Shown here: positions 1 through 64,000 of the stretch, piece by piece
Position numbering within the stretch: the first letter of the stretch is position 1
How the letters are laid out: each line of letters starts with the position of its first letter
Assembly: GCF_020911865.1 (NCBI RefSeq)
Contig: NZ_CP087131.1
Coordinates: forward strand, 2,108,001 to 2,172,000
From: Chryseobacterium sp. C-71
GTDB lineage: Bacteria; Bacteroidota; Bacteroidia; Flavobacteriales; Weeksellaceae
Direction of reading: 5' to 3'
DNA: 64,000 nt
Position numbers and translations under genes: made by a program
The notes under the pieces: generated by a model
Databases searched by the model: none
Seen by the model: the letters and a program-made list of their open reading frames with translations, nothing else
What the model was told of the DNA's origin: nothing

Positions 1-1
1 C

Positions 2-52
2 CAGTCCATCGAAGTGATGGCAAAATACATCGAAGAAAACAGAACAAAATAA
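2..52 (+). CDS. C-terminal end of an unidentified protein, cut by the window edge
   Basis: An open frame runs in from the left edge and stops at TAA 50-52, giving 16 residues ending in YIEENRTK. It is in the same orientation as the pigment genes that follow. In related flavobacteria the ketosynthase pair is preceded by other flexirubin or transporter genes, so this is probably another cluster member, but 16 residues cannot identify it. Confidence 0.4.
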   Translation, partial: QSIEVMAKYIEENRTK

Positions 53-157
53 TTCTTTTTATTTTGAACACTAAGTTCTCTAAGTCATTGTTAAAAAATT
101 GAAAATATTTTTCGTTCTCAACGGCTCTTTGCTCAGCAACGAACACCAATTGTATTT

Positions 158-238
158 TCTTGGCTGAGTGAAACGCCTTTGCGGACTTAAAAACAGAATT
201 ATTATAAAAAATCTTTGCGCTCTTTGCGTTAAAAAGAA
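158..238. repeat. Degenerate intergenic repeat (copy 1; second copy near 48.43 kb)
   Basis: This AT-rich spacer contains the blocks ACGCCTTTGCGGACTT and CTTTGCGCTCTTTGCGTTAA. A diverged copy with the same block order lies between acnB and acnA (about 48430-48510). Both are non-coding and sit just upstream of a plus-strand gene. The rest of 53-247 shows no convincing ORF. Confidence 0.5.
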
Positions 239-247
239 TTCAAATCA

Positions 248-1444
248 ATGAGTCAAAAAATTGCCATTACAGGAATGGGCATCATTTCCTCCATTGGTAA
301 CAATGTTGAGGAAAATTTTATTTCGCTGACGACCGGAAAACACGGCATTTCAGACATCGAATTGTTTGAAACACGCCACGCCGGAAGCATCAAAACAGGC
401 GAGATAAAATTGTCTAATGAAGAGCTTGCACAGAAACTTCAGCTACTTGAAGACAACAATTTAACAAGAACTGCTTTGTTGGGAATGGTCGCTGCAAAAG
501 AAGCTGTAGAAAGTGCCGGAATTTCGGATATCAACGAATATAAAACCGGACTCATCTCCTCCACAAGCGTGGGCGGAATGGATATCACCGAAAAATATTT
601 CTACACCTACGAAGATTTCCCTGAAAAACAAAAATATATTGATTCACACGATGCCGGAAATTCATCTTTGGCAATTGCAGAACTGTTGGGTCTGAAAGGA
701 ATGGTTTCTACCATCAGCACAGCCTGTTCGTCTGCAGCCAATGCGATTATGATAGGCGCAAAACTTATCAAAAACGGCGTTCTGGACCGTGTGATTGTTG
801 GCGGAACAGATTCGCTTTCGAAGTTTACTTTGAATGGATTTAATACGCTGATGATTCTCACCGATTCTTACAACACGCCTTTTGACAACGACAGAAAAGG
901 TCTAAACTTAGGCGAAGCAGCCGCTTTCCTAGTTTTGGAATCTGATGAAGTTGTAAAAAAAGAAAATAAAAAAGTACTCGCCTATCTTTCAGGTTACGGA
1001 AACGCCAACGATGCGCACCACCAAACCGCTTCTTCGGAAAACGGACAAGGTGCTTACTTGGCAATGGAAAAAGCATTGAAAGTTTCAGGTTTAAATAAAG
1101 AAAACATTGATTACATCAACGTTCACGGAACTGCAACTCCGAATAATGACTTGTCTGAAGGCATTGCAATGATTCGGATTTTTGGCGAAAATCAGGTTCC
1201 GGAATTCAGTTCAACGAAAGCGTTCACAGGTCATACTTTGGCAGCTGCGGCTGGAATTGAGGCGGTTTACTCGATTTTAGCAATGCGGAACAATGTGATT
1301 TTTCCAAATTTAAATTTCAAAACTAAAATGGAAGAATTTGATTTGACGCCGGTTACCGAACTGAAAGAGAAAAACATCAATCACGTACTTTCCAATTCAT
1401 TTGGATTTGGAGGAAACTGTTCAACTTTAATTTTTTCTAAATAA
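248..1444 (+). CDS. Beta-ketoacyl-ACP synthase (KS) of the flexirubin/aryl-polyene pathway
   Basis: This 398-residue thiolase-fold condensing enzyme of the FabF family would elongate an ACP-bound acyl chain with malonyl-ACP. The full catalytic set is visible: nucleophile Cys160 in STACSSA, His293 in NVHGTATP, Lys324 and His329 in STKAFTGH. Its stop codon overlaps the start of the next gene by one base (TAATG), so the two are translationally coupled. The partner lacks catalytic histidines, which is the layout of a KS/chain-length-factor heterodimer as in aryl-polyene and type II polyketide systems. The polyene role is inferred from the neighbours; the KS fold and active site are seen directly. 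Confidence 0.88.
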   Translation: MSQKIAITGMGIISSIGNNVEENFISLTTGKHGISDIELFETRHAGSIKTGEIKLSNEELAQKLQLLEDNNLTRTALLGMVAAKEAVESAGISDINEYKTGLISSTSVGGMDITEKYFYTYEDFPEKQKYIDSHDAGNSSLAIAELLGLKGMVSTISTACSSAANAIMIGAKLIKNGVLDRVIVGGTDSLSKFTLNGFNTLMILTDSYNTPFDNDRKGLNLGEAAAFLVLESDEVVKKENKKVLAYLSGYGNANDAHHQTASSENGQGAYLAMEKALKVSGLNKENIDYINVHGTATPNNDLSEGIAMIRIFGENQVPEFSSTKAFTGHTLAAAAGIEAVYSILAMRNNVIFPNLNFKTKMEEFDLTPVTELKEKNINHVLSNSFGFGGNCSTLIFSK

Positions 1445-2505
1445 TGAGTGCAGTTTACATCAACAGTGCTGCCTGCATCTCGGTTCAGGACACTTTAAAC
1501 GAAAACTTTTTTGACAATTTAAAGCCTGAAAATTCTGTTCAGGTTTTAAAAGCGATTGAGCCGAATTACAAAGAATTCATTCCGCCAGCAATGAGCAGAA
1601 GAATGTCTAAAACGGTAAAAATGAGTTCAGTAGCTTCCACAAAAGCTTTACAGGAAGCTGGAATCGAAAAACCCGATGCCATCATCGTCGGAACAGGAAT
1701 GGGTTGCTCTCAGGATTCTGAAAAGTTTTTAAAAAATGTTCTTGAAAATAATGAAGAATTTCTAACCCCAACGTTTTTTATTCAATCTACGCACAATACG
1801 GTTGCCGGACAAATTGCTTTGGGATTGCAGTGTCACGGCTATAATTTCACTTATGTCAACTGTTCTTCGTCGCTGGAATTCTCAATGCTGGATGCAAAAC
1901 TTCAGATTTTGGATGGCGAAGCAGATAATGTTTTGGTGGGTTCAACAGATGAACAAACCGACAGAACAATGGAATTGTTCAAGCTGAATGATTCGATTAA
2001 AAAAGAAAAAAATCTTCCTGTTGATTATTTAAATTCGACAACTGAAGGCGTGATTTGGGGCGAAGGTTCGAGCTTTTTCGTTTTAGGAAAAGATAAGACG
2101 GAAACTTCTTATGCACAATTAAAAGATATTCAAATTATTAACTCATTAAAATTAAATGAAACTCAACAATTCATCGAAGATTTTTTAGTTAAAAATAATT
2201 TGAAAAACCAAGATATTGAAGCTGTGATTTTAGGTTTCAGCGGAGATTCTGAATCGGATGTTTGTTATAAAAATGCTTCAGAATTATTTCCAAGTTCATC
2301 TTTATTGTATTACAAACATTTGAGTGGAGAATTCAATACAGCGAGTGGTTTTTCAACTTTTATGGCTTGTCAGATTCTTAAAAATCAAGTGATTCCTGAA
2401 GTGATGTTGATTAATGATCTGAAAAAAGAAAGCATTAAAAATGTGCTTTTGTATAATCATTTGAAAGGAAGCGACCATAGTTTGGTTTTGTTGGAGAAAG
2501 CTTAA
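1444..2505 (+). CDS. Chain-length-factor-like ketosynthase homologue
   Basis: This 353-residue KS-family protein is shorter and more diverged than its neighbour. The nucleophile position is still Cys140 (NCSSS), but where the first catalytic His is expected the segment reads ILGFSGDSES. The second motif is KHLSGEFN, keeping Lys291 but with Glu296 where KS has His. With both histidines gone it should not catalyse normal condensation. The likely role is the non-catalytic or length-setting half of a heterodimer with the KS whose stop overlaps its start. Unusually for a chain-length factor, the Cys has not changed to Gln. Confidence 0.78.
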   Translation: MSAVYINSAACISVQDTLNENFFDNLKPENSVQVLKAIEPNYKEFIPPAMSRRMSKTVKMSSVASTKALQEAGIEKPDAIIVGTGMGCSQDSEKFLKNVLENNEEFLTPTFFIQSTHNTVAGQIALGLQCHGYNFTYVNCSSSLEFSMLDAKLQILDGEADNVLVGSTDEQTDRTMELFKLNDSIKKEKNLPVDYLNSTTEGVIWGEGSSFFVLGKDKTETSYAQLKDIQIINSLKLNETQQFIEDFLVKNNLKNQDIEAVILGFSGDSESDVCYKNASELFPSSSLLYYKHLSGEFNTASGFSTFMACQILKNQVIPEVMLINDLKKESIKNVLLYNHLKGSDHSLVLLEKA

Positions 2506-2541
2506 TTTACTAGATTATTTTGTGTGAAAATAATCAGAGTC

Positions 2542-2623
2542 TTTGTCATTCAGAGCGAAACGAAGTGGAGCGTGGAATCTAAGCAAATTTAAGACACTGT
2601 CGAGATTCCTACGGAATGACAAA
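2542..2623. repeat. Imperfect palindromic intergenic element
   Basis: The outer arms TTTGTCATTC (2542-2551) and GAATGACAAA (2614-2623) are inverted. Inside them GGAATCT (2574-2580) and AGATTCC (2603-2609) form a second inverted pair, so the element can fold into a long hairpin. It has no ORF and lies between the KS pair and the deacetylase gene. This design is typical of short dispersed repeats in Chryseobacterium-like genomes. Confidence 0.6.
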
Positions 2624-2658
2624 CAGATTGTTAAAGTTTAACTCCAAAAACAATAAAG

Positions 2659-3414
2659 ATGAAACATTATCCATTTATTATTTTTTATCTTTTCTTGAAT
2701 TTCTTTATTTACGCATTTCAAGGAACAATTTGGGTTTATATTTTCTGTTTCATACTCTTTTCTGCGGTTGTCATTTGGGGTTCTTTTGATATTCAATTAG
2801 GCTATTTTGTCAACAGTTTTACCCATAAACGAACAAAAAATAATGAAGTTGCTTTAACTTTCGATGACGGACCGACAGAATTTACACCGAAGTTTTTAGA
2901 TATTTTAAAAGAGAATAACATCAAAGCTACCTTTTTCTGCATCGGAAAACAGATTGAAAAATACCCAGAAACGTTCCAAAGAATTATTACGGAAGGTCAT
3001 ACAATTGGAAATCACACTTTTTCACATTCAAATAACACCGGATTTTTATCAACTACTAAAATGATTGAAGAAATTGAAAAATGTGATGAAATAATTTTCA
3101 AAACAGGAAATATTACAACTAACCTTTACCGCCCACCTTTCGGAGTAACTAATCCGAATATTGCGAAAGCAATCAAGAAAACACAGAAAAAAAGTATCGG
3201 TTGGAATGTTCGTTCTTTGGACACTGTGATTACGGACGAGAAGAAAATTTTAAGGAAAGTAACAAAAGGTTTGAAAAAAGACAGTATCATTCTGCTTCAC
3301 GATACTTCGGAAAAAACGTACAATGTTTTGGTCGAATTATTGTTATTTTTGGAGCGTCAAAAGTATTCAACTTTCACTATTGATTCAATATTTAAATCTA
3401 AAAATAATGTTTAA
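2659..3414 (+). CDS. Membrane-anchored polysaccharide deacetylase (NodB domain)
   Basis: This 251-residue protein has two hydrophobic N-terminal segments (about 5-20 and 24-42) followed by a NodB/CE4 domain. The metal and catalytic motifs are present: Asp69-Asp70 in TFDDGP, and His119 and His123 in GNHTFSHS. A later RPPFG and a C-terminal LLHD complete the family pattern. CE4 enzymes remove N-acetyl groups from sugar polymers. Its place within the pigment cluster, overlapping the LolA-like gene by 8 nt, suggests envelope remodelling or glycan trimming linked to pigment insertion. The substrate is unknown. Confidence 0.82.
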   Translation: MKHYPFIIFYLFLNFFIYAFQGTIWVYIFCFILFSAVVIWGSFDIQLGYFVNSFTHKRTKNNEVALTFDDGPTEFTPKFLDILKENNIKATFFCIGKQIEKYPETFQRIITEGHTIGNHTFSHSNNTGFLSTTKMIEEIEKCDEIIFKTGNITTNLYRPPFGVTNPNIAKAIKKTQKKSIGWNVRSLDTVITDEKKILRKVTKGLKKDSIILLHDTSEKTYNVLVELLLFLERQKYSTFTIDSIFKSKNNV

Positions 3415-4033
3415 AAATATAGCTTTCATAGCACTTTTATTAATTTCAACTTTTGTTTTTGCACAGAACACAGCAATGACGAGCGCTGAATCTAAAGCAT
3501 TCGTGACAAAAATTTCTGCTGAAACCAAAGAAATTAAAACTTTGCAAAGTGATTTTGTTCAGACAAAAAAAATGGATTTTTTAGATAAAAATATTGTCAC
3601 ACAAGGTAGGCTGTCTTTGAAATCTCCAAATATTTTAAGTTGGAAATACACAAAACCTTATCAATACAGCATTATTTTTAAGGAAAATAAAATCTTCATC
3701 AACGATCAGGGTAAAAAATCTTCGGTTGATGCCAAAAGCAAAACCTTTGAAAAAATCAATAAACTGATTGTCGGAAGTTCGAACGGAAAAATGTTCAACG
3801 ATCCGGAATTTTCTGTGGTTTATTTGAAAAATTCAAGTACAAATATTGCTAAATTTACTCCAAAATCTGCTCAATTGTTGAAATACATCAAACAAATCGA
3901 ACTTCATTTTCCTAAAAATCAATCGACAGTTTCTCAAGTTAATATGACTGAAGCTTCCGGCGATACAACGAATATTGTTTTCAAAAACACCAAAATCAAT
4001 GCGCCGATTCCTGCTGCTGAGTTTTCTTTATAG
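3407..4033 (+). CDS. LolA-like outer-membrane lipoprotein carrier
   Basis: The preferred start at 3407 gives 208 residues with a clean signal peptide ending in FVFAQ. An upstream in-frame ATG at 3323 lies inside the deacetylase gene and adds a non-signal-like leader. The mature part has the LolA pattern: a KEIKTLQSDFVQTK helix, then a beta-rich region with NILSWKYTKPY. LolA proteins shuttle lipidated cargo across the periplasm. Aryl-polyene clusters commonly carry a dedicated LolA-like member, thought to help move the lipid-linked pigment to the outer membrane. The start overlaps the previous gene by 8 nt. Confidence 0.8.
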   Translation: MFKNIAFIALLLISTFVFAQNTAMTSAESKAFVTKISAETKEIKTLQSDFVQTKKMDFLDKNIVTQGRLSLKSPNILSWKYTKPYQYSIIFKENKIFINDQGKKSSVDAKSKTFEKINKLIVGSSNGKMFNDPEFSVVYLKNSSTNIAKFTPKSAQLLKYIKQIELHFPKNQSTVSQVNMTEASGDTTNIVFKNTKINAPIPAAEFSL

Positions 4034-4634
4034 TTCGTTTTTTTTGCTTTTGGTTTCTTGTAAATCTTATCAGCTAAAAGACGTAAAATCGGTTTCAAAT
4101 ACAGAAAAAACGGTTGAAAATCTTTACTTTTCATCAAAAGAAGATTACGTGTATAAATGTCAGATGGATATTTATAAAAATCACATCAGTGGAATTTTAA
4201 TTATTAAAAAAATCTCTGATACCACACATCGAGTTGTAATGACTTCTGATTTTGGGAATAAAATGATTGATTTTGAAATTTCGGAAAGTGATTTTAAGCT
4301 CAACTATGTTTTGGCAGATTTAGACAAAAAAATGGTTATTAATTTTCTGAAAAATGATTTTCAGGAATTATTACGACAGAAATATCCTGTTGCTGAAAGT
4401 TTTGAAAATGAAAACTTTAGTATTTTTCGATCAGAACTAGATAAAAAAAATTATTACCTGTCTTTCAATAAAGAAAATTCTCTTCTAACAAAAATTGTTT
4501 ACACAAAGAATAATAAGGAGAAAATCAATTTTAGTTTTGAAGCTAAAAAACCTACTTTTGCAGAGATGATTAATCTTGAACATAAAGATTTCAAAATCAA
4601 TATTAAACTATTTCAAATTACCGAAACTGAATAA
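3999..4634 (+). CDS. Predicted lipoprotein of the pigment cluster, function unknown
   Basis: From the ATG at 3999 this encodes 211 residues with an arginine-containing n-region, a long hydrophobic core and a lipobox ending LLVSC, so it should be a lipoprotein. An alternative start at 3975 only adds eight residues before the signal. The gene overlaps the LolA-like gene by about 35 nt and ends 2 nt before the dehydratase start, so it is part of the same transcript. The rest is charged and beta-rich with no motif I recognise. Aryl-polyene loci often have a small lipoprotein next to lolA, and this may be the equivalent. Confidence 0.7.
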   Translation: MRRFLLLSFLYSSFFLLLVSCKSYQLKDVKSVSNTEKTVENLYFSSKEDYVYKCQMDIYKNHISGILIIKKISDTTHRVVMTSDFGNKMIDFEISESDFKLNYVLADLDKKMVINFLKNDFQELLRQKYPVAESFENENFSIFRSELDKKNYYLSFNKENSLLTKIVYTKNNKEKINFSFEAKKPTFAEMINLEHKDFKINIKLFQITETE

Positions 4635-4636
4635 AT

Positions 4637-5011
4637 ATGCAAACGATTCTTACTGACTTTTATACGTTGGAAACTCAGGAAAAAACAGAAAGCGGAAGTT
4701 TTATCGCAAATATCAAATTAAATCAGGCTCACGATATTTTTAACGGGCATTTTCCTGGAAATCCGGTAACTCCTGGAGTTTGTATGATGCAGATTGTGAA
4801 AGAGCTTACTGAAGAATTTACAGGGAAAAAACTATTTCTAAAATCTGCTTCTAATGTAAAATTTATGGCGATTATCAATCCTTTCGAAACGCCTTATCTT
4901 AGGATACAGCTTGATATTAACGAAGGTGAAAATGAAGTGAAGGTAAAAAACATAACTTCCTTTGGCGAGACTATTGCATTGAAAATGTCAGTTAATTATA
5001 CAAAAATATAG
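4637..5011 (+). CDS. FabZ/ApeI-like hotdog 3-hydroxyacyl-ACP dehydratase with altered active site
   Basis: This 124-residue single-hotdog protein carries the FabZ signature HFPGNPVTPGV with catalytic His38. The acidic residue normally 14 positions later (Glu in FabZ) is Gln52 here. It would dehydrate 3-hydroxyacyl-ACP to build the conjugated polyene, unless the Gln makes it a partner subunit of another dehydratase encoded outside the window. It sits between two pigment-cluster genes with spacings of 2 nt and 1 nt. Confidence 0.8.
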   Translation: MQTILTDFYTLETQEKTESGSFIANIKLNQAHDIFNGHFPGNPVTPGVCMMQIVKELTEEFTGKKLFLKSASNVKFMAIINPFETPYLRIQLDINEGENEVKVKNITSFGETIALKMSVNYTKI

Positions 5012-5012
5012 C

Positions 5013-5498
5013 ATGAAACTGATATTATCTTTTTTCGCTGGACTATTTTTCTTTTTTCAGTCTTCTGATTTAGAAGTTTTGAGAAATGCTTATTCTAAAG
5101 CAAATTCATCAAATGAAGGTGCAAAAAACTTCATTGAAATTGCGGAGAAAAACTCTGCTTCTGATCCGTTGACTAAAGGATACAAAGCTGCTGCAGAAAT
5201 TCTTGAAGCCAAAGTAACTACAGAAAAAAACAAAAGAAAATCTTTCGTGAAATCTGGTGCTACAGAATTAGAAAGTGTGATAAAATCTAATCCCAATAAT
5301 GTCGAACTGAGATTGATCAGAATGAGCGTTCAGGAAAACATTCCGAAAATTGTGGGTTACTCTAAAAATCTTAAAGAAGATAAAATGTTCATCATCGACA
5401 ATTATAGCAGACAAAATCCTGCTCTGAAAACTTATATTAGAAAATTTGCATCGCAGTCTAAAACAATGAATGCAGCAGAAAAAAATTCTTTAAGATAA
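5013..5498 (+). CDS. Small exported protein of the pigment cluster, function unknown
   Basis: This 161-residue product has an N-terminal hydrophobic signal (LILSFFAGLFFFF) and a helical, lysine-rich mature region with alternating charge. There are no cysteines and no catalytic motif I recognise. It lies 1 nt after the dehydratase and 4 nt before the glycosyltransferase, so co-transcription is nearly certain. Its length and helical nature would suit a periplasmic accessory or chaperone-like factor, but that is only inference. Confidence 0.65.
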   Translation: MKLILSFFAGLFFFFQSSDLEVLRNAYSKANSSNEGAKNFIEIAEKNSASDPLTKGYKAAAEILEAKVTTEKNKRKSFVKSGATELESVIKSNPNNVELRLIRMSVQENIPKIVGYSKNLKEDKMFIIDNYSRQNPALKTYIRKFASQSKTMNAAEKNSLR

Positions 5499-5502
5499 TC
5501 AA

Positions 5503-6675
5503 ATGACTCTTTCTGAAGTACAGAATGCAATTGACGAGAGGAAAATCTGCGTTTTAATTCCTACCTATAACAACGAAAAGACACTTCAAAGAGTGATTGA
5601 CGGCGTTTTAGAATACACGCAAAACATCATTGTTGTCAACGACGGTTCTACAGATTCTACTTCAGAAATTCTAAAAACTTATTCTCAACTTACCATTCTC
5701 AATTTACCTGAAAATAAAGGGAAAGGAAATGGTTTAAAAATCGGTTTCAGAAAAGCAAAAGAATTAGGTTACCATCACGCCATCACGATTGATTCAGACG
5801 GACAGCATTATCCAAACGATATTCCCGTTTTTGTAGAAGCATTATTGAATGAAAATCAAGATGTTTTATTAATTGGAAACCGAAATATGTCACAAGACGG
5901 AATTCCTAAGAAAAGCAGTTTCGGAAATCGTTTTTCTAATTTCTGGTTCTGGTTCGAAACCGGAATTAAACTGGAAGACACACAATCTGGTTACCGCTTA
6001 TATCCTTTGCATAAAATTCCAAAAAAATATTTCACTCCAAAATTTGAATTTGAAATTGAAATCATTGTACGGACAGCCTGGAGACATATTCCTGTAAAAA
6101 ATATCCCGATAAAAGTTCTGTATGACCCTGCAGAAAGGGTTTCTCACTTCAGACCGTTCAAAGATTTTACGAGAATCAGTATTTTAAATACAATTTTGGT
6201 GGTGATTACTCTTTTGTATATTATTCCCCGAAATTTCATCAATAATTTCAGAAAAAAAAGTTTCAAGAAATTTATCAGAGAAGATGTCTTAGAAAGTGAC
6301 GGAAGTAATCGCACCAAAGCATTTTCTATTGCGCTCGGTGTTTTCGTAGGGTTCTCTCCTTTTTGGGGATTTCACACACTGCTTGTCATTTCTTTATCGG
6401 TTTTATTCAAACTCAATAAAGTTCTGGCTTTTGTAGCTTCAAACGTGAGTTTGCCGCCGTTTATTCCATTTATCATTGTGTCATCACTTTATTTGGGAGC
6501 ACCATTTGTAGCGGGAGATAGCGATATTTTTCGTCAGGAATGGAATTTCGATTTAGTGAAAAATAATGTTTTACAATACGTGATTGGAAGTCTTATCCTG
6601 GCAACTTCAATGTCACTAATTTCCGGAATCGCAACGTTTTTATTTCTGAATAAAGTAACTCCTGAGAATAATTAA
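5503..6675 (+). CDS. Family 2 glycosyltransferase fused to a DUF2062 membrane domain
   Basis: This 390-residue protein has a GT2 domain over about residues 12-230. Visible motifs are LIPTYNNE, VNDGSTD (Asp47) and the metal-binding DSDGQH (Asp97, Asp99). A hydrophobic segment near 232-248 leads to a DUF2062 domain (about 275-385) with its GVFVGFSPFWGFHTLL motif. GT2-DUF2062 fusions are a recurrent component of aryl-polyene clusters and are presumed to add a sugar or lipid-sugar anchor to the pigment. It is the last plus-strand gene of this block and ends 8 nt before the convergent C45 gene. The acceptor is unknown. Confidence 0.83.
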   Translation: MTLSEVQNAIDERKICVLIPTYNNEKTLQRVIDGVLEYTQNIIVVNDGSTDSTSEILKTYSQLTILNLPENKGKGNGLKIGFRKAKELGYHHAITIDSDGQHYPNDIPVFVEALLNENQDVLLIGNRNMSQDGIPKKSSFGNRFSNFWFWFETGIKLEDTQSGYRLYPLHKIPKKYFTPKFEFEIEIIVRTAWRHIPVKNIPIKVLYDPAERVSHFRPFKDFTRISILNTILVVITLLYIIPRNFINNFRKKSFKKFIREDVLESDGSNRTKAFSIALGVFVGFSPFWGFHTLLVISLSVLFKLNKVLAFVASNVSLPPFIPFIIVSSLYLGAPFVAGDSDIFRQEWNFDLVKNNVLQYVIGSLILATSMSLISGIATFLFLNKVTPENN

Positions 6676-6683
6676 GCTTAAAA

Positions 6684-8333
6684 TTACTTCAACTTTCTAC
6701 TAGTTTTCTTTAAATATTTTTTAATGTTTTCTCTGTCCGGAACCGTTGTAATTTCTTTTGTCAATGCTTTTTCAAATTCAATATTTGCTTTAGAATACAG
6801 TTTATGATCAAAATAATATTTGCCCACTTGGAAGTAAACCAACCAAAAATCCGGGTTTAAAGACTGATAATATTCAATAAATTCTTCTGAAAGTATTTTA
6901 TCTTCGTCTTCAAATTGAGATCCCAGTTTTTTAAATTCTTCATAATTCTTAAATTCCTGAGAATCTGTAAAAGAATCTTTACGAATATTGAAACTTGATT
7001 TAGCAAACTCACCACTTTTCAATCTTTTATCAGAAAAAATTTCGTTCAGATCATAACATACAAATTCTCCTAGCTGATAAGGATTGGAAGAAACCCAAAC
7101 CATTTTTTTTTCGGGCGAAAAAATAACCGCGTGATGAGCTAAAAGTTGATTTATAGCCTTTTCATTTCCGTAACCAATACTTTTATCTTTTAAACCAGAT
7201 TTATCTCTTAAAATAGAAGCCATTTTCTCAGGATTCAGTTTTGGGTTTTCCTGCAAAAGCTCTTGAAGTTTTTCATAGCGATATTCTGAATGACTTTCTA
7301 CTATATGTTTTTGATTTCTTTTATCATCTTTAAAACTATCTGACTGAAAATGATTAGTGCAAAAAAGTTTATTAGAATTCTGAACTTCATAAACACCGAG
7401 GTTTTTAGGTGAAACTTCAATAATCACTGCTTTTTTATCATTTGCGCTTCCAACCAAAATAGATTCTGACACAAAAACCGTTCGTTTTCTTGCAATGGCA
7501 ATCGCCTCATCAATATTTTTAGCATATTGCAAAATCTCTCTCGTCACCAGAGAAATTGGTGTTTTTGCTGTTAATGGAATTTTAGATTTTCCCGCATTGA
7601 TTGTCACCGTAATTCCTTCTTTATTCATTCCGGAAACTACACCAATCATTCCGGGCCAACTTACAGACATGTACGAAATTCCTACTTCTGGCTCAACAAA
7701 TTCGATCAGTTTATTTTTAGCAAAATTTTCCCCCACAGAAAAATCAAAATTTCTACCGATCAACAAATCTCCGTCTTCTGTATTTTCGTTCCAAACAGCC
7801 AGTGACGTACAGCCCACTACCATTAAATCCTGCATAGCATGACCGATATCGTGTGCGCCGTGCAGATAGATTGCTCTTCTGAATTTTGGAGCTATAAAAT
7901 CATATTTATCCGCTGAATATTGGGATAAGCCATACAATTCAGCTTGAAAATCTTCTCTTACATTGAGATACATTTTTCGGTTGTACCATTTTAGGAAACC
8001 TCTCAACAATTTTTGCTTAAATTTCGACGGAACAAAACCTTCTACTTTTGAAAAGAAAATTTCTTCCTGATGTTGCATTAAATTCTGCGTTAAAGCACCA
8101 TTATTGTAACCCAACTGCAAAGGATTACCTTTAATATACAATTCCCAGAGCTGCTGCTTATTTTTGGTTAAATAATTTTGATTAAAACTAAAAGTGGAAT
8201 CATTGATCGTCTTCACTTTCGGTATTTCTAAAGAATATTGTTTTACATCAGGAATGTGTTTGACAGACTTTCTTGTCCCACACGAAATAAGATTTAAAAC
8301 CAGAAAAATAAAAAATAAAGATTTACTTTTCAT
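6684..8333 (-). CDS. C45-type (acyl-CoA:6-APA acyltransferase-like) Ntn-hydrolase lipoprotein
   Basis: This 549-residue protein starts with a lipoprotein signal (LNLISC, Cys18). The Ntn-hydrolase core follows: the motif VVGCTSLAVW places the probable self-processed nucleophile at Cys175, then GDLLIGRNFDF. C45 proteins cleave themselves at this Cys and move or hydrolyse acyl groups on amide or ester bonds. The C-terminal part (about 500-545) resembles one TPR helix pair. The start overlaps the upstream flavoprotein gene by 11 nt. Being lipid-anchored in the flexirubin cluster, it is a candidate for joining or trimming acyl groups in the envelope; this role is inference. Confidence 0.75.
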   Translation of the reverse strand: MKSKSLFFIFLVLNLISCGTRKSVKHIPDVKQYSLEIPKVKTINDSTFSFNQNYLTKNKQQLWELYIKGNPLQLGYNNGALTQNLMQHQEEIFFSKVEGFVPSKFKQKLLRGFLKWYNRKMYLNVREDFQAELYGLSQYSADKYDFIAPKFRRAIYLHGAHDIGHAMQDLMVVGCTSLAVWNENTEDGDLLIGRNFDFSVGENFAKNKLIEFVEPEVGISYMSVSWPGMIGVVSGMNKEGITVTINAGKSKIPLTAKTPISLVTREILQYAKNIDEAIAIARKRTVFVSESILVGSANDKKAVIIEVSPKNLGVYEVQNSNKLFCTNHFQSDSFKDDKRNQKHIVESHSEYRYEKLQELLQENPKLNPEKMASILRDKSGLKDKSIGYGNEKAINQLLAHHAVIFSPEKKMVWVSSNPYQLGEFVCYDLNEIFSDKRLKSGEFAKSSFNIRKDSFTDSQEFKNYEEFKKLGSQFEDEDKILSEEFIEYYQSLNPDFWLVYFQVGKYYFDHKLYSKANIEFEKALTKEITTVPDRENIKKYLKKTSRKLK

Positions 8334-9858
8334 GGGCTTGATTTAAAATTTTCGATAAGCGCTCATCAATTAATTCTTTACCTAAAATTTCAGCACAGGT
8401 ATTGAATGCTCCAATTGTACAGCCTAAAATTCCGTGCATGTTAACTGATTGGCCTGTGAGGAAAAGGTTTTCAATCTTTGTGCGTGGCGAAACCATCGTT
8501 TTCAAAGGGTTTTCTGAACTTTTGATATAACCGTACATATTTCCTTCAAAACTTCCGATATAATCCCGATAAGACAAAGGTGAAGACGTATAAATATTTT
8601 TAATTGAGTTTCTTAAATTCGGAATCTTCTTTTCCAAAGCATCAATCATTTTTTCTGTTTTTTCCAGCTTGAATTTTTCGTATTGCTTTCCTCTTTCATT
8701 TTCTTCAACAACAGTATTTACGGTAGTTTCCCAAACTTTCACCTCATCAAAATTCATATAAGAAATGGCAGTTAAGCTTTCTGCAAATTCAGGATGATGT
8801 TTTGCAGGCGTGGAAGAAAGCATATAGGTTTCCGGCCACGATTTCTTATCGTAACGATAGGCATTCCATACTGCTTCTTCGGTCGAATAATGATAAAGAT
8901 TATAATTAAAATTTGAAATTGTCTGAGGTTTTAAAACCAAATAAACGCTAAAACACGACGAAACAGGTTCCCAGCTTAACACTCTGTTTAAGAAAGATTT
9001 CTTCAGTCTTTCTTCACCAATTAATTTAGTTAAAGAGCGAATTTCAATATTCGAAACAAACTTTTTAGCGAAATATTCTTTGCCTGATTTCGTTTTTACA
9101 GAACTTAAAACATTATTTTCATTAAAAATAATTTCAGCCACTTCTGAATGCTTGTGAATATCTGCTCCGTATTCTCTCAATTTACGGATTAAAAGTTTAG
9201 AAATCTGACTTCCTCCTTTCACGCATTTGTACGCACTTTGAATGTAAGAATTCACCGTTAAGGCGTGAACATAAAACGGAACATTTTCAGAATCTCCTGC
9301 ATATAAAAAATTAGAGCCTAATAAAACGGATTGCAGTTTTTTATTCTGAGTAATGGATTCGATGAATCTTTTGGTATTTAAATGGAGAATTTCTTCGCTA
9401 TAACTATCTTTTCCTACAATATTATATCTCGGAAAATGATTGCAGACACGCTGGATTTCTTCACAATAATTTTCTAAATTTTCTCTTTCTTCAGGAAAAT
9501 AGTTGGATAATTGCTCAACAAAATTGTCATATCCTTGAGCGTGCGGATATTCAATTTCATCATCTCCGAAAGTGATTTTATCATAGCCGTTTTCATCCAT
9601 TTTCTGGAGTTCCAGATCATTCATTATTTCCAGATAAGAAAAAAACTGATGTAGGTTTTGTCCTTTTGAAAGTCCTCCCAAATAGTGAACTCCTGTGTCG
9701 AAAATTAATTTATCTCTTGAAAATGTCTGCAAGTTTCCGCCATATTGATTGTTTTTCTCCAATACACAGACTTTCAAGCCTTCTTTCGCCAAAATAAGAG
9801 CCGAAACAAGACCTCCTATTCCGCTGCCGATAATCAATATGTCGTATGTTTTTTTCAA
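8323..9858 (-). CDS. Phytoene-desaturase-like FAD-dependent oxidoreductase
   Basis: This 511-residue flavoprotein of the CrtI/amine-oxidase superfamily has an N-terminal dinucleotide fold (GSGIGG at residues 11-16, followed by VLEKNNQYGG). The C-terminal segment has the family's FLTGQSVNMHGILGC-type FAD-contacting stretch. Homologues desaturate or isomerise long conjugated lipids. No phytoene synthase is in the window, so carotenoid synthesis is not indicated here, and a role in the polyene pathway is more likely. It overlaps the C45 gene and is separated from the acyltransferase gene by a repeat-bearing spacer. Confidence 0.78.
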   Translation of the reverse strand: MKKTYDILIIGSGIGGLVSALILAKEGLKVCVLEKNNQYGGNLQTFSRDKLIFDTGVHYLGGLSKGQNLHQFFSYLEIMNDLELQKMDENGYDKITFGDDEIEYPHAQGYDNFVEQLSNYFPEERENLENYCEEIQRVCNHFPRYNIVGKDSYSEEILHLNTKRFIESITQNKKLQSVLLGSNFLYAGDSENVPFYVHALTVNSYIQSAYKCVKGGSQISKLLIRKLREYGADIHKHSEVAEIIFNENNVLSSVKTKSGKEYFAKKFVSNIEIRSLTKLIGEERLKKSFLNRVLSWEPVSSCFSVYLVLKPQTISNFNYNLYHYSTEEAVWNAYRYDKKSWPETYMLSSTPAKHHPEFAESLTAISYMNFDEVKVWETTVNTVVEENERGKQYEKFKLEKTEKMIDALEKKIPNLRNSIKNIYTSSPLSYRDYIGSFEGNMYGYIKSSENPLKTMVSPRTKIENLFLTGQSVNMHGILGCTIGAFNTCAEILGKELIDERLSKILNQAHEK

Positions 9859-9952
9859 CTTTTGGATGTATCTTCTAATGATAGGAATTCATCCCATCCT
9901 TTGCTAAATCGTCCTTTCAGGGATTTTAAATGCTCATAAATTTTGAATTGCA

Positions 9953-10040
9953 CGCAGCCCGACTTGAGCTGAAATCCTTTTTTCGCCTTGGGAAAAGCCT
10001 TGGCAAAAAAGATTGGGAGCGGAAGGCGGAATAGCTGCCC
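9953..10040. repeat. Flavobacterial palindromic intergenic element (GCAGCCCG...GCTGCCC type)
   Basis: The element begins with GCAGCCCGACTTGAGCTG, continues to AAATCCTTTTTT, has a central arm pair around CCTTGGGAAAAGCCTTGG, then AAAAAAGATTGGGAGCGG, and ends with GGAATAGCTGCCC. The T-run and A-run and the CAGCC/GGCTG-like ends can fold into a long stem. I recall similar elements as widespread in flavobacterial genomes. It lies between two minus-strand genes of the pigment cluster and contains no ORF. Confidence 0.65.
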
Positions 10041-10055
10041 TAAAAATATTGAAAA

Positions 10056-10940
10056 TTAATCAATATCATCCCAAAAATCGAAATAGTTGAACCATTGAAG
10101 CGGATATTTCTGAATCATTGATTCAAGATTCTTAGTGTAAGAGTTCAAAAGTCCCTGCGCATCACGTTTTTTCACGTTTTCAGCAATTCTCGCATACAAA
10201 TGATAATGTAGATTTTTTTCTTTCATCACATAGACATAAACCACCGGAACGCCTAATCTTGAAGCAATAAGGAACGGACCTGCAGGAAATTTTGCACTTT
10301 TTCCTAATAAATCTCCCTCAAGAAATTTTGAACCTTCAAAATAACGATCGCCTGTAAAGCAAATCAATTCGTTCTTAGATAAAGCCTCATTGATGTTAAA
10401 AATATGCGACATGTCGTCTTTCACGTAGATGAATTTAATGTTGCTCTGTTTTACAGAAACACTTTCAAGATATTCTTTAATTACCGTAACTTCCTGATCT
10501 GTAGTAACTAAATTAATCTGACAATCGAAATCAATTTCGGCAAAAAAATGTTCTGCAATTTCGAAATTCCCGATGTGGGCACTGATGAGAACTCCGCCTT
10601 TTTTTTCTGCTAAAAGATTTCTGAGATTTTCTATTCCGTCGAATTCGTAGGTGTATTTATTTCTTAAACCTGCAGAAATTGCGGTTTTGTCAATAAGAAT
10701 CGTTCCAAAAGTAAAATAACTTTTAAACAGAGAAATTTTCGTTTTCCAAAACCCATAATTGAGTCTTTTTTGGAAGTAATAGCGGTAATATTTATTGCTG
10801 TTTTTTTCGAATAGAAAATAGTAGAAAGCTACGAAATAAAGAACAAAATAAGAACTTCGGATTCCCATATTTCTAATGGACCAGACAAAGATTCTGTAAC
10901 CTAAGATGGTGCCTTTAGATTTGCCTTTCCACTTGTTCAT
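10056..10940 (-). CDS. LpxL-like lysophospholipid/lipid A acyltransferase
   Basis: With the start at 10940 the product has 294 residues (MNKWKGKSKG...). A longer reading from 10979 would take its first 13 codons from a dispersed repeat and is less likely. The family motif SAHIGNFE supplies the HX4E acyltransfer dyad, and a basic aromatic-rich segment precedes it. Such enzymes transfer acyl chains from ACP to a lipid acceptor at the inner membrane. Aryl-polyene clusters usually contain one, believed to attach the polyene acyl chain to its lipid anchor, which fits the ACP gene immediately upstream. Confidence 0.82.
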   Translation of the reverse strand: MNKWKGKSKGTILGYRIFVWSIRNMGIRSSYFVLYFVAFYYFLFEKNSNKYYRYYFQKRLNYGFWKTKISLFKSYFTFGTILIDKTAISAGLRNKYTYEFDGIENLRNLLAEKKGGVLISAHIGNFEIAEHFFAEIDFDCQINLVTTDQEVTVIKEYLESVSVKQSNIKFIYVKDDMSHIFNINEALSKNELICFTGDRYFEGSKFLEGDLLGKSAKFPAGPFLIASRLGVPVVYVYVMKEKNLHYHLYARIAENVKKRDAQGLLNSYTKNLESMIQKYPLQWFNYFDFWDDID

Positions 10941-10951
10941 AATTTTAATTT

Positions 10952-11012
10952 GACAATGTATCAGTGTAACAATATTCAAACATTGGTAAACTTATACATC
11001 GTTACATTATTT
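10952..11012. repeat. Dispersed repeat (copy 1 of a pair flanking the ACP/KS genes)
   Basis: This spacer shares GACAATGTATCAG, a TAACAAT block, ATTGGTAA and the ending GTTACATTATTTA with the spacer at 12529-12603. The two copies lie on either side of the ACP-ketosynthase gene pair in the same orientation. This copy extends towards the acyltransferase start region and explains the spurious upstream extension of that ORF. Confidence 0.65.
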
Positions 11013-11035
11013 AAGAGTAAATATTTAATCGACAA

Positions 11036-11302
11036 TTAAGCTTTTTTTTCAGTGATTTTATTTTCGATTGTCGAGTAGAAATCGTCGAAAGTGACGATAT
11101 TTTTGAAATCGGCTTCACCTAATTTCACGCCAAAATTGGATTCGATGACCACCACTAAATCGATATAATCTAAACTGTCTAAACCCAAAGTCTTTTTAAA
11201 ATGGGCATCATTGCTGATCTCATCACCATCTACCTCAAATTCATTTATTAAAAAATCATTCGCAATGGCAACAATTTTTTCTCTTTCCATGTTTTTACTC
11301 AA
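11036..11302 (-). CDS. Acyl carrier protein
   Basis: This is an 88-residue acidic protein with the phosphopantetheine attachment motif GLDSLD at Ser43, typical ACP length and a four-helix pattern. It would carry the growing aryl-polyene chain for the KS, KR and DH enzymes encoded around it. The start at 11302 overlaps the ketosynthase gene by 8 nt. A second in-frame ATG at 11290 lies just after the ketosynthase stop and is also possible. The gene order KS-ACP-acyltransferase suits loading and off-loading of one dedicated chain. Confidence 0.9.
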   Translation of the reverse strand: MSKNMEREKIVAIANDFLINEFEVDGDEISNDAHFKKTLGLDSLDYIDLVVVIESNFGVKLGEADFKNIVTFDDFYSTIENKITEKKA

Positions 11303-12515
11303 ATTTTTTAACGATTAATGCAGAATTTGTTCCTCCGAATCCGAAAGAATTCGACAAAAATACGTCAATTTTTTGATTTTTAGTTTCGGAGATTAAATTT
11401 ATCTTTTTTGCGTCTTCATCAGGGTTTTCTAAATTGATGTTCGGAGCCACAAAATCGTTTTGCATCATCAGAATAGAATAGATTACTTCACTTGCACCCG
11501 CCATCCAGCATTCGTGACCGGTCATTGATTTGGTCGAGCTTACAGGAACTTCGCTTCCGAAAATCTCATGGATAGCTTTTGCTTCGTTGGCGTCGCCGAT
11601 CGGTGTTGAAGTCGCATGAGCATTGATGTAGTCGATATCTTTCACTTCGAGACCGGATTGTTTTAAAGCGCGGTTCATTGCCAAAGCGGGACCGTCAATA
11701 TTTGGGGTAGAAATATGTCCGCCGTTTGAAGAAAATCCGTAACCAACGATTTCTGCGATGATATTGGCACCTCTTTTTTGAGCTGATTCTAAACTTTCCA
11801 CAATTAAAGAAGCTGCTCCGCCACTTGGAATTAAGCCATCTCTTCCTGAGTCGAAAGGTCTTGACGCTTTGGTTGGCTCATCTTCTCTCACTGAAAAAAC
11901 GCCCAAACCATCGAAGCTTGCCATTGAATATTTATTGGTTTCCTGGGCACCGCCACAAACGATGATGTCCTGAAAACCGTTTTTAATCATCATATAAGCC
12001 AATCCCAAAGAATGAGAACCGCTTGCGCAAGCTGCACTGATGGTTAAATTGATTCCTCTTAATTTAAAAATCGTAGAAAGATTCATCGTCACAGTGGAAT
12101 TCATCGATTTAAAAATCGCTCCTGAACCCATTAAAGTGGTATCTTTTTTCTCTCTTGCAATGTCGATCGATTCTACTACGGCCTTAGAAACGCTGTCGTT
12201 TCCGTATAAAATTCCGACTTCTTTTTGGTCTAAAAAGTCCTGAGTTATATTCGCCTGTTGTAAAGCATCGAGTGTTGCAATGTATGCATACTCGCTTTCT
12301 TCACCCATGCTTATACGCTGGCGTCTGTTGAGGAGATTTTTCAAGTCAGGCTTGGGAACAACTCCGCTAAGACCAGACCTGAAACCAAATTCTTTTCTCT
12401 CATCGACTAAAACGATTCCGGACTTACCATTATACAGGGATTCTTTCACTTCTTCCAAAGAAGTTCCGATGCAAGAATAAATTCCCATTCCGGTAATGAC
12501 TACCCTATTTTCCAT
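11295..12515 (-). CDS. FabF-type beta-ketoacyl-ACP synthase
   Basis: This 406-residue condensing enzyme has its catalytic triad intact: Cys163 in SAACASGSHS, His300 in INAHATSTP, and Lys329 with His334 in STKSMTGHE. FabF-like enzymes perform decarboxylative Claisen condensation with malonyl-ACP. It lies between the fabG-like gene and the ACP gene, overlapping the latter. Together with the heterodimeric KS at the left edge this gives the pathway at least two condensing systems, for instance one for priming or early cycles and one for extension. Which does what cannot be read from sequence. Confidence 0.88.
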   Translation of the reverse strand: MENRVVITGMGIYSCIGTSLEEVKESLYNGKSGIVLVDERKEFGFRSGLSGVVPKPDLKNLLNRRQRISMGEESEYAYIATLDALQQANITQDFLDQKEVGILYGNDSVSKAVVESIDIAREKKDTTLMGSGAIFKSMNSTVTMNLSTIFKLRGINLTISAACASGSHSLGLAYMMIKNGFQDIIVCGGAQETNKYSMASFDGLGVFSVREDEPTKASRPFDSGRDGLIPSGGAASLIVESLESAQKRGANIIAEIVGYGFSSNGGHISTPNIDGPALAMNRALKQSGLEVKDIDYINAHATSTPIGDANEAKAIHEIFGSEVPVSSTKSMTGHECWMAGASEVIYSILMMQNDFVAPNINLENPDEDAKKINLISETKNQKIDVFLSNSFGFGGTNSALIVKKFE

Positions 12516-12528
12516 CTTTTTAAATTTA

Positions 12529-12603
12529 ACAATGTATCAGTCTAGCAATGTAACAATTTACATATTGGTAACCTGGTACATTATTATATTGTTACATTAT
12601 TTA
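12529..12603. repeat. Dispersed repeat (copy 2 of a pair flanking the ACP/KS genes)
   Basis: This copy is related to 10952-11012: AACAATGTATCAG, AGCAATGTAACAAT, ATATTGGTAA and the same ending GTTACATTATTTA. The right end runs into the stop codon of the fabG-like gene (12601-12603), so the insertion may have set or replaced the end of that reading frame. Confidence 0.6.
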
Positions 12604-13332
12604 CGAATAAATTCCTCCGTTAATATTAATAATTTCTCCTGTGATGTATGAAGATTTTTTTGACACTAAAAAAGCGACCAAATCTGCCACTTCTTCCGCT
12701 TCGCCAAATCTATTTGCCGGAATCATGGCTTTCAATTCATCTTCGTTGAAATCCTGAGTCATATCGGTTTTAATGAAACCTGGTGCAACTGCATTCACTG
12801 TGATATTTCTCTTGGCAACTTCCTGAGCGAGAGCTTTTGTAACTCCGACCAAAGCTCCTTTCGCAGCTGAATAATTGGTTTGTCCGGCTGTTCCTTTTAC
12901 CCCAGAAACTGAAACCATATTGATGATTCTGCCGTATTTGTTTCTCAACAATTTCTGAATGAAGAAATTGGTCACATTATAAAAACCATTTAAACTCGTG
13001 TTAATCACAGAGTTCCAATCCTCACTCGGCATCCACATAAATAATCCGTCTCTTGTGATTCCGGCATTGTTGACAATGACCTCAACTATAGATTTTGGAT
13101 TATTTTCCTGCCATTTATTTAAAACTTTTTGAGTTTCCTCAGCGTTTCCTACATCGAATTTAAGAATTTCTCCTGTAGAACCCAACTCTTCAACTTTGGC
13201 TAAAGTTTCCTTTGCTGCAGCTTCATTGGAAGTGTAATTAATTAAAATATGATAATTTTTCTCTTCAGCCAGTTTTATACAGATTGCTCTTCCGATTCCA
13301 CGGGAACCACCTGTTATGATTGCACATTTCAT
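12601..13332 (-). CDS. FabG-type 3-oxoacyl-ACP reductase
   Basis: This 243-residue short-chain dehydrogenase has the NADP(H)-binding GGSRGIG near residue 8, NNAG near 88-91 and the catalytic set Ser141, Tyr154 and Lys158 (YSAAK). It would reduce the 3-oxoacyl-ACP made by the ketosynthases to 3-hydroxyacyl-ACP, the substrate for the dehydratase. It sits directly upstream of the KS, ACP and acyltransferase genes on the minus strand, so it is most likely the pathway's own ketoreductase rather than the primary fatty-acid enzyme. Confidence 0.88.
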   Translation of the reverse strand: MKCAIITGGSRGIGRAICIKLAEEKNYHILINYTSNEAAAKETLAKVEELGSTGEILKFDVGNAEETQKVLNKWQENNPKSIVEVIVNNAGITRDGLFMWMPSEDWNSVINTSLNGFYNVTNFFIQKLLRNKYGRIINMVSVSGVKGTAGQTNYSAAKGALVGVTKALAQEVAKRNITVNAVAPGFIKTDMTQDFNEDELKAMIPANRFGEAEEVADLVAFLVSKKSSYITGEIININGGIYS

Positions 13333-13352
13333 GTGTAGTTTTTATGTTTAAT

Positions 13353-13451
13353 TGTTGAACCCTTTCAGGGTTCGGATTGCTTTTTTCAATCTTGTTTCCA
13401 TAGGTTCCCCTACGACTATTCATATTGAACCCTTCGGGTTCACAATTTGAA
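13353..13451. repeat. Paired-hairpin intergenic repeat (GAACCCTTTCAGGGTTC type)
   Basis: Two short hairpins, GAACCCTTTCAGGGTTC (13357-13373) and GAACCCTTCGGGTTC (13427-13441), flank a middle stretch with CATAGGTTCCCCTACGAC. The element fills the spacer between the lyase and reductase genes and has no ORF. A smaller AAACCTTTTAGGGTTT hairpin at about 23112-23127 is similar in style. It could also slow or terminate transcription leaving the lyase gene. Confidence 0.6.
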
Positions 13452-13455
13452 TGCT

Positions 13456-14973
13456 TTATTTTTTCAAGTAATCTTTTACCTTTTGCAAATAAGGATACAT
13501 CACCATATCATTTGAAAATGCAGGAATAATTTTTCTAATTTCATCGTACAATTCTTTTGTTGAAGACGAAACTTTATCTTTAAAACCAAGATATTCTATC
13601 GCCTGAACAACAGTAATGGCTTCAATCGCCAACACTTCAAAAGCATTTTCAATTACTTTTCTGCAAATCACTGCAGCATTCGTTCCCATGCTTACAATAT
13701 CCTGATTATCATTATTATTAGGTATACTGTGAACGTACATCGAATTCGATAACATCTGGCTTTCTGCCGTTGTTGAAGTCGCCGTAAACTGAACGCCTTG
13801 CATTCCAAAATTGAAACCTAATTTACCCAAATTTACGAAAGGAGGCAAGATTTCGTTGATTTTTGAATTCAAAAGATAATTCAATTGTCTTTCTGCCAAC
13901 ATTGTCAGTTTTGTCACGACAATTTTAAGCTTATCCATTTCCAAAGAAATATAATCTCCGTGGAAGTTTCCGCCGTGGTAAACATGTTTGTCTGCAACGT
14001 TAATGATTGGGTTATCGTTTGCCGAGTTGATTTCGTTTTCTAAAACTTTCTCTGTATATTCTAAAGTATCTAAAACCGGACCTAAAATCTGAGGAATACA
14101 TCTCAAAGAATAATATTCCTGTACTTTTTCTTTGAAAACCTTTTCCTGTTCTTCAAAGTGAGTGTATAAATGATCTGCTCTTTTTCTGATTAATTTACTA
14201 TCGGCTAAATGACTACGCATTTTTTCTGCAATTTTTTGCTGACCTGCGTGAAGCTTTGTTCCGTTCAGTACTTCTGAAAAATGGTCATCGTATGCCTGAA
14301 CAATTTCGTTGATAGCACAAGATAATTTAATTGAAATTTCTATTAACTGATTGGCTTTGTACGCATTAACAATTCCAATTCCTGACATCACAGAAGTTCC
14401 GTTCATTAACGCTAAACCTTCACGAATTTCAACCTGAATTGGTTCCAAACTTTCAGTTTCAAAAACTTCTTTGGTCGATTTTCTTTCTCCTTTATAGAAA
14501 ACTTCACCTTCGCCAATTAAAACTAAAGCTAAATGTGCCAATTGTACCAAGTCTCCACTTGCTCCTACTCCGCCGTGTTCAAAAATCAACGGCGTAATAT
14601 CTCTGTTTATTAATTCTTTAAGTAAATTCACGACAGATTCATGAACTCCTGAATTTCCTAATGACAAAGTGTTCAATCTTGCCAACATACAAGCTTTCAC
14701 TTCATCGGCAGGAAGCGGATTTCCGATACCCGAAGAATGGCTTCTGATTAAATTATATTGAAGTTGATGCGTATCTTCATCACTGATTTTAAACTGAGCC
14801 ATCGGTCCGAAACCAGTGTTCACTCCATAAATCACTTTATTTTTTGAAAATTCTTTCAGAAAAGAAAAACTCTCATTCACTCTTTGGAGAATTGACAGAT
14901 CTAATTCTATGCTTTCATTTTCGATAATAATTCTCTGAAAATCTTTCAGTTCTAAAAATTTATTTATTTTCAT
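13456..14973 (-). CDS. Tyrosine ammonia-lyase (aromatic amino acid lyase, MIO enzyme)
   Basis: This 505-residue lyase self-assembles its MIO prosthetic group from Ala138-Ser139-Gly140 in GGVGASGDLVQL. Catalytic Tyr49 sits in VIYGVNTGFGP. From memory the protein is very similar along its length to the characterised Flavobacterium johnsoniae TAL, including the NLIRSHSSG selectivity segment. It would convert tyrosine to 4-coumarate, the aryl starter of flexirubin. The selectivity pair is Ser78-His79, which resembles histidine ammonia-lyases, so automatic annotation as hutH is a likely error. No hutU, hutI or hutG lies nearby, and the neighbours are a KS, an ACP, a reductase and a CoA-ligase-like gene. 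Confidence 0.88.
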   Translation of the reverse strand: MKINKFLELKDFQRIIIENESIELDLSILQRVNESFSFLKEFSKNKVIYGVNTGFGPMAQFKISDEDTHQLQYNLIRSHSSGIGNPLPADEVKACMLARLNTLSLGNSGVHESVVNLLKELINRDITPLIFEHGGVGASGDLVQLAHLALVLIGEGEVFYKGERKSTKEVFETESLEPIQVEIREGLALMNGTSVMSGIGIVNAYKANQLIEISIKLSCAINEIVQAYDDHFSEVLNGTKLHAGQQKIAEKMRSHLADSKLIRKRADHLYTHFEEQEKVFKEKVQEYYSLRCIPQILGPVLDTLEYTEKVLENEINSANDNPIINVADKHVYHGGNFHGDYISLEMDKLKIVVTKLTMLAERQLNYLLNSKINEILPPFVNLGKLGFNFGMQGVQFTATSTTAESQMLSNSMYVHSIPNNNDNQDIVSMGTNAAVICRKVIENAFEVLAIEAITVVQAIEYLGFKDKVSSSTKELYDEIRKIIPAFSNDMVMYPYLQKVKDYLKK

Positions 14974-15021
14974 TAATTAAAGTAATAAGAGATAATTTTG
15001 TAAGATATAATTAATTGTCAC

Positions 15022-15039
15022 TAATTTTGCGCAAAGATA
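15022..15039. promoter_or_regulatory. Overlapping divergent promoter core (two -7 boxes face to face)
   Basis: On the plus strand TAATTTTG (15022-15029) matches the Bacteroidetes -7 consensus TAnnTTTG, with TTTG (14997-15000) 21 nt upstream as a -33 element. On the minus strand TATCTTTG (15039-15032) is an equally good -7 box for the lyase gene. The 3' halves of the boxes meet in the palindrome TTTGCGCAAA, so both transcripts start within about 15 bp and polymerase can probably occupy only one direction at a time. Confidence 0.6.
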
Positions 15040-15057
15040 AAAAGTTTTATTAAACAA

Positions 15058-16302
15058 ATGGACAAAGAAATTGTTGATGTTTTGGTAATTGGAGCTGGGC
15101 CTTCAGGATGCGTCTCTTCTGCTTATTTGAAGAAGAACAATATCAACGTAAAAGTGGTTGAAAAAACAAAATTCCCAAGACTTGTAGTGGGTGAAAGCCT
15201 TATTCCGAGAGTAATGGATCATTTTGATGAAGCCGGACTGTTTTCCGCTTTAGATAAAATGGGCTTTGAAAAGAAATTGGGAGCTCGTTTTATGCGAGGA
15301 AATGAAGTTTGTATTTTCGATTTCAGCAACAAATTTGGTGAAGGATGGGACTGGACATGGCAGGTTCCGAGAGCTGACTTTGACAATACTTTGGCTCAGG
15401 AGGTGATTAATAAAGGAGTTGATCTTGAATTTGAAACTGAAGTAATCGGAATTGAATTTAACGGAACAGATTCTATCACAACTGTCAAAAACAGAGACGG
15501 AAAAACAAAGGAAATTCATGCAAAATTTGTAATCGACTCGAGCGGTTACGGAAGAGTTCTTCCAAGACTTTTAGATTTAGAGAAACCTTCGAAGCTGTCT
15601 CCGCACTCTGCGATTTTTGCTCATGTAGAGGATATTAACAGAGAAGAAGGTGAAGAAGGAACTTTAATTTCATTTGATATTATAGAAACGGAAGTTTGGC
15701 TTTGGGTTATTCCTTTTTCTAACGGAAATACGAGCGTAGGAATTGTCGGACCTACTGAATATATTGACAAATTATCTGAAAGCGGCGATGCTGCGGAGGC
15801 CTTGAGAAAAGCAATTTCTCTATCAGATTATTATGTAAAACGTTTCGGAGAGGTAGAATTTTTATTTGAACCGAGACATTTGAAAGACTATTCATGTTCG
15901 GTAAAAAAATTATTCGGAGACGGATTTGCTTTGACTGGAAATGCCTCTGAATTCCTTGATCCTGTCTTTTCATCAGGAATGGCATTTGCCACAGAAGGCG
16001 GAATGACTGCCGCAAAACTGGCAATCAGACAATTGAAAGGTGAGAAAGTAGATTGGCAAACAGAGTTTGCTGATTATATATTATACGGTGTTAACGTTTT
16101 TACAACGTATGTAAAAGAATGGTATACCGGAAATCTTCAGGAATTGTTTTTCCATCAGCCGGAAAACCCTGATGTGAAAAGAAAAATATGTGCCGTTTTG
16201 GCGGGATATGTCTGGGACAAAAAAAATACATTTGTGAGAATACACGATACGGCAATTGTCAACTTAGCTAATTTCATTAAAACAGAAAAAGAAAAAGCAT
16301 AA
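15058..16302 (+). CDS. Flavin-dependent halogenase/hydroxylase-like enzyme of the pigment cluster
   Basis: This 414-residue FAD enzyme of the tryptophan-halogenase superfamily has GAGPSG at residues 12-17 and GESLIP at 45-50. A lysine pair at 72-73 before LGARF lies where carrier-bound-substrate halogenases keep a catalytic lysine. WLWVIP at 214-219 fits the WxWxIP signature associated with halogenases. Flexirubins are known in chlorinated and hydroxylated forms, so it likely modifies the aryl ring made by the divergently transcribed lyase. The choice between chlorination and hydroxylation cannot be settled from sequence. A perfect hairpin directly follows the stop codon. Confidence 0.72.
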   Translation: MDKEIVDVLVIGAGPSGCVSSAYLKKNNINVKVVEKTKFPRLVVGESLIPRVMDHFDEAGLFSALDKMGFEKKLGARFMRGNEVCIFDFSNKFGEGWDWTWQVPRADFDNTLAQEVINKGVDLEFETEVIGIEFNGTDSITTVKNRDGKTKEIHAKFVIDSSGYGRVLPRLLDLEKPSKLSPHSAIFAHVEDINREEGEEGTLISFDIIETEVWLWVIPFSNGNTSVGIVGPTEYIDKLSESGDAAEALRKAISLSDYYVKRFGEVEFLFEPRHLKDYSCSVKKLFGDGFALTGNASEFLDPVFSSGMAFATEGGMTAAKLAIRQLKGEKVDWQTEFADYILYGVNVFTTYVKEWYTGNLQELFFHQPENPDVKRKICAVLAGYVWDKKNTFVRIHDTAIVNLANFIKTEKEKA

Positions 16303-16336
16303 CAAGAGCGGTCTGAAATTTCAGACCGCTCTTGTT
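16301..16336. terminator. Bidirectional terminator hairpin
   Basis: A perfect 36-bp palindrome (arm AACAAGAGCGGTCTGAAA) begins at the stop codon of the flavoenzyme gene and ends 2 nt before the stop of the convergent ligase gene. It can end transcription from both sides. Confidence 0.85.
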
Positions 16337-16337
16337 G

Positions 16338-17651
16338 TTATCTTAAATCTATAAACGTAATGGGTTTTCGGCTGTTCGGATTAAAAACCGTTTTAGACAA
16401 AACATCAAATTCTACAATTTCAATTTTTGGACTGACTCTTAATTTCGCTCGGAAATGATCACGAACTTCGCCTTCAAAACTTTCGTCTTCTCTTTCTGTG
16501 CTGAGTTTGATAATAATTTCGTCCAAACCAATTTCATTCGACTGAATTACAATCTGGTAACATAAAATTCCGTCAAAATCATTCAGAATATCATTCATTG
16601 CAGGCGGATATAATGTTGTTCCTTTATATTTGATCATCTGCTGTTTTCTTCCGACAACAGGCCCCAATCGCATCGTATTTCTTCCACATTGACACGGGTC
16701 GTAATGCGCTTTAACTAAATCTCCCGTTTTAAATCTCAATAAAGGTAAAGCCTCAACACCTAAAGTGGTGATCGTCAGTTCGCCGCTTTCGCCCTCTTTC
16801 ACAGGATTTTCTTCGTCATCAAGAATTTCTGTGATGATCAATTCTGGATGCTGATGTCCACCGATCTGAAATTCACATTCTGTAAATGCTGTGCTCATTT
16901 CAGTTGACGCATAAGTGGAAAATAATTTTATATTCCACTTTTCTTTAATCTTTTGTGATAAAATATTGTCTGTAAAATCCTGATTTTTGATGCTTTCACC
17001 AATACAAACCGCTCCGATAACGCTTGATTTTTTATAATCAATCCCATGTTTTTCAGCGTAGTCAATCATTTTTAAAAGAAATGAGGGTACCGTTATCAAA
17101 TACTTAGGTTTATATCTGAAAATAGAATCCCATTGAAGTTCAGGAATTCCGGGTCCCATTCTGATGACACTTGCTCCCATTTTTCGTAAACCCAAAAGAT
17201 AAGCGAGCCCGGCAATAAATCTTTTGTCAATCGTCGTTATCATTTGTACAACGTCGCCTTTTTGAATTCCTGCACAAGAAAGAGATATTGCCTCGTTGTA
17301 AGCGATTCTCTCCATATCATTTTCTGAAAGTCCAAAAGTTACAGGATCACCCAATGTTCCGGAAGTTGTACTATAATCAACAATTTCATTTTGGGGAACA
17401 CAGAAAAAGTCTTCATTATTCTGCTGAATGTCATTTTTCGATGTCGTCGGGATTTTCTGCAAATCTTCCAAAGTCTGAATATCAGAAATCTGAATATTAT
17501 TTTCTTTGAACAGCTTCTGGTAAAAAGGCGAATGCGCTTCAAGATATTGTAAAAGCTCCTGAAGTTTTTCTTCCTGAAACTTTTTGATGTCCTGAATGCT
17601 TGATTTCTCAATGAGTGGGAAGAGTTCCAATAGTTTAAATTTAGATGACAA
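16338..17651 (-). CDS. PaaK-like adenylate-forming ligase (probable coumarate-activating enzyme)
   Basis: This 437-residue protein has the length of phenylacetate-CoA ligase. The nucleotide-binding loop STTSGTLGD is at about 94-102 and the C-terminal domain has GPVVGRKQQMIKYKGTTLYPPA. A Cys-containing CQCG segment near residue 325 is also typical of this family. PaaK-like enzymes adenylate aryl acids and load them onto CoA or a carrier protein. In this context the natural substrate would be 4-coumarate, giving the starter for polyene extension. The gene converges on the halogenase-like gene through a shared terminator and is the rightmost gene I assign to the cluster. Confidence 0.8.
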   Translation of the reverse strand: MSSKFKLLELFPLIEKSSIQDIKKFQEEKLQELLQYLEAHSPFYQKLFKENNIQISDIQTLEDLQKIPTTSKNDIQQNNEDFFCVPQNEIVDYSTTSGTLGDPVTFGLSENDMERIAYNEAISLSCAGIQKGDVVQMITTIDKRFIAGLAYLLGLRKMGASVIRMGPGIPELQWDSIFRYKPKYLITVPSFLLKMIDYAEKHGIDYKKSSVIGAVCIGESIKNQDFTDNILSQKIKEKWNIKLFSTYASTEMSTAFTECEFQIGGHQHPELIITEILDDEENPVKEGESGELTITTLGVEALPLLRFKTGDLVKAHYDPCQCGRNTMRLGPVVGRKQQMIKYKGTTLYPPAMNDILNDFDGILCYQIVIQSNEIGLDEIIIKLSTEREDESFEGEVRDHFRAKLRVSPKIEIVEFDVLSKTVFNPNSRKPITFIDLR

Positions 17652-17689
17652 ATTTATTTAATTTAAAATTAAAAGTTGAATGATAAATT

Positions 17690-17836
17690 TTGTTCCCACA
17701 GATGGCACAAATTTTCACAGATGATTGTTTTAGATTGAATTAAAAATCTTCGTTATCTGCAGACCTGCGAGAGAAAAATAAGTTTTGGCTAAAGCCAATA
17801 TCATTCGCCGAATTTGAAAGCGGGCTAAAGCCCGCT
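17690..17836. repeat. Composite intergenic repeats: CACAGAT element and two GCTAAAGC hairpins
   Basis: The spacer 17652-18026 has no gene. It contains a TTCCCACAGAT/TTTTCACAGAT block (about 17693-17722) related to the longer element near 41.7-41.8 kb. Two perfect small hairpins follow: TTGGCTAAAGCCAA (17785-17798) and AGCGGGCTAAAGCCCGCT (17819-17836). The rest, up to the ileS start, is AT-rich leader with a promoter-like box. Confidence 0.6.
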
Positions 17837-17983
17837 CCTATTGATAAAGATATAATTAGTCAATCTGATAACTTGTCAAAATTTACTTTTCACGGTTCAC
17901 CTGAAATAAATGCTTCAATTTTCAATAACTTTTCAATAAACCCAATCAAAATAAAACATATATTATAAACCGACAAAAATCAC

Positions 17984-17991
17984 TAAATTTG
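17984..17991 (+). promoter_or_regulatory. Candidate -7 promoter box for ileS
   Basis: TAAATTTG matches TAnnTTTG and lies 36 nt before the ileS ATG. No clear TTTG is seen at the usual distance upstream, so confidence is limited. Confidence 0.4.
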
Positions 17992-18026
17992 CCAACTTGA
18001 TTAATCAACGAAATTGAGAAATTACA

Positions 18027-21000
18027 ATGAGCCAATTTAAAGAATATAAAAACCTCAACTTGATAGACGTAGCCGAGAATGTTGCGGAATTTTGGAAAGC
18101 CAATAAAACCTTTGAAAAAAGTGTTGAAACTCGTGAAGGAAATCCTGAGTTTGTATTTTATGAAGGTCCGCCTTCAGCAAACGGAATGCCTGGAATTCAC
18201 CACGTTATGGCAAGAGCGTTGAAGGATATTTTCTGTCGTTACCAAACTCAGAACGGAAAACAGGTTTTCCGTAAAGCGGGTTGGGACACGCACGGACTTC
18301 CCGTAGAATTAGGAGTTGAAAAAGAACTCGGAATCACAAAAGAAGATATTGGCAAAAAAATTTCGATTGAAGATTACAACAAAGCTTGTCGTGAAGCAGT
18401 AATGCGTTATACAGATGTCTGGAATCACCTGACCGAAAAAATCGGTTACTGGGTAGATTTGGAAGATCCATACATCACGTACAAGTCTAAATATATGGAA
18501 ACCGTTTGGTGGTTGTTGAAGCAATTGTACAGCAAAGATTTGTTGTACAAGGGTTACACGATTCAGCCTTACTCTCCGAAAGCAGGAACCGGACTTTCTT
18601 CTCACGAAGTAAACCAGCCGGGAGCCTACCGTGACGTTACCGATACGACGATTGTTGCGCAATTTAAGACACTTCCGGAAACATTGCCTCCATTTTTACA
18701 AGGTTTTGGAGATGTCCATTTCTTAGCATGGACGACAACTCCATGGACTTTACCTTCAAACACTGCTTTGACGGTTGGACCAAAGATCGATTATGTTTTA
18801 GTAAAAACATTTAACCAATATACTTTTGAGCCTATCAATATAGTTTTAGCTAAGGCTTTGATGGGAAAACAGTTCGGAAAAAAATTTATCGAAGGAACTG
18901 ACGAAGATTTCGCAAATTACACTTCATCAAGCAAAACCATTCCTTACCAAATTCTTGGGGAATTCAAAGGTTCTGATTTGGTGGGAATTAAATACGAGCA
19001 GTTACTGCCATACACCTTACCTTACCAAAACCCAGAAAATGCTTTCAGAGTAATTTCGGGAGACTTCGTTACGACTGAAGACGGTACAGGAATCGTTCAT
19101 ACCGCGCCAACTTTCGGTGCTGATGATGCGAAAGTTGCCAAAGAAGCAAAACCCGAAGTTCCGCCAATGTTGGTTTTAAATGAATTTGGAAACCCTGTTC
19201 CGTTGGTTGATTTGCAAGGGAAATTTACTTCGCAAATAGGAGATTTTGCAGGTAAATATGTAAAAAACGAATATTATGATGCAGGAAAAGCACCCGAGAA
19301 ATCTGTTGATGTAGAAATTGCTATCCGTTTAAAAGAAGAAAATAAAGCTTTTAAAGTTGAAAAATACGTTCACAGCTACCCGCACAGCTGGAGAACTGAT
19401 GAGCCACTTTTATATTATCCGTTAGATTCTTGGTTTGTAAAAATGACGGCGGTTAAAGACCGTTTGGTAGATTTAAACAAAGAAATCAACTGGAAGCCAA
19501 AAGCTACAGGAGAAGGGCGTTTCGGGAATTGGCTTGAAAATGTGAACGACTGGAACCTTTCCCGTTCAAGATATTGGGGAATTCCTTTGCCAATTTGGAG
19601 AACAGATCCTTCGACAGGCTCAGCACAGGAAGAAATCATCATCGGTTCTGTTGAAGAATTATACAACGAGATCGAAAAATCTATCGCAGCAGGATTGATG
19701 AAAGAAAATCCTTTCAAAGGATTTGAAATAGGAAATATGTCTGAAGAAAACTATTCTTTAGTTGATTTACACAAAAATATCGTTGACCAAATAGTTTTAG
19801 TTTCAGAATCAGGAAAAGCAATGCACCGTGAGAGCGACTTGATCGACGTTTGGTTCGATTCAGGTTCTATGCCTTATGCACAGTTGCATTATCCCTTTGA
19901 AAATAAAGAATTAATTGATAACAATAAAGCATTTCCTGCAGATTTCATCGCAGAAGGCGTTGATCAGACCCGTGGATGGTTCTATACACTTCATGCAATC
20001 GGAACAGCAGTTTTTGACTCGGTTGCATATAAAAATGTAATGAGTAACGGACTCGTTTTGGATAAAAACGGTCTGAAAATGTCAAAATCTAAAGGAAATG
20101 CAGTTGATCCATTTGAAACGCTTGCTGTTTACGGACCTGACGCAACACGTTGGTACATGGTTTCAAATGCAAATCCTTGGGAAAACCTGAAATTTGACAT
20201 CGAAGGAATTGACGAAGTGAGAAGAAAATTCTTCGGAACATTGTACAACACCTATTCATTCTTCACTTTATACGCCAATGTTGATGGATTTAAATATTCT
20301 GAAAAAAATATTGAAAACAGACCAGAAATCGACCGTTGGATTTTATCTGAATTGAATCTTTTAATTAAAGAAGTAAAAGCATTCTACGAAGATTATGAGC
20401 CTACAAGAGTAGCAAGATCTATCAGTAATTTTGTGAATGATAATTTAAGTAACTGGTACGTAAGATTATGCAGAAGACGTTTCTGGAAAGGAGATTATTC
20501 TGATGATAAAATTTCTGCTTATCAAACTTTATATACGTGTCTTGAAACTGTTGCCAAATTATCTGCGCCAATCGCTCCGTTCTTTATGGATCAGTTGTAT
20601 CAGGATTTAAATGCAACTACTGGAAAGGAAACTTTTGAATCCGTCCACTTAACAGATTTCCCTGTTGCAGATGAAAGTTTAATCGATCAGGATTTGGTCG
20701 AAAAAACGCATTTAGCGCAAAATATTACGAGTATGGTTTTCTCTCTGAGAAAGAAAGAAAACATAAAAGTGCGTCAGCCTTTGCAGAAAGTTTTGATTCC
20801 TGTTTTGGATAAGAAAACTGAAGAGCAGATTTTAGCGGTTTCAGAATTAATTAAACAAGAAGTTAACGTTAAAGAATTGCAGTTAATTAATGCCGAAGAA
20901 GCATCTCATTTAATTGTAAAACAGATCAAACCCAACTTCAAAACGCTGGGTTCAAGACTAGGAAAAGACATGAAAGTTGTTGGTAATGAGATTTCTAATT

Positions 21001-21425
21001 TCACACCAGAGCAAATTTCGTCTTTAGAAAAAGAAGGAAAAGTCGAAATTCAAGGATATGAAATTACATCAGCCGATGTAGAAATTTCAACGAAAGATAT
21101 CCCGGGATGGACCGTAACTTCTGACGGAAAAACAACTGTGGCATTAGATTTGACGCTAACTGAAGAATTAAAATCTGAAGGTATCGCAAGAGAGTTTATC
21201 AACAGGATCCAAAATCTGAGAAAAGAGAAAGATTTTGAATTAACAGACAGAATAAACATCATTTTGGAAGAAAACACACCGTTTTTGGAGCAAATCAAAC
21301 AAAATGAAGAATATATTTCATCTGAGGTCTTGTCAAATAAAATAGAAATTGTATCTTCACTTTCAAATTTTAACGAAATCGACATCGATGACCTTAATTT
21401 TAAAGTAAATGTTGAAAAAAATTAA
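18027..21425 (+). CDS. ileS: Isoleucyl-tRNA synthetase
   Basis: This 1132-residue class I synthetase charges tRNA-Ile. The HIGH-like motif is GIHH at 56-59 after EGPPSANGMP. The editing domain follows (AWTTTPWTLPSN), KMSKS is present as LKMSKSKGNAVDP, and the C-terminal anticodon-binding region is complete. The length suits the long bacterial/eukaryotic-like type. Residues about 527-534 (DPSTGSAQ) are encoded by CCTTCGACAGGCTCAGCAC, a typical dispersed-repeat core, suggesting a small in-frame insertion between the catalytic blocks. No T-box leader is apparent. Confidence 0.97.
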   Translation: MSQFKEYKNLNLIDVAENVAEFWKANKTFEKSVETREGNPEFVFYEGPPSANGMPGIHHVMARALKDIFCRYQTQNGKQVFRKAGWDTHGLPVELGVEKELGITKEDIGKKISIEDYNKACREAVMRYTDVWNHLTEKIGYWVDLEDPYITYKSKYMETVWWLLKQLYSKDLLYKGYTIQPYSPKAGTGLSSHEVNQPGAYRDVTDTTIVAQFKTLPETLPPFLQGFGDVHFLAWTTTPWTLPSNTALTVGPKIDYVLVKTFNQYTFEPINIVLAKALMGKQFGKKFIEGTDEDFANYTSSSKTIPYQILGEFKGSDLVGIKYEQLLPYTLPYQNPENAFRVISGDFVTTEDGTGIVHTAPTFGADDAKVAKEAKPEVPPMLVLNEFGNPVPLVDLQGKFTSQIGDFAGKYVKNEYYDAGKAPEKSVDVEIAIRLKEENKAFKVEKYVHSYPHSWRTDEPLLYYPLDSWFVKMTAVKDRLVDLNKEINWKPKATGEGRFGNWLENVNDWNLSRSRYWGIPLPIWRTDPSTGSAQEEIIIGSVEELYNEIEKSIAAGLMKENPFKGFEIGNMSEENYSLVDLHKNIVDQIVLVSESGKAMHRESDLIDVWFDSGSMPYAQLHYPFENKELIDNNKAFPADFIAEGVDQTRGWFYTLHAIGTAVFDSVAYKNVMSNGLVLDKNGLKMSKSKGNAVDPFETLAVYGPDATRWYMVSNANPWENLKFDIEGIDEVRRKFFGTLYNTYSFFTLYANVDGFKYSEKNIENRPEIDRWILSELNLLIKEVKAFYEDYEPTRVARSISNFVNDNLSNWYVRLCRRRFWKGDYSDDKISAYQTLYTCLETVAKLSAPIAPFFMDQLYQDLNATTGKETFESVHLTDFPVADESLIDQDLVEKTHLAQNITSMVFSLRKKENIKVRQPLQKVLIPVLDKKTEEQILAVSELIKQEVNVKELQLINAEEASHLIVKQIKPNFKTLGSRLGKDMKVVGNEISNFTPEQISSLEKEGKVEIQGYEITSADVEISTKDIPGWTVTSDGKTTVALDLTLTEELKSEGIAREFINRIQNLRKEKDFELTDRINIILEENTPFLEQIKQNEEYISSEVLSNKIEIVSSLSNFNEIDIDDLNFKVNVEKN

Positions 21426-21484
21426 CATACAGTTGTTGTTTTTTCAAATTCCAATCTATAAATTTATTAAAAAAGAAAAAGACA

Positions 21485-21865
21485 ATGCAAGACGAAAGGG
21501 TAAGATATAACGACTCTGATTTACAGGAATTTAAAAAGTTAATCAAAGAAAAAATAGATAAAGCAGAGAAAGATCTGCAGTTGATTAGAGAAAGTTTCAT
21601 CAACGATCAAAACAACGGAACTGACGACACATCACCTACTTTCAAAGCTTTTGAAGAAGGTGCAGAAACGCTGAGCAAAGAGCAAAACTCTATTTTGGCA
21701 GGAAGACAGGAGAAGTTTGTGAGGGATCTGAAAAATGCTTTGATCAGAATTGAAAACAAAACGTATGGCGTTTGCCGAGTAACCGGAAAATTGATCCCGA
21801 AAGAAAGACTTTTGGCAGTTCCGCACGCTACTTTGAGCATCGAAGCTAAAAATATGCAGAGATAA
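21485..21865 (+). CDS. TraR/DksA-family protein lacking a complete zinc finger
   Basis: This 126-residue protein has an N-terminal coiled coil (about 12-92) and the C-terminal DksA-like segment YGVCRVTGKLIPKERL. Where classical DksA has CxxC...CxxC, only Cys97 remains; Thr100 replaces the second Cys and the distal pair is absent, so zinc binding is unlikely. DksA proteins act in the RNA polymerase secondary channel. A role as a transcription modulator is the family expectation. The gene lies 59 nt after ileS in the same direction. Confidence 0.78.
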   Translation: MQDERVRYNDSDLQEFKKLIKEKIDKAEKDLQLIRESFINDQNNGTDDTSPTFKAFEEGAETLSKEQNSILAGRQEKFVRDLKNALIRIENKTYGVCRVTGKLIPKERLLAVPHATLSIEAKNMQR

Positions 21866-21951
21866 TTATTTTTATCTTATTTTTGTAAATAATTAATTGG
21901 GTTTATATGATGTTATTCAGCATTATATAAACCTAATTTTTAATTATATCT

Positions 21952-22197
21952 ATGAGTGAATATTTGATTTTAGGAATCATCCTTATGGCAGTTTTATGGT
22001 ATTTTAACCGAGATCGAATCAAAAACAGATTCTATCCCGATAAGCCTAAAAACCTGACCATCGATCAACAGTTCAATTCAGACAAGCGAGAAAGGGAAAA
22101 GGAAATCGACAGACTTCTAAGTAAAATGGGCAAGAACGGAATCAACGATCTGTCTGCAAAAGACAGAAAAAGATTAGACGAACTTTCTAAGCATTAA
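21952..22197 (+). CDS. Small single-pass membrane protein, function unknown
   Basis: This 81-residue product has one N-terminal transmembrane helix (about 4-17) followed by a charged cytoplasmic tail rich in Lys, Arg and Asp. The end, with LLSKMGKNGINDLSAKDRKRLDEL, is of a type I associate with short C-terminal helical domains of Bacteroidetes membrane proteins such as some rhomboid-family members. No enzyme motif is visible. The spacing and a following hairpin suggest that the upstream gene group ends here. Confidence 0.65.
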   Translation: MSEYLILGIILMAVLWYFNRDRIKNRFYPDKPKNLTIDQQFNSDKREREKEIDRLLSKMGKNGINDLSAKDRKRLDELSKH

Positions 22198-22206
22198 CAT
22201 TAAACA

Positions 22207-22243
22207 TAAAGCGTTGGTGAAGCTTTAGGCTTTACCAGCGTTT
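22207..22243 (+). terminator. Imperfect hairpin after the small membrane protein gene
   Basis: The arms AAAGCGTTGGTGAAGC and GGCTTTACCAGCGTTT can pair with a few mismatches around a TTTA loop. It lies 10 nt after the stop codon and 14 nt before the next gene, so partial termination is likely. No long U-run follows. Confidence 0.45.
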
Positions 22244-22256
22244 CAAATAAATTAAA

Positions 22257-22454
22257 ATGGAAGCATTAATTGTACACCCAAAAAACCAAATGGAGCTGAA
22301 TGCGCTGAAAAGCGTGATGAAAGAAATGGGCATTCGTTACGAAAAATTTCACACAAGAGGCGCAAAAACTCAGACATTCGAACCTCGTACTCCTGCGGTG
22401 AAAAAAGATAAGCCTGCAAGAAACTTTAAGGACAAACCAAAGCCGAATTTGTAA
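22257..22454 (+). CDS. Small conserved hypothetical protein (DUF2683-like)
   Basis: This 65-residue protein begins MEALIVHPKNQMELNALKSVMKEMG, of which the first part forms a beta-alpha unit; the C-terminal half is basic and proline/lysine-rich. The N-terminal pattern resembles DUF2683 proteins, which often sit beside toxin-antitoxin or housekeeping genes with no known role. Its stop overlaps the lspA start by one base, giving translational coupling to signal peptidase II. Confidence 0.6.
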   Translation: MEALIVHPKNQMELNALKSVMKEMGIRYEKFHTRGAKTQTFEPRTPAVKKDKPARNFKDKPKPNL

Positions 22455-23092
22455 TGAAGAAGATTGCACTTATCACTTTTCTTATTTTATTGATCGATCA
22501 GGCATCAAAAATTTATATTAAAACTAATTTTAGTCTTAATGACAGTGTTTCTGTTTTTCCCGGTTTTAAATTAACTTTTGTTGAGAATCCTGGAATGGCT
22601 TATGGCTTTCATTTCGGAGGGATGCTTGGCAAATATTTTTTGGTCATCGTCCGTATTTTTTTGATTGGCGGAATGGTTTATCTGTTTAAAAAATGGTTGG
22701 CAAGAGGTGAATCTAATTATCTGATTATCCCGATGGCTATTATTTTTGCCGGAGCAATTGGTAATCTTTTAGACGGAATGTTTTACGGTTTAATTTTCGA
22801 CAGCGGAATGGTTTATGACGAAAGTGTCAATCAATGGATTGGGTACGGCGGAGTTTCTAAACTGGTTCCTTTTGGTGAAGGTTATTCTACATTTATGAAA
22901 GGTTGTGTTGTTGATATGCTTCATTTTCCTTTGGTAGACTGGACTGCTCCCGAAAGCTGGCCATTAATTGGTGGAAAACACTTTGAATTCTTCAAATACA
23001 TTTTCAATGTTGCCGATTCTGCAATTACTGTGGGTGCAGCATTTTTATTAATTTTCAGAAAGAAAGCTTTTCCGAATGGATTAGAGTTTTAA
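22454..23092 (+). CDS. lspA: Lipoprotein signal peptidase II
   Basis: This 212-residue inner-membrane aspartic protease removes signal peptides from prolipoproteins, serving the many lipoproteins encoded in this window. The catalytic aspartates are Asp107 in AIGNLLDG and Asp188 in FNVADSAI. Several transmembrane helices are visible. The segment between the catalytic motifs (about 110-180) is longer than in E. coli LspA, as is common in Bacteroidetes. The gene is translationally coupled to the small gene before it. Confidence 0.95.
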   Translation: MKKIALITFLILLIDQASKIYIKTNFSLNDSVSVFPGFKLTFVENPGMAYGFHFGGMLGKYFLVIVRIFLIGGMVYLFKKWLARGESNYLIIPMAIIFAGAIGNLLDGMFYGLIFDSGMVYDESVNQWIGYGGVSKLVPFGEGYSTFMKGCVVDMLHFPLVDWTAPESWPLIGGKHFEFFKYIFNVADSAITVGAAFLLIFRKKAFPNGLEF

Positions 23093-23134
23093 AATATTTC
23101 ATACTTTTATGAAACCTTTTAGGGTTTAAAATGT

Positions 23135-23779
23135 ATGAAAAAATTAATTAAAAATACAATCAAAATCTTCCTGCTGCTTTTCGTGGCAGGAATTATTTTT
23201 GTCATCTGGTCAAATTTTACCATTAAAGATCAGACGAAAAATTTCGTTACTTCAGATCTTTCAAAACTACCTACCGAGAAAACAGGACTTCTCCTTGGAA
23301 CCAGCAAAACACTCTCCAATGGTGCACCAAATGCCTACTTCGTCAACCGAATTGAAGCTGCTGCACAATTATTTAAATCAGGGAAAATTCAAAACATTAT
23401 TGTAAGCGGAGATAACTCTCAAAAAGATTACAACGAACCGGAGGAAATGAAAAACGAACTCATCAAAGCCGGAGTTCCTGCAGAAAGAATCTTTGAGGAT
23501 TTCGCAGGTTTCAGAACTTTAGACTCAGTGGTTCGGGCAAAAGAGATTTTCGGACAGAATTCTTACATTATCATCTCTCAGCAGTTCCACAATGAACGTG
23601 CAGTTTATCTTGCGAGAAAAAACGGAATTGAAGCATTTGGTTACAATGCTGCAGATGTAAATAAATATGCAGGTTTTAAAACAAATGCAAGAGAGAAACT
23701 GGCAAGAGCAAAGGTTTTTTGGGATTTCATCTTTGGCGTTGAGCCGAAGTTTGGTGGAGATAAAATTTTAATTCCTTAG
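23135..23779 (+). CDS. SanA/YdcF-like (DUF218) envelope protein
   Basis: This 214-residue protein has an N-terminal transmembrane helix (about 8-27) and a periplasmic DUF218 domain with LLLGTSKT, IIVSGDNS and ISQQFHNERA, where the histidine is conserved. In enterobacteria SanA affects resistance to vancomycin at high temperature, and DUF218 proteins are linked to cell-envelope polymer handling. It follows lspA by 42 nt across a small AAACC/GGTTT hairpin. The assignment to family is firm; the exact function is not. Confidence 0.8.
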   Translation: MKKLIKNTIKIFLLLFVAGIIFVIWSNFTIKDQTKNFVTSDLSKLPTEKTGLLLGTSKTLSNGAPNAYFVNRIEAAAQLFKSGKIQNIIVSGDNSQKDYNEPEEMKNELIKAGVPAERIFEDFAGFRTLDSVVRAKEIFGQNSYIIISQQFHNERAVYLARKNGIEAFGYNAADVNKYAGFKTNAREKLARAKVFWDFIFGVEPKFGGDKILIP

Positions 23780-23826
23780 TTTTTTTTAAAATTTAATATA
23801 AAAACTAATAAATACTCTTGATTAAA

Positions 23827-24537
23827 ATGAGCGTCTTCACTTATCATTTAGTTAAAATAAACTACTTTTCTGCCCTTAGAATTCTTTTGTTTTCACTGAA
23901 GCCAAAAAATACTCCAGGTTTGATTCATGCAGAATGTATGACCGCAATGACGCTTGGCTCTGCTATATTTTCACCTTCACGAATGCTGATCAGACAAATC
24001 GCAGTGTTTGCTCAATGGGAAAATGAAAGTGATGTTGATAATTTTTTAACTGAAAATAATTTTGGAAAAATCTTATCTAAAGGTTGGCATACAAGATTAA
24101 CTTTTATGAGAAAATGGGGCAAATTCAATAAGTTTGAAATTCCGGATGAAACTTTAGAATTTGAAAATACCGATTCTCCAGTTGTTGCTGTCACTATTGC
24201 ACGAATGAAATTCCTGCAAATCCCAAGATTTATTCATTGGGGAAGACCGGTTGAGAAATTAGTTAGAGATCATCCTGCAACTACTTTGTCTTTAGCTTCC
24301 ATTAAATTTCCAAATACCGTTTCTACTTTTTCGATTTGGAAAACGCAGAAAGAAATGACCGATATGGTTAATGGACACAGCAAAGTTCCAAAACCAGAAA
24401 GACACGCTGATGCAATGAAAGAAAGAGATCGAAAAGATTTTCATTTTGAATTTACAACGTTGCGCTTCAAACCTATCTCGGAATTTGGTGAGTGGAAAGG
24501 ACGACGCAACATTATTCCCAATCTCAAAAGTAACTAA
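23827..24537 (+). CDS. Spheroidene monooxygenase (CrtA)-like protein
   Basis: The ATG at 23827 is preferred over a TTG nine bases earlier, giving 236 residues. The sequence has the CrtA-family shape: ALRILLFSLKP near the N-terminus, a central FAQWENESD and later RHADAMKERDRKDFHFEF. Characterised CrtA is a haem-containing monooxygenase that oxidises carotenoids, but most Bacteroidetes members are uncharacterised. It ends directly at the start of the next gene, so the two belong together. No carotenoid genes are adjacent, so the substrate remains open. Confidence 0.65.
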   Translation: MSVFTYHLVKINYFSALRILLFSLKPKNTPGLIHAECMTAMTLGSAIFSPSRMLIRQIAVFAQWENESDVDNFLTENNFGKILSKGWHTRLTFMRKWGKFNKFEIPDETLEFENTDSPVVAVTIARMKFLQIPRFIHWGRPVEKLVRDHPATTLSLASIKFPNTVSTFSIWKTQKEMTDMVNGHSKVPKPERHADAMKERDRKDFHFEFTTLRFKPISEFGEWKGRRNIIPNLKSN

Positions 24538-25398
24538 ATGAGATTCGCTTATCCGATGCAGAAGTTTCAGGATTGGATGACTCAGCAATGGGTGATTCTG
24601 CGTGGAAGAAAAATAAAGCCAGAAGATTTTCCCTGGCTGATGGGACCGTTTGGAAATCTGGATGCGATTGGTGAAGATTTCATTCACAAATTTGCGGAAA
24701 AAGAAAATTTAATTATTCAAAAAGATTCTAAGGCAAAAGGCATTATCCCCTCAATGCAGAAATTGAATTTGTCTGAAGCCGAATTTTCTAATTTATCTAA
24801 AAATGTGATTGGGTTTTATGAAAAAACAGACAATCACAACTTGCAATTTTCGGTACAATGGAATCCGTTTTTCAAATTTTTCGGGATTTTGATTAATAAA
24901 TTATTCAGCAACAGAATCAATCAATTAAATATTCCAACTAAAAATATTGATGATTCAGAATCTTTAAAAAGCGAAATTATAAATCTGGTCGATACAAAAA
25001 CCAATGAGATAAAATACACATTTTGGTTTCGCTCTATTAAATCCAGCGGACAGGTGATCTACTCCGGCGTTTATGGGACTAGTAATTTACCTTCAGGAAA
25101 AACCTGTGTAAAAGCCGTTTTTCCTCTTCCAAATGGGAATGCAACGGTGTTGATGATTCCAAATGTTGGGGAAAATGGGGAATTGATTTTAGATTCTTCA
25201 GGGAAAAGATTTGGTGATGCAGGATTTTATTTTTTACTAAAAGATTCTAAGGGTGATTATTGGTCGCAATTCATCAGTTCATTCCGTGACCGTTTGATTA
25301 TTGGTTCACAAAATGATATCATCTCAGCGGAACAGACCTTGACGCTTTGGCATCTAAAGGTTTTAACTTTTAAATATACAATTGAATTGAAGAAATAG
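24538..25398 (+). CDS. Conserved hypothetical protein paired with the CrtA-like gene
   Basis: This 286-residue soluble-looking protein follows the CrtA-like stop with no gap, so it is certainly co-transcribed. It has no signal peptide. A tryptophan/arginine-rich N-terminal block (QQWVILRGRKIKPEDFPWL) is followed by a beta-rich C-terminal half with GQVIYSGVYGTS and FPLPNGNATV. I do not recognise the family. A role with the CrtA-like protein is only suggested by the arrangement. Confidence 0.6.
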   Translation: MRFAYPMQKFQDWMTQQWVILRGRKIKPEDFPWLMGPFGNLDAIGEDFIHKFAEKENLIIQKDSKAKGIIPSMQKLNLSEAEFSNLSKNVIGFYEKTDNHNLQFSVQWNPFFKFFGILINKLFSNRINQLNIPTKNIDDSESLKSEIINLVDTKTNEIKYTFWFRSIKSSGQVIYSGVYGTSNLPSGKTCVKAVFPLPNGNATVLMIPNVGENGELILDSSGKRFGDAGFYFLLKDSKGDYWSQFISSFRDRLIIGSQNDIISAEQTLTLWHLKVLTFKYTIELKK

Positions 25399-25482
25399 GT
25401 TTTTATAAATTTCAATTAAGTGAGATTGATTATTTTATATTATTCTACATCCGTTTGAACAAGTAAAATTCTAAATTTTCCC

Positions 25483-25490
25483 TATTTTTG
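25483..25490 (+). promoter_or_regulatory. Candidate -7 promoter box for trpS
   Basis: TATTTTTG matches TAnnTTTG and lies 18 nt before the trpS ATG. A TTTG is seen farther upstream than the usual spacing, so the -33 element is uncertain. Confidence 0.4.
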
Positions 25491-25508
25491 CACAAACAAT
25501 TTTAAACA

Positions 25509-26477
25509 ATGTCAAGAATTCTTACCGGCATACAAGCCACCGGAACGCCGCACCTTGGAAACCTTTTGGGTGCAATTATTCCTGCAATTGAACTTTCAAA
25601 GCAAGCAGGAAACGAATCATTTTTATTTATTGCGAATCTGCACTCACTTACGCAGATCAAAGACGCAAAAGAATTAAAAAACAACACCTACGAAATTGCT
25701 GCAGCTTGGCTTGCCTGCGGACTAGATACCGAAAAAACATTCTTTTACAGACAGAGCGACATCCCCGAAACCTGTGAACTATCTTGGCATTTATCATGTT
25801 TTTTTCCTTATCAGAGACTGACTTTAGCGCATTCTTTTAAAGATAAAGCAGATCGTTTACAAGATGTTAATGCTGGATTATTTACCTATCCGATTTTGAT
25901 GGCGGCAGATATTTTATTGTATGATGCAGAAATCGTTCCCGTAGGAAAAGATCAGCTTCAGCATTTAGAAATTGCCCGTGACGTTGCTTCAAGATTCAAT
26001 AATCAAATGGGTGAAGTTTTGGTTTTACCACAAGCAGAATTGCAGGAAGACACCAAATATGTTCCCGGAATTGACGGCCACAAAATGTCGAAATCAAGAG
26101 GAAACATCATCAATATTTTCTTGCCTGAAAAAGAATTAAAAAAACAGGTAATGAGCATCGAAAGTGATTCTAAATCTTTAGAAGAGCCAAAAGATCCTTC
26201 TACTGATAAAACTTTTGCTATTTATGAACTCATTGCAACTGCTGAACAAACAGAAGAATTGAGAGCTAAATATTTAGCCGGTAATTTCGGTTACGGTCAT
26301 GCTAAAAAAGAACTTTTAGATTTAATCCTGACAAGATTTGAAAAAGAAAGAGAACTGTTTTCTTACTACATGAACAATCTTGATGAATTGGAAGCTAAAC
26401 TTCAGGAAGGAGCAGTGAAAACAAGAGCGATTGCTATGCAAACCATTCAGCGAGTAAGAGAAAGTTTGGGAATTTAA
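25509..26477 (+). CDS. trpS: Tryptophanyl-tRNA synthetase
   Basis: This 322-residue class Ic synthetase charges tRNA-Trp. The N-terminal TGIQATGTPHLGNLLG contains the HIGH-equivalent, and GHKMSKSRGN is the KMSKS loop. The length is normal for bacterial TrpRS. It is preceded by a promoter-like box and followed by a strong GC-rich hairpin shared with the convergent HAD gene, so it forms its own transcription unit. Confidence 0.96.
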   Translation: MSRILTGIQATGTPHLGNLLGAIIPAIELSKQAGNESFLFIANLHSLTQIKDAKELKNNTYEIAAAWLACGLDTEKTFFYRQSDIPETCELSWHLSCFFPYQRLTLAHSFKDKADRLQDVNAGLFTYPILMAADILLYDAEIVPVGKDQLQHLEIARDVASRFNNQMGEVLVLPQAELQEDTKYVPGIDGHKMSKSRGNIINIFLPEKELKKQVMSIESDSKSLEEPKDPSTDKTFAIYELIATAEQTEELRAKYLAGNFGYGHAKKELLDLILTRFEKERELFSYYMNNLDELEAKLQEGAVKTRAIAMQTIQRVRESLGI

Positions 26478-26503
26478 CCTCGACATCTCTCTAATAAATA
26501 ACC

Positions 26504-26529
26504 TTCGGCGGCACCAAGGTGCCGCCGAA
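26504..26529. terminator. GC-rich hairpin between trpS and the HAD gene
   Basis: TTCGGCGGCACC and GGTGCCGCCGAA are perfect complements around an AA loop, unusually GC-rich for this DNA. It lies between two convergent genes. Flanking U-tracts are short, so it may act as a bidirectional stop or an mRNA-stabilising end. Confidence 0.7.
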
Positions 26530-26545
26530 ACTGTTTGTAATCCTT

Positions 26546-27241
26546 TTATAAATATTCTTTAATCTGCAAAAGATGTTTAATCACTTTTAAATTTTCTTGC
26601 TGCGGATTTTCATTTAAAACATCAAAGAAAATTACATCAATTCCAAAATTTTGTGCTCCGACCACGTCGGCAATCCAATCGTCTCCAATTAAAACACTTT
26701 CCTTTTTGGCAGCATTTGCTAATTTCAGAGAATGTTCAAAAATAGCAGGATTTGGTTTTCTCACACTCACAGAATCGGCACTGGTAATGGTTTGAAAATA
26801 ATGATCAATACCCGAGAGAATACATTTTCTTTCAGTCACTTCCTGAAAGCCGTTTGAAATAATGTGAAGTGTATAATTCTTAGCTTTTAAATATTCCAAA
26901 ATAACATCGGCACTTTCTACAAGATGATTGAAATTTAAAATTTTATCTAAAAAGTGTTCTTCAAAATACATCGACAATTCCAGATCATCAATTCCGAAAT
27001 GATTGAATGTGTCATAAAAACGATGTTTTCTCAAATATTCTTTATCAATTTCGCCATCACGAATCTGCTCCCAAAGCCTCTCATTGATTTCGTGATATTT
27101 TGTGTGAAATTCTTCAAAATCAATATTGTATTTTAAAGTAATTTCTTCTTTTTCGAAAAGGCTTTTGATTGTTAAATAAGCGTTTCTGCGGTGATCCCAA
27201 AGGGTATTGTCGAGGTCAAAAAAAATGTGCTGAATTTTCAT
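26546..27241 (-). CDS. HAD-family phosphatase (YjjG-type noncanonical nucleotidase-like)
   Basis: The ATG at 27241 is preferred to a TTG nine bases upstream, giving 231 residues. Motif I is FFDLDNTLWD with the nucleophilic Asp, motif II is IISNGF, and motif III/IV reads RKPNP...LIGDDWIADV. The helical cap and length fit the YjjG group that dephosphorylates nucleotides and related small molecules. It converges on trpS. Substrate specificity cannot be read from sequence. Confidence 0.82.
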   Translation of the reverse strand: MKIQHIFFDLDNTLWDHRRNAYLTIKSLFEKEEITLKYNIDFEEFHTKYHEINERLWEQIRDGEIDKEYLRKHRFYDTFNHFGIDDLELSMYFEEHFLDKILNFNHLVESADVILEYLKAKNYTLHIISNGFQEVTERKCILSGIDHYFQTITSADSVSVRKPNPAIFEHSLKLANAAKKESVLIGDDWIADVVGAQNFGIDVIFFDVLNENPQQENLKVIKHLLQIKEYL

Positions 27242-27259
27242 ACAGCACAAAATTAATGA

Positions 27260-27430
27260 TTAATTTTTTGAAACGTGATAATGATTATTCTTAATCTTTA
27301 CCACATCAAGACTTTTCGAGAAACTAAGCAAAAAATCAATGGTTTGTTTTTTGGGTTTCAAACTTTTCATTTTTAAAGAATCGTTATTTTTCATAGGCAA
27401 AAAATGTTTTTTCTTTAAAACGTGAAACAT
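27260..27430 (-). CDS. Small unrecognised ORF directly downstream of the ECF sigma factor gene
   Basis: On the minus strand an ATG at 27430 opens a 56-codon frame ending at TAA 27262-27260. The product is very basic; after a lysine-rich start it has SLKPKKQTIDFLLSFSKSLDVVKIK. Internal ATGs at 27394 and 27370 could give 44 or 36 residues, and the last would begin right at the most protein-like part. I see no strong ribosome-binding site. It starts 9 nt after the sigma factor stop in the same direction, so it is likely co-transcribed. The gene is too short for usual gene callers. Confidence 0.55.
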   Translation of the reverse strand: MFHVLKKKHFLPMKNNDSLKMKSLKPKKQTIDFLLSFSKSLDVVKIKNNHYHVSKN

Positions 27431-27439
27431 TGTGAATTA

Positions 27440-28027
27440 TTATCTCGTTAAGACAATATTATTTTCCTCCATGATTTTTCGTAGGTTAATTAAAGCATAT
27501 CGAACACGCCCCAAAGTCGTATTAATACTCATATCTGTATGGTCTGCGATCTCCTTAAAACTTAGTCCGTCGAAAAACCTGAGTTTTATCACCTCTTGTT
27601 GATTCTGTGGTAAAAACTGTAACATTTTCAGCAAATCTTCCTGAATCTGCATACTGACCAACTGATCTTCAATATTTTCTGAAGGTTCCCTGATCAAGTC
27701 AAAAATAGAAAACTCATCATTATCAAAAGTGGTCTCCGAAACTTTCACGTTTTTGGATTTTGCTCTGAAATGATCGATAATTAAATTTTGTGCAATTCTT
27801 TTTGCCCAAAGAATAAATTTTCCTTCCTCATTATAGCGCCCTTCTTTTAGCATAATAATGATTTTGATAAAAGTATCCTGAAAAACATCGTTGGCCAAAT
27901 CTTCATCGTTTATCTTATAGAGAATAAACGAAAAGAGGTCTTTCTGATGACGATGTATAAGGGTTGATAATGCTTCTTCGTCTCCTTTCTGGTAAAGAGA
28001 TATTAATAGGCTATCTGTTGATTTCAT
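27440..28027 (-). CDS. ECF-type RNA polymerase sigma factor
   Basis: This 195-residue sigma-70 family factor has region 2 (HQKDLFSFILYKI ... DVFQDTFIKI) and region 4 (LPQNQQEVIKLRFFDGLSFKEIA ending in a helix-turn-helix). A linker with many acidic residues separates them. No anti-sigma factor gene is adjacent. Instead a tiny basic ORF follows 9 nt downstream. The preceding gap (28028-28214) is AT-rich with no ORF I can support. It probably directs a small regulon, which is not identifiable here. Confidence 0.9.
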   Translation of the reverse strand: MKSTDSLLISLYQKGDEEALSTLIHRHQKDLFSFILYKINDEDLANDVFQDTFIKIIIMLKEGRYNEEGKFILWAKRIAQNLIIDHFRAKSKNVKVSETTFDNDEFSIFDLIREPSENIEDQLVSMQIQEDLLKMLQFLPQNQQEVIKLRFFDGLSFKEIADHTDMSINTTLGRVRYALINLRKIMEENNIVLTR

Positions 28028-28214
28028 GACTTTTCTTCTCAGTATATACCCGTAGCCAAACTGTCTCCCGTCATTCTGACTGGTTTATTTTCCGCTACAA
28101 AGTTTGTTAGAGTAAAGTCTTATCAATAAGCATTAAATTATGCTGTAAATATAAATAAAAATTTAATAACTGTTAAGCAATTATTAAATATTTAGAAGAA
28201 ATATGTAAAAAAAA

Positions 28215-28706
28215 CTACTTAAACATGTCATGTAAGAACGCTGTAGGAATATTTAGTGTGAAATTAATATTTAAGCCCTTTAATTCTTTTCCATTTAATC
28301 TAGAATCTGCGATAGAAAAAGCATATCCTCCTGTCAAATCTAAAAGCCCGAATAGCGAGACACCAATTTTTGGAGCAACATATTTGTTGGTTCCTTCAAC
28401 ACCAGCAAGAAAATAATAGGAATGTTTGAAATCTACATTTTTTTCAAAATTCAATAAAATATCAGCATTCACTTTCGGCATAATCGCAAATTCAGAATTG
28501 GCTGACCCCATTAATGCAGAAGCTCCCAATCTATAAATTACGTCGTCTGTCTTGAGAAAAAGCAATTTCCCTCCTACTTCACCAAAACTTTGATTTTGAT
28601 ATACATATCCTACATTCAACATTTTATGTATTGTTACCTGAGCTTTTGCAAAAACACTCATAACACACACACATACAATTGCCGCCACCCAACTAAAGTT
28701 CTTCAT
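28215..28706 (-). CDS. Exported hypothetical protein, probable small beta-barrel
   Basis: This 163-residue product has a signal peptide (VCVMSVFAKAQ) and a mature part with alternating hydrophobic strands, many Gly and aromatic residues and a C-terminal stretch ending near TAFLHDMFK. The pattern resembles small outer-membrane beta-barrel or porin-like proteins of Bacteroidetes. It lies downstream of metK but behind a clear terminator, so it is probably independent. I do not recognise a family with certainty. Confidence 0.6.
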   Translation of the reverse strand: MKNFSWVAAIVCVCVMSVFAKAQVTIHKMLNVGYVYQNQSFGEVGGKLLFLKTDDVIYRLGASALMGSANSEFAIMPKVNADILLNFEKNVDFKHSYYFLAGVEGTNKYVAPKIGVSLFGLLDLTGGYAFSIADSRLNGKELKGLNINFTLNIPTAFLHDMFK

Positions 28707-28736
28707 CTTATTTTATTTAAAACGTAAATTTAAAAA

Positions 28737-28769
28737 AAACTGCCTTATCTCATGAAGATAAAGCAGTTT
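28737..28769 (-). terminator. Terminator of metK
   Basis: Read on the minus strand, AAACTGCTTTATCT pairs with AGATAAGGCAGTTT around a short loop and is followed by a T-rich run. It lies 20 nt after the metK stop. Confidence 0.8.
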
Positions 28770-28788
28770 AAATATGTTAAAAGAAATA

Positions 28789-30069
28789 TTAAATTCCGAA
28801 AGCGGATTTAATTTCTTCTACTTTGTCTAATTTCTCCCAAGTAAAGAATTCTAAACCTGTAAGAGTTAATTCGTTTTTATGACCTTTGTTGAAAGTCTTA
28901 TCAGCAACGAAATGCTCTCTTCCCATGTGACCATAAGAAGCCGTTTCCTGATAAATAGGATTTCTCAACTTCAAATTTTGCTCTATTGCATAAGGTCTAA
29001 GATCGAAAATGGTAGAAACTTTTTTAGCGATCTCACCATCATTTAATTCAACTTTAGAAGTTCCATACGTGTTGATGTACAAACCACAAGGTTCAGCAAC
29101 ACCGATAGCATAAGAAACCTGTACTAAAACCTCGTCTGCAACACCCGCCGCAACTAAGTTTTTAGCAATGTGTCTTGTAGCATAAGCAGCACTTCTGTCA
29201 ACTTTTGAAGGATCTTTTCCTGAGAATGCGCCACCACCGTGAGCACCTTTTCCACCATATGTATCAACAATGATTTTTCTTCCTGTCAAACCTGTATCTC
29301 CGTGAGGACCACCGATTACGAATTTTCCTGTAGGATTGATATGATATTTGATTTTATCGTTGAACAAAGCTTTGATTTCTTCAGTCTGCAAAGCAACAAC
29401 TCTAGGAATCAAAATATTTTTGATGTCTTCTCTGATTTTGTTCAGCATTTCTTCTTCAGCAGCAAAATCGTCATGCTGAGTGGAAACTACGATAGAATCA
29501 ATTCTTACCGGTTTGTGATCGTCAGAGTACTCAATCGTTACCTGAGATTTCGCATCCGGACGAAGATATTTGATTTCAGAATCTTCTCTTCTGATTGCAG
29601 AAAGTTCTTTAAGAATCGTATGTGCGAGATCTAAAGCCAAAGGCATATAGTTAGACGTTTCATTCGTTGCATACCCAAACATCATCCCTTGATCGCCCGC
29701 GCCTTGCGCATTTGCTTTAGCTTCAAAAGACTCATCATTTACAGCTCTGTCAACACCCTGATTGATGTCCGGTGACTGTTCGTGAATAGCAGAAATTACA
29801 CCGCAAGAATCACCGTTGAACATATATTCACCTTTTGTATAACCAATTCCGTTGATTACTTCTCTTGCGATTGTCTGAACATCAAGATATGCATCAGATT
29901 TTACCTCACCAGCCAAAACAACCTGACCTGTAGTAACCAAAGTTTCACAAGCTACCTTTGAAGTTTTGTCGTATGCTAAAAAGTTATCGATTAATGCATC
30001 GGAAATCTGGTCGGCAATTTTATCTGGATGCCCTTCTGAAACTGATTCAGACGTAAATAAATAAGACAT
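28789..30069 (-). CDS. metK: S-adenosylmethionine synthetase
   Basis: This 426-residue enzyme makes SAM from methionine and ATP. Diagnostic motifs are GHPDK at 15-19 and [19 protein letters not shown] in the C-terminal third, with length slightly above the 384-residue E. coli enzyme. The gene has its own promoter, a SAM-II-type aptamer in its leader and a terminator after its stop, so expression should respond to SAM. It is separate from the oxyR gene upstream, which is transcribed in the same direction. Confidence 0.97.
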
Positions 30070-30130
30070 ATTATTCTTGTATTTTTAAAATTAAATGTAG
30101 AAGAAAAAAAATGAATAATTGCCCAGAAAA

Positions 30131-30200
30131 GCTAAAAAGAATATTCTGTTTTAGCATTTTTTTAGAGAGGTTGCAATCAGGTCAAATTTTTCCTCGTTAT
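30131..30200 (-). promoter_or_regulatory. SAM-II-type riboswitch in the metK leader
   Basis: On the minus strand, CGAGG (30196-30192) pairs with CCTC after the loop TTTGACCTGATTGCAA, followed by an A-rich stretch and GCTAAAA (30155-30149). This is the order and core of the SAM-II (metA) aptamer: a P1 stem, the UUGCAA core and a 3' GCUAAA strand. The GCTAAAA strand can instead pair with TTTTAGC (30137-30131), giving a second hairpin around AGAATATTCT. The aptamer begins about 7 nt after the predicted transcript start and ends about 80 nt before the metK ATG. Confidence 0.75.
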
Positions 30201-30209
30201 AAACGTCAG

Positions 30210-30241
30210 CAAATTTAAGTACTATTTTCCTAATACTCAAA
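30210..30241 (-). promoter_or_regulatory. metK promoter
   Basis: On the minus strand TTTG (30241-30238), 20 nt, then TAAATTTG (30217-30210) matches the Bacteroidetes TTTG-N19/20-TAnnTTTG consensus. The start site would fall just before the SAM-II aptamer. Confidence 0.7.
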
Positions 30242-30302
30242 ACTTTTGCGTGGTATTTATAATTTTCTTGAAATTAATAGTTTAAATCAATATTGAAAAG
30301 CA

Positions 30303-31253
30303 TTATTGAGGCTTGATGCTCACGTAATCTTTAGGGTTTTCATTAAAATTCAGTTTTTTAGTCAAAGAATCTTTGATGAAAGTTCTTAATTCATCGATGA
30401 TTTTTTGTTTGAAAGTCGGCTTGTAATAAATAATGCTGATTTCTCTGTAAGGAAAAGGTTTTTTAAATCTGAAAACTTTATTTTTTTGTTCCTCAGACAA
30501 TTGATTTAGTGCCAATTCTGGTAAAATACTGATTCCACCAACTTTATCAACCATGTGAACCAAAGTCTGAATATTAGAAGCTAAAAACTCAAGATTTTTA
30601 GGCTTTAACCTGTTTTCCTTTAAATGGCAGATGTTTTCAAATTGATTTCTCAAGCAGTTACCTTCTTCCAAAAGCCAAACTTTTTCTACATTCAATTCGT
30701 CAGGAACAATAAATGTATTTTTCTTATTCGCCTCAGTATCCGAACTGTAAATCATCAGTTCTTCATTAAATAAGAAATCCTGATAAAATTCGTTGGCATT
30801 GTCATAAGGTGTAGAAATAATTCCTGCATCTAATTCACCAGCCTTTAAAGCTTTGATAATATTATCAGTGGTCATTTCTTTTACATTCATCAAAATCTTA
30901 GGATTTTCTTCCAGGAAATGGAAAATTTCAGTTGGTAAGATAAACGATGAAACTGTTGGAATAATTCCCAAGTTAATTGTTCCTCCTAAAATATTATTTA
31001 ATAAATTCGCTTTATTTCTAAGTTCGTTTACCCCTTCAATAATAACTTTAGCCTGATCAATAATCTGTAATCCCACGTCAGTAGTACGAATCGGGTGGGT
31101 CGTTCTGTCAAAAACCTTCACATCCAGCTCATCTTCAAACTTCTGTATCATTGCGCTTAATGTAGGTTGAGTTATAAAACACGCCTGAGCAGCTTTACCA
31201 AAATGTTTATACTTATCGACAGCGATAAGATATTCCAATTGCTGAATGTTCAT
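30303..31253 (-). CDS. oxyR: OxyR-type LysR peroxide sensor
   Basis: This 316-residue LysR regulator has an N-terminal helix-turn-helix (about 18-45) and a ligand/redox domain containing Cys200 and Cys209. That CLRNQFENIC spacing is the same C-x8-C as the redox pair Cys199/Cys208 of E. coli OxyR, so peroxide should form a disulfide that activates it. It is transcribed away from the catalase gene, with a -7 box TATCTTTG at 31281-31274. Control of katA and of itself is the natural inference. Confidence 0.9.
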   Translation of the reverse strand: MNIQQLEYLIAVDKYKHFGKAAQACFITQPTLSAMIQKFEDELDVKVFDRTTHPIRTTDVGLQIIDQAKVIIEGVNELRNKANLLNNILGGTINLGIIPTVSSFILPTEIFHFLEENPKILMNVKEMTTDNIIKALKAGELDAGIISTPYDNANEFYQDFLFNEELMIYSSDTEANKKNTFIVPDELNVEKVWLLEEGNCLRNQFENICHLKENRLKPKNLEFLASNIQTLVHMVDKVGGISILPELALNQLSEEQKNKVFRFKKPFPYREISIIYYKPTFKQKIIDELRTFIKDSLTKKLNFNENPKDYVSIKPQ

Positions 31254-31273
31254 TTGATTAATATTATCTATGA

Positions 31274-31323
31274 CAAAGATATGACGTTTTTAGCATAACC
31301 AATAAAAATTTCTACTAAATTTG
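31274..31323. promoter_or_regulatory. Divergent oxyR/katA promoter region
   Basis: On the minus strand TATCTTTG (31281-31274) is a -7 box for oxyR. On the plus strand TAAATTTG (31316-31323) is a -7 box for katA. The roughly 35 bp between them is where an OxyR operator would be expected; I cannot point to the exact site. Confidence 0.55.
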
Positions 31324-31383
31324 ATAAATATTAGGCTGGCAACAGCTCTTGAAAACTGAAAAAATCAATCAAATTATAACTCT

Positions 31384-32871
31384 ATGGATTCTAAAAAATT
31401 AACATCAAGCAGCGGTGCTCCGTACTTTGAGCATCAGGATTCTCAAACTGTAGGCTCAAGAGGCCCGGTTTTGTTACAGGACTTTATTCTACAGGAAAAC
31501 CTTGCGCATTTTGTGAGAGAAAGAATTCCCGAAAGAATTGTTCACGCAAAAGGTAGCGGCGCTTATGGAAAATTTACTGTTACTCATGATATTTCACAAT
31601 ATACAAAAGCAAAACTTTTTTCTCAGGTAGGAAATTCTTGTAAAATGTTTGCCCGCTTTTCAACTGTGGGTGGTGAAAAAGGAAGTGCAGACACCGCAAG
31701 AGATCCTCGTGGATTTGCTTTAAAATTCTATACAGAAGATGGAAACTGGGATTTAGTAGGGAACAACACTCCGGTTTTCTTTATTAAAGACGCTAAAAAA
31801 TTCCCAGATTTTATTCATACTCAAAAGAGAGTTCCTAAAACCAACTTAAAAAGTGCAACAATGATGTGGGATTTCTGGAGTTTAAATCCGGAATCGCTTC
31901 ATCAGGTTCTAATCCTAATGTCTGAAAGAGGTACGCCTTACGGTTACAGACACATGCACGGTTTCGGGTCGCATACATTCTCGATGATTAATGCAGAAAA
32001 TCAGAGAACATGGGTGAAATTTCACTTTAAAACAAAACAAGGAATTAAAAACTTCACCAACGAAGAAGCTACAAAAATGGCAGGAGAAAATCCTGATTTC
32101 GCTCAGGAAGACCTTTGCAACGCAATCGATAACGGTGATTTCCCAAAATGGACGATGTACATCCAAGTAATGACCGAAGAACAGTCAAAAGAATTCAGAT
32201 GGAATCCTTTTGATATTACAAAAGTATGGTCTCAGGCAGATTTCCCTTTAATTGAAGTGGGCGAAATGGAATTGAATGAAGTTCCTGTTAATTATTTTGC
32301 CCATGTAGAACAATCAACCTTTTCACCAAGTAATTTAGTTAACGGAATTAGTTTTTCACCAGATAAGATGCTCCAAGGAAGATTATTCTCATATCCCGAT
32401 GCTCACAGATACAGAGTGGGGGTAAATGCACATCAATTGGAAGTAAATAGATGTCCGTTTGCAGTCAATAATTATCAAAGAGACGGATTTATGGCAGACT
32501 CAAGTGAATACCAGGACAAACCTAATTACCATCCTAACAGTTTTGACGACATCCAACCCGATTCATCTTATAAAAATTTCGAATATGAATTAGACAATAA
32601 TCATGTTGCAAACTATAACCGTAACGAAAATGATGATGACCACTACACTCAACCCGGATTATTGTATACAAAAGCAATGAATCAGGAAGACAGAGATCGT
32701 TTGGTTCATAATATTATCGACAATATGAGCGGTATCGACGGTCCGAAAAGAGATGAAATTATCAACCGACAGTTGTGTCATTTTTTCCGTGCAAACATTG
32801 AGCTTGGCATGAAAGTGGCTTCTGGTTTACACATCAATATTGATTCAAACATGATGAATCATTTAAAATAA
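31384..32871 (+). CDS. katA: Haem catalase (small-subunit type)
   Basis: This 495-residue monofunctional catalase decomposes hydrogen peroxide. The catalytic His lies in ERIVHAKGSGAYG, the clade signature RFSTVGGEKGSADTARDPRG is complete, and the proximal haem Tyr is in RLFSYPDAHRYR. Length and motifs match clade 3 small-subunit catalases. There is no signal peptide, so it is cytoplasmic. It is divergent from oxyR and ends in a strong A/T-framed hairpin terminator, so it forms a single-gene unit under peroxide control. Confidence 0.96.
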   Translation: MDSKKLTSSSGAPYFEHQDSQTVGSRGPVLLQDFILQENLAHFVRERIPERIVHAKGSGAYGKFTVTHDISQYTKAKLFSQVGNSCKMFARFSTVGGEKGSADTARDPRGFALKFYTEDGNWDLVGNNTPVFFIKDAKKFPDFIHTQKRVPKTNLKSATMMWDFWSLNPESLHQVLILMSERGTPYGYRHMHGFGSHTFSMINAENQRTWVKFHFKTKQGIKNFTNEEATKMAGENPDFAQEDLCNAIDNGDFPKWTMYIQVMTEEQSKEFRWNPFDITKVWSQADFPLIEVGEMELNEVPVNYFAHVEQSTFSPSNLVNGISFSPDKMLQGRLFSYPDAHRYRVGVNAHQLEVNRCPFAVNNYQRDGFMADSSEYQDKPNYHPNSFDDIQPDSSYKNFEYELDNNHVANYNRNENDDDHYTQPGLLYTKAMNQEDRDRLVHNIIDNMSGIDGPKRDEIINRQLCHFFRANIELGMKVASGLHINIDSNMMNHLK

Positions 32872-32887
32872 ACTATTATAAATAAAC

Positions 32888-32924
32888 AAAAAAGGGAAAA
32901 AAAATAATTTTTTCCCTTTTTTTT
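32888..32924 (+). terminator. katA terminator
   Basis: AAAAAAGGGAAAAAA pairs with TTTTTTCCCTTTTTT around a short loop and ends in a T-run, 16 nt after the katA stop. Confidence 0.85.
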
Positions 32925-32970
32925 GCAAAATAATTTTTAATTTGCAGGTTATTAAAGATATAGATCGCTA

Positions 32971-33738
32971 ATGAGTTACGAAAATATAATTTTAGGCAGA
33001 GAAGACAAGACTGCTATCATCACAATCAACAGACCTGAAAGCCTAAATGCATTGAATGCAAAGACAATAAAAGAAATCAGTTCTGCGTTAGATGAGTTAG
33101 CGTCTCACCATGAGGTTAGGGTTATTATATTGACAGGAAGCGGAGAAAAATCTTTTGTAGCAGGAGCAGATATTAAAGAATTCAGTGATTTTAATCAAGA
33201 AAAAGCTGAAGAATTAGCAAGAAATGGGCAAAATATTCTTTTCAACAAAATTGAAAACTTATCAAAACCAGTAATTGCTGCTGTAAACGGCTTCGCTTTG
33301 GGCGGAGGTTTAGAATTAGCAATGTCTTGCCATATCAGATATGCATCTGAAAATGCAAAGCTTGGTCTTCCTGAAGTTACTTTGGGGTTGATTCCTGGAT
33401 ACGGAGGTACACAGAGACTTCCAAAACTAGTAGGAAAAGGAATAGCCAACGAGATGATTTTCTCAGCTAAAATGATTCCTGCGCAAAGAGCAAAAGAAAT
33501 TGGTTTGGTAAACGAGGTCTTCCCTATCGAAGAATTGTTGAACAAGACAAAAGAATTAGCAAAAACAATTGCAAATAATTCTCCAATGGCAATTTCCAGA
33601 GCAATACAAGCCACCAATCTGTCTGACACGGATAAAGGTTTTGAAACTGAAATTAAATATTTCGGAGAACTTTTTGAATTAGAAGACAAAAAAGAAGGAG
33701 TTTCCGCTTTCATTGAAAAAAGAAAGCCTAACTTCTAA
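32971..33738 (+). CDS. Enoyl-CoA hydratase/isomerase (crotonase family)
   Basis: This 255-residue crotonase-fold enzyme has the oxyanion-hole motifs SFVAGADIKEF and NGFALGGGLELAM, and the catalytic-glutamate region LGLPEVTLGLIPGYGGTQRL, giving both Glu residues expected for hydratase activity. It would add water to trans-2-enoyl-CoA in fatty-acid or amino-acid breakdown. Nearby genes have unrelated functions. A long antisense frame overlaps it but is a shadow. Confidence 0.9.
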   Translation: MSYENIILGREDKTAIITINRPESLNALNAKTIKEISSALDELASHHEVRVIILTGSGEKSFVAGADIKEFSDFNQEKAEELARNGQNILFNKIENLSKPVIAAVNGFALGGGLELAMSCHIRYASENAKLGLPEVTLGLIPGYGGTQRLPKLVGKGIANEMIFSAKMIPAQRAKEIGLVNEVFPIEELLNKTKELAKTIANNSPMAISRAIQATNLSDTDKGFETEIKYFGELFELEDKKEGVSAFIEKRKPNF

Positions 33739-33765
33739 TATCACAAATTATTTCGAAAAAACGCA

Positions 33766-34197
33766 ATGCAGATGTACAATAAGTTTGACAAAGCTTATCT
33801 GAAAATGGCTCTTGAATGGGCAAAACTTTCCTACTGTGAAAGGAAGCAAGTAGGAGCTCTTATCGTAAAAGATAGGATGATTATTTCAGATGGTTACAAT
33901 GGTACCCCTTCTGGATCTGAGAACTGCTGTGAAGACGAAAACGGTAAAACACACTGGTACGTACTGCACGCAGAAGCAAATGCGATTTTGAAACTAGCCG
34001 GCTCTAATCAATCAGCCCGGGGAGCAACTTTATACCTCACGCTCTCCCCATGCAAAGATTGTAGCAAACTGATACTGCAGGCAGGCATAGAAAAACTCGT
34101 ATATATTAATGCGTATTCAGATAACGAAGGAATATCATTTTTACAAAGCCACGGAATTGAAATAATACAAGTTTCCGAGAATGAATTAAAAACTTAA
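33766..34197 (+). CDS. dCMP deaminase-family protein (ComEB-like)
   Basis: This 143-residue zinc deaminase has the HAEANAI motif (His and catalytic Glu) and TLSPCKDCSKLI (two zinc-binding Cys). An extra Cys-containing NCCEDENG segment before HAE is typical of dCMP deaminases, which feed dUMP to thymidylate synthesis. A second ATG two codons in is equally possible. It lies 15 nt before xerD in the same direction. Confidence 0.87.
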   Translation: MQMYNKFDKAYLKMALEWAKLSYCERKQVGALIVKDRMIISDGYNGTPSGSENCCEDENGKTHWYVLHAEANAILKLAGSNQSARGATLYLTLSPCKDCSKLILQAGIEKLVYINAYSDNEGISFLQSHGIEIIQVSENELKT

Positions 34198-34212
34198 AAA
34201 AAACACAACACA

Positions 34213-35130
34213 ATGACTTGGGATGAAAAAATTAAAGATTTCGAAATTTTTCTAAGATTTGAAAGAAACTTTTCAGAAAACACATTAGACGCTTACGTTC
34301 GCGACATCAAAAAACTTAAAGATTACGCAGAAGAAGACCTTCAAAACGTAGGTCCTGACGTGATTGCGTATGAAAATCTTCAGGAGTACATTTTTACACT
34401 TTCTAAGCAGAAATTCAGCGAAAGATCACAGGCAAGATGGATCTCTTCTATCAAAGCATTTTTCAGATTTCTTTTGGAAGACGAAATTCGCGAAGACAAC
34501 CCTTCAGCATTGCTGGAAGGTCCAAAATTGGGTTTATATTTACCTGATACCTTAAGCCTTTCAGATATTAATAAAATTATTGATGCTATTGAAATTCACA
34601 CCGACCTTGGAAAAAGAAATCATTGCATCATCGAAGTTTTATACGGTTGCGGAATTCGTGTTTCTGAACTAATAGATATTAAAATCTCGAATATCAATTT
34701 TAAAGAAAATTACATTAAAGTTGTAGGGAAAGGTAATAAAACGCGTTTCGTTCCTCTTGCAAATTACACTGCAGATTTACTACAAAATTATATTACTGAG
34801 GTACGTTCTACCATTAAGATTAATAAGAAACATGAAGATACTTTGTTTTTAAACAGCAGAGGAACTTCTATGTCTCGTGTGATTGTATTCATTATCATTA
34901 AAGAACTTACTGATAAAGCTGGAATAAGTAAGAAAATATCACCGCATACTTTCAGACATTCATTTGCTACACATTTACTGCAAAACGGCGTAGACTTGCG
35001 CTACATACAAGAAATGCTAGGTCATTCGAGTATTACAACTACTGCAGTTTATACACATCTGAAAACTGAAGAGCTACGTGATGTTATCTTAAATTATCAT
35101 CCACGAAATAAGGCTAAACTTACTGAATGA
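34213..35130 (+). CDS. xerD: XerD-type tyrosine recombinase
   Basis: This 305-residue recombinase has an N-terminal SAM-like core-binding domain (about 3-90) and a catalytic domain with Arg149 (GIRVSEL), Lys173, His245, Arg248 (HTFRHS), His271 and nucleophile Tyr280. Its size and clean match to XerC/XerD, with no integron or phage genes around, point to chromosome dimer resolution. Its stop overlaps the NUDIX start by 4 nt (ATGA). Confidence 0.88.
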   Translation: MTWDEKIKDFEIFLRFERNFSENTLDAYVRDIKKLKDYAEEDLQNVGPDVIAYENLQEYIFTLSKQKFSERSQARWISSIKAFFRFLLEDEIREDNPSALLEGPKLGLYLPDTLSLSDINKIIDAIEIHTDLGKRNHCIIEVLYGCGIRVSELIDIKISNINFKENYIKVVGKGNKTRFVPLANYTADLLQNYITEVRSTIKINKKHEDTLFLNSRGTSMSRVIVFIIIKELTDKAGISKKISPHTFRHSFATHLLQNGVDLRYIQEMLGHSSITTTAVYTHLKTEELRDVILNYHPRNKAKLTE

Positions 35131-35642
35131 AAATATTGAAATTTTGCCCAAACTGTGGCAAAGAATCATTGAATTGGGACGGCGAAAAAAAATGGAGCTG
35201 TCCCAATTGCAATTTCAACTTATACAATAACGTTGCCGGAGCTGTTGCTGTCGTAATAAGATGTGGCAACGAAATTTATCTTACCCGACGAAATCAGGAA
35301 CCTAAAAAGGGAAAACTTGACCTCGCAGGTGGCTTTGTAGACCCTAAAGAAAGTGCAGAAAACACTTGCAAAAGAGAACTTTTTGAAGAACTTCAGTTAG
35401 AAATTGATGTTACAAATCTTAAGTATCTTACGAGCCTTCCCAATGTTTATCAGTATAAAGAAATTGATTATAATACCATCGATTTGTTTTACGAATACAA
35501 TGTTTCAGAAAAATTTGAAGTCAATTTAGAACTCTCAGAAATATCAGAAACCCAATGGATTCCTGCTTCAGAAATTAATCTTGATGATATTGCCTTTGAT
35601 TCGCAAAAAATATTTTTTGAAGAATACTTAAAGAATTTTTAA
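35127..35642 (+). CDS. NUDIX hydrolase with N-terminal zinc ribbon
   Basis: This 171-residue protein starts with a zinc ribbon (Cys7, Cys10, Cys25, Cys28) and continues with a NUDIX fold. The box runs from GGFVDPKES through CKRELFEELQL at about 68-91, with the expected glutamates. Zinc-ribbon NUDIX proteins include NADH pyrophosphatase-like enzymes, although the NudC-specific motif is not evident. It overlaps xerD by 4 nt and ends at a terminator hairpin. Confidence 0.85.
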   Translation: MKILKFCPNCGKESLNWDGEKKWSCPNCNFNLYNNVAGAVAVVIRCGNEIYLTRRNQEPKKGKLDLAGGFVDPKESAENTCKRELFEELQLEIDVTNLKYLTSLPNVYQYKEIDYNTIDLFYEYNVSEKFEVNLELSEISETQWIPASEINLDDIAFDSQKIFFEEYLKNF

Positions 35643-35655
35643 GCCTAAAATAATT

Positions 35656-35709
35656 TCCCACACGTTTTAAAACAATCAAAATTTTGGTAACCTTTTAAAA
35701 TGTGTGGGA
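35656..35709. terminator. Terminator between the NUDIX and haem-binding genes
   Basis: CCCACACGTTTTAAAA pairs with TTTTAAAATGTGTGGG across a loop, with T-runs on both sides. It lies between convergent genes and can stop both. Confidence 0.75.
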
Positions 35710-35723
35710 TTTTTGTTTTTAGT

Positions 35724-36182
35724 CTAATAAGATTTAGACTTCAAAATTTCCTCAAAATAATTAATCAAAACAGTTCTTTCTGCTTCAGATAAGTTAGCTT
35801 CGTCGTGATAAACAATATATGCAGGCATTGGCATTGATTTATTCTGAAGCGTCTGTACAGCCTTTTTAAGCATACTTTCTTTCAAATCTTTGTTATAAGC
35901 ATTCCAGACTGAAAAATTAAGATGTTCTCTTCCTTCATTCACATGATCTTTCACCGACCATGAGAAAGGTGCTATGTAAGCATATTTCGGGTAAACTGTT
36001 TCGTTAGAATGACAGTCATAACAAGCGTTTTTCAGTAATCCGACAACTTTTGAAGGTGATTTTTTAACTTCGATAAAGTTGACAGAACTATTTACGGGCT
36101 GATTGATCTTATCTGTGGGTATAAATTGTATCAGCGCAAAAGCCACCAGACTCCAGAACACTATTTTTTTGAATGTTTCCAT
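35724..36182 (-). CDS. Membrane-anchored c-type haem-binding protein
   Basis: This 152-residue protein has an N-terminal membrane helix (about 7-20) and a single CYDCHSNET motif, i.e. CxxCH for covalent haem attachment. The segment YPKYAYIAPFSWSVKDHVNEGREHLNFS follows in the pattern of the haem-binding domain common in Bacteroidetes. It probably acts in the periplasm as an electron carrier or sensor. Its start overlaps the stop of the Ig-like lipoprotein gene by one base, so they form an operon. Confidence 0.8.
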   Translation of the reverse strand: METFKKIVFWSLVAFALIQFIPTDKINQPVNSSVNFIEVKKSPSKVVGLLKNACYDCHSNETVYPKYAYIAPFSWSVKDHVNEGREHLNFSVWNAYNKDLKESMLKKAVQTLQNKSMPMPAYIVYHDEANLSEAERTVLINYFEEILKSKSY

Positions 36183-37945
36183 TATCTCGTAAGTTGTGGC
36201 GTTCTAGTTCTTGTACCTGACTGTGTAGGATTATTTAAAGTACCATTATTGTTATTAAAACCTGGCTGCGGTTGTTCCGTATCTTCATTATTCTTTTTAG
36301 GAGCTTCTTTAATGCCTTCAAAAGTTCTTTTATCATTGAGATCCCACTCTTCTTTAGACTCCCACAAAGGCCTCGCTACAACCATTTTGTAATACAAATA
36401 TGAATCTTCTGCAAAAACCTGATTGACGAAATCGGCTTCATCCCATCGTTTATTGCCATTATTGTCTACCAAAATTCTTACGATGTAGTCGCCCGGTTTT
36501 ACAATATCAAATTTAACATTACTCCCACTGGTATATTTTTGATAAACTGCCTTTTCTGATGTATCTAACAGTTGAATCCAATATTTTGTAGTAGGCGCAT
36601 TGGTAAGCATAAAATTAAAACTTCCATAATTTTCAACTTTATCTGCTTCAAAATCGAATCTTTTAGACTCAGCATTTTTTTCGTAATAAGAAGAAACGGT
36701 GGTTTTAGGAATTGTCAACTGATATTTTTTTCCGGCAATAAAATCAGACTGAACCAAAATTTCGTAAGGATTAGATTCAGATATTTTAGCTGTGAAATTC
36801 TGGGTGGTAAGGCTGTCTACTTTTAAAGTCCATTTTTCTGGGCTTATCTTATCAACTACATAATTTGAAACCAACCTGAAATCGCTTTTGGGAGGAAGTA
36901 TTGAACCACCGATATTGTTATCGACTGTCATTGTATTTTTTGCATTATACTTATAAAAAACCGATGTAGAATCTTTTCTCTCGTCTGCTTCGTAAGCAAA
37001 TTTGAGATTCTCAGTAACCGTTTGTCCGACATTACTTTTCACTGCATCAAACCAAATTCGTACAGAATCTGATTTTGGCGTATGTGTTACTTTATAATCC
37101 TGAAGTTTTTCGTTTTTAGAAACCACTTTCACTTCACCCGGATTTCCTTCAAATGACATCAAAATACCACCCTGAATTTCTTTCAGTTCAGGTTTTTTAA
37201 ATAACTTTTTAGATGGATACAGTTTTAAATTTAAACCTGAAATCGACTTTTCAATGTTTACCGTATCTTTCTGAAAACCTATTTTCTCCTTTCCCGGATC
37301 ATAAATGGAGTTTCCGTTTTCATCGTCAAATGCTATGATTTTAAATTTACCCGGAGCCAGATAATTAAGCTCGTAATATCCGTCATCATCTACTTTTGTG
37401 ATGTAATAAGGTTTCTTTTTATAATCAATCGTATCTTTTAATTGATACAAACCGACAACCATTTTATTTTCGCTGCTATTCTGTTTTTTAATCGTAAAAG
37501 CGTCTTTTACTTCACCACTAATGTAAAGATCATCCAGTTTTTCACCTGTAGAAAATGCAAAATTATAATATCTTAATATATTAGATTCACTGTTATCTGC
37601 AATTGAATTTCCGAAATTAAAATTATAAGTTGTATTTGCCTGAAGTGTATCTGACCACTGAATGATTAAATATTTATTGGCAATATTTGAAGGTAGAATT
37701 CTTGTGATATTCTCTATGGGTGGAGAGATGTTTAGATTTTTATTAATGTCTTTTAATGTAATGTATTCATCAAAATCTATTCTCAGTTCTTTAATATCTC
37801 TTCTCACATTAACTCTGGTCGTGTCAATATTTGAACTTAAAAACTGCGGAGCCAAAGTATCTTTCGGCCCGCCAACCGGCGAACCGACTCTTGCGCAAGA
37901 ATGCACAAGAAAACTGACAATCAGTAAGAGAAGGATTCTTTTCAT
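36182..37945 (-). CDS. Ig-like domain lipoprotein (SbsA-type)
   Basis: The ATG at 37945 is favoured because it opens directly into a lipoprotein signal (LVHSC). A frame 12 codons longer exists. The 587-residue product begins with CARVGSPVGGPKDT after lipidation, followed by an SbsA-like Ig domain (DTLAPQFLSSN...) and several beta-sandwich repeats. It ends in a proline/asparagine-rich tail. Such proteins are surface or periplasmic lipoproteins of unknown role in Bacteroidetes. It lies between a serine hydrolase gene and the haem protein gene in one operon. Confidence 0.75.
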   Translation of the reverse strand: MKRILLLLIVSFLVHSCARVGSPVGGPKDTLAPQFLSSNIDTTRVNVRRDIKELRIDFDEYITLKDINKNLNISPPIENITRILPSNIANKYLIIQWSDTLQANTTYNFNFGNSIADNSESNILRYYNFAFSTGEKLDDLYISGEVKDAFTIKKQNSSENKMVVGLYQLKDTIDYKKKPYYITKVDDDGYYELNYLAPGKFKIIAFDDENGNSIYDPGKEKIGFQKDTVNIEKSISGLNLKLYPSKKLFKKPELKEIQGGILMSFEGNPGEVKVVSKNEKLQDYKVTHTPKSDSVRIWFDAVKSNVGQTVTENLKFAYEADERKDSTSVFYKYNAKNTMTVDNNIGGSILPPKSDFRLVSNYVVDKISPEKWTLKVDSLTTQNFTAKISESNPYEILVQSDFIAGKKYQLTIPKTTVSSYYEKNAESKRFDFEADKVENYGSFNFMLTNAPTTKYWIQLLDTSEKAVYQKYTSGSNVKFDIVKPGDYIVRILVDNNGNKRWDEADFVNQVFAEDSYLYYKMVVARPLWESKEEWDLNDKRTFEGIKEAPKKNNEDTEQPQPGFNNNNGTLNNPTQSGTRTRTPQLTR

Positions 37946-37970
37946 GAATATATTTGAGCAAAAATAAACA

Positions 37971-39242
37971 TTATTCTCCAAAAACCTCAGTTCCGGTTTT
38001 CAAAGTATCCTTATTATCATTCATAATGTGATTCAGCTTATCTTTCTGAGGCGGAAAATCTTCGAATAACCCTGAAAGTGCCAATGCAGAATACACTTTT
38101 CCTGAATATTTATTACCAATGGCAACGATGGTCACTTTAGATTTTAAAAGATGAGCAAAAACCGAGTTTGTTCCGTGCCACCATCCGTTGTGATACGTCA
38201 ATTTTTCACCATTATCAAAAATTTTCATTCTGAATCCTAAACCGTAATTGTTTTGTCCCGCCTTCTCATTACTGTAAGGTTCGAAAATCATCTCTTTCAA
38301 TTCTGGCTTTAAAAAATCTTTTGAAAACATCGCTTTTGAGAAACTGTACAGATCCCTTGGCGTAGTGTAAACATTTTTATCCCCATAAATTAGATCTAAA
38401 CGATCCAAAGGATACAATCTGTTTCCACCGTAATAAAATGATTGTGCTGCAGTCGGAATGTCTTTTTCCTGAAAAATGTAACTTTTCGTCATCTTTAAAG
38501 GTGTGAAAACCATCTCCTGCATGGCTTGTGGAAAAGGTGTTTTCGTTACTTTTTCAATCAACAATGCGAGAAGTGCAAAGTTGGTATTGCAATACATAAA
38601 ACCAGTATCAGTATCTCTTGCCAATTCAGGTTTGTATTTGATGATCATATTCAGAACATCCTGATTGGTAATATATTTTTTTGAAAGTTCCGCCGGAGCC
38701 GGTTGAATTTTTGTAATGAAATATTCGTATTTTGGAAGTCCGCTTCTTTGGTCTAGTAAAGTCTGAACCGTCACTTTCGGATAAGGAAACCCCGGAAAAT
38801 GTTGAGTTAAATGATCTGATAATTTTATTTTTCCTGCCTCTACCAATTTCAGCATTGCCATTGCCGTCAAAGTTTTAGAAACTGACGCCACGTGCAAAGG
38901 GGTGTTTTTATCAATCGGCATTTGATTACCTTCTCTCGCAAAACCTCTATAATTTTCAAAGAGAATATCATTTCCTTTTGCAATCAGAATTCCGCCGCTT
39001 AGGTCACTTCCTTCCCAAACTTTCTTATAATACTGATCGATATAGTTAACAATAAAGTCTTTGTTTGAAAGAATAGCATCTTCCGGAGAAAATACTTTTC
39101 CTAAATCTACATTTCCGTAATTGGGCAGATTTGTGGTGTTTTCTGAGACAGATTCTTGGTTTTCGGATTTGTTTTTACAGGAAAAAAGGAATAAAAATAG
39201 GGTTGTAACAAGTATAAAAGTAAGCTTCTTCATGAGTTTCAA
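37971..39242 (-). CDS. Serine hydrolase of the beta-lactamase class C / penicillin-binding family
   Basis: This 423-residue lipoprotein (signal ending FLFSC) has the SxxK motif in VASVSKTL, the YxN motif in YCNTN, and a HNGWWHG segment near the C-terminus in place of KTG. It is likely a periplasmic D-aminopeptidase- or esterase-like hydrolase rather than a true beta-lactamase. A start at 39242 or three codons later (39233) are both possible. It is the first gene of a three-gene minus-strand operon. Confidence 0.82.
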   Translation of the reverse strand: MKLMKKLTFILVTTLFLFLFSCKNKSENQESVSENTTNLPNYGNVDLGKVFSPEDAILSNKDFIVNYIDQYYKKVWEGSDLSGGILIAKGNDILFENYRGFAREGNQMPIDKNTPLHVASVSKTLTAMAMLKLVEAGKIKLSDHLTQHFPGFPYPKVTVQTLLDQRSGLPKYEYFITKIQPAPAELSKKYITNQDVLNMIIKYKPELARDTDTGFMYCNTNFALLALLIEKVTKTPFPQAMQEMVFTPLKMTKSYIFQEKDIPTAAQSFYYGGNRLYPLDRLDLIYGDKNVYTTPRDLYSFSKAMFSKDFLKPELKEMIFEPYSNEKAGQNNYGLGFRMKIFDNGEKLTYHNGWWHGTNSVFAHLLKSKVTIVAIGNKYSGKVYSALALSGLFEDFPPQKDKLNHIMNDNKDTLKTGTEVFGE

Positions 39243-39326
39243 AAATGAGTGGCAATTTAATAAAACTCAAAATGAATCGTGAAAAATCATTGTAAATTGT
39301 GAATTATTTAACATAATCCGAATTGC

Positions 39327-40259
39327 TTAATTCGAATAAGAAGCTAAAATTTTATCAACAATTATCTGCGCCAATTTTTCTTTGCTCTGGTGCGTCCAAC
39401 CAGCAATATGAGGCGTCACAATAGCCTTTTCAGAGTTTAAAAGATATTGTAAATCTTCATTTTCTGTTTCCAGATTTTCGAATGAAGCCTTTTCGTATTC
39501 TAAAACATCAAGACATGCTCCTTTTACCTTTCCTGATTTTAAAGCTTTAACTAAACTTTTCGTTTCTACATTCTTTCCTCTTGCCGTATTTACAAAGTAG
39601 AAATCATTTTTCATCTCAGAAATAAATTCAGCATCCACCAAATAATTTGTTGAATATGTCAAAGGAATATGCAGGCTCAGAACCTCAGCTTTTTCTTTCA
39701 ACTCTTCTAAAGAAACCTGTGTCGCAAATTTATCTGAAAGATTGGGAAGGATGTCATGGAAAATCACTTCGCACCCGAAGCCTGAAAGTCTTTTGGCAGT
39801 TGCTTTTCCCATATTTCCGTAACCAATCAATCCGACGGTTTTTCCGAGTAATTCGTCACCACGGTTTTCTTCACGCAGCCAGATCCCGTTTTTCACTTCG
39901 TTTGAAGCAATGAAAAGTCGGTTCATTAAAATCAATAACATTCCGACAACGTGTTCTGCAACAGAATCTCTGTTTCCTTCGGGAGAATTGATCAGTTGAA
40001 TTCCTAATTTTTCAGCAATGGGTATATCAATATTTTCCATTCCCGCTCCTACTCTTGCGATGAACTTAAGATTTTTTGCTTTCTCTAAAAAGTTTTGGTC
40101 TAAAGGAATTCTACTCCTGATAATAACTCCATCATAATTTTCAATCTTCTGGCAAACTTCATCATAAGAAGACATAAAATCTTCTTCCAGAATAAAGTTT
40201 TTTTCTAAAAGTTGTTCGGTGATGAGTGGGTGATTTTTGTCTAGAAGGAGAATCTTCAT
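39327..40259 (-). CDS. D-2-hydroxyacid dehydrogenase (phosphoglycerate dehydrogenase-like)
   Basis: This 310-residue NAD-dependent dehydrogenase has GLIGYGNMGKATAKRL as its Rossmann motif, an NTARGKNV segment and the catalytic His region PHIAGWTH. It lacks the C-terminal ACT domain of long SerA proteins, as in short 3-phosphoglycerate dehydrogenases. Serine synthesis is the likeliest role but other 2-hydroxyacids are possible. It is flanked by a terminator from the thioesterase gene and has its own short leader. Confidence 0.82.
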   Translation of the reverse strand: MKILLLDKNHPLITEQLLEKNFILEEDFMSSYDEVCQKIENYDGVIIRSRIPLDQNFLEKAKNLKFIARVGAGMENIDIPIAEKLGIQLINSPEGNRDSVAEHVVGMLLILMNRLFIASNEVKNGIWLREENRGDELLGKTVGLIGYGNMGKATAKRLSGFGCEVIFHDILPNLSDKFATQVSLEELKEKAEVLSLHIPLTYSTNYLVDAEFISEMKNDFYFVNTARGKNVETKSLVKALKSGKVKGACLDVLEYEKASFENLETENEDLQYLLNSEKAIVTPHIAGWTHQSKEKLAQIIVDKILASYSN

Positions 40260-40298
40260 TTTTTTTTAAAATTAACTATTGATATTTTACCTTAAAAT

Positions 40299-40355
40299 TC
40301 TACGACTCTGCTCAGAATGATTTTTATATTTTATCAAGCTAAGCAGAGTCGTAGA
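40299..40355 (-). terminator. Terminator after the thioesterase gene
   Basis: TCTACGACTCTGCT and AGCAGAGTCGTAGA form a perfect 14-bp stem. On the minus strand it is followed by a T-rich stretch. It lies 22 nt downstream of the thioesterase stop and 40 nt before the next gene. Confidence 0.75.
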
Positions 40356-40376
40356 TTTTCTATTAATTTATTTATT

Positions 40377-40898
40377 TTAAGAAGGATCTTGAAATAATTT
40401 CTTAAGCTCAACAGATTCAGAAGGTTTCATTCTTCCTGAAAGAATCAGAGAAAGTTCTTTTCTTCTTAATGCAGCATCAAATCTTTCTATTTCAAGTTCA
40501 GTTTCCGGTTCCATTGCCGGGATTGGAATAGGTCTATTAAACTCATCCACGGCCACGAAAGTGTAAATTCCTTTATTGGTCTGAATTTTTTTATGATTAA
40601 TAGGGTCATCCAACCAAACATCAACATAAATTTCCATTGATGTTGAGAATGCACGCGAAACTTTAGATTCCATCACAACAATTCCACCTTCCGGAATTGG
40701 ATGATCGAATGAAACGTGGTTTACAGACGCCGTTACTACTCTTCTTTCGCAATGTCTGGTTGCTGAGATGGATGCACAACGATCCATTCTTGCCAATAAT
40801 TCGCCGCCGAAAAGATTTCTCAACTGATTGGTATCATTGGGAAGTACGATATTGGTCATCACCGTCAGAGATTCTGACGCTTTTTTTATTTTTGCCAT
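40377..40898 (-). CDS. Acyl-CoA thioesterase (hotdog, BACH/YciA type)
   Basis: The ATG at 40898 (MAKIKKASES) gives 173 residues and is preferred over 40931, which would add a lysine-rich leader deep inside the upstream gene. The hotdog signature NLFGGELLARMD carries the conserved Asp, and NHVSFDHPIP the following strand. The enzyme would hydrolyse acyl-CoA to free acid and CoA. It overlaps the HU-domain gene by about 13 nt and ends at a terminator hairpin. Confidence 0.82.
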   Translation of the reverse strand: MAKIKKASESLTVMTNIVLPNDTNQLRNLFGGELLARMDRCASISATRHCERRVVTASVNHVSFDHPIPEGGIVVMESKVSRAFSTSMEIYVDVWLDDPINHKKIQTNKGIYTFVAVDEFNRPIPIPAMEPETELEIERFDAALRRKELSLILSGRMKPSESVELKKLFQDPS

Positions 40899-41647
40899 CT
40901 TGATTTTCTTTTTTGAGAACTTGGTTTCCAAGTTTTTGCAGCTTGTTTTATTGAATCTTTTCTTAAAGAATCTGCCTTAAAAGCTTTAATTGAATCTGCT
41001 TTTTTTATCTGAACTGAATCAATTTTTACCGGAATTTTCTTTTCAATCCTTTTCGTTTTGGTCTGTACAGAAACGTCATCAAAAGATTTTTTTCCGAAAA
41101 TCAATTCCTGCTGGGTGTATGCTAAATACAACATTCCTAAAACCGGAACGATAAAAAGGAAAATCCAAAGAATTGATTTATTGAATTTGTAATCTTTCTC
41201 TATATTTTTAGGCGTTTCGAAAGTTTCCCCTTTGTTAATATCTGAAAAGTGAATTTCTTCTAAACCATAAAAATCAGGATGATCAGATTCTAAACGGTTT
41301 CCTTTAAAATGAAGCTGTCCGTCTTCGATGAAAATAGTTCCGAGATCCTGAATCTCTAAAACCTGTTCTGCCTGCAGTTTTTTCTTCCAAAAATCAGTTT
41401 GAATTTGCAATTCGTTTTCTGCCGCTTCTTTTGAAACCGCTTTCTGACTGCTGATAAACTGAACCAAATTATCAGATAAAACCTGATAATCAGAATGAAA
41501 CGCAATTTTGGTAGAGGGAGGGAGGATGCTTCCGTTTTCTGAATTGAGGACTGCTTTAGAATTTTCCAGAGAAAATACACCAAACTTCGGAACGGTGACC
41601 GTTCCAAATTGTTTCAAATAGTCTAAAATGTAAGCTGAAATATTCAT
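40886..41647 (-). CDS. HU-domain protein with a membrane helix (HU-CCDC81-type)
   Basis: This 253-residue protein starts with an HU/IHF-like fold (VTVPKFGVFSLEN, then IAFHSDY) repeated in divergent form up to about residue 120. A single transmembrane helix lies at about 166-186. The C-terminal tail is lysine/serine-rich and basic. Bacteroidetes members of this type often have a SPOR domain, but none is clear here. The membrane HU arrangement suggests DNA or peptidoglycan association; its role is unknown. It is in an operon with the thioesterase gene. Confidence 0.7.
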   Translation of the reverse strand: MNISAYILDYLKQFGTVTVPKFGVFSLENSKAVLNSENGSILPPSTKIAFHSDYQVLSDNLVQFISSQKAVSKEAAENELQIQTDFWKKKLQAEQVLEIQDLGTIFIEDGQLHFKGNRLESDHPDFYGLEEIHFSDINKGETFETPKNIEKDYKFNKSILWIFLFIVPVLGMLYLAYTQQELIFGKKSFDDVSVQTKTKRIEKKIPVKIDSVQIKKADSIKAFKADSLRKDSIKQAAKTWKPSSQKRKSRWQK

Positions 41648-41712
41648 TTGACGGCAAATTTATAACTTTTTCGTGACTTTTTCAGAGATTTGTTTGCAAT
41701 ATAAACGATGGA

Positions 41713-41822
41713 ATGCTTCCCACGGATTACATAGATCAACACAGATTTTTTTTTCGAACAAACTTAAAATTTGTCATACCTCAACCGCTTGATCTGTGAA
41801 AATCTATGAAATCTGTGGGAAT
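41713..41822. repeat. CACAGATTTT-type palindromic intergenic repeat
   Basis: The left end TTCCCACGGATTACATAGAT and the right end ATCTATGAAATCTGTGGGAA are near-perfect reverse complements. Inner AACACAGATTTT and GATCTGTGAAAATC also pair. The element resembles the CACAGAT block at 17.69 kb. It occupies most of the 41648-41848 spacer and has no ORF. Confidence 0.65.
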
Positions 41823-41848
41823 AGCTTTTTGTCATTTAATTGAAAACA

Positions 41849-41874
41849 AAAAAGACTGCCGAAGCAGTCTTTAA
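41849..41874. terminator. Terminator of the TonB-dependent receptor gene
   Basis: AAAGACTGC and GCAGTCTTT form a perfect stem around CGAA. On the minus strand a TTTTGTTTTC run follows; A/T runs on both sides would also let it work in the other direction. Confidence 0.8.
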
Positions 41875-41929
41875 AAAAATTAATCTGAACTTTATTGAAA
41901 TATAATAATATGAAATGGTGTATAATTAA

Positions 41930-44032
41930 TTACTGAATTTTCCAACTAACGCCAAACATAAAGTTGGTTCCTGCCTGAGAAAAATATATGGGTCCGTCAT
42001 AAACATAACCGTTGTTGACATATTTCTGATTAAAAATATTATTGACCAACAATTTTAAAGCAACATCATGTTTTGCAATTTTAAATTGATACTGAGCATT
42101 AAAATCTGTCAGAAAATAATCTTTCAACTGCAAATCCTGGGTTTCTGTATTATCTAAATACTGATTCCCAACATATTGATTCATCAAAGCAAACTGCAAA
42201 TTATGGGTAGGATTAAATCTCAAACCTAAATTGGCAATTACATTGGGTGAGAAAGATATTTCCGTGTTTCCTAATTGATTAATTCCTGTTTCGTTTTCAA
42301 TTCTGAAATCAAGATTTCTGTTTTGGCTCAAACTTACATTTCCAGAAACTTCCCATTGCTTTGAAAGTTTAGCCAAAGCACCGACTTCAATACCTCTTCT
42401 GAAACTTTTCCCTGAATTGGTTCTGATGAATTCTCCGATATTGCTGATCTGTCCGTTTAAAACCAACTGATTCAGGTAATACATATAATATAGATTGGCT
42501 GTGAAAGCGACTTTCCCGAACTGCTTCTCAAAACCCGCTTCAAAATCATGTAGCTTTTCTGATTTTACATCATTGTTTGCAATCAAATCATCACGATTCG
42601 GTTCTCGTTGCGCATGAGCATAAGAAACGAATACTTTTCCGTTACCTAATTTATAATTGACACCAGCTTTTGGATTAAAAAATAGCCAGTTTTTATTTAA
42701 ATCTGCCCCTTCGTCATCGCCTGCCATTAAGATTTTCGTATCATAATCGATGTTTCTTAATTGTAGATCTCCGAAGAATTCGAAATCATTTACTTTAACC
42801 AAGGCTTTAGCAAAACCCGCCACTTCATTTTTCACAGAACGGTTTCTGTAATATTCATGCTCCTGAATCTGCGGAACAAAAACATCTGTTACATTTCCAT
42901 AATGTCTTCCGTAATACTGATTTCCGACAACGCCGAAATTCAGATCAAGATTATCAAACTTTCCGTATAGTGTTGAAACAATACCGTAGAAATCATTATT
43001 CAGCCATTTTTTTCTGATAAAATCAGAATACTCGTCACCATTGAAATCAGGCAGGGCATATCTTGCATAAGGATCTCCCTGTTTATAATTTTCGTAATAC
43101 CCTCTTCCTTTAGTGTAGTGCAAAGTGGTTTCTAAACTCCATCTTTCATTCAAACCTTGCTCCCAAAGTAATTGATAATGATTTTGTCTGTAATTATCAG
43201 TTTCGTTATCATAAAATCCGACTACATTTTCCCAGTTTGCATCATAGATTGCACCTGAAATATTGTATTTAGGATTGGTTTCCCATGTTTTCCTGTCGAC
43301 TCCGTTCCAGGCCTGATAGGTTTTTTCTTTTCCACCAAATGCCATCAGACGAAGCTTCGTTTTTCCTTCTTCAAATAAAGCAGTAAAATTGTAAGAATTT
43401 AAATCTGAAAAAGCTCGGTCGATATAACCGTCAGAATGAATGTGAGAATATCTTCCCATCACAGAAAGACGGTCTTTCCAGAATTTACCAGAACCTACCT
43501 CAGCAGAATATTTGTATGTATTAAATAAACCGTAGCTGTCATCTGTTTTAAAATAAAACTTTTCTTCAGGCTCTTTAGAAATCACATTGATACTTGCCCC
43601 GAAAGCCGAAACTCCGTTGTTGGAAGTTCCCACACCTCTTTGTATCACAATCTGAGACGCTGAGCTCGTAAGATCCGGAACGTTGACAAAGAAAGTTCCC
43701 TGACTTTCAGAATCGTTGAACGGAACACCATTCATCATCACGTTAATTCCTCTTCCTGCAACCCCACGAATTCTAAAACCCGTGTATCCAACGCCATTTC
43801 CAGCATCGGAAGTTGAGATAATTGAGGTTTGATTTTTTAAGAGAATTGGTAAATCCTGCCCAAGGTTTCTGCCATCCAAATCCTTCTGTACATTGATGAT
43901 TTCCTTGGCAACCGGCAATCTTTTGGTAAAGTTGACAGCTTCGATTTCTCTGACTTTCAGAGAATCTGTATTCTGAGTTTGTGCAAAACCCATAGAACTT
44001 GCGGTAAGTCCTAAAAAAATAAATCCTTTCAT
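41930..44032 (-). CDS. TPP-riboswitch-controlled TonB-dependent outer-membrane receptor
   Basis: This 700-residue receptor has a signal peptide (GLTASSMGFAQ), then a plug domain (AKEIINVQKDLDGRNLG ... GVGYTGFRIRGVAGRG) and a 22-strand-type barrel ending in an aromatic residue pattern (MFGVSWKIQ). No carboxypeptidase-regulatory extension precedes the plug. Its leader carries a TPP riboswitch directly after a strong promoter, so thiamine or a precursor is the probable cargo, as known for THI-regulated receptors in Bacteroidetes. No thiamine synthesis or inner-membrane transporter genes lie beside it. A terminator follows it. Confidence 0.86.
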   Translation of the reverse strand: MKGFIFLGLTASSMGFAQTQNTDSLKVREIEAVNFTKRLPVAKEIINVQKDLDGRNLGQDLPILLKNQTSIISTSDAGNGVGYTGFRIRGVAGRGINVMMNGVPFNDSESQGTFFVNVPDLTSSASQIVIQRGVGTSNNGVSAFGASINVISKEPEEKFYFKTDDSYGLFNTYKYSAEVGSGKFWKDRLSVMGRYSHIHSDGYIDRAFSDLNSYNFTALFEEGKTKLRLMAFGGKEKTYQAWNGVDRKTWETNPKYNISGAIYDANWENVVGFYDNETDNYRQNHYQLLWEQGLNERWSLETTLHYTKGRGYYENYKQGDPYARYALPDFNGDEYSDFIRKKWLNNDFYGIVSTLYGKFDNLDLNFGVVGNQYYGRHYGNVTDVFVPQIQEHEYYRNRSVKNEVAGFAKALVKVNDFEFFGDLQLRNIDYDTKILMAGDDEGADLNKNWLFFNPKAGVNYKLGNGKVFVSYAHAQREPNRDDLIANNDVKSEKLHDFEAGFEKQFGKVAFTANLYYMYYLNQLVLNGQISNIGEFIRTNSGKSFRRGIEVGALAKLSKQWEVSGNVSLSQNRNLDFRIENETGINQLGNTEISFSPNVIANLGLRFNPTHNLQFALMNQYVGNQYLDNTETQDLQLKDYFLTDFNAQYQFKIAKHDVALKLLVNNIFNQKYVNNGYVYDGPIYFSQAGTNFMFGVSWKIQ

Positions 44033-44091
44033 TCTTATAAATTTTTAAAATTTAATGGAATAAAAGGGGATCGATAAGATATTATGATACA

Positions 44092-44165
44092 ACATCCCTA
44101 AACAGCATTACCCGTTCCAGGTTCATTGGGTATAATCTCAGCCCCCATTGGAGCACCCCTTTAAT
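44092..44165 (-). promoter_or_regulatory. TPP (THI-element) riboswitch
   Basis: On the minus strand the conserved core is intact: AGGGGTGCT, then GGGGGCTGAGATTATACCC, then GAACCTGGAACGGGTAATGC and TTTAGGGA. This is the THI-box order CUGAGA...ACCC...GAACCUG...GGGUAAUGC. Downstream at about 44075-44069 CCCCTTT can pair with the AAAGGGG at the aptamer's 5' end, offering an alternative fold about 35 nt before the receptor ATG. Confidence 0.93.
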
Positions 44166-44172
44166 TTCAGCG

Positions 44173-44203
44173 CAAAATTACAAAAATTTGATGATGTTAC
44201 AAA
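44173..44203 (-). promoter_or_regulatory. Promoter of the TPP-controlled receptor
   Basis: On the minus strand TTTG (44203-44200), 19 nt, then TAATTTTG (44180-44173) fits the Bacteroidetes consensus exactly. The start site falls at about 44167, right at the aptamer's 5' end. Confidence 0.75.
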
Positions 44204-44204
44204 T

Positions 44205-44966
44205 TTAATAGGATTTGTTATTGGAATCAATATAGTAATAGTTGATATCATCTTTAGTCACTTCAAACATTTTCCCCAATTTCCAGCTATAGTTTCTTTT
44301 GATATCAGCATATTCAAATGGAATGATAATATTGTTGTTGACATCGATGATGCCAAATTTATCCTTATGCGAAGCCACAATCATAGGATTTGACAAATCA
44401 TCACCTTCTAAAATATGTAAATATTCATATTTTGGATAAATTTTAAAATGCGAGCGGTCAGATGGGTTACTAAACTTAGAATCTTCTATAATTCCATACG
44501 AGCCATTTAAAATATAAGCATGAAAAAGTTGTTTTTTAAATTCAGTCTGACACTTTCCCAAATCTGCATTTTTAAATTGGTATAATCTTTTTCCGGCCTG
44601 ATTGATTCTGTATGAAATACCGTTCTTTTCAACTGTCGCAAAATTAGACGTGCCAAACTTCTTGGCTTTAGGATTTGGTGAATTTAAAAGATTGCAATCT
44701 TCAGCAAAAAACATGGCAATGTGGTACTCGGGAGTCACTACGAATTTACCTTTTTGATTGACATATCCAAAATTACCATTTAATTTTTGCGGAATTAATA
44801 AAGGAACATTTTCATTAATAACCACCAAATTACTTTCAGGTTTTTTCTTAACAATCTGTTTTACCGGATTCTTCTTAACAACTAACTTATTACTTTTCAA
44901 AACCTTAGACTGAGCAACGAAACTCATTGATAAAAGAATAAAAATAACATTGAAAATTTTCTTCAT
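44205..44966 (-). CDS. Exported WG-repeat protein
   Basis: This 253-residue protein has a signal peptide (SMSFVAQ) and WG-type beta repeats: FGYVNQKGKFVVTPEY, then SYGIIEDSKFS and FGIIDVNNNIIIPFEY. WG repeats form beta-propeller-like surfaces for protein or glycan binding. A lysine-rich KKNPVKQIVKKKP stretch follows the signal. The role is unknown. The stop codon lies just 2 nt from the promoter of the riboswitch-controlled receptor, so readthrough between the two is possible. Confidence 0.78.
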   Translation of the reverse strand: MKKIFNVIFILLSMSFVAQSKVLKSNKLVVKKNPVKQIVKKKPESNLVVINENVPLLIPQKLNGNFGYVNQKGKFVVTPEYHIAMFFAEDCNLLNSPNPKAKKFGTSNFATVEKNGISYRINQAGKRLYQFKNADLGKCQTEFKKQLFHAYILNGSYGIIEDSKFSNPSDRSHFKIYPKYEYLHILEGDDLSNPMIVASHKDKFGIIDVNNNIIIPFEYADIKRNYSWKLGKMFEVTKDDINYYYIDSNNKSY

Positions 44967-45363
44967 GATTGTTTGTGTTCAAAATATCTGCCAAAAATAG
45001 AAAATATAAAACACATATTTATACAGAATCTAAATAATTTAGACCAAAAAAAATATTAAAATTCCGTATTTTTGGGAACATTTTTAAATGTTTGATAATA
45101 TTAAAACGTTTTTAAGCCACAACATTTGATTGCAACACATCAAAAGCCACCCAAACGTTTTATCCGAAAAGAGTTTTTGCGGCGAGACAGATTGCAGGTA
45201 AACCACTTACATTTTCAGAGAAAGTCCTTTTACTATTTACCCATTGGGACAGATTATTATCTCTCATTTTTAGAAATGGTGTAGATCATACAGCTTGCTT
45301 CTGTACTTTCAGATGGCAACTATTCAATATCTACCTTTAATTTTTTAAAAAGAACTTCTATTT
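44967..45363 (+). promoter_or_regulatory. Long leader of acnB with a structured segment
   Basis: There is no ORF I can support in these 397 nt. A -7 box TATTTTTG lies at 45067-45074, which would give a leader of about 280 nt. Within it AAAACGTTT (45103-45111) and AAACGTTTT (45153-45161) pair, and TTTGAT and ATCAAA pair inside that stem, giving a small nested fold with two GCCAC repeats. The rest (45162-45363) has no obvious structure. The function is not known. Confidence 0.45.
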
Positions 45364-48144
45364 ATGAATATTTATCAGGATTACATCCAAGAGATTGAAG
45401 AAAGAAAAACTCAGGGTCTTCACCCAAAACCAATTGATGGTGCCGAACTTTTAAGCGCAATCATTTCACAAATTAAAGATACCAATAACGAATACAGAGC
45501 AGATTCTCTGAAATTCTTTATCTACAACAGTTTACCGGGTACAACACCTGCTGCTGTTGTGAAAGCTCAGTTTTTAAAAGAAATCATTTTAGGTGAATCC
45601 GTATTAGAAGAAATAACTCCTGCTTTTGCATTCGAGTTATTATCTCACATGAAAGGTGGTCCTTCAATCAAAGTATTGTTGGATTTAGCTTTAGGTAACG
45701 ATGCTAATATTGCTAAAGAAGCTGCAAACGTTCTAAAAACTCAGGTTTTCCTTTACGAAGCTGACACAGATCGTTTAAAAGAAGCATTCCATAACGGTAA
45801 CGAAATTGCAAAAGAACTTATTGAAAGCTATGCACAGGCTGAATTCTTCACAAAACTACCAGAAGCTCCTGAAGAAATCAAAGTAGTTACCTATATTGCT
45901 GGTGAAGGTGATATCTCGACAGATTTATTATCACCTGGAAATCAGGCGCACTCAAGATCAGACCGTGAACTTCACGGAAAGTGCATGATGACTCCACAAG
46001 CTCAAGAAGAAATTAAAGCTTTGCAGGCACAACATCCTGACAAAAGCGTGATGTTGATTGCTGAAAAAGGAACGATGGGAGTTGGTTCATCAAGAATGTC
46101 TGGTGTAAACAACGTGGCACTTTGGACTGGTAAACAGGCTAGTCCTTATATTCCATTTGTGAATTTTGCACCAATTGTTGGTGGAACAAATGGTATTTCT
46201 CCAATTTTCCTGACGACAGTTGACGTGACTGGTGGAATTGGAATCGATCTACAAAACTGGGTAAAAAAACTAGATGCAGAAGGTAATATTATCCGTAATG
46301 AAAACAACGAACCAATTCTTGAGGAAGTTTATTCTGTAGCTACAGGAACTGTTCTTACGATTAACACAAAGACTAAAAAATTATACAATGGCGACCAGGA
46401 ATTGAAAGATATTTCTAAGTCATTCACGCCGCAAAAGATGGAATTTATCAAAGCTGGCGGATCTTACGCAATTGTCTTTGGTAAAAAATTACAAACTTGG
46501 GCTTCAGGTATTTTAGGAATTGAAATTCCTACAGTTTATGCTCCCTCAAAAGAAATTACTAAAGAAGGAGTCGGTCTTACTGCTGTTGAAAAAATATTTA
46601 ACAAAAATGCTGTTGGTTTAGCTCCGGGCAAAGTTTTACACGCAGGTTCAGACGTTCGTGTTGAAGTAAATATAGTTGGCTCACAAGATACAACCGGTTT
46701 GATGACTGCACAGGAATTGGAATCTATGGCAGCAACAGTAATTTCTCCAATTGTTGACGGTGCTTACCAATCTGGATGTCATACAGCATCAGTTTGGGAC
46801 AAAAAAGCGCAGGCAAACATTCCTAGATTGATGAAATTTATGAATGATTTCGGTTTGATCACTGCAAGAGATCCGAAAGGTGAATATCATGCGATGACAG
46901 ACGTTATTCATAAAGTTTTGAATGATATTACGATTGACGAATGGGCAATCATCATCGGAGGTGACTCTCACACAAGAATGTCTAAAGGTGTAGCTTTTGG
47001 AGCTGACTCAGGAACTGTTGCTTTGGCATTAGCGACTGGTGAAGCATCGATGCCGATTCCGGAATCTGTGAAAGTAACTTTCAAAGGTGACATGAAACAT
47101 CACATGGATTTCCGTGATGTAGTACATGCGACTCAATTGCAAATGTTACAGCAGTTCGGAGGAGAAAACGTATTCCAGGGTAGAATTATCGAGGTTCACA
47201 TCGGAACACTTCCTGCTGATCAGGCATTTACATTTACAGACTGGACTGCAGAAATGAAAGCAAAAGCTTCAATCTGTATTTCTGAAGACGACACTTTGAT
47301 CGAATCATTGGAAATTGCAAAAAGTAGAATCCAGATCATGATCGACAAAGGAATGGATAATCACAATCAGGTTCTTCAGGGATTAATCAACAAAGCAAAC
47401 AAAAGAATTACAGAAATTAAGTCAGGTGAAAAACCAGCGTTAACTCCGGATTCAAATGCTAGTTATTATGCAGAAGTAGTTGTTGATCTTGACATTATTG
47501 TTGAGCCAATGATTGCTGACCCAGATGTAAATAACGAAGATGTTTCTAAAAGATATACTCACGACACCATCAGAGATTTGACTTATTATGGAGGTGACAA
47601 AAAAGTAGACCTTGGTTTTGTAGGATCTTGTATGGTTCACAAAGGCGATTTAAAAATTGTTTCTCAAATGCTAAGAAACATCGAAAAAAGAGATGGTAAA
47701 GTTGAGTTCCTTGCACCACTTGTTGTTGCAGCTCCAACTTATAACATCATCGATGAATTAAAAGCTGAAGGTGATTGGGAATTATTAGAGAAATATTCAG
47801 GTTTTGAATTTGACGACAATGCTCCAAAAGGTGCAGCACGTGTTGAGTATAAAAACATGATGTATCTTGAGCGTCCAGGATGTAACCTTTGCATGGGTAA
47901 CCAGGAAAAAGCCGAAAAAGGAGATACCGTTTTGGCAACATCTACCAGACTTTTCCAGGGAAGAGTGGTTGAAGATTCTGAACGTAAGAAAGGAGAATCT
48001 TTATTGGCTTCTACACCAGTGGTTGTATTGTCTGCCATTATTGGAAGAATTCCAAGCATTAAAGAATACAAAGCAGCAGTTGAAGGTATTGACTTGACTA
48101 CTTTTATACCATCTATCAAGGAATTGGTTACCGTTGGTCATTAA
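45364..48144 (+). CDS. acnB: Aconitate hydratase B (2-methylisocitrate dehydratase type)
   Basis: This 926-residue protein has the AcnB layout: N-terminal HEAT-like domain (about 1-160), swivel domain, then the catalytic core. The 4Fe-4S cysteines lie in VGSCMVHKG and RPGCNLCMGN. It interconverts citrate and isocitrate in the TCA cycle and may also act on 2-methylisocitrate. A second, mitochondrial-type aconitase gene follows after 444 nt. In other bacteria apo-AcnB can bind mRNA, which makes its own long leader notable. Confidence 0.95.
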   Translation: MNIYQDYIQEIEERKTQGLHPKPIDGAELLSAIISQIKDTNNEYRADSLKFFIYNSLPGTTPAAVVKAQFLKEIILGESVLEEITPAFAFELLSHMKGGPSIKVLLDLALGNDANIAKEAANVLKTQVFLYEADTDRLKEAFHNGNEIAKELIESYAQAEFFTKLPEAPEEIKVVTYIAGEGDISTDLLSPGNQAHSRSDRELHGKCMMTPQAQEEIKALQAQHPDKSVMLIAEKGTMGVGSSRMSGVNNVALWTGKQASPYIPFVNFAPIVGGTNGISPIFLTTVDVTGGIGIDLQNWVKKLDAEGNIIRNENNEPILEEVYSVATGTVLTINTKTKKLYNGDQELKDISKSFTPQKMEFIKAGGSYAIVFGKKLQTWASGILGIEIPTVYAPSKEITKEGVGLTAVEKIFNKNAVGLAPGKVLHAGSDVRVEVNIVGSQDTTGLMTAQELESMAATVISPIVDGAYQSGCHTASVWDKKAQANIPRLMKFMNDFGLITARDPKGEYHAMTDVIHKVLNDITIDEWAIIIGGDSHTRMSKGVAFGADSGTVALALATGEASMPIPESVKVTFKGDMKHHMDFRDVVHATQLQMLQQFGGENVFQGRIIEVHIGTLPADQAFTFTDWTAEMKAKASICISEDDTLIESLEIAKSRIQIMIDKGMDNHNQVLQGLINKANKRITEIKSGEKPALTPDSNASYYAEVVVDLDIIVEPMIADPDVNNEDVSKRYTHDTIRDLTYYGGDKKVDLGFVGSCMVHKGDLKIVSQMLRNIEKRDGKVEFLAPLVVAAPTYNIIDELKAEGDWELLEKYSGFEFDDNAPKGAARVEYKNMMYLERPGCNLCMGNQEKAEKGDTVLATSTRLFQGRVVEDSERKKGESLLASTPVVVLSAIIGRIPSIKEYKAAVEGIDLTTFIPSIKELVTVGH

Positions 48145-48183
48145 TTGATTTTTAAATAAAAGTCAAAAGGCTTTTTAAATATA

Positions 48184-48215
48184 AATGGAAGACTTCAAAA
48201 AGAAATCTTCCATTT
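48184..48215 (+). terminator. acnB terminator
   Basis: AAATGGAAGA(C)TT and AA(A)TCTTCCATTT pair and a T-run follows, 40 nt after the acnB stop. The acnA gene therefore probably has its own promoter. Confidence 0.75.
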
Positions 48216-48588
48216 TTTGTTTAGAACGTTTCCATTTAAGCCTCATCTTATTTATTTTATCTTAAATCAATAACCGAAATTTTATTTTTTCTTAACTTGA
48301 TAGTTAGAAATAATCTCAGTCATTCATCATATTTATCTCTTATTATAGATGGAGGAACAGTATTTGATGAATCACATACGAATATAATTTTCTGAAATAA
48401 ATTTAATCTGATTGCTGAACCTTTGAATACTTTGCTGAGTTTACGCCTTTGCGAACTTTAAAAACATTTAGTAGCCAGGAAAATATTTGTGCACTTTGCT
48501 TAAAAATTAAACATTATGTTTTAAAAAGAAGATTTATTAAATTTAAATAACAGAAGATTTATTGAAAACAGAAAAATTAAATTAAGAT
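48216..48588. repeat. Spacer between acnB and acnA with degenerate repeat copy 2
   Basis: No coding frame is supported. At about 48430-48510 it has GCTGAGTTTACGCCTTTGCG, AACTTTAAAAACA, then TTTGTGCACTTTGC, matching the repeat at 158-238. The remainder is AT-rich leader ending about 20 nt before acnA with purine-rich sequence. The acnA promoter must be here, but I cannot fix it. Confidence 0.5.
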
Positions 48589-50856
48589 ATGACTTTCGAC
48601 ATTGACATGATCAAAAAAGTGTATGAGCGTTATCCTGAACGTATTGCAGCAGCAAGACAGATCACAGGAAAACCGTTGACACTTTCAGAAAAAATTCTTT
48701 ACACACACCTGTGGGAAGGAAACGCAACAAAAGAACATGAAAGAGGAAATTCTTACGTGGATTTCGCTCCGGACAGAGTTGCCATGCAGGATGCAACAGC
48801 TCAGATGGCTCTTTTACAATTTATGCAGGCAGGAAAAGCTAAAGTGGCTGTTCCGTCGACCGCTCATGCAGATCACCTGATTCAGGCAAGAGTGGGTGCA
48901 GAATCAGATTTACAGGAAGGAATCAACAAGAACTCTGAAGTTTTCAACTTCTTGGGTTCTGTTTGTGATAAATACGGAATCGGTTTCTGGAAACCGGGAG
49001 CCGGAATTATTCACCAGGTTGTTTTAGAAAACTATGCATTCCCTGGAGGAATGATGATCGGAACTGATTCTCACACGGTAAATGCAGGAGGATTAGGAAT
49101 GGTTGCCATCGGAGTTGGTGGTGCTGATGCCGTAGATGTAATGGCAGGAATGGCTTGGGAGCTTAAAATGCCTAAGCTTATTGGTGTAAAATTAACCGGA
49201 AAAATGTCTGGCTGGACTTCAGCAAAAGATGTTATCTTAAAAGTTGCAGGAATCCTTACCGTAAAAGGTGGAACAGGATGCATTGTAGAATATTTCGGAG
49301 AAGGTGCTCAATCTTTATCCGCAACAGGTAAAGGAACAATATGTAACATGGGTGCAGAAATTGGTGCTACCACTTCTACTTTCGGATATGACGATTCTAT
49401 GAGAAGATATCTTGCTTCTACAGGAAGACAGGATGTTGTAGATGCAGCAGACAAAATTGCAGAACACTTAACAGGTGATGCTGAAGTTTATGCAAACCCT
49501 GAACAGTATTTCGATCAGGTCATTGAAATTAATCTTTCAGAATTGGCTCCACACTTGAACGGACCTTTCACTCCGGACTTGGCGACTCCCGTTTCTGAAT
49601 TTAAAGCTAAAGCTGAAGCCAACGGATGGCCAATTGAAGTTGAATGGGCATTGATTGGATCGTGTACAAACTCCTCGTATGAAGATTTATCAAGAGCTGC
49701 TTCTATTGTTGAAGATGCAGTAGCGAAAGGCGTAAAACCAAAAGCTATTTTAGGAATCAACCCAGGTTCTGAGCAGGTAAAATTTACCGCAGAAAGAGAC
49801 GGATTCCTTGATTCTTTCAGAAAATTTGAAAATGCAAGAATCTTTACCAATGCTTGCGGACCCTGTATCGGACAATGGGACAGAGAAGGCGCTGAAAAAG
49901 GAGAGAAAAACTCCATCATTCACTCATTCAACAGAAACTTTGCAAAAAGAGCTGATGGAAACCCAAATACTCACGCTTTCGTAGCTTCACCAGAAATGGT
50001 AGCGGCAATTGCAATCTCAGGAAGATTAGATTTTAACCCAATTACAGATACGTTAACCGCTGAAAACGGAGAGCAAATAAAATTAAATGAACCAAGCGGT
50101 TCTGAACTACCAGCCAAAGGTTTTGACGTTGGAGACAATGGTTATCAGGCTCCTTCAGAAGACGGTTCGTCAGTTGAAGTGAAGGTAAGTCCAACTTCAG
50201 ACAGACTTCAGTTATTAGAAGAATTCCCGGCTTGGGATGGTAAAAACATTACCGGAGCGAGAGTTTTAATAAAAGCTTTCGGAAAATGTACAACTGACCA
50301 TATTTCTATGGCAGGACCTTGGTTGAAATACAGAGGTCACCTTGATAACATCTCAAACAACATGTTGATCGGAGCTGTAAACGCATACAACATGGAAACC
50401 AACAAAGTAAAAAACCAGTTAGACGGTGCTTACGGTGAAGTACCTGCTGTACAAAGAGCGTACAAAGCTGCAGGAATTCCTTCGATTGTTGTAGGAGATC
50501 AGAACTATGGTGAAGGTTCTTCAAGAGAGCACGCCGCAATGGAGCCTAGACATCTTGGTGTAAAAGCTGTTTTGGTAAAATCATTTGCAAGAATCCACGA
50601 AACTAACTTGAAAAAACAAGGGATGCTGGGATTAACTTTTGCTGATGAATCAGATTATGATAAAATTCAGGAAGATGATGTGGTTAACTTCTTAGATCTG
50701 GATCAGTTTGCTCCGGGGAAACAGTTGACATTGGAATTTATTCATACAGATTCTACGAAGGATATTGTAATGGCAAATCACACGTATAACGATCAACAGA
50801 TTGATTGGTTTAAAGCAGGTTCTGCTTTGAATTTGATTAAGCAACAGGAAAACTAA
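48589..50856 (+). CDS. acnA: Aconitate hydratase A, mitochondrial type
   Basis: This 755-residue aconitase begins with the residues expected for the mitochondrial-type family ([14 protein letters not shown]) and is shorter than the AcnA/IRP type. The cluster cysteines are in [11 protein letters not shown] and [10 protein letters not shown]. The conserved arginine-serine active-site region [15 protein letters not shown] is present in the C-terminal domain. It performs the same citrate/isocitrate step as acnB upstream. The two genes are separated by a terminator and spacer, so they are likely differently regulated. Confidence 0.95.
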
Positions 50857-50875
50857 AATTTCTATTATATATAAT

Positions 50876-50905
50876 GAAAGCAACTTCAAAATTGGAGTTG
50901 CTTTT
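50876..50905. terminator. Bidirectional terminator between acnA and the LytTR gene
   Basis: AAAGCAACTTC and GAGTTGCTTT pair around AAAATTG, with A- and T-rich flanks. It directly abuts the stop codon of the convergent response regulator gene. Confidence 0.75.
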
Positions 50906-51589
50906 CTATTTCAGTTTTTCCAAAAGATTTGATTTGTACATATCTCCGATTGGAACTTCATGCCCTGAATTGAGCATGATCTTTTTTGAACCTAAACTTT
51001 TTATTTCGTTTAAATTTAAAATAAAAGATTTATGAACTCTTGTAAAATTTTTAGGAAGTTGATTTTCTAGAGATTTTAAAGTTTCTAAAACAATATACTC
51101 CTGAACTTCAGTTTTGATGTTGACATAATCTTTAATGCTTTCCACATACAAAATATCATCAGAATTGATTCGATGCTGTTGACCGGAAGATTTTACGAAA
51201 AAATGGCTAAGTTCTTTTATTTCATCCAAAGGAAAACGTTCCTGAGCTTTCAGGACACTTTTATTGAATCGTTCAAAAGAAATAGGTTTTAAAAGATAAT
51301 CAACAATATTATGTTCGTAGCCTTCCAAAGCATATTCGGAATAAGCGGTCGTCAAGATATATTTCTGCTTATCACCTAAGATTTTCATGAAATTAATTCC
51401 CGTCAGTTCCGGCATTTGAATATCTAAAAACACAAGGTCAGCTTCATTTTTCTGAATAAATTCTAGAGCTTGAATAGGATTTTCTGAAGAGAAAACAAGT
51501 TCGAGAAATGGAATTTTCTCGACATAATTTTCAAGAAGTGAAACAGCAAGCGGCTCGTCGTCTACAATAATGCATTTAATTTTCTTCAT
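50906..51589 (-). CDS. LytTR-family response regulator
   Basis: This 227-residue protein has a receiver domain (about 3-118, with DD near the start, VFLDIQMPE containing the phospho-accepting Asp, and a Lys in LLKPISF) and a LytTR DNA-binding domain (about 132-225). It overlaps the upstream kinase gene by 14 nt, so the two are a cognate pair. The target genes cannot be inferred; the DUF5694 gene upstream of the kinase, in the opposite direction, is one candidate. Confidence 0.92.
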   Translation of the reverse strand: MKKIKCIIVDDEPLAVSLLENYVEKIPFLELVFSSENPIQALEFIQKNEADLVFLDIQMPELTGINFMKILGDKQKYILTTAYSEYALEGYEHNIVDYLLKPISFERFNKSVLKAQERFPLDEIKELSHFFVKSSGQQHRINSDDILYVESIKDYVNIKTEVQEYIVLETLKSLENQLPKNFTRVHKSFILNLNEIKSLGSKKIMLNSGHEVPIGDMYKSNLLEKLK

Positions 51590-52589
51590 TCAAATCAATC
51601 TTTAAATCTATTTTAAAATCAGTTTCGGTTTCAGTTATATTCAATTCGTATTTTTTAGGATACAAAATTTCAAGACGCTTTTTCACATTTCCAATTCCGA
51701 TTCCAGAAACTGTGTCTTTCATTCTTTCTTTTTTGAAATTTAAAAGATAAAAATGCAGAATTTTATTTTCATCTGAAATTTTCATTTCAAAACCTTTATT
51801 TCTAAAATCTCCGTGCTTAAAAGCATTTTCAACAAACGGAATTAAAATCATAGGCGAAATATTCAGCATTGGATGATTTAATTTTTTTTCAACATTCAAT
51901 AATTCAGGATGTTTGATTCTTAGTTTTTCTAAAGCTATTAAACTGTCGAGATAGCCGATTTCTTTATCTAAAGTAATAAAATCTTTCTCAAGATCTTTTG
52001 TGCTGTATCTTAATAATTGCCCTAATTCTTCAATTGCAGGCAACGCTTTTTCTGAATTTTGATAAACGAGAGAATATATATTATTTAAAGTATTAAAAAT
52101 AAAATGCGGATTAATTTGAGTTTTCAAAGCCTGCAATTCAGCATTTTTCTTAGCCTTCACCAATTCCGTTTTTTCTACTTCCGTTTTTATAAAATATCTG
52201 AAAAACCAAAACGTAGTACTTATAAAAATCGTTGTGCTGCTGTAAAAGATATTATCAAAATAATAATAAATGAATTGTGTTCCTTCTGCATAATTTCTGA
52301 TTCCGAAAAAAGTTGGCAAAAACCATTCTTCCATAAAATATCGGACACCGACAAAACAACTTGCACTTAGGAAAAACACAATCACCGATTTATAAATTTT
52401 ATTTCCGTCAAAAAATTTAGGAACAACCACAAAATAATTTACATAGAAACAAATGATGCTTGTTAGAAAGAAAGTTATATTAAAGATTGTATTTCTAGAA
52501 TCGAAGGCAAAATAAGGAATAATAACAGACCCGGTAACATAGATCGTCCAAAAGAAAATATGCAAATAAAAAAGTTTATTGATTTTCAT
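51576..52589 (-). CDS. LytS-like sensor histidine kinase
   Basis: This 337-residue membrane protein has four to five transmembrane helices in the first 135 residues, then a His_kinase domain with INPHFIFNTLNNIYS, containing the phospho-accepting His, and an ATPase domain with ENAFKHG and GIGIGNVKKRL. No separate ligand-binding domain is seen, so sensing is probably within the membrane region. It overlaps the response regulator gene by 14 nt. Confidence 0.92.
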   Translation of the reverse strand: MKINKLFYLHIFFWTIYVTGSVIIPYFAFDSRNTIFNITFFLTSIICFYVNYFVVVPKFFDGNKIYKSVIVFFLSASCFVGVRYFMEEWFLPTFFGIRNYAEGTQFIYYYFDNIFYSSTTIFISTTFWFFRYFIKTEVEKTELVKAKKNAELQALKTQINPHFIFNTLNNIYSLVYQNSEKALPAIEELGQLLRYSTKDLEKDFITLDKEIGYLDSLIALEKLRIKHPELLNVEKKLNHPMLNISPMILIPFVENAFKHGDFRNKGFEMKISDENKILHFYLLNFKKERMKDTVSGIGIGNVKKRLEILYPKKYELNITETETDFKIDLKIDLNEEN

Positions 52590-52724
52590 GGAACAAAAAT
52601 AGATTTTCTCTTAAATTTCTTATCATTTTTTCGATAAACAGTTCATTTTTCCCGATGAAACTGATTTTATCCCGTTTCATCTTCAATTGATCGAAACCCT
52701 ATTTTATTGTATTTCTCATAACGA

Positions 52725-52732
52725 TAATTTTG
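52725..52732 (+). promoter_or_regulatory. Candidate -7 promoter box before the DUF5694 gene
   Basis: TAATTTTG matches TAnnTTTG 15 nt before the chosen ATG, so the leader would be about 10 nt. A TTG at 52707-52709 lies 15 nt upstream, which is shorter than usual. The TTG inside the box was considered and rejected as a start codon. Confidence 0.4.
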
Positions 52733-52747
52733 TCAAAAATAAATCCT

Positions 52748-53587
52748 ATGAAAGCACTATTATACACATTCATACTTTGTTTATCAGTATTAATTTCTGC
52801 ACAGAAAAAACCTTCGGAATATTTTACAAATCAAAAAACTAAAGTTTTGGTTGTTGGTTCATTCCATTTTGATTATCCTAATCTTGATGCTCATAAAACC
52901 GAAAAAGGCGATCAGGTAGATGTTTTATCGCCAAAAACGGCAAAAGAAGTCACTGAACTTATTGATTATATTAAAAAATTTAAACCTACAAAAATTGCGA
53001 TCGAAGCATGGCCAAACTGGAATGCCAATCAAAAATTAAGAGAATACAAAGAAGGCAAACACACCAATCAAAGAGATGAACGTTTTCAGATTGCAATGCG
53101 CATTGCAAAAGAGCTTAATTTGAATGAATTATATAGCATTGATGCCAATTCTGTTTTGGATGATCTTGGAGAAAAATTTGGCAAGAAAGACTCTCTATAT
53201 TTTAAAAATTTAGGTGCGGATTATGATTTTGTAAGCGATGATATTATTTCAAAACAGTATAACAATTTTTTTAAAAATACGGAACGAAAAAACTTCCAAT
53301 CAATTTTAGATCTTTTCAAATTTATGAACAGCAAAGAATATCATCAGTATGAATATGGTGCTTATCTAAGTGGAGATTTTAAACTAAGAGAACATGATGG
53401 TGCAGATATGCTGGCTTTGTATTGGTATGACAGAAATCTCAGAATGTTCAGAAATATTCAAAACATTCCACATACTTCAGAAGATAGAATATTGGTGGTT
53501 GCAGGAAATGGCCATGCTTCAGTTTTAAGACAACTATTTACCTCATCACCAGAGTTTGATTATATAGAATTTGATTCATTAAAATAA
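52748..53587 (+). CDS. Exported DUF5694 family protein
   Basis: The ATG at 52748 gives 279 residues with a clear signal peptide (LCLSVLISAQ), preferred over a TTG seven codons earlier that overlaps the promoter box. The mature part has VLVVGSFHFDYPNLDAHK, KPTKIAIEAWP and, near the end, VVAGNGHASVLRQL. This pattern of separated His, Glu and GNGH motifs is typical of DUF5694, distantly similar to TraB/ChaN-like enzymes. No activity is established. The gene is followed by an outer-membrane barrel gene in the same direction. Confidence 0.75.
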   Translation: MKALLYTFILCLSVLISAQKKPSEYFTNQKTKVLVVGSFHFDYPNLDAHKTEKGDQVDVLSPKTAKEVTELIDYIKKFKPTKIAIEAWPNWNANQKLREYKEGKHTNQRDERFQIAMRIAKELNLNELYSIDANSVLDDLGEKFGKKDSLYFKNLGADYDFVSDDIISKQYNNFFKNTERKNFQSILDLFKFMNSKEYHQYEYGAYLSGDFKLREHDGADMLALYWYDRNLRMFRNIQNIPHTSEDRILVVAGNGHASVLRQLFTSSPEFDYIEFDSLK

Positions 53588-53653
53588 AGTGTAGAGTTAG
53601 TTTTGTAACAAATCATCTTTTTCTTCGTCTAACAGAATAGATTTACTCACATT

Positions 53654-55777
53654 ATGAAGAAAACATTACTTACTCTCTCAATTTTAGGTTCAGTTTTAGG
53701 TTTTGCGCAAGAAACCAAGGACAACAAAGAAACCAAGGAAAAAGAAATCGAAGGCGTCGTTATCACCAAAACAAAAAAAGCAGTTGAACAAAAAGCCGAC
53801 CGTACTATTTTTGATTTTTCTGAACAGCCAAGCTTAAATTCAGGATCTTTAATGGAAGGTGTAAAAAAACTTCCGGGTTTGGTGGTATCTGATATGGTAG
53901 GAATGATGTATCAGGGGAAACCATTGGATGTTTATATGGATGGAAGACCTTTGAACATTTCAAGTAATGAACTGAATGCTTTCCTGGAAGGCATGCCCGC
54001 AAATTCGGTTGACAGAATTGAAATCATCACGCAACCCGGCGCAGAATTTCCCGCAACTTCGGGAGGCGCTATTTTAAATATTATTACAAGCAAATCAGCG
54101 AAAAATTATCTTACGGCTGTTTACAACGGAGGTTATCGTTTTTCGAGCTATGATAAATATAGAAGTAGGTTTAATAATTCGATTGCATTAAATTCAAGAA
54201 ATAAATGGTTCGGATGGCAGGTCAATCTGGGTCAATATTACAGAGAAAGCTTATCTCTTTCTGAATTTGATGCGCTGACCAGAAACCATTCTAATTCTTT
54301 GGGGCGAACATATTATATGAATTCTGCTTTTACTTTTGAGCTTGGAAAAGACAGATTGCTATTGAACTATGACATCAATCACAACAACGGAGGCGCAGAT
54401 ATTACGACTGATAATTTTGTAAATGGTACTTCAACATCTAATTTTGGAAGTGATTCTAAAGGGTTAAGACAAGAAGTTGCTGCTACGTATCAGAAAAAAT
54501 TTGAGGATAAAAATAAGAAGCTTGATTTTAAAGCAATTTATACCAACAGCGATTCAGAGTTTAATCAATTTGGAGATAAATCATTAAACAACTCATCATT
54601 ATTTAATTTATACAATTTCAGAATCGATTATTCTCAGCCTTTGAAAATTTTGGATGAGGGAAAAGTAAGTTTCGGAGGATTGTATGACCAGCAAAATTTT
54701 GAAACGAAAGATGGAAATCTGGTGAATCTCGATTACACAAGACAGACTACTTCTGCCTATTTAGAATTTCAGGCAACTTTAAAGAAGTTTGATTTCATCG
54801 CAGGAGCAAGAGCTGAAAATTATGACATTACAGGGATTACACGATTCTATGACAAAAACAATGTTTTAAAGGAAGATAATTTAAATCCATTCAAAAAGTT
54901 TAAAGTTTTTCCAAATGCAAGTGTCCAGTATAATTTAATGAAACAACTTTTCATTAATTTAAACTATAACAAAAAAATCAGCCTGCCAAGTGTTTCGCTC
55001 TTAAACCCGAATAACACAACACTTAGTACAGAGACACTTACAACTAGCGGTAATCCTGATCTACAGCCAACAATTTATGACAATGCTGAAATCAAAATCA
55101 GTGCATTTGATTATGCGTACATTGGCTACAACACAAGTTGGGTGAAAAATCAGATTGTTCAGAAAGTTTCGAGGGAAGGCAATTTAATCAGAAACGAACA
55201 GGTACAGGTAAACAGCATCAGAACACACAACTTCAATTTCGGAATGCCGATTCCGTTTATGCTTTTCACGACGCCTTTCAGCGAGCTGATGAAGTTTAAT
55301 GTAAATCCTGACAAAATGAACTTATTATATGTTTACACAGGATATCAGATTCAGGAAATGCCGGATATCAAATCAAAAGGATTTTGGATTTTCAGTTTGA
55401 TGGGACAATTTATTCTCCCAAAAGACATCAGGCTTCAAGCGAATTATAACGTAATACCAAAGGGAGGAAATTTCTATTATTTTCAAATTGAAAAACCTTT
55501 AAACAATGCTTTTGATTTAACGATATCAAAAAAGTTCATGGCCGATCGTCTTAATCTTTCGCTTTACGCCAGAGATATTTTTAATCAGAACAAAAGTGTC
55601 ATTGTGGCAAATTCACTAGGAGGAAAAGTATTTACATCAAACAAAGTCGACAGCAGAAGTTTCGGGATTACCGTAAATTATAAAATACCGACCAAAAATA
55701 AACTGGCGAAAGAAGATCCTAATATGATCAAGCAAACCACCCAAAGCGAAAATAACGGTGGAATTTTGCAACAGTAA
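53654..55777 (+). CDS. Outer-membrane beta-barrel receptor-like protein
   Basis: This 707-residue protein has a signal peptide (SVLGFAQ), a KEIEGVVITKTKKAVE linker, a plug-like domain (about 55-150, with LMEGVKKLPGLVV and GGAILNIIT), and a barrel with many aromatic/Gly strands. It fits the outer_membrane beta-barrel family found in Bacteroidetes, related to TonB-dependent receptors. The substrate is unknown. A terminator follows the gene. The 66-nt gap after the DUF5694 gene would permit co-transcription. Confidence 0.83.
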   Translation: MKKTLLTLSILGSVLGFAQETKDNKETKEKEIEGVVITKTKKAVEQKADRTIFDFSEQPSLNSGSLMEGVKKLPGLVVSDMVGMMYQGKPLDVYMDGRPLNISSNELNAFLEGMPANSVDRIEIITQPGAEFPATSGGAILNIITSKSAKNYLTAVYNGGYRFSSYDKYRSRFNNSIALNSRNKWFGWQVNLGQYYRESLSLSEFDALTRNHSNSLGRTYYMNSAFTFELGKDRLLLNYDINHNNGGADITTDNFVNGTSTSNFGSDSKGLRQEVAATYQKKFEDKNKKLDFKAIYTNSDSEFNQFGDKSLNNSSLFNLYNFRIDYSQPLKILDEGKVSFGGLYDQQNFETKDGNLVNLDYTRQTTSAYLEFQATLKKFDFIAGARAENYDITGITRFYDKNNVLKEDNLNPFKKFKVFPNASVQYNLMKQLFINLNYNKKISLPSVSLLNPNNTTLSTETLTTSGNPDLQPTIYDNAEIKISAFDYAYIGYNTSWVKNQIVQKVSREGNLIRNEQVQVNSIRTHNFNFGMPIPFMLFTTPFSELMKFNVNPDKMNLLYVYTGYQIQEMPDIKSKGFWIFSLMGQFILPKDIRLQANYNVIPKGGNFYYFQIEKPLNNAFDLTISKKFMADRLNLSLYARDIFNQNKSVIVANSLGGKVFTSNKVDSRSFGITVNYKIPTKNKLAKEDPNMIKQTTQSENNGGILQQ

Positions 55778-55790
55778 GATAGAAAAAAGA

Positions 55791-55819
55791 AATCGGCTCT
55801 AAAAAATTTAGAGCCGATT
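55791..55819. terminator. Bidirectional terminator
   Basis: AATCGGCTCTAAA and TTTAGAGCCGATT pair perfectly around AAA between two convergent genes; A- and T-rich flanks on both sides. Confidence 0.85.
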
Positions 55820-55839
55820 CTTATTTGATGATTAAATTA

Positions 55840-58674
55840 TTATTTCTTAATTACTTTAATGGTTTGCTTAGAACCATCTTTCATATCAAGTTGCAGTAAA
55901 TACATTCCCGCAGAAAGATCATTTAATCTTATTACAGACTCTGGTTGATTGATTGTCTTAATCAATTTTCCAGAGAGATCTGAAACTTGTATCATTTTCA
56001 CTAATTCCGGCTTAGTGATATTGACCATTTCTGAGAATGGGTTTGGATAGACTTTTATTGCATCTTTCTTTATAGTTTCTGAGGTAGAAAGACAGTTAAC
56101 ATCTACAGTAGCAGTGACCATTGTTCTTGCAGATTCACAAGTGTTTCCAACAATAAAATTGTAGAATAAATAGTATCCTGTTGTTACATTACTTCCACCC
56201 GTTAACGTAAAATTACCCTGTCCATATGGAAATGACTGTCCTACTCCGTTAGGAGTACTGTAGTTTCTGTAATAACTACCCGCTCCTTCAATTTTAAATC
56301 TGTACACCCCCGGATTTAAAAATATATTGAGAGGGATCGTCTGTGGTGTAACCCCTCCACTGGCAACATTAGAAGTAAATGGGATTTCATAAACAGGAGT
56401 GCTGGCTGAGCCTAAATATACTCTTATAAAACTTGAATCACCTGCAGCACTAGGAAAAACATCCACACTTTGTACGGTGATTGGAGTGCCGGATACCGTT
56501 GCCTCCATGTAAAAAGTTGTGCCGGCACCAGTTGTGCCTCCATTTGTTAATGCGCCGGGATTCGCTACTCCAACACTCACAGAACTGCCGGTTAATGCAG
56601 ATACGTAATAGTTTGTAGTAGAAGATAAATTCGGTGTTGTATAAGAATTTCCAGTTGTTAATGTATTCCCTCCGGTTGGAGCATCATACCAAGTTATTGT
56701 TGCACCCGTATCTGCAGTAGCTGATAATGTTGCTGTTGAGTTCGGACATATGGTTGCAGGAGTTGTAGAAACAATTGCAGGCGGTTGGCAAAGAGAATTA
56801 AATGTAACGATTTGAGTCGACCAATTACTTAAATCACTTGTAGAACATTTTGACCTTATCCAAACATAATATTTTGTAAAAGGATCCAAAGGACTTATAA
56901 TTACAGATGTACCAGTTGCTACACTTACAGATGGAACAGTTGCCGCTGTGGGTGGAACATTGTTTACACTATAATAAATATCGTATCCATTTGCCGGGGC
57001 AGTTACAGAGGCATTCCATTGAATTTGTGCAGATGTTGGCGTGATATTAGAAACTGTTATATTAGTCGGAGAAATACACGAAGGTTTTGCTTCCCAATAA
57101 ACATCATCATAAAAATGTCCCACAGTAGAAGTACCATTATTTCTAATAGCTAATCTTGCATTAGCAGGAATTGTAGAAGGCACAATCACAGTATATTCTG
57201 AATCTTGAGAAGAATACACAGTATTCAATATGCTGATCGTCTGAATATTGACAAACGTAGATGCATCAGAAGAATTAGTAACATATCCAACATCTAAAGA
57301 ACCTGTAGATGATGCAACTCTGGCTTTAAATCTCAGCCAATGCGTTCCCATATTTACGTTACTAAATTCTGGAAGCACGGCAACGGTTGCATTAGCAGGA
57401 GTAGATGCTATTTGGTAAAGATTTCTATTTCCAGATGCAGGACTTGTAGAACTGATTGTCTGAGCGGTGTTTGATGCACCTACAATTCTAGCCCAACAAT
57501 CAGGAACGATATTACCCGTTGCATAACTATCAAAATTTTCAAACATCGTAGTAACAGGAGTACATAGTGTTTTTGAAGTACCCGCTAAAGACCATTCGCT
57601 CTTATCAGATGCAGTACAGACTGATCTTACCCAAACATAATATAATGTATTTGGTGCTAAACTCGGTATAGTTGTAGAGGTTGAAGTTATCCCTACAATA
57701 GATGGAGTTGTGGTTGAAATGGGGCCTGTATTAGTTGTACTATAGTAAAGTTCGTAGCCACTTGATGGTGCTAAAGCAGGAGCGACCCACTGTATATCAA
57801 CACTATTAATTGTACTAGTCGGATTTGTAACAGATGACGGTCTAAAGCAAGATGGTGGAGTCCAAATATAAGTAAGACCCGCAGGCGGCATTCCAGGTAC
57901 AGCATTTACTGTACTGTAATTTTGTACGCTACTATTTGCTGTTCCTACGGTAGAGCTTCCAAAATCTACACTTGAAGCATTTAGCCTATTGTTGAAATCC
58001 GATGTTGAAGTTCCTCTCAATCCTACCTGTACAGTAGAAGATGAGGAAACACTTCCGACAATATTTGATCCTGAATTATATATTACAGAAATCTTGTTAG
58101 TAGTTTCATGAAGTCTTATTTGAAAAGAAAATGTGTAAACAGCCGTTGTTGAAGTTGAAGTTGCCGGTCGAAAATCTGTCCACTGAATCACAACTTCACG
58201 AGCTGGCGCAGTACCTATCGTCTCCCAACTAATTCTACCAGTAGTTCCTCCAATATCATATACACTACTTAAGTCTCTTCCGAATGCAGAAACACTTCCT
58301 TCATATGTTGCGGTACTAGTAATCGGAGTCGTGTTAGTAGCGGTTGGCGCAGTTGATCCAAACGTTATAAACCCGTTTGAAGAAATATTCAGAGAATTAT
58401 AAACTACCTGGTTAAAATTAAAGCCAAACGGTATCGTGATGGGATAAACTTCACTATTAAGATTTGTGGCAGAAGTATTTCCTGTTGCAGCTCCCAAAAC
58501 ATTACCTGAAATTGGAGTAAAAACTCCGGAAGATTGCGCAAAACTATAAGTACTTACCTGTGCATTTATAGTATTATTACCCGCAAATAAAAATGCCAAA
58601 CCTGCGATGGCACTTTTTAGGTAATTTTTCGTTGATTTCCTTTTAACAAAAAGGCTTTGGTAAAATTGCTTCAT
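55840..58674 (-). CDS. Secreted fibronectin-type protein with a T9SS C-terminal sorting signal
   Basis: This 944-residue protein has a signal peptide (residues about 20-38), a beta-sandwich N-terminal region, two similar fibronectin type III domains (about 275-370 and 535-630), a MAM/jelly-roll-like segment between them, an Ig-like domain (about 635-695) and a final region ending in a Por-type sorting domain (VYPNPFSEMVNITKP ... GMYLLQLDMKDG). Type IX secretion would release it or anchor it to the surface. The role is probably adhesion or gliding, but no catalytic domain is visible. The first domains are rich in Thr, Ser and Val. Confidence 0.85.
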   Translation of the reverse strand: MKQFYQSLFVKRKSTKNYLKSAIAGLAFLFAGNNTINAQVSTYSFAQSSGVFTPISGNVLGAATGNTSATNLNSEVYPITIPFGFNFNQVVYNSLNISSNGFITFGSTAPTATNTTPITSTATYEGSVSAFGRDLSSVYDIGGTTGRISWETIGTAPAREVVIQWTDFRPATSTSTTAVYTFSFQIRLHETTNKISVIYNSGSNIVGSVSSSSTVQVGLRGTSTSDFNNRLNASSVDFGSSTVGTANSSVQNYSTVNAVPGMPPAGLTYIWTPPSCFRPSSVTNPTSTINSVDIQWVAPALAPSSGYELYYSTTNTGPISTTTPSIVGITSTSTTIPSLAPNTLYYVWVRSVCTASDKSEWSLAGTSKTLCTPVTTMFENFDSYATGNIVPDCWARIVGASNTAQTISSTSPASGNRNLYQIASTPANATVAVLPEFSNVNMGTHWLRFKARVASSTGSLDVGYVTNSSDASTFVNIQTISILNTVYSSQDSEYTVIVPSTIPANARLAIRNNGTSTVGHFYDDVYWEAKPSCISPTNITVSNITPTSAQIQWNASVTAPANGYDIYYSVNNVPPTAATVPSVSVATGTSVIISPLDPFTKYYVWIRSKCSTSDLSNWSTQIVTFNSLCQPPAIVSTTPATICPNSTATLSATADTGATITWYDAPTGGNTLTTGNSYTTPNLSSTTNYYVSALTGSSVSVGVANPGALTNGGTTGAGTTFYMEATVSGTPITVQSVDVFPSAAGDSSFIRVYLGSASTPVYEIPFTSNVASGGVTPQTIPLNIFLNPGVYRFKIEGAGSYYRNYSTPNGVGQSFPYGQGNFTLTGGSNVTTGYYLFYNFIVGNTCESARTMVTATVDVNCLSTSETIKKDAIKVYPNPFSEMVNITKPELVKMIQVSDLSGKLIKTINQPESVIRLNDLSAGMYLLQLDMKDGSKQTIKVIKK

Positions 58675-58822
58675 ATCTGTTTCAATTTAGATTAAAACAA
58701 ATATACTATTTTTTACATAACTTAAATTATATTTTAAAAAAAACAGCACAACACTGATAAATAAATAAAATATTAGCAAATATTATGACTATTGATTAAT
58801 TTTGAAAACTTAATTAATCCCA

Positions 58823-59506
58823 CTATATTGAATCCTCGCAAGCCTTCCAAACCGCATCATTCTGCGGAACCGGAGCAATGATTTCTATATTTTCTTTCGT
58901 AACAGGATGTACAAATCCTAATTTTCTTGCGTGTAAATTGATTCCGCCATCAGGATTTGAACGTGGCGAACCATATTTCAAATCACCTTTAATCGGAACT
59001 CCCGTTTTTGATAATTGAGCACGAATCTGATGATGCCTTCCGGTTTCAAGATCAATTTCCAAAAGATGATAATTATCTAAAGTCTTTATAATGTTATACG
59101 TAAGAATTGCTTCCTTTGCGCCATCAGTCACTTTGGTAAAAACAATGGCCTTGTTATTTTTTTCGTTCTTCTGTAAATAATGAACCAGTCTTTGGCTTTG
59201 AGGAATCATTTCTTTAGGAACAACCGCCCAATACGTTTTTTTGACCTCTCTGTTTTTAACCATCTGCGTCAAACGGGAAAGTGCTTTCGAAGTTTTAGCA
59301 TAAATTACCAAGCCAGAAGTCGGCCTGTCGATACGATGAACCAAGCCCAGAAAAACATTTCCGGGCTTGTTATCTCTTATTTTAATATAATTTTTAATGG
59401 AATCCAGCAGAGACTCATCTCCGGTTTTGTCGCCCTGCACTAATTGTCCAACTCTTTTATTGATGACCAAAAGGTGGTTATCCTCATAAACAATCTGTTC
59501 CTTCAT
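58823..59506 (-). CDS. RluA-family pseudouridine synthase
   Basis: This 227-residue enzyme has the motif VHRIDRPTSGL with catalytic Asp60 and no S4 domain at the N-terminus, similar to RluA/RluC-like short members. It modifies uridines in rRNA or tRNA. It lies 2 nt after the small membrane protein gene and is the last gene of the panB operon. The exact RNA target is unclear. Confidence 0.87.
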   Translation of the reverse strand: MKEQIVYEDNHLLVINKRVGQLVQGDKTGDESLLDSIKNYIKIRDNKPGNVFLGLVHRIDRPTSGLVIYAKTSKALSRLTQMVKNREVKKTYWAVVPKEMIPQSQRLVHYLQKNEKNNKAIVFTKVTDGAKEAILTYNIIKTLDNYHLLEIDLETGRHHQIRAQLSKTGVPIKGDLKYGSPRSNPDGGINLHARKLGFVHPVTKENIEIIAPVPQNDAVWKACEDSI

Positions 59507-59508
59507 AA

Positions 59509-59835
59509 TTACTGACGGTTCACAGATCTGTTGGTAAATGAAATAATCACTCCACCCAGCAAACCAACTGTTTTAATGAATGAAAAATTAGATTCCACAG
59601 GAAGAAATGCTCCGATAATACATAATGCAGCAGCAGCATACATCGGATATGTAAATTTTGCATTAGATAGCAACGGTGCCTGCAAAATAAAACTCAACCC
59701 TATTAAAAGATAAAATAATTTTCTTGAAATAATCTCGTTGACTTCCGGTGAAAACATTCCAAACCATCCAATAACCAGACAAAGTATTGCCAACACGGAG
59801 ATAATCCCCTGTGCCATTTGTAAATTGTTTCTCAT
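59509..59835 (-). CDS. Small multi-pass membrane protein
   Basis: This 108-residue product has about four predicted transmembrane helices (about 7-27, 38-55, 64-80 and 86-101) and few charges. I recognise no family. Its start overlaps the panB stop by one base, and rluA-like begins 2 nt after its stop, so all three are one operon with translational coupling. Confidence 0.7.
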   Translation of the reverse strand: MRNNLQMAQGIISVLAILCLVIGWFGMFSPEVNEIISRKLFYLLIGLSFILQAPLLSNAKFTYPMYAAAALCIIGAFLPVESNFSFIKTVGLLGGVIISFTNRSVNRQ

Positions 59836-60650
59836 TAGTAACTTTCTTTTTCGTTAGGGAAATCAGCACTTTTCACGTCTTTTACGTACTGCGCCACAGC
59901 TCCGGTGATTTCTGTATATAAATCTAGATATCTTCTTAAGAATTTTGGTGAAAAACCTTTGTTCATCCCAACCATATCGTGATATACCAAAACCTGCCCG
60001 TCACAATCAGGACCAGCCCCAATTCCAATGGTTGGGATCGTAATGCTTTCTGACACTTTTTTAGCTAAATCTGCAGGAATTTTTTCCAAAACAATAGAAA
60101 AACAGCCCAGTTCTTCCAAAAGCTTTGCATCACTGATTAATTTTTCAGCCTCTTCTTCATCTTTCGCTCTAACTTTATAGGTTCCGAATTGATAAATAGA
60201 CTGCGGTGTCAATCCCAAATGTCCCATTACAGGAATTCCTGCATTGATGATTTTCTTTATAGATTTTGAAATTTCTTTTCCACCTTCTATTTTTATGGCG
60301 TGAGCACCACCCTCTTTCATCATTCTTACTGATGATTCCAATGCTTTGTCGGGATTACTTTGGTAAGTTCCGAAAGGCAAATCAGCCACGATCAAAGCTC
60401 GGTCTATTCCACGCACAACACTTTGAGTATGATAAATCATTTGATCTAAAGTAATCGGCAATGTAGTTTCAAAGCCCGCCATAACATTAGCTGCAGAGTC
60501 GCCAATCAGTACGGCATCGATTCCGCCGGCATCTACCATTTTCGCAGTGGTAAAATCGTAAGCGGTAAGCATTGTTATTTTCTCCTTATCGAATTTCATT
60601 TTTCGTAAGGTTTCAGTAGTAACTCTTTTGATTTCAGAATGAACAGACAT
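59835..60650 (-). CDS. panB: 3-methyl-2-oxobutanoate hydroxymethyltransferase
   Basis: This 271-residue enzyme makes ketopantoate in pantothenate and CoA synthesis. Motifs include [26 protein letters not shown], with conserved metal-binding Asp, GHLGLTPQS and [17 protein letters not shown]. The length is normal. It is the first gene of a minus-strand operon. No panC or panD is beside it. Confidence 0.95.
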
Positions 60651-60674
60651 AATATATGTATTGTTTATAAGTTA

Positions 60675-60696
60675 AAAAGTCGGCTTCCGCCGACTT
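60675..60696 (-). terminator. Terminator of the Crp/Fnr gene
   Basis: AAGTCGGC and GCCGACTT pair around TTCC; on the minus strand the stem is followed by a T-rich run (TTTTTAAC). It lies 14 nt after the stop and before the panB start. Confidence 0.7.
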
Positions 60697-60709
60697 GTAT
60701 ATTGAATGA

Positions 60710-61423
60710 TTATAAAACTACGTGACCGAGTTTCATGAGTTTATCGTGATTGAGAATTTTAATGTTTCTTCCGTCTACTTCGATGAGCTGATCTCCTTTA
60801 AATTCAGAAATCAATCGGATGGCACTTTCTGTTGCGGTACCGATAATGTTTGCTATCTCTTCTCTCGTTAATGAGATTTTGATGAAACCTTCGGGATCCG
60901 TACCTAATTTTTGCTCTAAAAGAATTAAAATCTCCGCCAATCTTTCTCTTACTGTTTTCTGAGCAAGGAATGTAATGGTGTTTGAAGATTCTCCCAATTC
61001 ATAAGCGATCTTTTGAAGCATAATGAATGACAACTGAGGATCAACCTCAAGAAGATCCATAAAAACATCTGCAGGTAAAAAAGTGCATTCTACATCAGTC
61101 ATCGCTTCTGCTTTAGCCTGAAAGTTTTCACCACAAAGCAAAGCACGATATCCGATGATATCACCCTCTTTTATAAATCTTAAAATCTGATCTTTCCCAA
61201 AAGAGCCCGACTTCGACAATTTTGCAGCTCCTTTTTCCAAAAAATAAACTCCTTTCGGAATTTCACCATCATCAAAAATGATGTCGTGTTTCTGAAAACT
61301 CATCTTCTTTTTTGCACCTAAGTATCTTTCAAAATCAGTATTGGAAAGCCTTTCTTTGAAGGATTTATCGTTAAAAACCCTGGCAAATCTTTCTTCAATA
61401 GCAATCTGTTGTTCCTGCGACAT
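60710..61423 (-). CDS. Crp/Fnr-family transcriptional regulator
   Basis: The ATG at 61423 (MSQEQQIAIEER) gives 237 residues with a cyclic-nucleotide-binding-like domain (about 30-140) and a winged helix (LTREEIANIIGTATESAIRLISEFK). A frame from 61456 would add 11 residues including CDKC, which could in principle ligate a metal. No further CxxC cluster is present, so the FNR-type oxygen sensor is not indicated. It is transcribed away from the copper ATPase gene and is likely its regulator; in Bacteroidetes such genes often sit beside cbb3 oxidase genes. Confidence 0.85.
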   Translation of the reverse strand: MSQEQQIAIEERFARVFNDKSFKERLSNTDFERYLGAKKKMSFQKHDIIFDDGEIPKGVYFLEKGAAKLSKSGSFGKDQILRFIKEGDIIGYRALLCGENFQAKAEAMTDVECTFLPADVFMDLLEVDPQLSFIMLQKIAYELGESSNTITFLAQKTVRERLAEILILLEQKLGTDPEGFIKISLTREEIANIIGTATESAIRLISEFKGDQLIEVDGRNIKILNHDKLMKLGHVVL

Positions 61424-61485
61424 TTTAATATGACATTTATCACAAAAATAGAACATTTAAACTCGATAAACAAAAAAAATTGTTA

Positions 61486-61493
61486 TAATTTTG
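61486..61493 (+). promoter_or_regulatory. Candidate -7 promoter box for the copper ATPase gene
   Basis: TAATTTTG matches TAnnTTTG and lies 15 nt before the ATG. No clear -33 element is seen, which fits a promoter that depends on an activator such as the adjacent Crp/Fnr protein, though that is inference. Confidence 0.4.
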
Positions 61494-61507
61494 TCAGTCA
61501 ATAATTT

Positions 61508-63892
61508 ATGAAGGTGAGCGAGAACTGTTTTCATTGTGGACAAGACATAGAAAAGGAGAGAATTCCTTTTGACGAGAAAATTTTTTGCTGCAACGGTTGC
61601 AAATCGGTCTACGAAATTCTGAATATCAACAATCTAACTAATTTTTACGAATTAAATAAGCGCGCAGGAATCCGTCCGAACGACGAAAATTCTTCACAGT
61701 TTGATTATCTCGACACGCCAGAAATTTTTGAAAAAATCACCGATTTCTCAGAGGGAAATACCAGTTTGGTAACATTCAAAATTCCGGTGATTCACTGCTC
61801 TTCTTGTATCTGGCTTTTAGAAAGTCTTCATACACTTCATAAAGATATTAAATATTCTCAGGTCAACTTTACAAGAAAGAACTTACAGATCTCATTCAAT
61901 CATAACGATTTAAAATTAAGCGAATTAGCTAATTTCTTAACCAATTTAGGATATAAACCAGCGATCAGCTTAGAAACCGCCGATAAAAACGAAGATCATT
62001 TAGACAAATCTCTTCTGGTAAAATTAGCCATTGCAGGTTTTGCCTTCGGTAACGGAATGTTCTTAGCTTTCCCAGAATATATTGGCGGCGAAGACGTCTG
62101 GATGGAACACTACAAAGGTTTATTCCGAGTGTTGATGTTTCTGCTCTCACTTCCGGTCGTATTTTACTCAGCTTCAGATTATTACAAATCTGCTTGGTAC
62201 GGTTTAAAAAACAAAATCGTCAATATTGATGTTCCGATTGTTTTAGGAATTTTCGTGTTGTTCGGACGAAGTGTTTATGAAATCATCACAGATTACGGTC
62301 CTGGATATTTTGACACGTTATGCGGACTTCTATTCTTCATGTTATTAGGTAAAATGTTCCAGAAAAGAACATACAGTTCACTCTCTTATGACAGAGATTA
62401 CAAATCGTTCTATCCGATTGCGGTTACGAAAGTTGATTTTGGCGGGAAACAGCAAAACATTTTACTTTCTGAAATTAAAATTGGCGACAGAATTCTAGTT
62501 AGAAATCAAGAAATCATTCCGGTGGATGCGGTTTTGATTAACGGTGAAGGAAATATTGACAACAGCTTTATCACAGGAGAAAGTGAAAGCATCAACAAAC
62601 AACCCGGAGATAAAATTTTTGCCGGAGGAAAACAAGTTGGCTCTTCTCTCGAATTGGAAGTTATTAAAAACGTTGACCAAAGTTATCTGACTCAGCTTTG
62701 GAACAAAGAAGCATTCAAAAAGCATGAAACGGGATTAGACACACTAATCAACGACATCAGTAAATATTTTACGTTTATCATTTTAGGAATTGCCTTGATT
62801 TCAGGAATTTACTGGTCATTTATTGATTTAGAAAAAATGTTTCAGGTGATTTCTGCGATTTTGATTATTGCCTGTCCTTGTGCATTAGCATTATCTTCTC
62901 CGTTTACATTCGGACACATCATGCGAATTTTGGGTCGAAATAAATTTTATGTAAAAGATACGCTAACGATTGAGAAGATTTCAAAATTAGACGCTATTGT
63001 TTTTGATAAAACAGGAACGATTACCGAAAGAAAGAAGACCAACATTAAATTTGAAGGTTCTGAAATTCAGGAATTTGATTTAATGAATATCAAAACTTTA
63101 TTAAAAAATTCAAACCATCCGCTTTCAAAATCTCTATATGATTTCATTGAAATTAATGATGATTATTTTCCCGTTGAACAATTTGTTGAAATTTCAGGGA
63201 AAGGTTATGAAGCCAGGGTAAGAGGAAATTTATATAAGATCGGCTCTGCAAAATACAACAATCAGGAATCTAAAAACCTGGAAACCGCAGTCTACATCAG
63301 CAAGAATAACGAGTTTATCGGGAAGTTTATTTTTAAAAATGAATATCGGGAAAACCTTAAAAATTTATTCAAAAAAATCGCTCAGTACAAGATTTTCATC
63401 CTGAGCGGAGATAATTCTTCGGAAGAAACTCAACTAAAAACGATCATCCCAAATGTGAGTTCGATGGCATTTAACCAAAGCCCGGAGGATAAATTAAACT
63501 TCATACAAAGCCTACAAAACAACGGAATGAAAGTGGCAATGTTGGGTGACGGATTAAACGATGCCGGAGCACTAAAACAAAGCAATGTAGGAATTGCCAT
63601 TTCTGACGACACCAACAGCTTTACACCATCTTCTGACGTAATCATGAACGGCGAAAAAGTCTCACATTTAGACAATTACCTTAATGTTTGCAAAGGATCA
63701 ATGACGATTGTAAAATTGACATTCGTAATCAGTTTTCTTTACAACATTGTCGGCTTAAGTTTTGCAGTTACTGGTCATATGTCACCATTATTTGCTGCCA
63801 TTTTGATGCCGCTGAGCTCCATCACAGTCATTTCATTTACTACACTTTCGACTTGGATACTGGGTCGCAAATATTTCCGAAAAACCGCTTAA
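61508..63892 (+). CDS. CcoI/FixI-type copper P-type ATPase
   Basis: This 794-residue P1B ATPase has an N-terminal Cys-rich region (Cys7, Cys10, Cys27, Cys28, Cys31), an HMA-like domain with HCSSC (Cys97, Cys100), the membrane CPC motif (about 456-458), the phosphorylation motif DKTGT (about 500) and GDGLNDAGAL. The N-terminal Cys-rich domain is typical of CcoI/FixI proteins, which supply copper for assembly of cbb3-type oxidase. The oxidase genes are expected next, beyond the window. It is divergent from the Crp/Fnr gene. Confidence 0.88.
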   Translation: MKVSENCFHCGQDIEKERIPFDEKIFCCNGCKSVYEILNINNLTNFYELNKRAGIRPNDENSSQFDYLDTPEIFEKITDFSEGNTSLVTFKIPVIHCSSCIWLLESLHTLHKDIKYSQVNFTRKNLQISFNHNDLKLSELANFLTNLGYKPAISLETADKNEDHLDKSLLVKLAIAGFAFGNGMFLAFPEYIGGEDVWMEHYKGLFRVLMFLLSLPVVFYSASDYYKSAWYGLKNKIVNIDVPIVLGIFVLFGRSVYEIITDYGPGYFDTLCGLLFFMLLGKMFQKRTYSSLSYDRDYKSFYPIAVTKVDFGGKQQNILLSEIKIGDRILVRNQEIIPVDAVLINGEGNIDNSFITGESESINKQPGDKIFAGGKQVGSSLELEVIKNVDQSYLTQLWNKEAFKKHETGLDTLINDISKYFTFIILGIALISGIYWSFIDLEKMFQVISAILIIACPCALALSSPFTFGHIMRILGRNKFYVKDTLTIEKISKLDAIVFDKTGTITERKKTNIKFEGSEIQEFDLMNIKTLLKNSNHPLSKSLYDFIEINDDYFPVEQFVEISGKGYEARVRGNLYKIGSAKYNNQESKNLETAVYISKNNEFIGKFIFKNEYRENLKNLFKKIAQYKIFILSGDNSSEETQLKTIIPNVSSMAFNQSPEDKLNFIQSLQNNGMKVAMLGDGLNDAGALKQSNVGIAISDDTNSFTPSSDVIMNGEKVSHLDNYLNVCKGSMTIVKLTFVISFLYNIVGLSFAVTGHMSPLFAAILMPLSSITVISFTTLSTWILGRKYFRKTA

Positions 63893-64000
63893 AAGCCCTT
63901 ATTTAGACTGATTTTAAATTAGCCAAAGCCCGTATTTCGTGATTAATGTCATTATTTTTCACTAATTTTGAACCCCGAAAATAGGTTAATTTTGTTGTCT

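Follow-up and report, generated by a model that had tools for sequence, protein, structure and literature searches.

Identity and extent of the cluster

Flexirubins are a chemotaxonomic marker of the Bacteroidota. The left end of the 64,000-nucleotide stretch of Chryseobacterium sp. C-71 DNA analysed here (the window) carries a block of polyene, starter and decoration genes, raising the question of which pigment this block would make and how that pigment would be assembled, decorated and exported. Positions 1-17651 are the right-hand portion of the flexirubin cluster of a Chryseobacterium-type genome, as the sequence-only reading had proposed: five window proteins (FlxA, FlxB, FlxY, LolA2 and LolB2) score above the NCBI flexirubin cut-offs, and dar genes lie further left. 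The scores of FlxA, FlxY, FlxB and LolA2 relative to their cut-offs (Table 1) exclude chance. Judged by its genes, the whole locus is almost certainly a flexirubin biosynthesis and export cluster of about 44 kb (G000:C1:2081558-2125651), the right 17.6 kb of which lie in the window. It is an ordinary bacterial cluster for flexirubin, an orange outer-membrane pigment, and a type of system already known. Gene identity, order, motifs and co-occurrence are what we established directly, and the activity of every enzyme in the cluster we infer from homology.

Table 1. Features of the predicted flexirubin cluster within the window (bits vs cut-off where given; some gene starts are our own choice)
Feature	Position	Strand	Evidence
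ACP1, 3' end	1..52	+	gene G000:C1:2107795-2108052, start left of window; 85-aa frame L004:9795-10052; 83 bits to NF006617; Asp-Ser motif
Beta-ketoacyl synthase KS2	248..1444	+	PRK09185 311 bits (below cut-off 407); Cys158, His-Gly, His328 region
Chain-length-factor-like KS	1444..2505	+	PF00109 52 bits; without KS catalytic pattern
Polysaccharide deacetylase-like protein	2659..3414	+	TIGR02764 147 bits (below cut-off 237)
LolA2 periplasmic carrier	3410..4033	+	LolA2_flexi NF053544, 249 bits vs 125
LolB2 lipoprotein	3999..4634	+	LolB2_flexi NF053540, 256 bits vs 60 (scored on 3975-4631); lipobox LVSC
FabZ/FabA-like dehydratase DH3	4637..5011	+	PF07977 32 bits; in 77/80 named loci among matches listed
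Conserved 161-aa protein	5013..5498	+	no family match; in 76/80 named loci among matches listed
GT2 glycosyltransferase fused to DUF2062	5503..6675	+	PF00535 91 bits, PF09835 66 bits
C45 autoproteolytic acyltransferase, predicted lipoprotein	6684..8333	-	NF040521 230 bits vs 85; lipobox LISC; nucleophile G174/C175
Carotenoid-isomerase/desaturase-like flavoenzyme	8323..9858	-	TIGR02730 117 bits, far below cut-off
LpxL-like acyltransferase	10056..10943	-	PF03279 45 bits
Acyl carrier protein ACP2	11036..11287	-	NF002148 51 bits (below cut-off 71); Asp-Ser motif
Beta-ketoacyl synthase KS3	11295..12515	-	PRK07967 390 bits (below cut-off 630); Cys-His-His patterns
FlxB ketoreductase	12601..13332	-	NF053542 418 bits vs 340
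FlxA tyrosine ammonia-lyase	13456..14973	-	NF053541 898 bits vs 700; Ala-Ser-Gly at 138; substrate predicted
Halogenase-like flavoenzyme (HalFAD)	15058..16302	+	PF04820 79 bits; nearest solved chain 3nix, 479 bits; Lys73, WxWxIP
FlxY 4-coumarate-CoA ligase	16338..17651	-	NF053551 730 bits vs 520; right cluster end; substrate predicted

All parts listed by the sequence-only reading (KS, chain-length-like KS, DH, ACP, second KS, KR, LpxL-like acyltransferase, LolA-like carrier, GT2-DUF2062, ammonia-lyase, ligase and halogenase-like enzyme) are open frames with family support, and the polyene core of KS, chain-length partner, ACP, KR and DH is complete in the cluster. Beyond that list the window holds the deacetylase, LolB2, the 161-aa frame, the C45 acyltransferase and the carotenoid-isomerase-like flavoenzyme. 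The Cys-His-His pattern occurs in both full ketosynthases of the window, Ala-Ser-Gly in FlxA and Asp-Ser in both ACPs; none of the KS patterns searched for matched the chain-length-like KS. Rightwards there follows an isoleucyl-tRNA-synthetase-like frame of 1132 aa (18027-21425, recognised by eye), and we therefore placed the cluster end at 17651. Truncation at the window edge is ruled out, as a single contig carries every part. Window positions 1-8000 had no match in a plasmid search.

Genes to the left of the window

The dar genes and exporter that the earlier reading had expected leftwards are there, on the same contig: an ABC pair at 4.5 kb from the window, DarH at 7.1 kb (508 bits, cut-off 300), DarB at 20.7 kb (NF053539, 630 bits, cut-off 550) with a DarA-like frame directly before it, and an MMPL-acyltransferase exporter at 22.8 kb. 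Two further dehydratases also lie left of the window, and the dedicated LolA2 and LolB2 together with the MMPL exporter would supply the export side. At E 0.001 neither Pfam nor NCBIfam gave a family for DarA; its putative assignment draws on its position and on a distant homologue from a Streptomyces plasmid (28% identity), which likewise adjoins a KAS III and an ACP. That the locus is a plain aryl-polyene cluster without dialkylresorcinol is extremely improbable, for although none of the cluster proteins encoded inside the window is a dar product, the DarH, DarB and DarA-like genes 7-23 kb leftwards refute this reading by gene content.

About 11 kb of other genes separate the dar genes from DarH in the Chryseobacterium sp. 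C-71 genome, so that their co-regulation is not assured; DarB and DarH are only 1-2 kb apart in four relatives. No mobile-element gene was recognised by eye among the frames of this block, and pieces of it match scattered places among the matches listed from 30 genomes of the genus.

Comparison with known clusters

The flexirubin clusters of F. johnsoniae UW101 and C. pinensis, as described in the parts of PMC3992019 drawn on here, likewise contain FlxA, FlxB, FlxY, several KSs, dehydratases, LolA, a deacetylase, a glycosyltransferase, an acyltransferase, an exporter and darA/darB. According to the same parts of that source, the dar genes of F. johnsoniae belong to the region, as they do here, but those of C. 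pinensis are located elsewhere. Chryseobacterium sp. C-71 further differs in the 11 kb that separate its dar genes from DarH. In the Chryseobacterium-type order, C45 and the isomerase-like gene stand between GT2 and the LpxL-like gene and the MMPL gene adjoins darA, whereas Flavobacterium relatives keep MMPL, isomerase, C45 and FlxY together.

Among proteobacterial aryl-polyene (APE) clusters, the ape cluster of E. coli shares the KS/ACP/DH/KR core, glycosyltransferase, acyltransferase, RND exporter and LolA/LolB-like parts, but its gene table, so far as PMC8253772 is used here, has no ammonia-lyase, dar gene, C45 or flavoenzyme, and it differs in its 4-hydroxybenzoate starter and in a methyltransferase encoded as a separate gene. 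In the portions of PMC3949708 considered, the arcuflavin clusters of Azoarcus BH72 also combine polyene and dialkylresorcinol with a BtrH-like gene, an ABC transporter, LolA and a halogenase entry, but they use a 3-hydroxybenzoate starter made via chorismatase and are split into two unlinked polyene loci and a dar locus.

Distribution of the cluster genes

Eight markers were sought across 197 genomes of the class. The numbers of genomes in which a match was kept were 36 for FlxY, 35 for FlxA, 36 for DarB, 34 for DarH and 36 for MMPL. All eight occur together in 31 of the 197, and our Fisher tests of such co-occurrence ignore shared ancestry. The carotenoid-isomerase-like gene accompanies the MMPL protein in 36 of 37 genomes.

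The 80 named loci are those listed from one scan, and the C. pinensis and F. johnsoniae loci lie outside this set. Among the matches listed, 32 of 33 Chryseobacterium-type loci agree in gene order over whatever length of flank or contig is available; the remaining locus (L141) is a 4.2-kb contig with four genes in the same order. Two Maribacter loci (L177 and L181) carry C45 without FlxY nearby.

Proposed pathway

FlxA would deaminate tyrosine to 4-coumarate, which FlxY would convert to 4-coumaroyl-CoA. The ACPs, the KS/chain-length partners, FlxB and the dehydratases would then extend the 4-coumaroyl starter to an aryl polyene, and DarA/DarB would join two fatty-acid intermediates into a dialkylresorcinol. 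DarH, the envelope C45 or both may link polyene and resorcinol as an ester. The pigment or a lipid-linked precursor would reach the outer membrane by means of the MMPL-acyltransferase, the ABC pair, GT2, the LpxL-like enzyme, LolA2 and LolB2. Chlorination of the aryl ring is the probable task of the halogenase-like enzyme, and ring methylation is predicted to be lost; the predicted product is thus a ring-unmethylated, possibly chlorinated flexirubin. The earlier claim that the window spans the route from tyrosine to the loaded starter agrees, from FlxA to FlxY, with the description of C. pinensis and F. johnsoniae in the parts of PMC3992019 used here. The same parts report the FlxA and FlxY reactions and resorcinol formation by darA/darB as demonstrated for C. 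pinensis, the first two steps being the only ones of the polyene route assayed there.

Formation of the ester

We give about an even chance to ester formation in the cytoplasm, where DarH, a BtrH-like acyltransferase, would join polyenoyl-ACP and resorcinol, the finished pigment would be exported, and C45 would be otherwise employed, for example in trimming or removing a lipid carrier. BtrH acts on acyl-ACP. DarH, which NCBI names an acyltransferase, is found in 34 of the 36 DarB genomes vs 0 of the 161 others, and genome G106 retains it while lacking C45, MMPL and the isomerase-like gene. The Azoarcus dar cluster, in the parts of PMC3949708 seen here, includes a BtrH-like gene. Against cytoplasmic esterification, DarH is missing from G069 although DarB and C45 are present (it is missing from G142 too, whose assembly, however, is in 360 contigs), and a near-universal envelope C45 would be left without a defined job.

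We regard esterification in the envelope more tentatively, at rather less than even. Here C45 would take the polyenoyl moiety off a lipid-linked carrier, exported via MMPL/LolA2/LolB2, and attach it to the resorcinol hydroxyl. C45 occurs in 34 of the 36 DarB genomes and in none of the 161 others, with FlxY within 3 kb in 24 of 34. Its Gly-Cys nucleophile is invariant (22/22), and its N-terminus has a lipobox in the five members of the order and a hydrophobic stretch in the other 18 examined. The structure model (pLDDT 87.7; Foldseek top matches 2x1d/2x1c) has isopenicillin N acyltransferase as nearest fold, then acid ceramidase and NAAA. C45 is a predicted envelope protein of the C45/AAT Ntn acyltransferase type, but the fold is also compatible with a hydrolase. 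Within 10-12 kb around the halogenase-like gene in the aryl-polyene clusters of Pseudoalteromonas, Cupriavidus and Acinetobacter, C45 and DarB alike were unmatched, which speaks for esterification by C45, as does the retention of C45 without DarH in G069. However, two genomes with DarB and DarH, G106 (listed as 100% complete) and G023, gave no C45 match at E <= 1e-60, and an ester of this kind is likewise predicted for the pigment of Azoarcus, although its gene table, in the portion of PMC3949708 consulted, has a BtrH-like protein and no C45.

Halogenase-like enzyme

The sequence-only reading had counted the halogenase-like flavoenzyme among the decoration genes. The gene is present, but its occurrence in 33 of the 36 DarB genomes vs 0 of the 161 others places it in the core and rules out an optional decoration. 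The FAD motif, catalytic Lys and WxWxIP, which we take to be the defining features of flavin-dependent halogenases, are retained: the three Gly, Lys73, W216, I218 and P219 occur in 64 of 64 aligned sequences and W214 in 63 (the L078 sequence, at 24% identity, is a different protein and was excluded).

A role as a non-halogenating, core redox enzyme of aryl-polyene pathways is possible, at a little under even. Consistent with it are the near-constant presence in DarB genomes and homologues at 38-42% identity in the aryl-polyene clusters of Pseudoalteromonas, Acinetobacter and Cupriavidus. Further, the published C. pinensis flexirubin has the halogen-free formula C43H54O4 (PMC3992019, in part), and arcuflavin is non-brominated though its cluster lists a halogenase (PMC3949708, in part). 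The retained signature argues against a redox role, as do the chlorinated flexirubins stated to exist in the part of PMC3992019 used.

Methyltransferase domain of the MMPL exporter

The SAM motif of the C-terminal methyltransferase domain of the MMPL protein is kept in 25 of 26 proteins outside the Flavobacteriales and in 0 of 52 within; in Chryseobacterium sp. C-71 the motif I position reads HIADDFGQ. Pfam found methyltransferase matches in all three intact proteins searched; among five Flavobacteriales domain pieces it gave no match for four and a non-methyltransferase match below cut-off for the fifth. Judged by SAM motif I together with a Pfam match, the domain does not class as a class I SAM methyltransferase, and methylation by it is predicted to be lost. 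Its structure model still resembles SAM-binding enzymes.

It is unlikely, in our estimate, that flexirubin assembly ends outside the cytoplasm, with a lipid-linked polyene passed through MMPL/LolA2/LolB2 and esterified onto resorcinol by C45, and that the fused domain of the Flavobacteriales has also become a conserved, non-SAM-binding domain with the signature H-x-x-x-D-x-G-Q. Such a domain would leave pigments ring-unmethylated, for the halogenase-like enzyme to modify. If true, a split in pigment chemistry would be readable from a single motif.

Implications

Cross-genome comparison singled out three parts as priorities: the acyltransferase predicted to be exported, the halogenase-like enzyme and the apparently decayed methyltransferase. 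To a known cluster type these would add an envelope C45 with an invariant nucleophile, a core halogenase-like enzyme and loss of the SAM motif from the exporter-fused domain in Flavobacteriales, as far as sequence comparison indicates. Eight markers over 197 genomes narrow the ester question to two candidates, DarH and C45, for which G106 (DarH without C45) and G069 (C45 without DarH) are natural test genomes. The halogenase-like gene is placed in the core, and the methyltransferase motif predicts which clades have unmethylated pigment.

Leftward extension of the cluster

All 12 gene types that the sequence-only reading listed for the window were recovered there by open frames and family searches. 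Five window proteins passed NCBIfam flexirubin-family cut-offs: LolA2 (249 bits, cut-off 125), LolB2 (256, cut-off 60), FlxB (418, cut-off 340), FlxA (898, cut-off 700) and FlxY (730, cut-off 520). PMC11885536 already proposes LolA2 and LolB2 as flexirubin-specific. The genome is a single contig of 4.22 Mb, and the dialkylresorcinol genes and exporter expected to the left were indeed found there (Table). In the genus relative G020 a dehydratase, the 134-aa gene and DarH stand side by side and the block of about 11 kb is missing at that place; DarB and DarH are 1-2 kb apart in three further relatives of the order (G062, G095 and G175).

Table. Features of the flexirubin cluster left of the window, on the contig of the window genome (G000:C1); L003 and L020 are fetched loci
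Feature	Position	Remark
MMPL-acyltransferase	2081558-2085211	
Methyltransferase-like domain	C-terminal part of the MMPL protein 2081558-2085211	L020:11555-12208
DarA-like	2085254-2086168	
DarB	2086171-2087310	
Two dehydratases	after DarB, ending 2088333	
Block of other genes, about 11 kb	about 2088340-2099440	L003:340-11440; PAP2-like, M16 peptidase, several small frames; names by eye
134-aa frame	between the 11-kb block and DarH	
DarH	2099860-2100855	
ABC pair	2101542-2103549	
Thioesterase, KS, 179-aa frame, in that order	between the ABC pair and ACP1	
ACP1	2107795-2108052	extends into the window

Between DH3 and GT2 (window 5013-5498) lies a gene for a 161-aa protein that matches no family and is present in 76 of the 80 named loci listed. 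A second ammonia-lyase gene lies outside the cluster (C1:1728165-1729535) and presumably encodes the ordinary histidine enzyme.

Co-occurrence across the class

Eight markers were searched in one set of 197 genomes of the class and then tallied. FlxY was kept in 36 genomes of the 74 with any match (33 over the cut-off, plus G050, G154 and G008 with weaker or split matches), DarB in 36 of 39 matching genomes and DarH in 34 over the cut-off of 38 matching. C45 (34 genomes), the halogenase-like gene (33) and MMPL (36) were kept at E 1e-60, FlxA (35) at 1e-160 and the isomerase-like gene at 1e-40 (37 of 43 genomes, six under 248 bits being dropped). The three genomes dropped for DarB (G011, G030 and G173), with only ~400-bit matches in frames of 617-635 aa, were counted among the 161 without it; with G023 included, the open frames that hold such a match measure 616-635 aa and perhaps encode a fusion.

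All eight markers occur together in 31 genomes. C45 was found in 34 of the 36 DarB genomes, the halogenase-like gene in 33 and DarH in 34, compared with none of the 161 others in each case (Fisher p ≤ 3e-33, by a test that assumes independent genomes, which genomes of one class are not). A marker may have been missed, because scoring in every search was confined to a few top candidates from a first look. G023 (170 contigs) lacks FlxY and C45, G051 (70 contigs) lacks FlxA, halogenase-like gene, MMPL and isomerase, and G142 (360 contigs) lacks DarH. Better evidence comes from three other genomes: G106 (80 contigs, listed as 100% complete) has FlxA, FlxY, DarB and DarH, with C45, halogenase-like gene, MMPL and isomerase not found; G069 (6 contigs, 99% complete) has DarB and C45, with DarH and halogenase-like gene not found; and G155 (1 contig, 99% complete) has FlxY, MMPL and isomerase, with FlxA, DarB, DarH, C45 and halogenase-like gene not found. 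G099 carries only MMPL and isomerase of the eight, and G129 only the isomerase.

Gene order

Gene order was compared in 31 of the 36 FlxY class genomes (G142, G086, G050, G154 and G008 were left out). Named genomes were scanned once with a C45 alignment, and the best 80 of 560 relatives were taken as loci; C45, being the query, is present in all 80 by construction, and FlxY is within reach in 77 of those listed. Among the matches listed, those nearest to the C45 gene of the window are Chryseobacterium copies, at up to 85% identity, and the window genome is accordingly treated as Chryseobacterium-type.

Chryseobacterium-type loci make up 33 of the 80 listed (L110-L141 and L174) and come from Chryseobacterium, Epilithonimonas, Cruoricaptor, one record titled Flavobacteriaceae bacterium PS02293 and one Weeksellaceae MAG. 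The order FlxY-HalFAD-FlxA-FlxB-KS3-ACP2-LpxL-isomerase-C45, HalFAD being the halogenase-like gene, is found in 32 of them; after C45, GT2, DH3 and onwards follow on the opposite strand, within the limits of flanks and contigs (the L135 contig stops after C45). L174 gave no match for LolB2 or the thioesterase and otherwise has the shared order; L141, a 4.2-kb contig, holds only ACP2-LpxL-isomerase-C45. The remaining 47 loci have a Flavobacterium-type order, two of them, from Maribacter, without FlxY. These two (L177 and L181) have C45 and no FlxY within 10 kb, and in L181 (Maribacter flavus, 9098-11635) the isomerase-like gene and C45 are separated by a frame that looks cupin/JmjC-like by eye.

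Related genes also occur on plasmids. The 122-kb Aureispira plasmid pAUEa carries MMPL-methyltransferase, isomerase-like, C45, FlxY and halogenase-like genes (L212 1-12074), and a Streptomyces linear plasmid typed as mobilizable has consecutive ACP, KAS III, DarA-like and FAD monooxygenase genes (L214 3562-7666), possibly a dialkylresorcinol unit in actinomycetes.

The halogenase-like enzyme

The closest solved chain to the halogenase-like enzyme is 3nix from Cytophaga hutchinsonii (479 bits), followed by several flavin-dependent halogenases including CmlS and PltA. In an alignment of 64 sequences (the window, 27 of the 32 other class genomes carrying the gene, 32 named loci and four plasmid records), Lys73, W216, I218 and P219 never vary, while 63 of the sequences have W214. 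In 20 of 33 genomes FlxA or the isomerase-like gene is found no more than 1 kb from this gene, and in 26 of the 33 at least one of FlxA, isomerase, FlxY and C45 is found no more than 15 kb away, contig ends limiting both counts. Pseudoalteromonas and Acinetobacter aryl-polyene clusters have a 38% homologue between the exporter and a LolB-like gene, and an ammonia-lyase is also there; a Cupriavidus aryl-polyene-like cluster holds a 42% homologue, with no FlxA match seen in it. The enzyme is thus core to flexirubin clusters and shared with other aryl-polyene clusters. PMC3992019 states that chlorinated flexirubins exist, but the C. pinensis pigment is halogen-free.

C45, DarH and the ester

All 23 C45 copies examined have a Val-Gly-Cys nucleophile site. 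Five copies of this order (the window, G020, G062, G095 and G175, the last recognized by eye after the script pattern missed it) have a lipobox, and the other 18 have, by eye, an N-terminal hydrophobic stretch in its place; from these features the catalytic domain is predicted to lie in the envelope. The closest fold to the structure model (pLDDT 87.7) is that of isopenicillin N acyltransferase, with acid ceramidase and NAAA next, and the C-terminal part weakly matches tetratricopeptide repeats. In PMC5932025, C45 already figures as a label in a set of flexirubin/APE orthologue groups mapped to F. johnsoniae; we found no proposal for its role among the open-licence papers searched. For ester formation, PMC3992019 suggests a ligase-like FlxW. 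NCBI's name for DarH points to DarH, which we give an even chance of making the ester; that C45 makes it is a tentative second choice.

The methyltransferase-like domain of the exporter

A protein related to the exporter carries an NCBI name that makes it trifunctional (MMPL, acyltransferase and SAM methyltransferase). Of the 78 MMPL copies whose C-terminal part we aligned, 52 belong to Flavobacteriales (one in the window genome, four in class genomes and 47 in named loci assigned there by organism name); the other 26 lie outside the order, one on the Aureispira plasmid and 25 in class genomes. Outside the order, 25 of the 26 copies retain the SAM motif D-[ILVMF]-G-C-G-[YF]-G, G155 being the exception; none of the 52 Flavobacteriales copies sampled does, and in 47 of these H-[LIVM]-x-x-D-x-G-Q or a near relative of it stands there instead. 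Pfam methyltransferase families matched all three intact proteins tested and none of five Flavobacteriales ones, queried with the C-terminal piece only; a search with the full-length MMPL protein of that order from the window genome likewise found no methyltransferase at E 0.001.

The closest structures to the model of this domain (pLDDT 82) are nicotianamine synthase and, after it, methyltransferases, with modest TM-scores of at most 0.53 in the rows displayed between ranks 1 and 50. All 16 of 16 sequences compared share the His, Asp, Gly and Gln of the replacement motif. The degenerate domain thus seems to be retained for some purpose.

Ring methylation in C. pinensis was demonstrated with labelled methionine (PMC3992019). 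The MMPL-fused domain may be the ring methylase, and no further methyltransferase turned up in the cluster proteins that were scanned. We predict that ring methylation would be absent in Flavobacteriales unless another enzyme supplies it.
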